This document shows, piece by piece, positions 1-39,707 of a DNA stretch of 39,707 nt (positions within the stretch are counted from its first letter, which is position 1; each line of letters begins with the position of its first letter). Origin of the DNA: Chrysochromulina tobinii (Eukaryota; Haptophyta; Prymnesiales; Chrysochromulinaceae). Location: assembly GCA_001275005.1 (NCBI GenBank), contig JWZX01002399.1:1-39707 (forward strand). The letters are read 5' to 3'. The notes under the pieces were generated by a model that did no database searches, was not told the origin of the DNA, and saw only the letters and a list, made by a program, of their open reading frames with translations. The translations under genes were made by a program, and so were the position numbers.

Positions 1-1673
1 AGACGAAGAGAGCGATCTGCGTGGCGCTGCCCACGGCGATGCCGAGCGAGAGCTCCATCTTATTCTTGGCCGCGAAGATGATCGCCGCGGCATGCTCGGC
101 CGCGTTGCCCACGATCGGGATGATGATCGTGCCAAGGAAGAGGTCGGGGACCCCAAGGCCATCGGCCGCACCGCGGATGGCATCGACCAGCCACTCAGAG
201 AGGAGGCTGATGCCGACGGTAATCATGGCGAGCCAAAAGATGGCGCCCGAAACGCCGAGCACGCGCTCCTCGTCGTCGTCCTCGTCGTCGTCGTCGCCCT
301 CCTCGAAGATATGCTGATGCGTGCACAGCTCTGTGAGACGCGCGCGGGGCAAGCATCGCGATGAGCGTCGTAATGAGGACGAGGCGTGCAGAGGACAATA
401 ATGGTTCCCGAATAGGGAGGGCCAATAGGGAGGACCAATAGGGAAGACCGAGTGGGAGGGCCGAGTGGGAGGGCCGAGTGGGAGATTGGAAGGGCCAAGT
501 GGGAGGGCCGAGTGGACCAAGGCAGCCGAGCACGGGGCACCAAGCAGCCGAGCGGCGCAGGAGCGCAGGGGCGGCGGCAGCAGCGCGGCGGTGGCAGCGA
601 GGCCAGTGAGCATTCACAGCCCGCCGAGCATTCACAGCCTGTGAGCATTCGATGGGCGCTCTCGTCGTGGGCGCTTTCGGAAGGCGGGGTAGAGGTGGTA
701 AGTCACGATCCTCATGAGGGAGGCAATCAGAGGTGCAATCTGCATGCATTCGCGTACGGAAGACGAGGTAGAGGTAGTAAGTCACGATCATCATGATTGA
801 CATGGAGCGGCTCACATCAAGTGAGCTGTGCTCCGGGTACTCGACGTCGTGCGTGATCTCGAGAACCGTCGGCATCGCAATGCACAGCACAGCCAGCAGC
901 AGCAGGCTGAAGCTCAACGTCTGCGCCTTATGGGAGTACTTCTGCTCGGGGTACTTGAGGCCGCCGACGAAGAAGGCGCAGCCGAGCACGAGCAGCAGAT
1001 TCGACAAGATCGAGCCGAGCAGACTGACCTGCACGATGCGCAGCATGCCGCCGAAGAGCGCGACGAGCGACACGATCAGCTCCGTCACGTTGCCAAAGGT
1101 CGCGTTCAGGAGGCCGCCGATCGTCTCCGACGTGTGCATTGCGAGCTGCTCCGTCACGAAGCTGACGCGCTCCGCCATGGGCGCGATCGCCAGCACCGAG
1201 AGAATGAAGACCGTCACGTCATCCCAGCCGTGGTGGTGGCCATAGTAAGCGAACGGCGTGCAGAGCAGGAGCCAATTCATGGGGCTCTTCCATGGGTTGA
1301 AAAGCTCGTCAAGGGAGTGGGAGAGGTACGGACCGAAGCCGTCGGCAAACGGATCGTTGGGCTCCTTCTTCTCCTTGGGCTCGTCGTCATCATCATCATC
1401 GCCCTTCTCCTCGTCCTTCGCAGTCGCGCCGTACCCAGTCACGCCGCAGTCGTTGGCAATCGGATAGTTGTGCGCCTTCTCCTTCTTGGACTCGTCACAA
1501 TGAGCATCATCGCATCCGGTCGTCGTAGCGGGAATTGTCGTAGTTGCGGACACCTTGCTCAATCGCATCATGCGCTCCTCGGCCTCCCTCAAGCTTTTCT
1601 CAGCAGCTCTCGCCTCGAATTCCGCCGCCTCCAAGCTGCTCATCATCGTCGCCGCGAGGCCACCGTCGCTCAT
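1..1673 (-). CDS. CAX: CAX-family Ca2+/H+ exchanger (5' part, two exons, runs off left edge)
   Basis: Cation/proton exchanger that would load Ca2+ into a vacuole or acidic store using the proton gradient. Exon 1 is 1673-758, the intron 757-331 and exon 2 330-1, where the gene leaves the window. The join gives VFQLCTHQHIFEE, matching the conserved CAX stretch after transmembrane helix 6, and a GT-AG pair fits the phase. About 90 residues of charged cytosolic N-terminus precede the first membrane segment. The c1 repeat GGLLNATFGNVTELIVSLVA is in exon 1 and the c2 repeat with GNAAEHAAAI in exon 2, so both cation-selectivity motifs are intact. Two acidic runs (Asp/Glu) lie before the first helix and in the loop between the halves. 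The start is the ATG at 1673; the open frame continues upstream but overlaps the divergent neighbour. The gap to that neighbour's ATG is 115 bp, suggesting a shared promoter. Confidence 0.9.
417..525. repeat. GGGAGGGCCGAGT minisatellite in the CAX intron
   Basis: Imperfect tandem units of about 13-15 bp (gggagggccgagt and variants) lie in the middle of the CAX intron. On the coding strand they form pyrimidine-rich tracts. This array differs from the CTGAT-type arrays seen in other introns of the window. Confidence 0.7.
678..717 (-). repeat. Decayed copy of the CAX exon 1 end inside the intron
   Basis: About 40 bp closely matching 759-798, the last codons of exon 1 (MIVTYYLYLVF). The copy would read a similar peptide, but the position equivalent to the donor GT is changed to GA, so the copy cannot be used as a donor. 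It lies about 81 bp from the original. Confidence 0.75.
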
Positions 1674-1788
1674 TTGTATTGCGGGAAGGCCCAAATTTGG
1701 TAAAGGGCACGTCTTGGGGACGCGTCCTGGATTCGTCCTGGACGAGGTTGAGAAAGGAGCGTGCGTATGGCTAGCGCCCTCGTGACGC

Positions 1789-2565
1789 ATGGGTAGTGGA
1801 GCGTCCAAAAAGGCGGGAGCGCGACCGCAGACTGCACGTCGCACGTCGGAGCTTGGCAGCGTCTTGTCGGCCGCGGGCATCACAAAGGTCATCCTGATCC
1901 GGCACGCGAACGCACAGCCTCGCGATCTCGAGGCGGCAGCTGTCGAGGTGGGCATGGTGTGCAAGCCGGGGACGCCCTTCGCCAACTCATGGACCGTAGG
2001 GGACCTGGTTCGCCCGCTCACTCCCAAGGGCGAGGAGCAGGCGAAGGCGGCGGCCACGGCGTACCTTGATTCAATGGCGGTCAGGGCAATCGTGTGCTCG
2101 GAGGCGACACGGGCGATCAGCACTGGCGAGATCATGACGCACGGGCGCTTTGCCAAGGGCGCGCCAGGCTACCTGACGCTGCACACGCTTCACCCGAGCC
2201 GTTCGGGCACGCCCGACTGCGCGAAAATGTTCGATCAGCTCGGGTACGGCACGCTCAACACGTACTTCGCGGACACCTCCGTGCCGGGCTGCGAGGGGCG
2301 CGGGCGCGAGATCTTCCGTGGCTACGTCGCCAAGGTGACCGGCGAGCTGCACGGGCTCCTCGCGGCCGGGTTGGGCGCCGGGTTGGGCGCCGGCGACACG
2401 GTCGCCGTCTTCGGGCACGCTGTCTTCTTGAACGCCGTGGCCGTCGCCGTGGCAGAGGCGATGTCCATCGACAAGGCCGAGGAGCTTGTGGCGGCCATGG
2501 AGCTCGGCGAGGCGCAGGGCATTCTGTGCGACTCAGCCGCGAGCACCATCGAGCTCAAGATTTAG
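1789..2565 (+). CDS. Histidine phosphatase superfamily protein with myristoylation-type N-terminus
   Basis: 258-residue single-exon protein of the phosphoglycerate-mutase-like (RHG) superfamily. The catalytic motif LIRHANA occurs around residue 36; the first His would carry the phosphate and the usual RHG is RHA here. Downstream are an EATRA segment (phosphate-pocket Arg) around residue 105 and the second catalytic His in FGHAVFLNAV near residue 208. The length fits a minimal SixA/PGM-like phosphatase, and the substrate cannot be told. The N-terminus MGSGASKK fits an N-myristoylation site (Gly2, small residue at 6, basic residues after), so membrane attachment is plausible. A short GLGAGLGAG duplication lies before the second His. 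Transcribed divergently from the CAX gene. Confidence 0.85.
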   Translation: MGSGASKKAGARPQTARRTSELGSVLSAAGITKVILIRHANAQPRDLEAAAVEVGMVCKPGTPFANSWTVGDLVRPLTPKGEEQAKAAATAYLDSMAVRAIVCSEATRAISTGEIMTHGRFAKGAPGYLTLHTLHPSRSGTPDCAKMFDQLGYGTLNTYFADTSVPGCEGRGREIFRGYVAKVTGELHGLLAAGLGAGLGAGDTVAVFGHAVFLNAVAVAVAEAMSIDKAEELVAAMELGEAQGILCDSAASTIELKI

Positions 2566-3433
2566 AAGCTGCTCGAGTGTGCCGGTCAATCCCCACGACG
2601 GCCAAGAAGGGCACAAAGGCAGAACGTCCTTGTCGGACTACCTAGCCACGTAGCCTGACGAATGGGCACTCTGGGGACGTTCGGGGGACGCACCCGGCGC
2701 CCGCCCACCGCCGGAAGAGGAAAGAGAGAGGATCGACATGAAGATCATGTCATGGGAGCGCGACATGATGGCAAGATGACAGACATAGCTGGAACAGGGA
2801 AGAACGATTCAGAACGAGGGTGGACGCGCGGAAATAAGCGCTGACTTAAGCTGCGAGGAAAACGGTACGACTGAGAGTCCTTCGGATACCAAGAGGCTAA
2901 TTACAGGCCTGTTTTCTGATTCTGTTTTATGAAGCCTTAGCAAGGCCATGCGCACAGGCACACAGTGTCCGGCAGAAGACGCAGTGCCTCGGGTCGTGCC
3001 GGCGACGGCTGCGACACCGGTTCACGGTCTACCGGTCATGCTGATGCTCATCCAGCAGGGCCAGTCGCCTTGGCTCCTGGGCTTCATCCCTCGCCGGTGC
3101 TCGCACGACGTCGTTGCGCGCGACGGGTTTCTTTGATCGGCAGACGGCACACCGCGACCCGCTCCCCGAGTCCCCGTGCGCGTGCGCCGTCGAGGCTCCC
3201 GCTGCGTCATGGTCGCACGTTGAGAGGCTCAGTTCGGCGTCGCTGCGCTTGGCAATCCGTGTCCGCGGACGCGCGGAGGCCACTCGGGAGAGACAAAAGG
3301 GTTGCGAGGGGGAGCAGCCCCTGTGTCCGCTCGCTACCACAGCAGATCCAGATGCCTTTCCTTTCTGATTCAGTACATACACTCAGAGACCCAGGCAGAG
3401 ACGCTGCCTGAAGCTGACATACAACGCCGACCG
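2566..3433. other. Intergenic, no gene seen
   Basis: Between the convergent 3' ends of the phosphatase and the EF-hand gene. Several short open frames overlap on both strands, but none has a recognisable domain or consistent codon use. No RNA gene or long repeat was seen. Confidence 0.5.
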
Positions 3434-5965
3434 CTATGGGATGGCCCCAAAGTAGAGGCCCGAGGACAGCACCTGCAGCGACCCGGCCATTGGCAACCTT
3501 TCCGATGCAGACAGCGTCTCGTACGATGGGGTCAGCTGCAAGTCTGACGATTGCCTAGTGCCATATGAATCGAAGAACTGCTCGAGGCGGGGAGGTGTCA
3601 CAGCTCGCGTCCTTTTCCCACCGGCAGCCCTCGAAGGTCCGACTTTCCCTGCCAGCAGCGATCGTGGCTGCTTGTGCTGCCTTGGGGCCGTAACGAAGGA
3701 TGCGGCGCTGGCGGGGCGCGATAGAATGGCGATGGGGCTCCCGAGCACCGTATCAGTATGCAGAGGAGATGCGGAAATTAGCCGCGGCGGCAGACGATGC
3801 GCAAGCGCAAGAGATGCAGGTGCCCGTCGAGGCTGGTGCTGCCTTGGGACGAAGGATGCGATGCTGGCGGGGCGCGAAAGAAAGGGACTCTCGAGTCCCT
3901 TATCGGTAGGTGGAGGAGAGGTGGAGGTAAGCCGCGGACGATTCGCTGCAACAGAATTAGCAGGCGCGCTCTGCGGACGGGGCGGCCTCTTTAGACTCCA
4001 CTCGAGGGAGTATACCATGTGGTTGATTGCGGCGCGTTCAGAGGATGGTTTCGCGGACGCGGGCCGCGAGCTCGATGGGGGCTGGCTCGACAAGGACGCG
4101 CTCGACTGCATCCGATGCCTAATAGAAGAGGAGGAGGAGTTGAGCGATAGCTTACGCAGCTGCTCCGCCTTCGCCATGGCCTGTTGTCGCTCCTCTTCCA
4201 GGGTGTGGGCCTGAGTCCTTCGAAGTAGCATCGAGCGGGTGCTGCGCTCGAGAATGCGTTTGAACCGAGGGCTTGCAGACGATGTGTCGGGTTGCAGCAG
4301 CCCATCGTGCGAGACTGCTCGGGCCAAGCTGACGCCGCAGTGCTTTGCGCCATCGGACAGCTCGTTCACCGGCTTGAGCCGAAGCCGTCCGTCAGGGCGA
4401 TCTTCGAGCCACATCTCTAGCTCATCGCTGCTGATCATGCCATCTGGTCGTTCCGCACCCGCGATGAGCTTGAACGCCTCCAGTCCAACCGGACGCACCT
4501 CTCTTCGGAACAAGTTGCCGAGCGATGCCGGGAAGAGGGATTCCAGATTGTGCAGGAACTCTTCCTCCGAGAGGACCCTATCGCCGGATCGATCCCACGC
4601 CTTGACCAGATCGCACACAGGTGCGCCAGCCCGATCGAGCATCTGGTAGAGCATGATCCGCAGATTCTCCACGTCCCACGCAAGGTCTGCAAGACACCAT
4701 GCGACACCATGCGGCGGCCTGATCTTGCACCTGCGCACGTTCAGGCTGCGCTTGTCGTGGGCGTGCCGATATCCACGTACAAACTCGAAGAGCTCGTCCA
4801 TGCCGATCACGCCCGAGCCATCGTGGTCGAGCAGGCCAAAACACTCGTCAATCACCCACGGCCGGGCCCTACACTTGAAGACCTTTTGGAGCGTGGAATG
4901 GAACTCGGTGTCGTCAATGAGCGGCTCCAGGTCATTGTTGAAGAGTCCCATGATGTCAATAACGAGCGCGCCGCTGCTCGCAAGCAGCGCTTGCAGTTCC
5001 GCGAACAGCTTCAGCGCGGACTCTCGCTCCTTCAAGGACCACTTGGCAGCGAGTTGTCGCACTTCGTCGGCATTTGCACCCGTCTGCGTCGTCATCTCTG
5101 CATGCATCTCAGCGACCATGAGCGAGCTGAGCATACCCTTGGCACGCGCACTGAGCGAGCCGTCCTCGCTGCGACGCAACACGTCGCGATCCAGGATCGC
5201 ATAGTCGATCTTACCCGTTCTCTCATTGTCCAGGGAAGCAAAGATCTCGCTCGCAAACCGGCCGTACTTGACGCTCTCGCATAAGCTCTCGAATTCCCAC
5301 GTGTTCAGGGAGCCGCATTTCTCCCTGTCAAACCTGTCAAAGATGCGCCGTAATGTTCCTACGCCATGCTTGTCCGTCGAGGACGACAGCGTCCAGGCAA
5401 AGAATTCGTTCATGCTCAAGGAGCCGCTTCCGTCCATGTCCGCCGCGTTGAACCATTCGAGGATGCCGAGCGAGCCTCGTGTCTCGCGCACGGAGCGCGG
5501 GAAGTGTGCATAAAACTCCTCGAACGACAACTTCAGGTCCTGCACATCGTCCAGGTCCACATCTGCTGACCGCGGATAGCTAGCGCGTTGTTCTAGTAGC
5601 TGCTTCGCAATCGTCGAGTTCGAGCCCGGTGTCGGCGGCGGCGGCGGCACTTCCACCTTTCGAACACGGACCTTTGTCTTCTGCATGCGAAGATTTTGAA
5701 GGAGACAGAGCGCCGAACTCGCCTGGCGTCGCTCTTCGGCGAATGGCGATGTGTAGAGCACCTCGCATCTGCCTTGGATGATCCGAACCTCGGCCGCAGC
5801 CATCTGGGGCGTGTTCAGGTCGTCCACGTGTGGCATGCTCTGCCGCCGCGCCCCGGCCTGAGCGACGCCCCCGGCCGAATTTGCCCGAACCGCTCTACCG
5901 AAATACCGGTAGACGTTCTGTGATGAAACGGACGCGTGGTCGCGCGTACAGTCGCTTGAACCCAT
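3434..5965 (-). CDS. Large multi-EF-hand calcium-binding protein
   Basis: 843-residue single-exon protein. The start is the ATG at 5965 (MGSSDC), which again fits an N-myristoylation/palmitoylation motif. A proline run (PPPPPTP) lies near residue 110. EF-hand-like loops follow: DMDGSGSLSMNEF and DREKCGSLNTWEF are adjacent, DNERTGKIDYAI is degenerate, DHDGSGVIGMDEL is canonical and DRSGDRVLSEEEF weaker. Canonical loops have D-x-D/N-x-S-G, so probably two or three bind Ca2+ tightly. The last ~260 residues are low-complexity, rich in Ser, Pro and Arg, and contain a tandem-duplicated ~55-60-residue block with the motif SRPAS(I/A)ASFV. No kinase or enzymatic domain was found. Possible role: Ca2+ sensor or scaffold at a membrane or cytoskeleton; this is inference. 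Confidence 0.85.
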   Translation of the reverse strand: MGSSDCTRDHASVSSQNVYRYFGRAVRANSAGGVAQAGARRQSMPHVDDLNTPQMAAAEVRIIQGRCEVLYTSPFAEERRQASSALCLLQNLRMQKTKVRVRKVEVPPPPPTPGSNSTIAKQLLEQRASYPRSADVDLDDVQDLKLSFEEFYAHFPRSVRETRGSLGILEWFNAADMDGSGSLSMNEFFAWTLSSSTDKHGVGTLRRIFDRFDREKCGSLNTWEFESLCESVKYGRFASEIFASLDNERTGKIDYAILDRDVLRRSEDGSLSARAKGMLSSLMVAEMHAEMTTQTGANADEVRQLAAKWSLKERESALKLFAELQALLASSGALVIDIMGLFNNDLEPLIDDTEFHSTLQKVFKCRARPWVIDECFGLLDHDGSGVIGMDELFEFVRGYRHAHDKRSLNVRRCKIRPPHGVAWCLADLAWDVENLRIMLYQMLDRAGAPVCDLVKAWDRSGDRVLSEEEFLHNLESLFPASLGNLFRREVRPVGLEAFKLIAGAERPDGMISSDELEMWLEDRPDGRLRLKPVNELSDGAKHCGVSLARAVSHDGLLQPDTSSASPRFKRILERSTRSMLLRRTQAHTLEEERQQAMAKAEQLRKLSLNSSSSSIRHRMQSSASLSSQPPSSSRPASAKPSSERAAINHMVYSLEWSLKRPPRPQSAPANSVAANRPRLTSTSPPPTDKGLESPFLSRPASIASFVPRQHQPRRAPASLALAHRLPPRLISASPLHTDTVLGSPIAILSRPASAASFVTAPRQHKQPRSLLAGKVGPSRAAGGKRTRAVTPPRLEQFFDSYGTRQSSDLQLTPSYETLSASERLPMAGSLQVLSSGLYFGAIP

Positions 5966-5972
5966 CAGTTTA

Positions 5973-6062
5973 GTCAAATCAAGTCCAAGTCAAGTCTTGA
6001 CTTGACTTGAATCAAGAAGTCAAGACTTGATGAGGGCTTGACTTGATCGATTGTTGTCAAGA
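5973..6062. repeat. TTGAC/CAAGT pentamer repeats in a divergent promoter
   Basis: Runs of the pentamer TTGAC and its complement are arranged head to head, so parts can form hairpins. They sit between the divergent starts of the EF-hand gene (5965, minus) and the SOUL gene (6251, plus). The same pentamer recurs at 18954-18984 in another divergent spacer. Confidence 0.8.
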
Positions 6063-6250
6063 CAACAGTTTAGCGGCAAGTTATTTCCCCGATTGACTTC
6101 CCGCTTTGGAACGACACTCGCGGTGCAGTCGGTTCATTCCGACGTCTCCGCTCGGTTGGGAAATTGCGAGATGCAACCTCCACGGCTAGGATTCCTTTTT
6201 GCCGGCGCTCGACTTCACGCACACCAAAGCGGAGCGGAAAGGAAGCCGTC

Positions 6251-6877
6251 ATGGGCATGGTCCTCGGCATCGTGCGCGAGGAAATGCCGCAATTCACGCT
6301 CGTGCACAAAGCTGCCACGTACGAGGTGCGAAGGTACGGCCCCTCGGTGATCGCCGAGTGCTCCTATGGCGGGCACTGGGGCGATTCCAACGACGGAAGA
6401 CCGTTTGGCGCCTTGGCTCGATACATTGGCGTCTTCGGCGACCCACAGAACAAAAAGCAAGACTCCATTGCGATGACGGCACCGGTTCTCGTGACGCCAA
6501 CGCGTGAGCCCATCGCCATGACGGCTCCGGTGCTCGTGACGGCGCAAGCGCAGGCCGATACAATGGCCTTCGTACTTCCTGCAAGCAGATACAACACGGT
6601 AGCGGAGGCCCCGGCTCCGACCGACCCGCGCGTGCGCCTGCGCCAGCTGCCAGAGCGCTTGCAGGCGGTCCGCACCTTCACCTGGTCGTTTTCGGCGGCT
6701 GCTGCGCGGAAGCACCTCGAGATGCTTTGCAGCGACCTTGCATCAGATGGCTGGACTCCGCGGCGGCGCACCGACGGCGACTTTGAGTGGCAAGCTGCCG
6801 GGTACAATCCGCCGTTCACACTGCCCTTCATGAGACGGAACGAAGTCCTCGTCACTGTCGAGGAGAAGAAGGTCTGA
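6251..6877 (+). CDS. SOUL family heme-binding protein
   Basis: 208-residue protein of the SOUL/HBP family, which binds heme or tetrapyrroles. Family marks: FTLVHKAATYEVRRYGPSVIAE near the N-terminus, RPFGALARYIGVFGDPQNKK, then IAMTAPVLVT, and FTWSFSAAA with the C-terminal GYNPPFTLPFMRRNEVLV. The hallmark IAMTAPVLVT is present twice in a row (15-residue spacing), a small internal duplication. The start at 6251 (MGMVLGIVREE) fits the family best; an in-frame ATG at 6164 would add 29 basic residues that could be a targeting extension. Cytosolic or plastid location is not decidable. Divergent from the EF-hand gene. Confidence 0.9.
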   Translation: MGMVLGIVREEMPQFTLVHKAATYEVRRYGPSVIAECSYGGHWGDSNDGRPFGALARYIGVFGDPQNKKQDSIAMTAPVLVTPTREPIAMTAPVLVTAQAQADTMAFVLPASRYNTVAEAPAPTDPRVRLRQLPERLQAVRTFTWSFSAAAARKHLEMLCSDLASDGWTPRRRTDGDFEWQAAGYNPPFTLPFMRRNEVLVTVEEKKV

Positions 6878-7694
6878 CGAAACGGAACGAGGTCGTCGTG
6901 GGCGGTAGCACCGAGGACCCCGCGCAGGATGTGACGTCTCAACGTCAGCGATCTTGCCCGATGCGGGTACGGAGGCGGGAGGTTCCACATCCACATCGTA
7001 TTTTCTCAGGCCGCACTGTGAAGTGGCAGGGTGTTCCCGAGCGCCGCTGCGCGCTGGGCCGCATTACGGTAAAAGCTAAAACCAAGGATAAAGTGTTCGC
7101 GCGGGCCCGGGAACCGAACGGCAACGGCGGGGGCCGCACCGTCCTCCGACGACCGAGGCGTATTTCGACGCGACGGTAAAGGGTCGAGGCGGCGTTATGG
7201 GCATAGGCTTTAGGATGTATATGTGCATATATGTGCTTGGGGGTCCGGAGCGTGTGCGCGTTGTGTTGAACAGCAGCAGCAGCAGCAGGCTGTATACCGG
7301 CTGTATACGCCCGCCGAGCGACCGGGCAAATCCGATCGCGGAATTGTTTCTATTTTGCGTGATGACCTTATTTATCGGAGCTTTGAAGGAGCTTTTTCCC
7401 GCAGTGCGACAAGGCTCCGAAGACTCGTGGTTCCGACTCGTCCTGCGTCGACGGACGCCGACAATCGTTGCGGCAAGGGTTCGCTCCTCAAAGCACATAA
7501 TAGGTGACTGCTTGCTGCATCGATCTCGCGCGTTCCCGAGCCTGACTCATGGCGCGTTCCCAACCAAATTCGGCGTACCCGCCTCCTTGACCCGCTCCGT
7601 CGCTCTTGATCGCCCGCCACAGCTCATCTTGCCAATCCAGCGCCGCGGCAAAGGGACGCGTCTTCTCTCCTCCACCTGCATCCCTACACGTACT
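6878..7694. other. Intergenic / 5' leader, no gene seen
   Basis: No convincing coding segment. An open frame runs from 7197 into the next gene without a stop, but its translation before 7695 has no recognisable domain and is Arg/Ser-rich, so it is treated as leader. Confidence 0.5.
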
Positions 7695-8399
7695 ATGCAG
7701 AGGCCAGACCCCATGGCAAGGCCTTCATCGAAACCAGAAGCAAGTTCCAGCAGTGAAACGCGTGACAGTGACTATCTCGTCCCCGCTGCAAATGTGGCAC
7801 AAACCTTGGTCAAAGAGCTCCCGCCTGGCACAAAAATCAGCGCGGAGGTGACTGCGTTGATGCAGACTATGGGGACTGAATTCATGCGCTTCGCCTCAGA
7901 CGAGGCAAACGAGCGGGGCACGAACCAGGGGCGGAACTCCGTATCGGCCTCGGACTTGACCGCATCGATAGAAGAGCTCGACCTCGAGATCAACTCCTCC
8001 ATGCAACAATTCTCGGACTTGGTGCTGAGCCGTGATTCTGCTTCATCGGCGTGCGAGCAGCTGCAGACCTGCCCAGTCTCAAAATGCACGACACTCTCAA
8101 CTCAGAACCCCGCACAGGGCCCATGACAGGACCTTCCTCTGGTGGCCGGGCCGCCCGGCGCGCAGGTTCCGGCAGAAGTGGTTTCGCAGGTTCCGGCAGA
8201 GGTGGTCTCGCTGGTGGACTGTGTGGGCCCCATGGCATCGGAGGAAGGGGTGATAGCGGCGGCGCAGGTTCCGGCAGAGGTGGTCTCGCTGGTGGACTGT
8301 GTGGGCCCCATGGCATCGGAGGAAGGGGTGATGGCGGCGGCGGCGGCATCAGAGGCTGCATCGGAGGAAGGGATGGTGGTGGCATCAGAGAAGCGATGA
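7695..8399 (+). CDS. NF-YB / POLE3(Dpb4)-type histone-fold protein
   Basis: Histone-fold protein of the CBF/NF-Y class; partners would be NF-YC or POLE4-like subunits, acting on promoters or with DNA polymerase epsilon or chromatin remodellers. The fold spans about residues 18-95: YLVPAANVAQTLVKELPPG, then KISAEVTALMQTMGTEFMRF, then ASDEANERG and SVSASDLTASIEELDLE. SASDLTASIEELDLE resembles POLE3 more than NF-YB, whose Cys and DNA-contact positions are not clear. If read through, the protein stops at 8126 (143 aa). A phase-0 intron 8022-8129 (GT..CAG, 108 bp) would skip that stop and add an 89-residue tail with 26-residue repeats, ending at 8399 (198 aa). I favour the spliced form because the same frame reopens cleanly. 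The start is the ATG at 7695 just before the fold. Confidence 0.7.
8187..8342 (+). repeat. Two 78-bp tandem repeats encoding 26-residue units
   Basis: Units begin at 8187 and 8265 and are almost identical, with a partial unit at 8163. In the frame of the histone-fold gene each encodes QVPAEVVSLVDCVGPMASEE plus a short Gly/Val/Ala end. The length is a multiple of three, so unit number can vary without breaking the frame. Confidence 0.85.
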
Positions 8400-8847
8400 A
8401 GCAGTTGGTTCCCCCAGAGGAGTACCTACCGGACCGGACGGTACCTCCGATCGTCTTTCACTCGACATCAAAAGGTGCGTCCAGCCGCGTGTTGACGAGG
8501 TCAATTATAAGTGAGCAGAGCGTTTCGATAGACCAGACCTCCACCAAATGGTCACCATAGCGCAATTTACGGTCAAATCAGAATTGCGCCAGGGCGGGGT
8601 TAGGGGGCGCGTGTGCGTTTGCGGTTGTAGCGCGCTTGTAGCGCGCTTGCTATTGCCAACCGCCTGTCTCCCCCGTCGGCTCGACGCTCTCGAGATTTAT
8701 TCTAGTCAGAGTCACATCGCCGTCGTACATCCGTAGTACACGCATTCATCTCCCGCGGGCGCGCAGGCGGCCGAAAGGGCCACCGCGCATGCAGCGCATA
8801 GTGTCGCACCCGCCTATCCCCCGTCTCAGACGCCGCGTCTCTTCATC
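8400..8847. other. Spacer between convergent genes
   Basis: 3' regions of the histone-fold gene (plus) and MSH4 (minus). No gene or long repeat seen. Confidence 0.5.
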
Positions 8848-11800
8848 TTACGCACCACCCTGGCCCTTGTAGAGGGTCGCAAGCAACGCTGCCCCCAGCT
8901 CCAGGCTGGAGTCGAGCGTGGCCTCGCCTGCAGTCATCTCGGCTGCAGAGCTACGGACCGCTCGCCCATCCTTCTTGTCGTCGTCGTCCTCGTCATTTTG
9001 ATCACCGACCGTGCCACTTCTGCCATCGCCGGCACACCCCTTGTCGCCCTCGTCGTAGTCGACTTCTACGACGACGCCACCAGCACCGCTGCTGTCAGCG
9101 CCGCCGCTCTCAGCGCCGCCGCTGCCGCCGCCGTCACACTTGTCTTCTACGACCACCGCGGCCTCGCCCGCCGCCTCGCCCTCCTCTGCCGCTGCCTCCA
9201 CCGCCTTCTCCATCACTTCATCGGCGGCCTCGACCACGGCCGTTACATCGACCGTTACAAAGTCCTCCGCAACCTCTTCCATGGCATCCTCCACCGCTGC
9301 CTTGGATGCCTCTTCCGCCGCGGCGCTCTCAACTGCCTCCTCCGCCTCCATCGCTACCGCCTCCACCTCCATCGCTGCCTCCTCTACCTCTATTGCAGCC
9401 TCCTCCTCCTCCATCACAGCCATTGCACGTCCCACTGCAAGCCCCGCCGAGTGCGTAGCCGTCGAGGCCGCGGCAACGGCTGGGGGGTTGGCCAAGGATT
9501 GCAGCATGGCCATCATAGGGCTGTGTCTGCCGTTGCCATCAAGTTCAGCGCCCGCCGCGGCACCAAAGGCAAGAGCGGACCCGAAGCCAGAAGCACTGCA
9601 GTTGCCGCCGCTGCCGCTGCCGCCGCTGCCGCCGCTGCCGCCGCTGCCGCCGCTGCCGCCGCTGCCGCCGCTGCCGCCGATGCCGCCGCTGCTGCCGCCG
9701 CAGCCAGTGCCGATGGAGATGCTGCAGTCGCCAAGAGCGGGGCCGTGGGTGGCAGTGGCGCCAAAAGCGGGCACGTGCATGCGAGCGCCGAGAGCACCTC
9801 CCATATTTGGAAGTGTCGTACTGCCGCGGAACGTGGGCCGACAAGCCGAGCGCCCCGCCGAGGCGCCCCCCGCGATGTCGTCATTCGTCTCGTCTTCGAG
9901 GTCACCAAAGGGGTACGGGCGGCGCCGTCCGGCGATGATGGTGTGGCCTTGGCCGCCGATGCCGCCACCGCCGCTGCCAAGGCTGCTGCCACCGCCGTCG
10001 CAGGCGCCGTCGTAGGCGCCATAGCCTCCATCGCCGCCGAGTCTGTTGTGGGTAGCCGAAGGCGTGTGGCGCTGCGCTTGGGGTGCTCGGGACGGCATCA
10101 CTAGAGCCCCAGCGCCGCCGTCCGCCCCGGCGCCGACGACGGCGTTCGCAGCCGTCTCGATGGCCAAAGCAGCAGCGGCGGTAGCGGCGGCAGCAGCGGC
10201 GGTAGCGGTGGTAGTGGCGGCAGTGGCGGCAGTGGCATTGGCCGCTGCGGTCACGGCCTGAGCACTCGCCTGAGGGCGGAAAGGAGGGGAGATGAGGCGG
10301 AGATGAGGCGGAGATGAGATGAGACGAGGGAGGCATCAGAGGCAATCAGAGGCAATCAGAGGCAATCAGAGGCTCTCGCCTGAGCGGCGGCGGCGGCGGC
10401 GGCGGCCTGACGGGCCACTTCGGCGCGCAGCCGCCCTTGCAGCTCGAGAAGCACAGTGCGCAGCGACGCCTCGTCGAGCGAGCTGCGCGCATACCTGATA
10501 AAGAGCGCAATCCGAGGTCATCAGAGATGACGAGTGCAATCATCAGAGCGCAATCCGAGGTCATCAGAGATGAAGAGCGCAATCCGAGGTCATCAGAGAT
10601 GAAGAGCGCAATCAGAGGTCATCAGAGATGAAGAGCGCAATCCGAGGTCATCAGAGAGGCCATCCGAAGCACTCAGAAGCCCTCGAAGGCACTCCGAGGC
10701 ACTCAGAAGCCCTCAGAGGCAAACAGCGGCACTCAGAGACCATCCGGACGCCATCCGACGCCATAGGAGGAAATCAGAGGCAATCAGCGGCACACCAGAT
10801 CAGACGCTCCGCCACTAGAGCGTAATCAGAGGCAATCAAAGGCATACCAGATCAGACGCTCCGCCACTAGAGCATACGCCTCCATTGAGCGCGTGCGAGC
10901 AGAGGGCCGCTCCACCTGCCATCAGAGGACACTCGGGGGATCATCAGTGGCAATCAGTGCCGAGGGCCGCTCCACCGGACCAATTAGTGGCACTCGGTGG
11001 CACTCAGTGGCACTCAGCGATTATCAGTGCCAATCAGTGCCACTCAGAGGCACACTCTATACCGGATCAAAATCGACAGCGGCGGAGAGATCAGCGGCGC
11101 GTCGGCACACGGACTGCGGCAGACCCGCGAGGCTCGCGAGTACGTCCGTCATGTACGCACCTGATGAAGGAGGCAATCAGTGGCTCATTAGTACTCATCA
11201 GAGCTCATCAGGCTGGCGAGTACGTCCGTCGTGTACGCACGACGACTCGTCACGCCATCGCACACGATGTGGGGGAAGCGCTGCGTGAAGCCGCCGCCGC
11301 CGCCGCCTCCGCCTCCGTTGCCCCCTCCTCCACCGCCACCAGTGCCGCCTCCGCCTCCGCCTCCGCTTCCGCCTCCGCCTCCGCCTCCGCCTCCGCCGCC
11401 GCCTCCGCCACGCTCGTCGTCGGAGGTTGCGAGCTTGAGAAGGCGCACCTGATAAAGGTTATCCGTAGCTGTGGGTGATCCTCGAGGGCATTCAATGACC
11501 AACGAAGGCAATCAATCAGCATCGAGGTGCATGCAAGACGTGTGCTTGAGGAGGGTGCACTCAATATAAGCATCGAGGTGCATGCAAGACGTGTGCTTGA
11601 GGAGGGCGCACGTTGCTCGGGTAGAGGTTTTTGAGGTTCGCTAGCCAGAGGTAGTGCGTCGCAAAGAGCGTGAACGTCGAAGGGGCGAGTGCGAGCTGCT
11701 CGGCCACGGCGAAGCTGCGAGGAAGGGAGCAATCAGACGTCAACAGAGGTCATCAGAGATGCACTAAGTGTGGTCATCAGCCCACCTGAGGGAGGCGATG

Positions 11801-14800
11801 AAGGGAGCAATCAGCCGTCATCAGAGGTCATCAGAGATGCGATGAGTGGTCATCAACTCACCTGAGGGAGGCGCCATCGGCATTGGAGGTGCCACGCCCG
11901 AGCTCGTCGACGAGCACGAGAGCTGGCCCGCCGAGATTGCGCAAGATATACGTGGTCTCGCGCATCTCGCATGCAAACGTCGAGCCATGCGCCTCAAGCG
12001 CGTCCGCAGCTCCAATGCGCGTGAAGACACGCTGTAGCAGGCCACGTAAACAGAGGCGATCAGAGACGATCAGAGGCGATCAGAGGACATCAGAAGTCAT
12101 CAAATTCAATCAATGGTCATCAGCCCTCGCCTGCAGCAGGGGCACCGTGGCCGCGTCGGCGGGCACGTGGCAGCCGATGTGGGCCAGTAGCACAACCAGA
12201 GCGGTCTGGCGCAGGTACGTCGACTTTCCCGCCATGTTGGGCCCCGTGATGATCTGCCGGGTCGCAATTAGGCAATTAGGCAATTAGGCAATTGGGCAAT
12301 TGGGCCATTAGGCCATTAGGCCATTAGGCCATTAGGCCATTAGCGATCTCAGGCGTGGCTGTCACCTGCAAGTTGGTCGCGTGCGTGATGGCGACGTCGT
12401 TCGGCGTGAGAGGCTGGCCGGGCTCCGCAAACCGCTCGAGGAGCGGGTGACGGCAGCGCTTGAGCACCAAAGGGGCGGCGTGTGCGATCTTGGGACGGCA
12501 GAACGGGCCGTTGCCTCCCCCCTTGTGCACAAAGACGGCGAAGGCGAGCATCACGTCGACGAGAGCGACTGACTCGCCTGGGGAAAGGGGCGCCCACACG
12601 CGCTAAGAGCCCATCATCAAACGCACTCACGCACTCAGCAGGCCATCAGAGGCCATCAGAGGCCATCAGAGGCCATCAGAGCTCATCAGGGGCCATCAGA
12701 GGCCAACAGAGGCCATCTGGGGCCATCTGGGGCCATCAGAGGCAATCAAGCGCGCTCAGAGCGATGCATACAAGCACGTACCCAGGCGGAAGACTAGGTG
12801 GAGCGAGGATCGTATCTCGCCGAGAAGCAATCAAGACAATCAGAGCGATGCATGCAAGCACGTACCCAGGCGGAAGACTAGGTGGAGCGAGGATCGTATC
12901 TCGCCGAGAAGCGCCGAGATCCGCGCCTCCGTCGAGAGGAGAATCTGCTGAATCATCTCTTGTGCGCGCGCCGAGAGCTGCGACGAGATCGCAGCGAGGT
13001 TGCAACGAGATTTCAAGAGGTCCCTCAGCCGCACTCAAGCGAACAACCAGGCGCATCATCATCAGGGGCGTTCATCAGCCGCAATCAATCTCGCCTGCAC
13101 GAGCTGATCCGTTGAGCAAGCCACCGTCTTCTTTGCTTGGGAAGCGATCTTGACGAAGCCCGCACGCTCGACCGTCTCGCGCTGCGCCACTGGCAGCGTG
13201 AGATGGTAGCCCCGCCGCTCAGTCCACACCAGCTTGAGGTCACTCAGCCCAAACTGCTCCGCATACCTGTGGGGAAGTGGTAGGGCGTCGTGGTGAGCAC
13301 CCGCATCACACCAGCTTGAGGTCACTCAGCCCCAATTGCTCCGCGTACCTGTGGGGAAGTGGTAGGGCGTCGTGGTGAGCACTCGCATGCTCAGGCCGCA
13401 CTTGCAAGCTCAGGCCGCACTGCTCAGCGTACGTGTCGCGTAGGTGCTCCATCTCGGTCGTCGAGTCGGTCAGCGTCTCTCGCGCCACGTCAATGAACGA
13501 GCAAACCTACGAGCGTCGTGGCGGGCACTTGAGCCATCAGTGATCATCAGTGAAAATCAGCGGCCATCCGTGGCCATCAGCGGCCATCAGCGGGACACTC
13601 ACCTTCGAGCGCACGGCGAAGAGGCACTCAAGCATCCGTTGGCTCGTCTGCTTGCGGAAGATGGCCTCGTCGTCAATGATGGCGTGGATGCGCGTGCAGA
13701 GCTCGTCGATCTCGTCGGAGGCGAGATTGCCCACGATGGCGCGCAGCAGCTGTGGAGAAGGGGGCAGGGAGGGCAGGGCGGATAGGGCAGGTAGGGCAGG
13801 GCAGGTAGAGGGCAGGGCAGGTAGAGGGCAGGGCAGGAATGGGGCAGGGCATGTAGAGGTCGGGGTTAGGAGGGCAGGTGGAGGTACTTCCGAGATCTGT
13901 CCGAGATTCCGTCCGAGATCGCACCTCGTTCGTGGGCGGCGCCTCCCCACTCGAGGTCATCAGGGAGGTCATCAGTGAGGTCATCAGGGAGGCCATCAGG
14001 GAGATCGCACCTCGTTCGTGGGCGGCGCCTCCCCACTCGAGGTGAGCGCGGCGGCGAGGCGCGGCGCCGCATGCAACGCCGTCTTGAGCTGGAGGACCGC
14101 GGAGATGCCAGCCTTGGCACGCGCGCAGCCGGTCGAGGTGGGGTTCGTCATGAAGAACTTGAGGAGCCGATCCGAGTCCGCAAAGGCGGGAAGCACCTGA
14201 TGAGGGATGCAATCAGAGGTCCTCAGAGGTCCTCAGAGGTCCTCAGAGGCAATCAGAGCTCATCAGAGGCCATCACCTTATGGGCGTCGACGAGGAGCTC
14301 GTCGCGCGCGAGCAGCTCGGAGACGCAATCGAGGCGCGCCGAGATCGTGTCCAGATCTGTCGAGGGCTGCAGCAACAGCGTCCGCAGGTATCGGCTGCCC
14401 GCGGCGGTCTTGCACTGCGCACACCGGGGTAGGCGCCGTGGTGAGCACTTGTATGCTCAGGGATATGGTCTGAGCCCCTCTCAGAGGCACTCAGAGGCAC
14501 TCAGAGGCATTCGGTGGGGCATGCCATCCTCCGATCCGCAGTGTCACCTGGTTGAGCGCGCCGAAGAGAGATGCCTTCGGATCGCCGGTGCGCAGGTTGC
14601 GAAGAAGCTCGAGGTTGGCGACGGTCGCCGGGTCGAGGAGCATCACGCCCTCGACGCTCCGGTACCTGTGGAAGAGAGGGCGCCGCGATGAGCACTCGCA
14701 TGCTTCCGACGCATGCAAAGGGCACGTGGGGAGGGTTGAGATCCGATGGCACGCAGAGAGGCACTCGAAGGGACACTCAGAGGGTGGACGGAGTGCGCAC

Positions 14801-15297
14801 TTGATCCGAAGGGTGCCCTTGACGAAGCTCGCGCCGTCGGACTGCTCGACGGCGTCGACGAGCGCGGCAAGGGCCGAGAGCGCCAGGTATTTGGACTTGA
14901 CGTCCGTCTCGAGCGCCTGCACGTGCGAGCGGTGCGAATAGTGTCGCACGTACCCGAGGCCCTTGATCTCGTTCCAGTTGCGACGGGGCACCTGGTCGCA
15001 GCGCGCGGCCGGGAACTCGGCCTCGGCGACGCGCGCGAGCACGCTCTGGGCGGACGAGGGTGGGAAGAGGATCTGGCGCGGGTTGTGCGACGCGAGCACC
15101 GACAGCGTGCGCGAGTACGCCGCGTCGTCGCAGAAGGAGCACAGCTCGATCGAGAAGTCCGAGAGCCGCAGGCACGCGAGGCCGACCTCGTAGGCGCGGT
15201 TCTCGCAGAGCGCGACAACCGAATCGAGCTCCGGCTCCTGAGCCGCGGCGCGCTCGTCCGCGCGAGCGAAGGGCTGCACGGCGTCGAAGCCGACCAT
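8848..15297 (-). CDS. MSH4: MSH4, meiotic MutS homologue, with long low-complexity C-terminal extension
   Basis: Meiosis-specific MutS homologue that with MSH5 stabilises recombination intermediates for crossover. Exons: 15297-14801, 14665-14548, 14414-14277, 14196-14011, 13749-13603, 13506-13433, 13266-13094/5, 13023-12866, 12577-12366, 12253-12131, 12031-11862, 11714-11612, 11448-11241, 11160-11063, 10915-10848, 10494-10380, 10269-8848. All joins keep phase except exon 7/8, where a GT-AG pair does not fit. Marks: [12 protein letters not shown] and [14 protein letters not shown] (connector), [11 protein letters not shown], Walker [20 protein letters not shown], Walker [13 protein letters not shown], and FATHY. 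It lacks a mismatch-recognition domain before the connector, as in MSH4. A Gly run of about 40 residues (exon 13) replaces the segment after FATHY. The final exon adds ~470 residues rich in Ala, Gly-Ser and Glu, giving ~1336 aa against the usual 800-940. The start at 15297 is the closest ATG to the domain; longer starts exist. Confidence 0.88.
9597..9690 (-). repeat. 9-bp GGS-coding array in the MSH4 tail
   Basis: About ten copies of a 9-bp unit (ccgctgccg on the plus strand) encode consecutive Gly-Gly-Ser triplets in the last MSH4 exon. The array is in frame. It is a flexible-linker-like segment that likely varies in length. Confidence 0.85.
10325..10870 (-). repeat. CTGAT-type decamer arrays in MSH4 introns 15 and 16
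   Basis: Tandem units around 10 bp, on the plus strand aatcagaggc, gtcatcagag or actcagaagc, fill the introns on both sides of exon 16. Read on the coding strand they are repeats of TCTGATTGCC or TCTGATGACC, each holding a CTGAT that matches a branch-site consensus. A 30-bp unit (gaagagcgcaatccgaggtc...) is repeated at 10500-10660. Confidence 0.85.
11293..11412 (-). repeat. GGA/GGC array encoding poly-Gly in MSH4 exon 13
   Basis: A run of GGC and GGA triplets with rare Ser, Thr and Asn codons, in the frame fixed by the flanking splice phases. It would give an almost pure glycine stretch in the ATPase C-terminal part of MSH4. Confidence 0.8.
11714..11870 (-). repeat. 76-bp tandem duplication including exon 11 end and donor
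   Basis: Two copies of GCCTCCCTCAG|GTGAG-type exon end plus following intron, spaced 76 bp (CACCTGAG at 11783 and 11859 on the plus strand). This yields two candidate donor sites for MSH4 intron 11: CTCAG|GTGAGT at 11862/61 and CTCAG|GTGGGC 76 bp downstream. Confidence 0.85.
12262..12345 (-). repeat. ATTAGGC/CCATTAGG array in MSH4 intron 9
   Basis: Tandem 9-bp units, on the plus strand caattaggc changing to ccattaggc. On the coding strand they read CCTAATTG and CCTAATGG. CTAAT is another good branch-site word, so this intron uses a different unit with the same property. Confidence 0.8.
12637..12750 (-). repeat. GGCCATCAGA decamer array in MSH4 intron 8
   Basis: Roughly eleven 10-bp units (ggccatcaga, with variants ggccatctgg) on the plus strand. 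On the coding strand they read TCTGATGGCC. Confidence 0.85.
12757..12912 (-). repeat. 84-bp duplication of exon 8 end plus donor in MSH4
   Basis: 12841-12912 (the true exon 8 end and start of its intron) is copied at 12757-12828 with only one or two changes. The copy carries the last ~45 bp of coding sequence and the GTACGTGC donor. Confidence 0.9.
13755..13862 (-). repeat. GGGCAGGTAGA array in MSH4 intron 4
   Basis: Units of 10-17 bp containing gggcaggtag. On the coding strand they read CTACCTGCCC and form a pyrimidine-rich tract leading to the CCACAG acceptor of exon 5. Confidence 0.75.
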
Positions 15298-15657
15298 CGG
15301 TACAGGGAGAGGAACACACAGGCGTCTTCGGCCCTTCGCGGGGCCGAAGCGCGGCGACTCTCCGCGGAGGCGCGCGCTCTGTCGACACGGCGCCGCAAAA
15401 GCGAGCATCTGCGACACGAAGATACATGACAAGCAACTCGCAGCTCCCATTCGGTCGGGTCTCGTTGTCCCTTTCCTGAATAAGTGGTCGGCGCCCATCA
15501 CAGGTGGCTCTCGCGATCGCCGCTCTCGCCCTAGCATCCGCAACCGTACGGTACTTAACTTTGTACGTATACACACAGCGCTTACGACACTGCGCTCTCA
15601 AGTCTCAACACCTCTTGTTTCCTCTCTGCTTTGCTGGTCTCCTCTCTCCGCTCTCTC
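15298..15657. other. Spacer upstream of MSH4, downstream of the LETM1-like gene
   Basis: Both neighbours are on the minus strand. The MSH4 frame stays open to about 15576, so the true start may lie in here. A pyrimidine-rich stretch and a short AT-rich spot around 15540-15575 could be promoter sequence. No other gene seen. Confidence 0.4.
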
Positions 15658-18600
15658 TCAGTCGGTGGTGGCGCCAGGCGCGCCGCCGCCGGCGCCGCCC
15701 CTTTGACGCACCCAGCTGCGCACCTTACCAAGGGCGCTACCGAGGGGCTGCTTTGCGCGGTCCAAGCCACGCGGCACCGCCGTGCCCGCCGCCGCCACCC
15801 TCGACACGAGCACCGACGCCTGCGGCGGCGCGTCTGGCCGCGCGGCCGCAGCGGCCGTAGCGTTCACACCCGCAGCGTTCACACCCGCAACGGCCGCACT
15901 CGCAGTCGCACTCGCGGCGGAGGCGGGGGAGGACGGCAGACCATTCACACCCGCAACATTCACACCCTCCGACCATGCGAAGCCTGCCGGTGGCTTCAAC
16001 GGCACCGCCGCCTGACCGGCCGCCTTAGCCACGGCGCCCGCCACGGCGCCCTTGGCGGCGCTGATGGAGGCGCCGGGAGGGACGGCGGCGGCGGCAGCAG
16101 CGGGCTTCTGTAACAGCTTTGGCAGTTGGCCGAAGGTGAGCTTGATGAGCTGCTTAATTGGATCACGCGGAGGCGCGTTCGCCTGAGCCTCGAGTGCAAT
16201 GCGCGTGTAGATCTCGTAAATGTCCTGCCACATCAGGCGCAATCAGCCAGTCATCAGAGGCACTCCTCTGGAGCTCATCAGGCGCAATCAGCCAGTCATC
16301 AGAGGCACTCCTCTGGAGCTCATCAGGGCGTCCTCAGCGGCACTCTGGTGCTCATCAGCCGGAGTTTCTTCAGCGACGATCCGCGCTTATTAGGCAACCG
16401 CCATCAGTGGCGAACCCGGATCCATCAGTGACGAAACGTATCAATCAGTGACGAAACGCCGCGAGCACGAAACGTATCAATCAGTGACGAAACGTATCAA
16501 TCAGTGACGAAACGCCGCGAGCACACCTGACGCTGCGCGGTGAAGGGCGACGGGATGGCGGCCGGGAAGCACTTCTTCATCAGCGAGAATGCAAACACGT
16601 GGCCGGGCGGCGAGAGGGGGAAGATCATGATGATGGTGTACGGCACCAGTGCCATCAGGTCGACGAGAGTACGGCGCACCACCTGGCGGGATCAGGGGTC
16701 ATCAGGGGTCTCAGGGGTCATCAGGTGCCATCAGGTGTCATGAGGTGTCATCACGTGTCATCAGGGGGCATCGGGAGCACCCACCTGGACGTCGGCGGAT
16801 TTGAGAGGCTTGCCTTGGGTGAACGTGCGCAGCAGCAGCGCCACCTCGACTAGATCTCGACACAGGATCCGTATGCCGCGCGCACAGAAGCCGAGCGATT
16901 GGCGAAGGGAGCTGACGGCAAAGCGAATGGAGCGGCCCAGGCGCTGTACTGGGCTGTCGGCGCTTGCGGCATTGGGGAGAGAGAGCTCCCCGGCTAGGGC
17001 TCCCACCTGCATGCAATCAGATGCAATCAGATGCATTCAGGTGCAATCAGGTGCAATCAGGTGCAATCAGGTGTACCCACCTCGGTGAGAAGCGACTCGA
17101 ACAGGATCGCAATCAGGTGCAATCAGGTGCAATCAGGTGCAATCAGGTGCAATCAGGTACAACCATGTGTACCCACCTCGGTGAGAAGCGACTCGAACAG
17201 GATCGCAGCCTCCACCGACGAGTCCGCAGTCCGCACCGACGAGTCCGCACCAGTCCGCACCGACGAGTCCGCAGTCCGCATCGACGAGTCCGCAGCCGGT
17301 GGAGCGCCGACGATAGCTGTGGAAGGCTCGGCGGCGGCTGGGGAGGTGGCGGCGCTGGCGGTGGGGGTCACGACACCGGTATCGACCATCTCCACGAACG
17401 CCTCCGCAGCCACCTCCTCGCCCGAGCTCGGCACCAGCACACACTCGGCTGGCACGCAGACCTCCGCAGACGATCCAAAGAAGCCCTCCTCGACCTTCGA
17501 GCTGCGCTGTACTCGAGGCACCGCGCCCGCCGAGGCGAACGCCACCTGTAGGAAAAAGGGCGCCATGGTGAGCACTTGCATGCAGGGGCGGTGCCTCTCC
17601 GGGGGCGGTGTGCTCGAGGCGAACGCTGGCGTCCGAGGCGTGGGTTCGTCAGGGGTTCGTCAGGGGTTCGTCAGTGGCGTGCGAGGCGTGGGTTCGTCAG
17701 GGGTTCGTAAGGGGTTCGTCAGTGGCGTGCGAGGCGTGAGCTCGTCAGGGGTTCGTCAGTGGTTCACACCTCTGCGCGGGCCTCGATATCGCACCAGCGG
17801 TCGATGTACAGCGCGAGCTGCTGGGCACGCCCGGGCGGGAGTGTGCCCAGCCCCGTCGAGAGCTCGGAGGAGAGCGTGAGGGCGATCATCTGCAGCGAAA
17901 CCGCGAGCAGTTGCTCCAGACCTGCCAAATTAGGGTGCAGGGGACAAGGTGCACACGTGTGCGCTCAGAGTTCGACTCAAGGGCACGGCAGTGGCAATCA
18001 TTGACCATCGTGGGTCATCAGTGGCACTCGTCGGCCATCAGCGGCCATCAGCGCGCACCTTCCGAGAAGGACGCCCTCAACGGCCCCAGCTGATCGTCGC
18101 GCATCGAAGACATCAGAGTAACGAATTCCTCGTACGAGAGGGAGGCGTCGTTGCCGGCGTCGGCGCGCTCGAAGGCCTCCTTGAGCTCCTGCGTGTACGT
18201 CGCGTCCTTGAGCGCGTCCGGCGACAGCAGCGCCGCCGCGCCCGCCTCAAACTCGGACCACTCGAGTTGACCGTTGCCGTCGGTGTCGAGGCCGTCGAAG
18301 ACCTCACGCGTGCGCTCGGCAGCGCCGCCCTCCTGCTCCTCGAGCACGAGGATGTACTCGCGCTGCTTCTGCACCGTCCGGTGCAGCCGGCTCGCCTGCT
18401 CGCACAGCGTCTTGAGGCTCGCCGGCGCCGCCGCCTCACTCGTCGTCGCCAGCGGCAGCGGCGCCGGCGCGCTCCGGCTGGCCGCCTCGATGGAGGCGGT
18501 CAGCTCGCCCAGCGAGCCGGTGAGCGACACTATGCCGCCGTCGAGCACCGCACGCAGCGACGCGATCTCGCTCGCCTGCGTCGGCGCCTTGCACCCCTGC

Positions 18601-18779
18601 TCGGCCGCAGGCTGCACGAGCTCCTGCAGCTCGCGCAGCTGCTGGCTCACGAGCCCGAGGTCGCGCAGCGCGCGCAGCCCGAGCGGCGACGCACGCAGCG
18701 CGCTGTTCGCGCCGACGGTCACACGCACTGCGGCGGAGGCGGTCGTAAAGAACAGGGGCAGCAAGATGACGCGCTCCAT
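15658..18779 (-). CDS. LETM1-like membrane protein with N-terminal EF-hands
   Basis: LETM1-family protein; relatives act in the mitochondrial inner membrane (or the plastid in algae and plants) in cation/proton exchange and ribosome binding. Exons: 18779-18059, 17921-17770, 17545-17177, 17006-16785, 16682-16527, 16224-15658, all in phase, 728 aa. A hydrophobic N-terminus (MERVILLPLFFTTASA) looks like a targeting signal; an in-frame extension upstream is Arg-rich. Two EF-hands follow at about residues 170-235: DTDGNGQLEWSEF (good) and ADAGNDASLSYEEF (degraded). The LETM1 core is in exons 4 and 5: TFTQGKPLKSADVQ, then LMALVPYTIIMIFPLSPPGH with the Pro-rich membrane helix, then FPAAIPSPFTAQRQ. 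Exon 3 carries short repeats of ADSSVRT. The last ~130 residues are Ala/Val-rich low complexity. EF-hands before rather than after the core is unusual for LETM1. Confidence 0.82.
16995..17165 (-). repeat. GTGCAATCAG arrays and duplicated exon end in intron 3 of the LETM1-like gene
   Basis: Tandem gtgcaatcag units (coding strand CTGATTGCAC) flank a ~45-bp copy, at 17070-17113, of the exon 3 end and its donor (original 17167-17210, encoding ILFESLLTE and then GTGGGTAC). Confidence 0.9.
17213..17297 (-). repeat. Coding repeats ADSSVRT in the LETM1-like gene
   Basis: About four copies of a 15- to 21-bp unit (gacgagtccgca with variants on the plus strand) encoding (A)DSS(V/M)RT, directly before the exon 3 end. 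Confidence 0.75.
17640..17765 (-). repeat. GGGGTTCGTCA repeats in intron 2 of the LETM1-like gene
   Basis: Repeated ggttcgtcagg and a ~54-bp higher-order unit (gtggcgtgcgaggcgtgggttcgtcagg...). On the coding strand the units read CCTGACGAACC, so each carries CTGAC. Confidence 0.8.
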
Positions 18780-18953
18780 AGCGTGTGTGGTGTCTCTTTT
18801 CGGCAGGCGCCGCGAAATCCTCAAGATCCAGATCTCTCGCTGCGTCGAGGTGGTCAGAGGGTTTGAATGAGGGCTCCCGAGGCGCCGGCGCGACCGAGCT
18901 GCATGCATTGTGCCCATGCTTGCCATCCAGAACACCACACAACGTCGCCACAT

Positions 18954-18984
18954 GACTTGACTTGACTTGACTTGACTTGACTTG
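18954..18984. repeat. (GACTT)n pentamer array between divergent genes
   Basis: Six perfect copies of the pentamer (ttgac register) between the starts of the LETM1-like gene (18779, minus) and the DUF4116 gene (19079, plus). Same pentamer as at 5973-6062. Confidence 0.9.
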
Positions 18985-19078
18985 TCGAAGAGAGTCCCCC
19001 TAGGATACTACCAGCAAGAAGAGAGACGGGCCCGCCTCGCGATTTCTGTTCAGCTGCACCCAGCAGGCCGAATACGCG

Positions 19079-20440
19079 ATGCATCGTCGCGAGGTGGTGC
19101 TTGCGGCCGTGAAGCAGGACGGCAGGGCGCTCAAATACGCTTCTGCCAAGCTGAAGGCCGATCGCGAGGTGGTGCTTGCAGCCGTGAAGCCGAACGGCTA
19201 TGCGCTCAAATACGCTTCTGCCAAGCTGCAGGCCGATCGCGACGTGGTGCTTGCAGCCGTGAAGCCGAACGGCTGGGCGCTCGAATACGCTTCTGTCGAG
19301 CTGCAGGCCGATCGCGACGTGGTGCTTTCGGCCATGAAGCAGGACGTTGTGGCGCTCAAATACGCTTCTGTCGAGCTGAAGGCCGATCGCGACGTGGTGC
19401 TTGCAGCCGTGAAGCAGGCCGGCTGGGCGCTCGATTACGCTTCTGCCAAGCTCAAGGCCGATCGCGAGGTGGTGCTTGCAGCCGTGAAGCAGTACGGCTG
19501 GGCGCTCAAATACGCTTCTGTCGAGCTGCAGGCCGATCGTGAGGTGGTGCTTGCGGCCGTGCAGCAGGACGGCAGGGCGCTCGCATACGCTTCTGTGCTC
19601 GCATACGCTTCTGTCGAGCTGCAGGCCGATCGCGAGATCAGAGAGGCTGCCTCGAAGGCGATCAGAGAGGCTGCCTCGAAGCGCAAAGAAGCGGTCCTGT
19701 TAGCCGAGCTCAAGGCCGTCAAGGGCGCTGACACGCAGGCGAAGACGCAGCCAACCGGCTCTGCACTAGCTTCCTCCTCTGAGGCCGCCGACGCCTCAGC
19801 ACTAGTCCTTGGAGAGGGAGAGCGTCGCCTACTCGCAGACGAGGCGGGCGGCCACTCGTCCCAAATTAGGCAACTCGCAGACGCGGTCCACGTGGAGGTT
19901 AGCATGCAAGATGTGGAGGGAACCGTTTTGGACGGCGATGGCGAGGTGGCTTTCGAGGGCGAAACGTCCCTCGCCGAGCGAAACGTCAGCCTGCAGGCAG
20001 AGGCGGTCGATGTTGAGAGTTTTCCCTTCCGCCGCATCCGCAAGGCTCCATCCCGACTTGACCCAAGCGTGGGCACGCCGAAGAGGAAAGGTTTGAAGCG
20101 CACTTTGGAGCCTCGGACGTCGGCCCGCCGCGCAGCGGCGCCAACCATCAAGCAAGAAGACTTTCTCAACGGCGACATCAACTGTCCATCGTGCGGATGT
20201 GGCGTCCCCGTGAGCGAGCAAGGGTGCAACATGATCACCTGCCGCTCGCCTCATCATACTGGGGGCTCCTGGTTCACCTTTTGCTACCATTGTCGTAAAG
20301 AGTGCCCGGGCGCCCTTCCGTGCCTGAAAAAATGCCCCGAACGGAACGACAAGGCGAGCCGGCTCCTGGCGCGAGAGCTTCTTAACAAGGCCGCAGAGCG
20401 AAACCCGATCATCATTGACGACACCGAGGAGGACGAATAG
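19079..20440 (+). CDS. DUF4116-repeat protein with C-terminal Rcat/IBR-like zinc finger
   Basis: 453-residue single-exon protein. Residues 3 to about 190 are seven to eight 25-residue repeats of the DUF4116 type (DREVVLAAVKQDG.ALKYAS), which are widespread in algae and large DNA viruses and have no known biochemical role. A charged, Ala/Ser-rich linker follows with a basic segment (GTPKRKGLKRTLEPR, nuclear-localisation-like). Around residues 365-405 are CPSCGCGVPVSEQGCNM.TC and FCYHCRKECPG, close to the Rcat or IBR zinc finger of RBR ubiquitin ligases, but no RING1 is present. The protein ends PIIIDDTEEDE, which fits a SUMO-interacting motif (hydrophobic core followed by acids), and IKQED before the finger fits the sumoylation consensus. 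Role in ubiquitin/SUMO signalling is inference. Confidence 0.82.
   Translation: MHRREVVLAAVKQDGRALKYASAKLKADREVVLAAVKPNGYALKYASAKLQADRDVVLAAVKPNGWALEYASVELQADRDVVLSAMKQDVVALKYASVELKADRDVVLAAVKQAGWALDYASAKLKADREVVLAAVKQYGWALKYASVELQADREVVLAAVQQDGRALAYASVLAYASVELQADREIREAASKAIREAASKRKEAVLLAELKAVKGADTQAKTQPTGSALASSSEAADASALVLGEGERRLLADEAGGHSSQIRQLADAVHVEVSMQDVEGTVLDGDGEVAFEGETSLAERNVSLQAEAVDVESFPFRRIRKAPSRLDPSVGTPKRKGLKRTLEPRTSARRAAAPTIKQEDFLNGDINCPSCGCGVPVSEQGCNMITCRSPHHTGGSWFTFCYHCRKECPGALPCLKKCPERNDKASRLLARELLNKAAERNPIIIDDTEEDE
19085..19640 (+). repeat. 75-bp tandem repeats (DUF4116 units)
   Basis: Seven or more 75-bp units, each with cgaggtggtgcttgcagccg and gcgctcaaatacgcttctg. Units differ by a few bases. 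A truncated extra half-unit (YASVLAYASV) sits at the end, around 19580-19620. Confidence 0.92.
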
Positions 20441-20996
20441 GTTCTACAACAATCCTGACGGTTTATGTTTCTGTGTCGCGTCTCTGCACAGTCTGACTTC
20501 GCCGGTTCACCGCGCGAATCAAGATACTTTCGAACAGGCGTGCCAGGCTGGGGGAGCCGGGCGGACCGACTGATTTCTGCGGCTATTCTGCGGCCTCGCG
20601 TGAGGCGTTCGTTTGTAACTCGGCGAAGATACAAGCGATCAAGCGAAGATTCACTGGATACCATCGTAAATCGTACAGCATCATACATCAACGTACAGCG
20701 CATCATCATTTGCAATCGCGATTTGTGATTTTGTGATTTGTGTACATGTATCTACAATTGGTCTCTACATTGAGGAAGATAGAGGCCCTTGTGCTAGGGG
20801 GTCCGGTGTGTGTTACGCACTGCTGTCGAGCCCGAAACGGCGCGGTGTGAAAAGGAAGAACCCGCGATCCACGATGTACGCCGCGTACCTCGCATTTCCG
20901 CTGCGTTTGCCGTCGATCGCCGGGCGCGGCCGGCGCGAATTGTTGACGCATCCCGTGTGGCTCCTCGCTCGCAGAACACCGAACCCCAAAATAGCC
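20441..20996. other. Intergenic region, 3' end of the DUF4116 gene and leader of the next
   Basis: No gene seen. A lower-GC stretch at about 20640-20780 (tttgtgattttgtgatttg) may hold 3'-end or promoter signals. The open frame of the next gene extends back to 20733, but its first ~88 residues look non-coding. Confidence 0.5.
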
Positions 20997-22103
20997 ATGG
21001 GCTGCGCCTCTTCTACCCCCGTTGTCATCGCAGACCCAGCGAAGCCGGAGGAGCTCAAGCCTATTGCCGCCGAGGAGGCTCCAGTGCTCAGGTCGGCGCC
21101 GCCGACCGCCAACGTAATTGTGCCCCCGGCCGAGGTAGTGGCGACCGAGGAGGAAAAGCCGGTGGCAAAGCCGTCGACCGATGTAGTGGCGGCCGCGCCC
21201 GCGCCCGTCGCTGCTGGCGTCCTCGCGGATGCCCGCAGTGCCGGTCTAGATACGAGCAAGGCTGTGCCCGCATGGCTGGCCAACCTCGACCTGCCCGCGC
21301 CCACGGCCGCAGCACTGCGCGCGGCGGCGGAGCCCGTTGCCGAGGTGGTGCCCGAGGTGGTTGCGCCTGCCCTAGCGCCCGCGGTAGCTCCAGCGCCCGA
21401 GGTAGCTCCAGCGCCCGCGATCTCCGCGGAGGCGCTCGCATCTTACAAGGAGGCGTTCTCCGTCTTCGACAAGGACGGCAGTGGCACCGTCTCCACGAGC
21501 GAGCTGGGCGAAATGATGAGTGCGCTCGGCCAGAACCTGAGCGCGGAGGAGCTCGACGCGATCGTGGTCGAGGTCGATGCCAACCGCTCCGGCGAGATCG
21601 ACTTTGACGAATTCTGCGCGTGCATGCAGAAGGCGAAGGAGGGGGGCGCGACGACGCCCAAGCTCGCGGTGATAGTGGAGGAGAGCAGTTTGCTCTCCGG
21701 GCTGCGAAGCTTTCTCGGTCGACTCCTCTTCGGAGCGCCCATGGAGGAGAGTGCGGCGGCCGAGGCGGCAGCGGCGGCGGCGGCCAAGGCGGCGGCCGAC
21801 CGCCAGCTTGCTGCTAACCTCGCTGCTAACCTCGACGCTGAACGAGTGTACAAGACGCAGGAGGCGGCGGCGACCGAAGCGGCGGCGGCCGAGGCGGCGG
21901 CGGCGGCGGTGAAGGCGGCGGCCGAGGCGGCGGCGGCGGCCGAGATCATGGCGACCGAGCTAATGGCGGCGGCGCAGAAGGCGGCGGCAGCAGAGACGAG
22001 GAAGAACCGTTACAAGCTTGTGCGGTGCAAATGCTGCACCTTCTCGCACTTTGCACTTTGCGACGCCTGCCCTCGATGCCACGACGCAGCTCCTAGGGGC
22101 TAA
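20997..22103 (+). CDS. Calmodulin-like two-EF-hand protein with MGC acylation motif and Cys-rich end
   Basis: 368 residues from the ATG at 20997 (MGCASSTPVV), a dual myristoylation/palmitoylation type N-terminus, so membrane attachment is likely. Residues ~20-145 are Ala/Pro/Val-rich low complexity. An EF-hand pair follows: DKDGSGTVSTSEL (with KEAFSVFDKDGSG typical of calmodulin) and DANRSGEIDFDEF, both with complete ligand positions. Next comes an Ala-rich predicted helix with many AAA and AEA runs (~residues 245-335). The end has a small Cys cluster, CKCCTF..CDACPRC, that could bind zinc. Upstream in-frame ATGs at 20733 and later are less likely because MGCASS directly follows a good translation context (agccATGG). 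Confidence 0.85.
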   Translation: MGCASSTPVVIADPAKPEELKPIAAEEAPVLRSAPPTANVIVPPAEVVATEEEKPVAKPSTDVVAAAPAPVAAGVLADARSAGLDTSKAVPAWLANLDLPAPTAAALRAAAEPVAEVVPEVVAPALAPAVAPAPEVAPAPAISAEALASYKEAFSVFDKDGSGTVSTSELGEMMSALGQNLSAEELDAIVVEVDANRSGEIDFDEFCACMQKAKEGGATTPKLAVIVEESSLLSGLRSFLGRLLFGAPMEESAAAEAAAAAAAKAAADRQLAANLAANLDAERVYKTQEAAATEAAAAEAAAAAVKAAAEAAAAAEIMATELMAAAQKAAAAETRKNRYKLVRCKCCTFSHFALCDACPRCHDAAPRG

Positions 22104-22232
22104 TTGCCTCTGTCATCAGAGGTCATCAGAGGTCATCAGAAGTCATCAGAGGTCATCAGAGGTCATCAGAGGTCATCAGAGGTCATCAGACGCCTGCCCT
22201 CGATGCCACGACGCATGCCACGACGCAGCTCC
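22060..22232. repeat. ATCAGAGGTC array inserted between two copies of the gene's 3' end
   Basis: Nine ~10-bp units (gtcatcagag) at 22112-22190 are flanked by two copies of cgcctgccctcgatgccacg (22063 and 22190), the codons of the last Cys cluster. The second copy has an extra catgccacgacg. On the plus strand the units read ATCAG, opposite to all introns of plus-strand genes here. Confidence 0.85.
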
Positions 22233-22257
22233 ACTCGTCCGCGCGGCCATCGAGTGA

Positions 22258-23155
22258 CGCGGCTGACAATCCCATGCAATCACGTGCTCAGTCCGTGGGG
22301 AGGGACGATGAGCTACCCAGCTCTTTGTTTGGAGGGCTGTCCGAAAACTTCGACCTCAGCATATCGCCCCCGCCTAGTCCTACAGTACAAGCGAATGTAC
22401 TACCCTCTGGACCACGTGTAGTCCCCGACCGTGTGGCTGTCGCTGTGCGGGCTGCAGTGTACCGCTTTGAGCAAGAGCGTTTCCTGGTGTTTGTTGAAGC
22501 GGCTGGGCGACCAGGATGAGCTCGAGGTCAGTCCGTACGTTACGTTTAAATAATATAATTACGTAAACCGAACGAAACGCGCTACACGGGGACGTCTGTT
22601 CGCGCGTACGCCCCGTATCGCGCATATAACCCAAATTCCCCCACCGGCACCGCATCCGCAATTCAGGGGCGGCGTCCTTGTCCTGCCTGACAACTATCTC
22701 TCCGTCTCTACTAAGTATCGCGTCGCGCATAACCCAACCGGACTCGTCGCGGCGGCGCGCGTCGGTCGGGCGTGTCGATTAAAACGGCGGACGGTCGGAT
22801 TTGACTTGGGTTGTCGCGATCGTGGGCATAAACAACAAATAGCTCCAAGTGCGGGCTCGACCGACGGGACCTATGACCCCTATACACGCTCGCATGCTAA
22901 TTGCTCAGCCGTCATAGCTAATACCCGGCTCGGTCCCCGTTCTTCTGTGTTCCCGAGCCGGGAGCGCAGATCCCAGATCAAATCCCCGAACCACTACCGC
23001 GACGGGACCGAGACCTCAGAGGGCAGCCCCTCGCGATAATCTCGCGATTCTGGCCATTCTAGATTCCCGTATCGCCTCCATGGTCCATGCGAAACGTAGA
23101 GTGCACAAACTGCACGGAGCGCCTAAGATGATTCTAATCATCAGCTATCAGGTCA
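22258..23155. other. Intergenic, no gene assigned
   Basis: An open frame at 22274-22519 (plus) ends YRFEQERFLVFVEAAGRPG and has somewhat protein-like composition, but no start context, domain or partner exon was found. The rest has an AT-rich spot at 22540-22565 and no recognised feature. Confidence 0.4.
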
Positions 23156-26100
23156 TCACGTGAAGACGTCTGTGACTACCAGCCGGAGGCGGTTGCGGAA
23201 GGCGAGCGTTCCCCACACGAGCACCTCCCGCGCTGCCTCGAAGCCCGCTATGTACTCGTCGTACCTGATGAGGGAGGCAATCGGAGGTCATCAGAGGTCA
23301 TCAGAGGTCATTGGAGGTCATCCTCGGCCAAAAAGGCGTCGTACCGGGCGAGCGCGCGCTCGACCTCCCGCGAGCGAAGCGTGTGCAAAGAATACTTGGG
23401 GTGTTCGTGCCCGTTCCGGTGCTCATCCCAATTCGTAACCGACGTCTCGATGGCGAGCCCTTCCCAGCCGGGCAGGCGCAGAGGCGGCGCCACGCTCGAG
23501 GTGAACACGAGGGGTGTGCCTGCATGCAACGCTTCGTACCTGATGAGGGAGGCAATCGGAGGTCATCAGAGGTCGTTGGAGGTCATCAGTGTGCCTGCAT
23601 GCAACGCCTCATACATGTTACGGCGCTCGGGCGTGTCGCCACGTGGCTCGACGGCGAACCGCGACGACGCGAGCAATCTCGTCGCGTTCTCGGCGTCGTA
23701 CTGGGCGCCCATGTGGTTGCTCAACTCGAGCGTCTCCCCTGTGCGCCACACGATCAGGGGTCATCAGAGGTCATCAGCGGTCATCAGTGGTCATCAGTGC
23801 GCCACACGATAAGCGGTCATCAGTGGTCATCCCAGGCGATCCGATCGCAATCCGATGGCAATCCGCGGCAGTCACCTGGGCGATCATACTCCCTGATTAC
23901 ACGGCAATCCGATCGCAATCCGATGGCAATCCGCGGCAGTCACCTGGGCGTAGCAGTTCCTTGAGCCACCCTCGGCCGCAGCACAGGCTGCCAACGAAGC
24001 CAAAGTCGCGCGCGCGCTCCGCCTGTCGCCTCGGGCGCGCGAGCGTCGTGCCGGGCACATAGTACGGGATGTGAACCTCTCGGTGCCAGTCACGCACCGC
24101 GCCTGAGGAGGGACGCACTCAAGAGGTCAACAAAGGCCATCAAGAGGCAATCAGAGGTCATCAGAACGTACCCGGCGGCGGCTCGGCGTCCGTCTCGAGG
24201 CACACGTAACGAATCTTAGGATGACGAAGGCAATCAGAGGTCATCAGAACGTACCCGGCGGCGGCTCGGCGTCCGTCTCGAGGCACACGTAACGAATCTT
24301 AGGATGACGCCAGAGCGTCGTGTACACGTCCTCGCCCGCGCCGATCGACCACGCCTGCTCGCCTATGTAAGGGCACTTGTGACGAGTCATCAGGTGCTTC
24401 TCGGGGTGTGTGTCAAAGTAAGGCCCCACCGATCGCATTGCCGCAAGCAACTTGCGCTCGAATCGGGCGGTGCACCTGATGAGGGAGGCCATCATGATGA
24501 TGAGTAAGGAAGTCATGATCTCAATCAGCGACCAAAAAGGCGATCGGTACAAATCCGACGCAATCAAGCGCCATCAAGCGCCATCAAGCGCCATCAAGCG
24601 CCATCAAGCGCCATCAAGCGCCATCCGACGCGTGCTCACCGACGCAATCAAGCGCCATCAAGCGCCATCAGCGCGTGCTCACAGATGCAATCAAGCGCCA
24701 TCAAGCGCCATCAGCGCGTGCTCACCGGAGGCATGAGCGTAGCTTGTGCCGCTTCGCATTCCACGACCAGCCGTGTGCCCAATGCCGGTTGAGGCACGCG
24801 GGCAGCACGAAAAAGTCCGCAAGCGCCGGGTCGGTGGTGGCCTCGAATGCGGCACGCAGATTCGACTCGACGTGCAGCTCCCACCTAATGAAGGGAGGCA
24901 ATCATGATGAGGGAGGCAATCCTGATGAGGGAGGCAATCATGAGCTCCCACCTGATGAAGTTGTGGCAATCATGATGAGGGAGGCGATCATGAGCCTCAA
25001 TCAGTGGCAGCTCTCACTCGAAGTTGTTGACGCCGCCGCCATCATTCGGGTGGCAGTTGGTCATGCCGAGCTCCCCAAGCTCGTACACGTACATGCGCAG
25101 CGTCCGCGTTGACGAAGCCGAGCCGCCGACACGCGCCGTGTTGGGCGTGCGCTCGTCCTCGGGTGCGACCGGCGCCGTCGTGAGCGCGAGGCGCGCCGGC
25201 CTGGGCGCCGGCAGCGCGGCCGACGGCTGGAACTCGCCGCCGACATCGCTCACGTACCCGCCCACGACGAGGCCGCTGCCGCCGCCCACGTAGCCGCCGA
25301 CGATGGATCCGCCGCCGGGGGCTCCGATGATCACATCGAGTGCTCCGAATCGGTCCTCAGCGAGACACGCGACATCCCTCACCTCGGACACGAGGGCCGC
25401 GTGCACTGCGAGCCATCCGAGAGCGATTAGAGAGCAATTAGAGTGCAATTAGAGAGCAATTATAGAGCGATTAGAGAGCGATTAGAGGTCCATTAGTGAG
25501 CCATTAGTGAGTGACCCGAGAGCAATCCGAGAGCAATCCAAGGCCATCAGAGGTCATCAGCATGCAATCACCTGCACGCATGCACGACTCATCTTCGAGG
25601 CCTTGCGTCCTCGAGTAATTGGCCGTTGAGGCGCCCTTGGGGTGTGTGAAGAGGCCAGCGTTCACGACGACGCACGCCGGGCTCGCGAGGAAGCGGCGCG
25701 CGGCGAATTTGCACCTGGGGATGAGGGGGAGGAAGAGGGGGGAGAGGAGGGGGGAGAGGAGGGAGGGGGGAGGAGGGAGGGAGGGGGGAGGGGGGAGGAG
25801 GGAGGAGGGGGGGGGCGAGGGGGGTGAGAGGCATCCGAGGGCATCAGAAGGCATTCGCGCATGCATGCGCACCAACAGGCGTTCACATCAACAGGCATTC
25901 ACATCAACAGGCATGCATGCGCACCAGGTCACGTCGACGCCCCAGTCAGTCCGCGCTTCGGGCCGGTAGAGCGACGAGAACACCTGTGGGGAAGGCGGAG
26001 GGCGCCCTGGTGAGCACACGTGCATGCCCACGTGGCCGGTAGAGAGCACTTGCATGCATACCTCGATCGCCACCCGTAGCTGGAGCAACGGAAGCATGAG

Positions 26101-27217
26101 TTCCACAAAGTCGGTCGCGCGCGTGCGGCAGCGCGGATGCGGCTTGAGCAAGTCCCAAATCGAGCCGATGATCGCGGGCTGCGCAATCAGCGCTCCGTGT
26201 CGCTGCGCCTCGTGCAAAAAGTGGGCCACGTAGCGCATCGGCGGGATGATGATGTCCTCATCGATCGACCAAATATGGGAGAACTCGAGCGCCCACGCCT
26301 TGCCATATGCGGACAGCGCGTTCGCGATGAAGCGCGACTTGACCTTCTCAGGATAGCTCACGTGGAAGCGCGAGCATCGCTTGTACCATGGCTGCTGAGC
26401 GTACCTGTGGGGGGGTAGTGGGCCGGGGGGGGGGCGCCGTGGTGAGCACTTACATGCACGCGTGTGGCTGGTACCACGGCTGCTCGCGTACCAGCTGTGG
26501 CTCGCGTCGTAGTGGGCGTAGAAGAAGGAGGCGTTACTCAGCCGCGAGATGGTTTCACACGTGGCCTGCACGTTGCTCGCCTGCCCGGTGGTCATCAGTG
26601 GTCATCAGTGGTCCTCAGCGGTCATCAGTGGTCATCAGTGGTCATCAGTGGTCATCAGCGGTCATCAGTGGTCATCAGTGGCCTGCACGTTGCTCGCCTG
26701 CCCGGTGGCCATCGCACACGATCAGTGGCCCTCAGCGGTCATGAGTGGTCTTCAGAGGTCATCAGTGGTCATCAGTGGTCATCAGTGGTCATCAGTGGTC
26801 ATCAGTGGTCATCAGTGGTCTTCAGAGGTCATCAGTGGTCATCAACGGTCCTCAGTGGTCCTCAGAGGTCCTCAGTGGTTCTCAGCGGTCATCAGCAGTC
26901 ATCAGTAGTCATCAGCCGCCTGCACGCAGCTCGCCTGCTTCTGGCCCACGACCATGAAGATGAGTACATTCATCAAAGGTCATCAGTGGTCATCAGTAGT
27001 CATCAGCTCGCCTGCTTCTGGCCCACGACCATGAAGATGAGTACATGGAAGAACGGCACCGCCTCCGGCATCGGATCCATCGGAGACGCACCTGTGGGGA
27101 AGCGCGAGCGCCGTGGTGAGCACGTGCATGCTGGGCGAGCACTCGGTTCGCTTCGTCGGATCCATCGGAGACGCACTAAATGCGAGCACTTGCTCCGAGC
27201 CCGACGACGCCGACGGG

Positions 27218-27254
<37 letters not shown>

Positions 27255-28080
27255 CGGTGCCGAGGCCTGTCCAGTTACAGCAGACCGTCGGAGGGCGCGA
27301 CAGCGCCTTGGCGGTGGTGACGATGCCGGGCACGTGGAGCGGCACGTAGACGCCCGAGCACTGCGCGCCGCCGTGGGCAGTCCTTGAGAGGCTCTGGGCA
27401 CTGCCTAATATGGAAGCGCGGTCTCCCAGCGGCTTGAGCCACGAGTACGTGCATGTCTCCGTCGACCCGTACGAGACAGGGCCGGTGCGCATGTAGCAGC
27501 GCGCGTCGCAGTTCCACGTCACCGAGGTGCACAGCTCGTCCTGAGCGCAGTGCTCGCTGCACGCGTCGTGGTCGACCCGGCTTGGCAGTGGGAACTTGCC
27601 GAGCAGTTCGCTGCCGCCGACGAGGTTACGCGGCTCCCAGCCTGATTGAGTGCGGTGCGTCGCGCGGGACGCCGTCCGCGCCTCCTCGACCTCCTCTACC
27701 GTCTTTCCCTCGGCGAGCTCGGCGCACGGGCTGCAGGCCGAGCATGTACCCCACTCGCACTTCTCCTTCCAGTCGTGGTACCGAATCGCACCCACCCTCG
27801 CGACGATCTTTTGACCGCACCAGCTCTGGCAGTGGGGCTTCGAACCAGCGCTGGGGTCATTCCACTCCGCGTAGAGCATCATCTTTGTGGTCGGCCCCAA
27901 CCGTTGCTTCGTCTTCAGGTCCGAGAAGAAGTTGACGTGCTGCTCCGTCATATGACGCCCTGCGCCGGCACCGGCGCCGACGACCTCGTGCGTGGTCGTT
28001 GGGCCGCCGGCAGGCGCACTCTGGGCGAGCAGCACGAGCAAGAGCGCGAGCAGTACGACACTATAGAAGATTCTCCGCAT
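23156..28080 (-). CDS. DUF707 domain fused to exostosin-type (GT47) glycosyltransferase, type II membrane protein
   Basis: Thirteen exons, all in phase: 28080-27177, 27091-27012, 26580-26492, 26404-26062, 25983-25925, 25714-25572, 25405-25018, 24884-24726, 24475-24255, 24102-23944, 23738-23615, 23539-23345, 23264-23156; 990 aa. An N-terminal signal anchor (SVVLLALLLVLLAQ) suggests a Golgi type II protein. Residues ~150-235 are Cys-rich (DACSEHCAQDELCTSVTWNC), PAN/apple-like, followed by a Ser run. Residues ~310-545 match DUF707: FFYAHYD, KSRFIANAL, HIWSIDEDI (acidic motif), ALIAQPAI, DWGVDVTWCKFAA, VVNAGLFTHP. Residues ~645-990 match exostosin: RMYVYELGEL, LADFFVLPACLNRHW, VHIPYYVPG, FVGSLCCGRGW, and SSRFAVEPRGDTPERRNMYEALHAGT. 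Exon 7 links both in one frame. The function is probably polysaccharide or glycoprotein glycan synthesis; acceptor unknown. Intron 2 uses a GC donor. Confidence 0.85.
23827..23950 (-). repeat. Duplicated donor segment in intron 10 of the GT fusion gene
   Basis: A ~50-bp stretch (gatcgcaatccgatggcaat, then gcggcagtcacctgggcg) occurs twice, ending at 23885 and 23950. The second copy holds the true donor CCCAG|GTGACTGC; the first is an intronic copy of it. Confidence 0.85.
24166..24309 (-). repeat. ~80-bp duplication of exon 9 end plus donor in the GT fusion gene
   Basis: The last ~50 coding bases of exon 9 (IRYVCLETDAEPPP) with donor GTACGTTC are copied, apparently perfectly, at 24166-24228; the exon itself ends at 24255. 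Both copies are joined by CTGAT-type units. Two equivalent donors are therefore available. Confidence 0.92.
24555..24725 (-). repeat. GCCATCAAGC arrays in intron 8 of the GT fusion gene
   Basis: Ten-base units gccatcaagc (coding strand GCTTGATGGC), interrupted by three copies of gcgtgctcac, the complement of the exon 8 donor GTGAGCACGC. The donor itself has thus been copied along with the array. Confidence 0.88.
25715..25835 (-). repeat. G-rich plus-strand tract, long polypyrimidine tract of intron 5
   Basis: About 110 bp of almost pure purine on the plus strand (gaggaggggggagagg and variants), so the coding strand is a very long C/T tract ending in CATCCCCAG at exon 6. Multiple G-runs on the plus strand could form quadruplex structures. 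Confidence 0.9.
26583..26925 (-). repeat. GTGGTCATCA array in intron 2 of the GT fusion gene
   Basis: Some thirty 10-bp units (tggtcatcag and variants; coding strand CTGATGACCA), interrupted at about 26678-26710 by a copy of the exon 3 start (GCGAGCAACGTGCAGGCCAC on the coding strand). Confidence 0.92.
27217..27254 (-). repeat. (CTG)n trinucleotide run encoding poly-Ser
   Basis: A run of twelve gctgct-type triplets on the plus strand, read as AGC Ser codons in the GT fusion gene before the DUF707 part. It is in frame and probably variable in length. Confidence 0.9.
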
Positions 28081-28445
28081 TGTGTTGAGGGAAATTTGCG
28101 TTTCCGTTGTGCCGTCCACCTGGTTCCGTCGCGCAGCGCGCAGACTCTGCTGTTTGGCAGTTGTGAAGCCCCGTGTGAACGTTAACACGACACTCGCTTT
28201 TGCCCGCTCGGAATACACGCACCTTACATGACCCCATACGAGACACGGAGCATGCGCGCGCTCGCAGCGTGGAGGATGGAGTGGGCGTCGGCGCAAGCGT
28301 CGCCGTCGGCGGCTTGATGTTAGTAGATGGCCGTGGAGATGTTAGCGAGCAAGCGCCATAGCGGCCAAGCGCGCCTACATAAACTCAAGTGGACACACAC
28401 TACCAAATACCGCGCTCAAACGTGTCCACGCACGTCGACGGTTTC
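28081..28445. other. Spacer upstream of the GT fusion gene
   Basis: Likely promoter and leader of the GT fusion gene and 3' end of the upstream methyltransferase gene, both on the minus strand. No gene or repeat seen. Confidence 0.5.
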
Positions 28446-30546
28446 CTAACGGCCAGCCCACTCCAATAGTGGCCCCACACCAAGCCAGGGGCTCGGTAGA
28501 GACCCCACAGGCGCCCATGCCGGCATGCGCGGCCGGCCCGTCGCCGCGCACTTGTCGACCTCGCCTCTAGCCTCGCTTGTAGCGCCTCCGACCTTGCCCC
28601 CGACCACCTTACCGACCACCGTGGACTCGTTGCAATACCAGCGTTGCGTCGCATACATCAGATGGCCCCGCTTGATACGGCGCTCGGCGGCGGCGAGGAA
28701 GGTACCGAGGTCGTCGGGCCGCGAGACGGCGCACAGACCATGCCGCGGGTGGCTGAGCGGGTGATGGTGCACGAGCGCCGTATCGAGCGCCAAGGGCGGG
28801 CTCAGCCAGCGGTGCACTGTCGAGTTGGCGCTGAGGCAGAGCTCATGCCACAAGGCGGCGAGGGCGGCCGCGCTTTCCGTCTCCGGCCGGAAGTAGAGGA
28901 CGCCAACCGACTTCTCCTTCTGGACCTCCACGTAATGGTGGGGGCGCACGTTCACAGCACGATGCACGTGCCGCCACGCGCCGTCTCGAGCGCCGTCTCG
29001 CGCGTCGTCCTGATCACCGCGGCTCGCGACGAGGAGAGCGTCGAGCTCAGCTGGGGTGAAGCGCGTCCTCGTGAGCAGCGCCCGTGACAGCGCGGTGGGA
29101 ACGCCCGGGGCGGCGCCCGAGGCCGGGGTGCCCGGTACGGCGCCTTCGTCGAGGAGCAGCTTCCAAGGGCAGTGTGGTTTCGTCAGGCCCGCAGGGCGTG
29201 GCATGCGTGTCCACGAGGTGCCGATGCGCTGCTGCGGGCCCTGTGCAAAGGCGGGCCAGGGGCGAGCCTCGATCGACACATCAGCAAGCGCCGTGCCGTG
29301 CGCGTTCGGAAGCAGTAGCCCGATGCCAAACATGGGTAGGAAGGATGAGTGCTGCTCCGTGAAGGTGTGAACGCGGCTCGGGAGGACGCGAGAGAGCAGG
29401 TGCATCCAGAAGAGGGGGACGCCGCCAAGGTAGAAGGGGCGCATCGTCGGGTTGAGGGGCAGCTTAAGCGTCGTCGTGTCCTGGATGTCATGGAAAAGGA
29501 TGGAGCGGCACCTGCATGATGCATGCATGTACGAATTAGTACATTTAAGCACTCGGGATGATGGGACGTCAGGAGCGAGCAGTTGCAAATTGAGCAAGTA
29601 ACAGTTGCTTGCATGCATAGGTGCGACCCGGGGCAATCAGCGGTGCAAGCCGATGCAATCAGAAGTGCAATCAGAAGGGCAATCAGCGGTGCAAGCCGGT
29701 GCAATCAGAAGTGCAATCCAGCACAATCAGCGGTGCAATCAGGTACAATCAGAGGTGCAATCCGGTGCAATAAACGGTGCATCGCTGCATCATCCAATCA
29801 GAGCACCTCGGCGCCAGACTCTCATAGTCGGTGCGCACACCCATGTAGTCGTGGTCGGCATCGATGAAGCACAGGTCAAAGAGCCGGGCAACGTGGGCAC
29901 GCTGCTGCGGCTGCTGCGGCTGCAGATGCGGCTGCTGTTCCAGAAGCATGTCGAAGGCGTTGCGCGCCATGAAGCGCATGTTGAGTCGCTCGAGCAGATC
30001 CGCCGTGTACTTGGCCACGTGTTCCCTGGAGCTATCGACCGCGAGGCCATGGAAGGCTTTGTTCGTCATCCGTGAGAGATAGGCGCCGACTGTGCATGCG
30101 GTCCATGCGGTGTGCACGCCGAGCTCGACATAGCTCAGTACCTCGCCGTGCGCAGTGGCTTCGATGAGCGCAGAAGCGAGCTGTTTTGGATCTTGCCATA
30201 GCCCAGCACGGCGATTCGAGACCATGTGCACTGCCGCATCGCCATATAGACGCTCTCGACGGGTGTCAGGCACGAGGCCGATGGCGCCGATGGCGCTTGT
30301 GAGCCACGTATGGTTCGAGAGCTTGTTGCACGAGGCTGCCAGGATGCCGCCGACACCCGCACACAAGCGATTGTCGGTGGAATCAGCTATCGACTCGCAG
30401 CTGAGGTGAACTGGGGCACTGCAACGCATTGATAAATAGGGGTTCTGGAGCAGCTCCACGAACCCCTTGCACTCCCACGGGTAGATTATTGCAGCGCGCC
30501 AGCATCCGACCACAAAAACGACTACCAAGATGAGAAAATTGAAGTG
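28446..30546 (-). CDS. Membrane-anchored class I methyltransferase-like protein
   Basis: Exon 1 is 30546-29807 and exon 2 29511-28446, joined in phase through AG|GTGC to read APRCRSILFHDI. Exon 1 holds a Rossmann methyltransferase: SYVELGVHTAWTACTVGAYL (SAM-binding motif I region), HGLAVDSSREHV (acidic residue of motif II) and FDLCFIDADHDYMGV (motif IV). Exon 2 continues the fold with FHDIQDTT. About 250 further residues (WRHVHRAVNVRPHHYVEVQ and LSPPLALDTALVHHHP) are not recognised. A hydrophobic stretch FLILVVVFVVGCW at the N-terminus suggests a signal anchor. No ATG is in frame before it: a TAG lies at 30547-30549 with an acceptor-like TTAG|CAC, so a short first coding exon is probably missing from this model; the first internal ATG is 30429. 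The substrate is unknown; neighbouring glycan genes suggest sugar methylation. Confidence 0.68.
29633..29795 (-). repeat. GGTGCAATCAG array in the methyltransferase intron
   Basis: Ten- and twelve-base units such as gtgcaatcag and aagtgcaatcag fill most of the intron. On the coding strand they read CTGATTGCAC. Confidence 0.85.
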
Positions 30547-30712
30547 CTAACCGAGTTCCTGTGGAAGATGCATGCGGCTCTGTTGGAGTTAGCGTGACAC
30601 AAAGTGGATTCGCCTTGCTGCGTGTTGCCGAGTGGCAATTGAACGTGAATGTGAACAGGATGTTGATGAAGAAGGCAGCCGGGAGTTCTCGGGGCTCCCC
30701 AGGAGACCGATC

Positions 30713-33700
30713 ATGTCGACGCCGAGTAGTCTTCTAACGCCCGAGGAGATGGTGGAGGCGACTGGGCTGCTGCGTGCCATGCGCAACTTCCGCACGGCGG
30801 CCAGCAAGCCCATGCTCGCGTACCCGAAACCGCTGGACGCGCCTCACGGGCTGCCCTTCAGTGATGAGAATGGCACGGTGGACGGAGGAGGCATCGGCAC
30901 TCGCGCCGGCTTCAAATGCGGTTGGGAGTTCGGCATCGCCCAGTGCGCGGTGCTCTTTCTGCCGCGGGGACTGCCCTTGGATGGCGAGTGGGCCACTGCG
31001 GTAGACTGGGCCAACCGCGCCATCAACGCAAACCTCACGAAACTTATGCCCGGCCGCGGCCGTAACAGCTCCTTCAATCCTCTACGCTACGTCGCGTTCA
31101 ACCCAGCAGTCATCGATGAGCACAACGTGCTCATCCGTGCGGCGCCAGACAAGCTTTCCATTAACATGGATCGAGAGTGGTCGCCTGGCCTCGAGTACTT
31201 TGTGCACCTGCATGACGGTCAGCTCAAGGCCGCCTTCCTCGGCAGGTATGATTGCCGCCGATGGCCTCGGATGGCCGCGGATTGCGCCGCATTGCACAAA
31301 TGGTTGAGGTGCTACCACCGATTGCCGCAAGCACATATGATTGAGGTGCCACTGATCGCCACAAACAAAATGATGATCGCCTCAAACACATATGATTGTG
31401 GTACTGATCGCCATGACCGGCCGTCCACGGCAGTGACCCACGCGGCATCTGGCTCGACCGTTACACTCTGCTCGCCGTCTACAATCGTGCGCACACTCCG
31501 GACGTGCTCGGGTTCCGATTCGGCAAGGTGAGGGTGCTCATGTACGCACGCAACCTATCGCAAGGCGTTACCGGTACGGAGGTGCGCTTGCGACTTGCCG
31601 GCGCTCGCAATTGGGAGAAGAATTGGAGCCCATTTGAATGCCCGATGCATGCGGAGTGCGCGGGAATGCTCTACCTGAGCTACGCGCTCAGCCCCGAGCA
31701 CGTCGTGATCTCGTGCGAGCTCGCCTCGGGCAACTGCCAACGCGCATACAATACCTCGTCTGCGGCCGTGTGGGAAGGCGTCAACGACCGGTGAGAGCTT
31801 GGGCGGCCTCTGATGGCCTCTGATGGCCTCTGATGGCCTCTGATGACCATTGACGTCCTCTGATGACATCAGATGACCTCTGATGGCCTCACTGAAGGCC
31901 TCAACTGTTTGCATCTTTGGTTGGCTCCCTCATAAGGATATTTGATCACCCGCGCCTCTCGACACCACCGGTGCTCGTGCGAGATCGAGATCGAGATCGA
32001 GATCGAGATCGAGATCGAGATCGAGATCAGGCTCGAGGCCGTTACCTCGCGATTGGCCATTACCGAAGCGGGCATGCCTTGTATTCGCACTTCTGGTACG
32101 AGATGCAGGTAAGTGCCCTACGCATGACCCACTGATTACTTGCTTCATCAGGTGAGTGCCCTACGCATGGCCAATGATGGCTTGCTTCATCAGGTGAGTG
32201 CCCTACGCATGGCCCACTGATGGCATGCATTCATCGAGTTCCCTCCTCATCGTCCCCTATGGCCTATGAGTGCATACCCATCTGGGATTGCATGCAGGCG
32301 GAGCCGCCCTTTGCGATCCTCCGCACGTCCCGACCGTTTCGATTCTTCTCGGGCGGGCGCACAATGGAACGCCTGCCGCCCTGGCCCAACATGAACCTGA
32401 GCGCCCGAGACGGCGCCCATGACGACGCCCGAGACGGCGCCCGAGATGGCGCCCGAGATCACGGCCGAGGTCATAGTCTTCCCAAAGAGAGCGCCGGCTA
32501 CTCCACGACCATGGGCTATCACAAGGAGCAGTGCGTCTGATTGCGCTCGATTGCGCTCGATTGCGTCCCTATTTCAAGGAGCAGTGCGTCTGATTGCGTC
32601 TGATTGCGTCTGATTGCGTCTGATTGCGTCTGATTGCGCTCGATTGCGTCCCTATTTCAAGGAGCAGTGCGTCTTGGGCTCGTTGAGCCTGATTGCGGCT
32701 GATTGTGGTCGATTGCGTCCGATTGCGAATCTGTCTGCGTCGTTGTCTCGTCCTAATTTGGATGCGTCCGACGCCCTCCCCTTCAGGTACGTTTCGGGTC
32801 TTTACCTTTCCTCAGACCGTCAACGGCTCGTCTTGAGCTACGGAGTGGGCGACAGAGGGGCGATGCGCACCGCCGTGAGCCTCGCGCCAGACTGCCTACG
32901 TGTGATTGCCCGACGTAATCAGACGCAATCAGACGTAATCACGCCGTGAGCCTCGCGCCAGACTGCCTTCGTGTGATTACGTCTGAGTGCGCCGCAGTGA
33001 GCCTTGAGCCAGCGATCGACAGACTGATTGCGTCTGAGAGCGTCTGAGTGCACCTCTGAGTGCACCTCTGAGTGCACCTCTGATTGCCTCCCTCATCAGG
33101 TGAGGGTCGATCAAGCGCTCGCGATGCTCAACGACGCGGGCGACGCGACGCAGCTCTACCGGTCGTGCCTCGCGACACGCCCCAGGGGCAGCGCATACTG
33201 CGACGAGGTCGGCTGCGACCGGGGACAGTCCTCCTCCGACGGCCCGACGTTAGTTCTGTGCGGAAGCTGCCCTGTGTGATTGCCGCGAATCGCCTCCGAT
33301 CGCCCCCTAGTTGCCTCCCTCATCACTGTGATTGCCGCGAATCGCCTCCGATCGCCCCCTAATTGCCTCCCTCATCACTGTGATTGCCGCGAATCGCCTC
33401 CGATCGCCCCCTAATTGCCTCCCTCATCACCGAGGGCAGTCCTCCGCCGACGGACCGACGGGAGTCCTGTGCGGCGGGGAGGTGCCCTCATTCTATCCCT
33501 CATGCCAACTGTGACGGCGTCGGATTGCATGGCTGACGGCGTCGGATTGCATGGCTGATGGCGTCGGATTGCATGGCTGACGGCGTCGGATTGCATGGCT
33601 GACGGCGTCGGATTGCATGGCTGACGGCGTCGGAATGCATGGCTGATGGCGTCGGAATGCATGGCTGATGGCGTCGCGGATGGGCTCCCTCATCAGGTGC

Positions 33701-33930
33701 GGCACGACGGCCTCGAAGTTCTCTGCTGCGATGGCCACTAATTGCCACCGAGTGTGTCCTTCATCAGGTGCGGCACGATGGCCCCCAAGTACCCGTACAA
33801 TTACCACGGCGACCGGGCCGTCGAGATGGCCGCGATGCTCGAGGAGCGCCGGGAGCTCAAGCACCCGTCGGAGGTGGCGCGCAGCCGTCTGGACGGCACG
33901 ATCGCACGATTGGAAGGGCTTGCTATGTAA
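30713..33930 (+). CDS. GH130-like beta-propeller glycosidase/phosphorylase family protein
   Basis: Seven exons, all in phase: 30713-31245, 31434-31790, 31937-32108, 32298-32530, 32787-32874, 33100-33257, 33768-33930; 567 aa. Features resembling GH130 and related mannoside-phosphorylase or transferase proteins: RYVAFNPAVIDEHNVLIRAA, then LMYARNLSQ, NWEKNWSPFEC, LYLSYALSPEHVVISCEL, GRYLAIGHYRSGHALYSHFWYEM with PPFAILRTSRPFRF, and YVSGLYLSSDRQRLVLSYGVGD. Together they suggest a five-bladed propeller, although catalytic residues cannot be assigned by eye. Exon 3 includes seven Arg-Asp pairs from a GAGATC repeat, and exon 4 a short ARDGA repeat, both in probable loops. The start at 30713 (MSTPSSLLTPEEM) is the first in-frame ATG; the frame is open 5' of it, so an upstream exon is possible. 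Transcribed divergently from the methyltransferase gene. Confidence 0.7.
31977..32031 (+). repeat. (GAGATC)n array encoding Arg-Asp pairs
   Basis: Eight or so copies of the hexamer gagatc in exon 3, encoding RDRDRD. In frame within the predicted propeller protein. Confidence 0.92.
32518..32750 (+). repeat. TCTGATTGCG arrays with copies of the exon 4 end
   Basis: Units gtctgattgc and gctcgattgc fill the intron. The exon 4 end caaggagca|gtgcgtc recurs at about 32574-32590 and 32657-32673, each with the donor GTGCGTC. Confidence 0.9.
33265..33500 (+). repeat. Repeated CCTCCCTCATCA blocks and copy of the exon 6 end
   Basis: Three ~55-bp units (tgattgccgcgaatcgcctc through cctccctcatcac) at 33278-33430, followed at 33430-33487 by a diverged copy of the exon 6 end (GCAGTCCTCCGCCGACGG vs ACAGTCCTCCTCCGACGG). 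Confidence 0.88.
33512..33680 (+). repeat. 22-bp minisatellite in the last intron of the GH130-like gene
   Basis: Seven to eight units of ggcgtcggattgcatggctg with ac/at at the junction, so each has CTGAC or CTGAT on the coding strand. Confidence 0.92.
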
Positions 33931-34022
33931 TCTCGCTATGGAAGGCTCGATCGACCGATTGGAAGGGCTTGCCATGTGATCTCGCTATGGAAGGCTCGAT
34001 CGACCGATTGGAAGGGCTGCAT
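33895..34022 (+). repeat. Tandem copies of the gene's last codons
   Basis: The final coding bases (cgattggaagggcttgctat and the stop) are repeated twice downstream in ~57-bp units containing atctcgctatggaaggctcg. The real stop is the TAA at 33928. Confidence 0.88.
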
Positions 34023-34639
34023 ATAACTGCCAAAAAAGGAAAGCGGTGCGGCGCGCGCGCGCGGAGTTGTGGAAGGACTCAATTTGGATTTGAAGGGACG
34101 GTGGGCGCCTGTTGCAGGCGCATGTCGCTGAGCGTCCAGTGCGTCCAAAGGAGGAACAACGGAATCCTTCGGCGGATATCGCCATCATGCAATACAAGCT
34201 CCGACCGTTTCGAAATAGTATTTTGTGTTTTCAGAGAACCTATTCGATTACCTGCTGTTGAATATAACCATGACAGTTGACACTCCTGCATACTGTATGT
34301 TCAGACGAGAGGATCAGCAATCACCAGGCTATTTATGGTATGGTAGAGATCCCCGCCGTCGGGCACGTAAAGGCTCTCCGACAGCGGGGCACGCACAAAT
34401 GCACATCTCCCCACCCCGAGTTCAGCGCCGCCCGCATCATGCTTTATGGTATGGTAGAGATCCCCGCCGTCGGGCACGTAAAGGCTCTCCGACAGCGGCA
34501 CGCACATCTCCCCACCCCCAGGTCAGCGCCGCCCGCATCAGGCTTTATGGTATGGTAGAGCGTCGGGCACGTAAGCTCGCCGACAGCGGCTGTACTTAGG
34601 CGAGTCTGTGCTCTTCGAGCCAATCGAGGGTCGCGACAT
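34023..34639. repeat. Spacer with ~107-bp tandem repeat
   Basis: Between convergent 3' ends. From about 34331 a unit starting tatggtatggtagagatccc and including cgtcgggcacgtaaaggctc is present twice (34335 and 34442) and a third, shortened copy begins near 34545. No gene seen; open frames across it are by-products of the repeat. Confidence 0.8.
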
Positions 34640-36763
34640 CTAGCCGCGCATCGCGACTCCAAGGACGTGCTGCTTGAGCTGTATCCAGTCGTCCGCCGTC
34701 CGCTGGTGGCTGTCCCGCAGCTGGGGGTTGGCGCCGGCGAGCAGCAGCTGCTGGACGATGCGCGTTTCGCCTGCGAAGCATGCGACCATGAGTGCCGTAA
34801 TACCTAGGCTTTGCTGCGCGTTGACGTTCGCTCGTGCAGCGAGGAGCACCTGATGAAGGATGCAATCAAGAGGTGTCATCAGAGATCATCAGAGGTCATC
34901 AGGTGTCATTGAGCATCGAGAAGAACCTCCACACCATCAGAGGTCATCACAGGCAAGGTATCCTCGAGCAGCGAGGAGCACCTCCACAACTGCACTGCGC
35001 CCCGCAGCAGCTGCGAACATGAGCATCGTGCGACCCGTGGAATCTCTGCCGTCCACATCCCCACCTGCCCAGATCCAGTCGCGGACCCGAACCGCATTGC
35101 CCACTTGGGCAGCCTCGATCAGCTCGTTGGGTATGGCGGTCGCGACACGTGACGCGCCATAGGGATCCGTGTCAAGCTGCCACACGCTTGTCATGCCCAG
35201 CATCCGCCGCACGCTTTCCATGTTAGGCGACTGCGGCATGGAAGCTGCGGACAGGCCCATATTAGGCAGGCGGCTCGGCCCATCATCCCTGATTTGGGAC
35301 ACGTCGGGCACGTCCATATCAAGCATGCCCACGAGAGTCTGAAAGTCATCCCTCATTTGGGACGCGTCGGGCACGCCCATATCAGGGACGCCCACGAGAG
35401 TCTGAAAGTCATCCCTCATTTGGGACGCGTCGGGCACGCCCATATCAGGGACGCCCACGAGAGTCTGAAAGTCATCCCTCATTTGCGCGTCGGGCACGCC
35501 CATATTAGGGACGCCCACGAGAGTCCTGAAGTGGTGCTCCCTAATATGGGAGAAGTGGCGCTCGAGCCGCACCTCCGCCGCGAGAGGGATCGGAGATCTG
35601 GACGAGATCGGAGTGCTGGACGAGATCGGACGAGATCGGACGAGATCGGTTGAGATCGTATGCGATCGGACGCGATCGGACGCGATCGGACGAGATCGGA
35701 TGAGATCGGGCGAGATCGGACTGCTGGACGAGAGTCCGGACGAGTGACCGGACAAAGGAACCGCTCCGGACGAGGCGGGGCTGGAAGAGGGGGACGCGAG
35801 GCTCTTGACACGCACACCCTGGATGCTTCGTTCGGGATGCGCACTTGCCATTTTAGGCAACTCATCCGCCGAAATCACCTTGAGGCGCCCGGCGTGCACT
35901 TGCATCAGTTGAGCGTGCCGATGGCGCACCTGTGGAGGGTCGGGCGCCGCAGTGAGCACTTGCAAGGGGCGCCGGAGTCGGGCACTTGCATGCAGGAGTT
36001 GAGCGTGACAATGACTCATAAGGGCGCCGGAGTCGGGCACTTGCATGCAGGAGTTGAGCGTGACAATGACTCGTACCGAGTTCTCCGTGCGCCCAGGCAG
36101 AATCTCCGCGATCTTGCGCCATTGCTTGCCGAGGCGGGCAGCCGCCTCAAGGAGAAGGGCGTCCTCCCGAGGCATGAACGAGAAGCGCGCACTCGGAACC
36201 CCCGGCGCCTCCTCCTCCTTGACCTTCGCCTTCGCCTTCTTTGCCTTCTCCTCAGTCTTCTTTTTCAACGTCATCTCCGCTGCCTCCTGCTCCTTGAGCG
36301 CCTTGAGGTCGAACTCGCCGGCTGCGGGCGCCTTGGACATGACCACCGACGCGGGGTCCGGCGACTGGAGCACCTGCTTGAAGCCTTCCGCCGCCTCGCG
36401 ACAGATCGACTTGGCCGATCCGCTACTTCCCGTGTCGCCCTTGCGCTTGAAGGACCCCGGGTTGGAGGACCCGGGGCTGGCAAGGGACCCGGGGCTGGCT
36501 AGACCCAGGCACTCCTCTTCCATTGGCGTGCACCTTTGGTTCATCAATCCTCGCCCGGTTGCGGCCGCCTCCTCGCGCGCGGCCGAGGCCGCCACCCATG
36601 CCGCCGCCTCCGCCTCTAGTTCCAGCTGCTCGGCCAACACCGCGGCCGCACGCGCCGTCGCGATCACTTCCGCCTTCATGCTCGCATCCATGCTAGCATC
36701 CATGCTCGCATTCAGCGTGGCCTGGAGCTGCTCGCGGCCGGTGGGCGTGCCCGGCTCGGCCAT
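34640..36763 (-). CDS. Myb/SANT-domain protein with C-terminal ankyrin repeats
   Basis: Three exons in phase: 36763-36077, 35929-34982, 34849-34640; 614 aa. The start is the ATG at 36763 (MAEPGTPTGREQ). Residues ~55-75 and 155-175 are charged and helical; a Lys/Glu-rich segment (KKKTEEKAKKAKAKVKEEE) is nuclear-localisation-like. A single Myb/SANT repeat follows across the first intron: REDALLLEAAARLGKQWRKI, AEILPGRTENS and VRHRHAQL, with two of the three spaced Trp-type positions replaced by hydrophobics. The middle has four 21-residue repeats (FQTLVGVPDMGVPDASQMRD). The C-terminus has two to three ankyrin repeats: PNELIEAAQVGNAVRVRDWI, then GRTMLMFAAAAGRSAVVEVL and GITALMVACFAGETRIVQQL. Likely a nuclear DNA- or chromatin-binding protein with a protein-interaction end. 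Confidence 0.85.
35294..35530 (-). repeat. 63-bp coding repeats
   Basis: Four units, each with cgggcacgcccatatcaggg and gagagtctgaaagtcatccc on the plus strand, encode the 21-residue block with LVGVPDMGVPD. The two middle units are almost identical and the outer ones diverged. Confidence 0.92.
35595..35735 (-). repeat. CGAGATCGGA decamer array in coding sequence
   Basis: Some twelve units of the decamer cgagatcgga or cgcgatcgga. As ten is not a multiple of three, the encoded peptide cycles through PISSDLIRSR-like variants with period ten residues per three units. Confidence 0.9.
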
Positions 36764-38317
36764 CACCGCGTGCGCCTCTTGCCGATCAACATGAGCGCAT
36801 TGTGATGAATACGAGGGCGAAGTCGGCACCCCCCGAAAAGGCACAGAAGTCCGTGACGAAGTCGGCACCTGCCGAATAGGGAAAAATTCGTGAACCTTTG
36901 AATCAGAGAATCATATTCACTGTGATGAAATAGATTCTTTAGTAAGTGAGGATCGGTGCACGCCCAAACGCGTATGAGGGACGTACGTCACCGCGTACAT
37001 TGTATTGAGTTGAGTTGAGGTGTGCCGCGAGGCCGAGGGGCTTCCGATATTATACTTTATAGTCCCTAAGTACTCTCAACTCAACGAATCGCCACACTAG
37101 AGTGTCCATCTGTCCAAGTACCAAGTAGGCACAGCAGTGAGCAGAGAAAAGTGGACGATCGGCCTTGCGATCGGCAGGCAGGCAACCCTGTCGGGTGAGA
37201 TACTTACCTTCATTGGCCGGCAAGTGACGGCCGGTTCATCGAGAAGCCTATACATGTACGGTGTGCCTGGTATACGTTGTTCGAGTTTCGAGACACGCCA
37301 CCTACCTTCACACATGGCCCCGGTTCACAATTGGGTTCACATCGTGTCGACGGAAGTTTTCGCGCTTTTTAATGGCGGGTTATCCGCAAAATGGTGAGCC
37401 GTACCGTGGGGGTTGCCCCGGGCCCGTGGGGGTTTCCCCGGGCGGCGACATGCTCTCTCCGATCGCCCATGCACGGGTTGACCCGCGTATGCAGGTACAC
37501 TGCACAACAAGACCACCACGGACGCAGCGCACCGACAACGATCAGGAAGGGGATGGGCCCTCCACACCCGCACCGACAATCGCCGCGCCCAACACCGGCA
37601 CCGGCAACAGCATGCTGACGTGCACCCGCACCGCAAAACCGCATGGTGGGCACCGCGCGCTACGAGACGTGACGCACGACACTGCGCACACGCTGGCGCC
37701 GAAACAGTGGCTTGCTGCTGCTGGCAACACCATGACGCACACGGGCATGGTGACTATATTCAACGGTGGACACCGCGGCACCAACGAGCGAGGTCAGCAC
37801 ATACGACCGGCCGCCCATGGCAGAGATGCATACGCGCACGCGCGGGCGCACGCGGCCCGACCCGAGCCGCAACACACAACATGCGCACACGCAACATGAG
37901 GTCACACAAGCGGACGAACGCATGGCGGGCGCGGAGGCGCTACACGCGCGCACCTAGCCCGGTTGTAGGTATGTACACCGACAATGGAGACCACGTGCGA
38001 TATAGCGACAACAACTGCTGCAGTCCGCGACCCACGCACCCCACAAACACGACCCACTCGGAAGAGCAAACACCGAGCCCGAGACGTGCATACGGGGACA
38101 TGTGTGTAGGCCAAAGAAAAGTGACCCGGCAAAACAAAATTCAACCCGCGAGAAAGGCGGGGGGGACGCCCAAACGTCAGCGCCTACCACACCCACATAC
38201 GTACAGGCGCCACCAGCACACCGCCAACCCCCCAAACCCCAAGAACCAACCGTGGACCCCGCATAAGGCACACGGAGGCACCCGAGAGCGCCGGCACCCA
38301 CAACGCCGAACACCAAG
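36764..38317. other. Intergenic region, becoming T-poor
   Basis: 36870-37100 is AT-richer, with a TTGAG/CTCAA inverted repeat (attgagttgagttgagg at 37008 and actctcaactcaacg at 37072) about 50 bp apart. From roughly 37480 the plus strand becomes poor in T and rich in C and A, as in the following ORF. Several overlapping frames are open there only because stop codons need T; no domain was recognised. Confidence 0.5.
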
Positions 38318-39707
38318 ATGAGTACCGCGAAGACCAACGCAGAAGAGTGGGGGGCGCCGCGCGAGCGCATCGCACTGGAACGGGGGGAAAATGACAAGTG
38401 GATATGGGAGCGACATGCCCCGCATGCGATGGCTAAGTGGGCGACACCCCCGATCGAGCGCCAGGCCCTCCGACAGATGCAGCGGGAGGTGACCCTCGTG
38501 TGGCGAAAACGCGAGAGCAACGGAAGACACGCGCAGAGCCCGTGGGTGATCGTCGCGGAGTCTGCTGCGCTACACCTCTCCGGGATCCAAGGGCGCGGCA
38601 TGGGCCTGTACGTGTGGCGAGACTTCGACCGAGACGACAAGATCGGAACGTACAGTGGCAAAGTCTTGGGAGTGTTCGAGGCGGCGGATACCGAGGGACG
38701 CAACGAGGCAGTGCGAAGGTATAGCGGCGCCGAGCCTCCCGAGTACCTCGGGGAGATCGATCTAGACGGCGGAGCCCGAGTCCAAATCATAGACGCCGCC
38801 GACGCAGGACCGCCGTTCCTGCAACGCGCCAACGACTCCAGAGGCCTGACCAACGGGCGAGGCGGCAAGCTGTACAACACCGCCGTGATGGACCCAGACG
38901 GCACACTGCGGTCCCTGCGGAAGGCACGAGGAGCAGGAGGCCGGGCAGCACCGTGGGGCCGCCCACAGCCGGAGGGCGGGTGGGAGCAACTGGTACAACG
39001 AGAAGTCCTATGGTCATACGGGCCGGCATACTGGGCGACGCGCGGAACAACCCAGAATGATACGCCACGAGCCGATGCAGATGATACCCGACGCGAGACC
39101 ACCGCGAGGACGCCGACGAACGCGACACCAGCGCCACAGCCTGCGGAGGGACAAGAGTCAGCGGAGGCACACGCGCCCGTGCACGCACGCACGGAGCAGG
39201 GCGCAAACCCCAATAAGAAACAGCGCACCACACAAGGGCAAGGGGGCGGGGAGGGTGCACTCGCCGGGTTCGCAACGTACGACGAGGGTCTGGGTACCGC
39301 CCTGCTCCAGCCACGACGCACGCAGGTAAAGATCCTGTTCATAGTCGAAGTCTGGGTCGCCGAAACACATCGCAGACAGCGACGCGCATGGGAAATGGTG
39401 GCGCGCGCCACAAGCGCCTCCAGCGCCGAGGAAGTCCACCTGATTGCGACAAGCAAGGAGGCGGTCGCCGCGTACAGAGCGATGGGCTTCAGTCCGGCCT
39501 CGGCACAGCACGTCGAGAACAAATGGACGGCACACACGCCGCGCGCATCACGAGGCGAGGTATACATGGTCGCCAGCAAGGTACAAGTGACCGAAACGGC
39601 AAAAGCGAACGGCGTCGCGACACGCGCACAGGAGGGGCGCGCCATGGAGCACAGACCACAGGGGCGGGGGCAGATCGCGTGCAGGCAGCGGGCGGGGACA
39701 TGGTACG
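38318..39707 (+). CDS. SET-like plus GNAT-like ORF (3' end outside the window)
   Basis: Open frame from the ATG at 38318 to the right edge with no stop (463 codons). Residues ~75-250 look like a SET lysine-methyltransferase fold: GRGMGLYVWRDFDRDDKIGTY (SAM-binding entry), LTNGRGGKLYNTAV (in place of the usual NHS/CNP motif) and EVLWSYGPAYW (ELxxDYG-like end). The typical catalytic NH pair is not clearly present. After a low-complexity linker (residues ~255-340) comes a GNAT acetyltransferase-like part: VKILFIVEVWVAETHRRQRRAWEMV, then VAAYRAMGFSPAS, where the A-motif R-Q-R-x-A segment and YRAMGF end are recognisable. Codon use is CA-rich and T-poor, unlike the other genes here. A mobile-element or virus-derived origin is possible; equally it may be a host gene in a biased region. 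Confidence 0.65.
   Translation, partial: MSTAKTNAEEWGAPRERIALERGENDKWIWERHAPHAMAKWATPPIERQALRQMQREVTLVWRKRESNGRHAQSPWVIVAESAALHLSGIQGRGMGLYVWRDFDRDDKIGTYSGKVLGVFEAADTEGRNEAVRRYSGAEPPEYLGEIDLDGGARVQIIDAADAGPPFLQRANDSRGLTNGRGGKLYNTAVMDPDGTLRSLRKARGAGGRAAPWGRPQPEGGWEQLVQREVLWSYGPAYWATRGTTQNDTPRADADDTRRETTARTPTNATPAPQPAEGQESAEAHAPVHARTEQGANPNKKQRTTQGQGGGEGALAGFATYDEGLGTALLQPRRTQVKILFIVEVWVAETHRRQRRAWEMVARATSASSAEEVHLIATSKEAVAAYRAMGFSPASAQHVENKWTAHTPRASRGEVYMVASKVQVTETAKANGVATRAQEGRAMEHRPQGRGQIACRQRAGTWY

What the first reader, a model, noticed from the sequence alone, without database searches (positions are those of the whole stretch)
10270..36076. Introns whose 5' end is a copy of the downstream exon's 5' end: target-site-like duplications spliced at the copy boundaries
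In at least ten introns of MSH4, the GT fusion gene, the GH130-like gene and the Myb-ankyrin gene, the intron starts with the same sequence as the next exon. Clear cases: intron 11240-11161 (28 of 30 bases), 27176-27092 (21 identical), 23614-23540 (24 of 26), 34981-34850 (18 of 19), 11611-11449, 13432-13267, 26491-26405 and 25017-24885; shorter ones (6-10 bp) at 10847-10495, 33258-33767 and 32875-33099. The donor GT is the start of copy one, the CAG comes from the inserted part, and exon sequence resumes with copy two. This is the expected product of insertion with target-site duplication (introner model) or of tandem exon-segment duplication. It explains why donors here often read GTRCG rather than GTAAGT. 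Seeing so many partly intact copies in one window suggests ongoing or recent intron gain.
Basis: partly seen in the sequence, partly recalled or inferred. Interest (0 to 1): 0.93.

Follow-up and report, generated by a model that had tools for sequence, protein, structure and literature searches.

The report
Introns born with long exon copies
In this unnamed eukaryotic genome many introns look newly made: a short piece carrying an intron's 3' end sits in an exon beside a duplicated stretch of that exon, and the duplicate supplies the new intron's start, which makes the question of how introns arise open to direct test.

Summary
Two window genes and a Lon gene on another contig, spliced by hand, give open frames that align with relatives at 40 of 42 junctions (two lay outside the alignment). 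Of these 42 introns, 9 begin with a copy of the next exon's start (score >=8), against 3 of 1722 swapped pairs; 0 of 20000 permutations reach the observed sum.

Two unrelated insert families share the pattern. Family A (...GATTGCCTCCCTCATCAG): 4141 near-matches in 53 Mb, control 0; 43 of 75 sampled sites carry a copy, against 10 of 1500 swapped. Family B: 2031, control 3; 10 of 23 sites against 6 of 460. In 24 clean family A cases copies are 13-42 bp, 12 perfect. A Lon paralogue in the same bin shows an empty site.

This is introner-like intron birth, but with long variable duplications, no detectable inverted repeats, and inserts resembling others on the same contig. I favour break repair copying nearby intron 3' ends over a cut-and-paste transposon; that step is inferred. 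No cDNA was available.

The parts
11161..11240 (-). MSH4 intron; copy one 11240-11210 (29 of 31), insert 11209-11161 (family A, ends TTCATCAG), copy two 11160-11130
27092..27176 (-). Glycosyltransferase-gene intron; copy one 27176-27156 (21 bp), insert 27155-27092 (family B, ends TTCCCCACAG), copy two 27091-27071
23540..23614 (-). Glycosyltransferase-gene intron; copy one 23614-23589 (24 of 26), insert 23588-23540 (family A), copy two 23539-23514
   Evidence: a DNA search with the joined exons found only the window itself
34850..34981 (-). Myb-ankyrin gene intron; copy one 34981-34963 (18 of 19), copy two 34849-34831; junction inside an ankyrin repeat
11449..11611 (-). MSH4 intron, imperfect copy (anchored gapped score 10)
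13267..13432 (-). MSH4 intron, imperfect copy (24 bases, score 9), plus an 82-bp insert-free tandem duplication of 3' splice site and exon start (13388-13307 and 13306-13225)
26405..26491 (-). Glycosyltransferase-gene intron, gapped copy (score 13), family B insert
24885..25017 (-). Glycosyltransferase-gene intron, weak copy (11 bases, score 8)
23265..23344 (-).
10495..10847 (-). MSH4 intron; only 6 bases at the donor (weak), but the upstream exon end is duplicated inside it; junction not covered by the relatives' alignment
33258..33767 (+). Intron claimed by reader; 6 bases at donor, 23-base imperfect copy of the next exon start at 33697
32875..33099 (+). Intron claimed by reader; 5 consecutive bases at donor, weak
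13915..14043 (-). Donor-side duplication in MSH4: 43 bp of exon end plus intron start repeated with 43 bp of filler that does not end in CAG
24145..24309 (-). Donor-side tandem duplication (82-bp copies, period 83) of exon end plus intron start, 1-base filler
12756..12912 (-). Donor-side duplication in MSH4, 73-bp copies with an 11-base filler

Best explanation
New introns arise here by insertion of a short module that holds an intron's 3' end (putative branch point, pyrimidine stretch, AG) into an exon, together with a long direct duplication of the exon at the insertion point. If the duplicated stretch begins with GT (or GC), copy one supplies the 5' splice site, the insert supplies the 3' splice site, and removal restores the old mRNA. 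Shown: dispersed insert families, the copies, junctions consistent with relatives, and one empty site in a paralogue. Inferred: the duplication comes from a staggered break or similar repair event in which the missing patch is filled in and the insert is copied from another, often nearby, intron, rather than from cut-and-paste transposition; selection then keeps the events whose boundaries splice cleanly.
For: Copy excess over swapped pairs in protein-checked introns (9 of 42 vs 3 of 1722; 0 of 20000 permutations), family A (43 of 75 vs 10 of 1500) and family B (10 of 23 vs 6 of 460). TTGCCTCCCTCATCAG is followed by GT in 726 of 1074 exact occurrences. Copy lengths vary: 13-42 bp, median 22.5, in 24 clean cases; 38 of all 40 are 13-43 bp. 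Empty site in the Lon paralogue L131. Relatives with uninterrupted frames at compared junctions. Inserts on one contig are more alike than inserts on different contigs (11 of 319 pairs share >=18 bases vs 115 of 16357; 0 of 3000 label shuffles); three Lon introns at different exon sites share a 25-base insert stretch. Of 11 exon-end duplications listed, the fillers mostly do not end in CAG, or there is none; these lie where the insert end is not under splice selection.
Against: Microhomology at the copy-one/insert junction, expected of template switching, was not demonstrated once loci of the same contig were excluded (p 0.05-0.19). In 5 of the 11 duplications seen at 20 non-GT occurrences the copy still starts within 3 bases of the CAG, and one exon-end filler (Lon 3257) does end in CATCAG, which hints at an intrinsic 3' end rather than selection alone. 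Thousands of dispersed near-copies with a constant 3' end look like a mobile family. Same-contig likeness could come from later gene conversion. Donor-side duplications could be a separate process. A first impression that copy and insert lengths trade off (rho -0.52, p 0.0017) did not survive removal of arrays and doubtful cases (rho -0.23, p 0.28, n 24). No cDNA, strain comparison or organism name was available.
Confidence: 0.52

Rival explanations
1. [quoted passage not shown]
For: Dispersed families A and B; insert supplies AG and the copy supplies GT, an arrangement described for introners in PMC9860276 (passages).
Against: Copies of 13-42 bp, variable, against 3-9 bp in that paper; no excess of terminal inverted repeats (6 vs 4.6 expected); insert 5' ends vary; same-contig likeness of inserts.
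Confidence: 0.16
2. Target-primed reverse transcription (LINE-like) of the 3' part of an excised intron RNA: fixed 3' end at AG, variable 5' truncation, variable target duplication, sense orientation.
For: Constant CAG end and variable 5' end of inserts; copies starting within 3 bases of CAG at 5 of 11 duplications at non-GT sites; long variable duplications. Within the spans of the four cited genes, 16 of 16 family A and 9 of 9 family B motif hits lie on the sense strand (positions, gene spans by eye; B hit 25187 lies in an exon and looks like chance).
Against: Exon-end duplications mostly have fillers without CAG ends; no reverse transcriptase was sought; constant CAG can come from splice selection and from sampling by a CAG-ending motif; sense orientation can come from selection too.
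Confidence: 0.2
3. Tandem duplication alone: existing 3' splice site plus exon start, or an exon segment, is duplicated by slippage or unequal exchange, giving nested AG-GT units.
For: Near insert-free 82-83 bp tandem duplications (13432 acceptor side, 24254), head-to-tail arrays such as L036, L046, L047, and copies lying directly after an intron-like 3' end in 10 of 40 cases.
Against: For Lon intron 2782 and other single cases the insert is a dispersed module absent from the exon, and a paralogue shows the site without any intron.
Confidence: 0.08
4. Chance similarity driven by donor consensus and GT-starting exons.
Against: Swapped-pair controls with the same donors and exon starts.
Confidence: 0.02

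Closest known systems
Introners (Gozashti et al. 2022, PMC9860276; passages read)
   Same: Dispersed similar introns at new sites, splice site recruited from a target duplication; families reported in a Chrysochromulina MAG among others
   Different: Here duplications are 13-42 bp in clean cases and variable, not 3-9 bp; no inverted repeats detected; inserts locally related
Introns gained at staggered breaks in Daphnia (PMC4202315; passages read)
   Same: Direct repeat of adjacent exon at the far end of the new intron, variable length
   Different: There 4-12 bp repeats; here long copies and recurrent insert families with a ready 3' splice site
Amoebophrya introner elements (PMC7789003; passages read)
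   Same: Direct repeats at intron borders, introners spreading
   Different: There 3-5 nt direct repeats, 8-20 nt inverted repeats and non-canonical splice sites; GT/GC-AG here
Direct repeats near splice sites (Rogers and Bendich 2025, PMC11782384; abstract and outline read)
   Same: Repeats of 4-30 bp (mean 11.4) at intron borders read as insertion footprints
   Different: The abstract does not describe an insert family with donor recruitment
Patch-mediated break repair in rice (Vaughn and Bennetzen 2014; paper not held, known through a passage of review PMC7407515)
   Same: Insertions that form tandem duplications, with some inserts from within 200 bp of the break
   Different: Not tied to intron birth in the passage read

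Membership tests
Introner | Many similar introns dispersed through the genome | tested here: met
   Family A 4141 vs control 0, family B 2031 vs control 3; that each is an intron was not tested
Introner | Precise insertion that leaves mRNA unchanged (most families) | tested here: met
   For the introns examined only: junction alignments, paralogue empty site; no cDNA
Introner | Short target-site duplication of 3-9 bp (in families that have one) | tested here: not met
   13-42 bp in 24 clean cases; cases were chosen at score >=12, so shorter duplications would be missed
Introner | Terminal inverted repeats (in families that have them) | tested here: inconclusive
   No excess over internal positions in 37 cases; internal CTGAT repeats limit the test
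Introner | Presence/absence between strains | not testable with these tools
   No strain genomes; only relatives' proteins and one paralogue
Staggered-break (DSBR) intron gain | Direct repeats of variable length flanking the new intron | tested here: met
Staggered-break (DSBR) intron gain | Microhomology or filler signature at junctions | tested here: inconclusive
   Microhomology p 0.05-0.19; fillers of varied ends at exon-end duplications
DNA-transposon MITE | Related autonomous transposase | not tested
   No search was made
LINE-type retroposition | Reverse transcriptase partner, RNA-templated insert | not tested
   No search was made

The most novel reading that the evidence does not exclude
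Introns in this lineage multiply by a repair-based contagion: breaks in exons are mended with a patch copied from the 3' end of a neighbouring intron, and the duplicated exon patch itself becomes the intron's 5' part. Intron birth would then need no transposon at all.
Probability: 0.35. Interest if true: 0.88.

Novelty: new variant of a known kind. Interest (0 to 1): 0.72.

Why it matters
How spliceosomal introns arise is a long-standing question because new introns rarely keep traces of their birth. Here half of the sampled copies are still perfect (20 of 40) and the insert motifs number in the thousands, so duplication length, insert source, boundary choice and splice-site recruitment can be measured statistically. 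If the repair reading is right, intron invasion does not require a transposase.

Tried and rejected
Annotation-free repeat scan (14-mers, 21 sources): no excess at the exact AG/GT boundary (7 against 8; 24 against 16 within two bases). Microhomology: a first script gave a strong signal, but overlapping loci of one contig caused it; corrected, it is weak. Terminal inverted repeats: null. A second or intron-less copy of the glycosyltransferase junction at 23614: none found. Naming the organism: 3 of 3 protein searches gave no named close relative; haptophyte-like is only my impression. Paper searches used 9 of 10. 'Introner' with 'haptophyte' and 'intron gain' gave 2 papers, 'introner' with 'Chrysochromulina' gave 2. 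In the listings, abstracts and passages I saw, PMC11782384 reports border repeats up to 30 bp, but none describes insert families with duplications of 13-42 bp; only open-access papers are held. Nucleosome-turn spacing as a cause of the 75-85 bp period was considered and not tested.

Rows dropped: tandem repeats of one exon start (84 to 75 hits); among the 43 with copies, a few are arrays or doubtful (first L047 row, L076, L103) and were kept in that count; 16 of 40 cases removed; two loci overlapping others left out of the similarity test, and family B loci not included in it; 5 family B motif hits without a recognised 3' splice site dropped, and two sites counted twice among the 23.
Full report
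What was checked. The window is contig C1257 of an unnamed 53.15 Mb assembly of 2253 contigs. MSH4 on the minus strand has 16 introns and a 1063-residue open frame (the start is arbitrary). The glycosyltransferase fusion gene has 12 introns and 990 residues. A Lon protease gene on contig C289 (locus L068), chosen because it holds a cluster of inserts, has 14 modelled introns (its 3' end was not modelled).

Splice points. Junctions were compared with related proteins. For MSH4, the 14 of 16 junctions that fall inside the alignment line up with relatives of 46-77% identity; several relatives are partial or lose the alignment at some junctions (P0003, P0006, P0007, P0008, P0009). The best relative, P0001, is an uninterrupted 1080-residue frame (longest contig 13.8 kb) and runs through all 14. 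P0005 seems to read straight through an intron of its own, which suggests that such entries are plain reading frames of unspliced DNA; it is continuous at 13 of our sites. For the glycosyltransferase, P0043 (69% identity) is continuous across all 12; its 3.3 kb contig could be cDNA. For Lon, P0047 (66%) is continuous across the 14 displayed, and the intron at 2782 lies inside the conserved ALLE/VLDP-QN stretch, which two prokaryote-type proteins (P0049, P0054) and a plant Lon (P0102) also span. The Myb-ankyrin junction at 34981 lies in an ankyrin repeat that is broken by stops when unspliced. There is no cDNA.

Is the similarity real? For the 42 introns of these three genes, each intron start was compared with its own next exon start and with those of the other 41. 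At score 8 or more: 9 of 42 own, 3 of 1722 swapped; at 12 or more: 5 against 0. The summed own score was reached by none of 20000 permutations. The mirror comparison (intron end with upstream exon end) gave 0 of 42 at 8 or more, though 4 of 42 against 11 of 1722 at 6 or more. A copy of the exon start anywhere in the intron (score 12 or more) was found in 10 of 42 own pairs against 0 of 1722; a copy of the exon end in 7 of 42 against 0 (all). So the effect is strong but concerns a minority of introns in these genes.

Genome-wide. The family A 3' end GATTGCCTCCCTCATCAGGT occurs 4141 times with up to three mismatches, the reversed control 0 times. The exact motif TTGCCTCCCTCATCAG is followed by GT 726 times, by another base than G 127 times, by G and not T 221 times: 68% GT. 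Sixty loci were fetched by this motif alone, from the first part of the listing, partly chosen for clusters of hits. Of 75 non-redundant occurrences, 43 have a copy of the downstream sequence at a GT or GC upstream (score 10 or more) against 10 of 1500 swapped pairs and 0 of 75 with reversed exon starts. Family B (AAGTGCTCACCACGGCGCC before a CCCCACAG-type end) has 2031 matches with up to two mismatches against 3. In twenty fetched loci, 10 of 23 occurrences have a copy (score 12 or more) against 6 of 460, and 18 of 23 exons start with GT (two sites are counted twice in the 23).

Anatomy. In 40 family A cases (score 12 or more), copies are 13 to 43 bp in 38 and 57 and 77 bp in two, and 20 of 40 are perfect. 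Removing arrays, copies that contain the insert motif, long periods, a low-identity case and copies that directly follow an intron-like 3' end leaves 24: copies 13-42 bp (median 22.5), inserts median 50.5, intron length median 75, 12 perfect. A negative correlation of copy and insert length in the wider set (-0.52) is not significant in the clean set (-0.23, p 0.28). Inserts contain repeated CTGAT motifs, which resemble branch points (recalled consensus, not tested). Two non-GT cases, L052 and L067, appear to use the opposite arrangement, with the donor in the insert and the acceptor AG at the end of the copy; this is my reading of the letters and was not tested.

Filled and empty sites. A Lon paralogue on C952 of the same bin (locus L131) has an uninterrupted frame across the 2782 and 2643 sites; aligned DNA shows the plain sequence where C289 Lon carries the 70-bp insertion made of a 28-bp copy and a 42-bp insert. 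C952 could belong to another organism in the bin. No second copy of the glycosyltransferase junction at 23614 was found.

Mechanism. Against a classical introner transposon: long variable duplications, variable insert 5' ends, no inverted-repeat excess (9 of 37 against 8.3 expected; 6 against 4.6), and inserts that resemble those on the same contig (11 of 319 pairs share 18 or more bases against 115 of 16357; 0 of 3000 shuffles, a stricter version), although gene conversion could also cause that. The Lon gene shows three introns at different sites with the same 25-base insert stretch. Of the 11 exon-end duplications listed (at most three rows an intron; one is a simple AGC repeat), one filler ends in CATCAG (Lon 3257) and the others do not or are absent, so the constant CAG of exonic inserts may owe something to selection. 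In favour of an element with a real 3' end: among 20 non-GT occurrences, 11 have a duplication and 5 of these start within three bases of CAG. Template switching predicts microhomology; I did not establish it. I therefore rank break repair with a copied patch first, RNA-templated insertion second and a transposon third, with modest confidence.

Known work. Introner duplications of 3-9 bp and the recruitment of a splice site from the duplication are described in PMC9860276 (passages); Daphnia repeats of 4-12 bp in PMC4202315 (passages); Amoebophrya repeats of 3-5 nt in PMC7789003 (passages); border repeats of 4-30 bp in PMC11782384 (abstract). A review of intron-gain mechanisms was read in passages (PMC3443670), as was a review of break repair that summarises the rice study (PMC7407515). 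For small tandem duplications made at break ends, only the abstract and outline of PMC8355091 were read. The present case is a variant of known intron gain, not a new kind.

Noticed in passing
window 678-796 (minus strand, Na/Ca exchanger frame 195-2156): A 40-bp copy pair with a 39-bp family-A-like insert whose end reads CTCATGAG rather than CTCATCAG; by eye the junction shares TCAT with the exon.
   Followed up: partly
L036, L046, L047: Head-to-tail arrays of copy plus insert, with joints reading CAG|GT, which resemble recursive-splicing points (resemblance recalled, not tested).
   Followed up: no
window 33270-33430: A three-copy repeat of 52-bp period inside an intron of the plus-strand gene.
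   Followed up: no
L019 around 5510: A third intron-like repeat of TTGACTTGACC type beside duplicated exon-like sequence; may be another insert family.
   Followed up: no
window 11280-11400: Long glycine-coding GGC/GGA run inside an MSH4 exon, absent from the relatives that cover it.
   Followed up: no
window 34330-34620: Direct repeats of about 107 bp containing TTTATGGTATGGTAGAG, outside the modelled exons (by eye).
   Followed up: no
L131 (C952:13340-13600): Second Lon gene without introns at the two tested sites, beside a 14-intron Lon in the same bin.
   Followed up: partly
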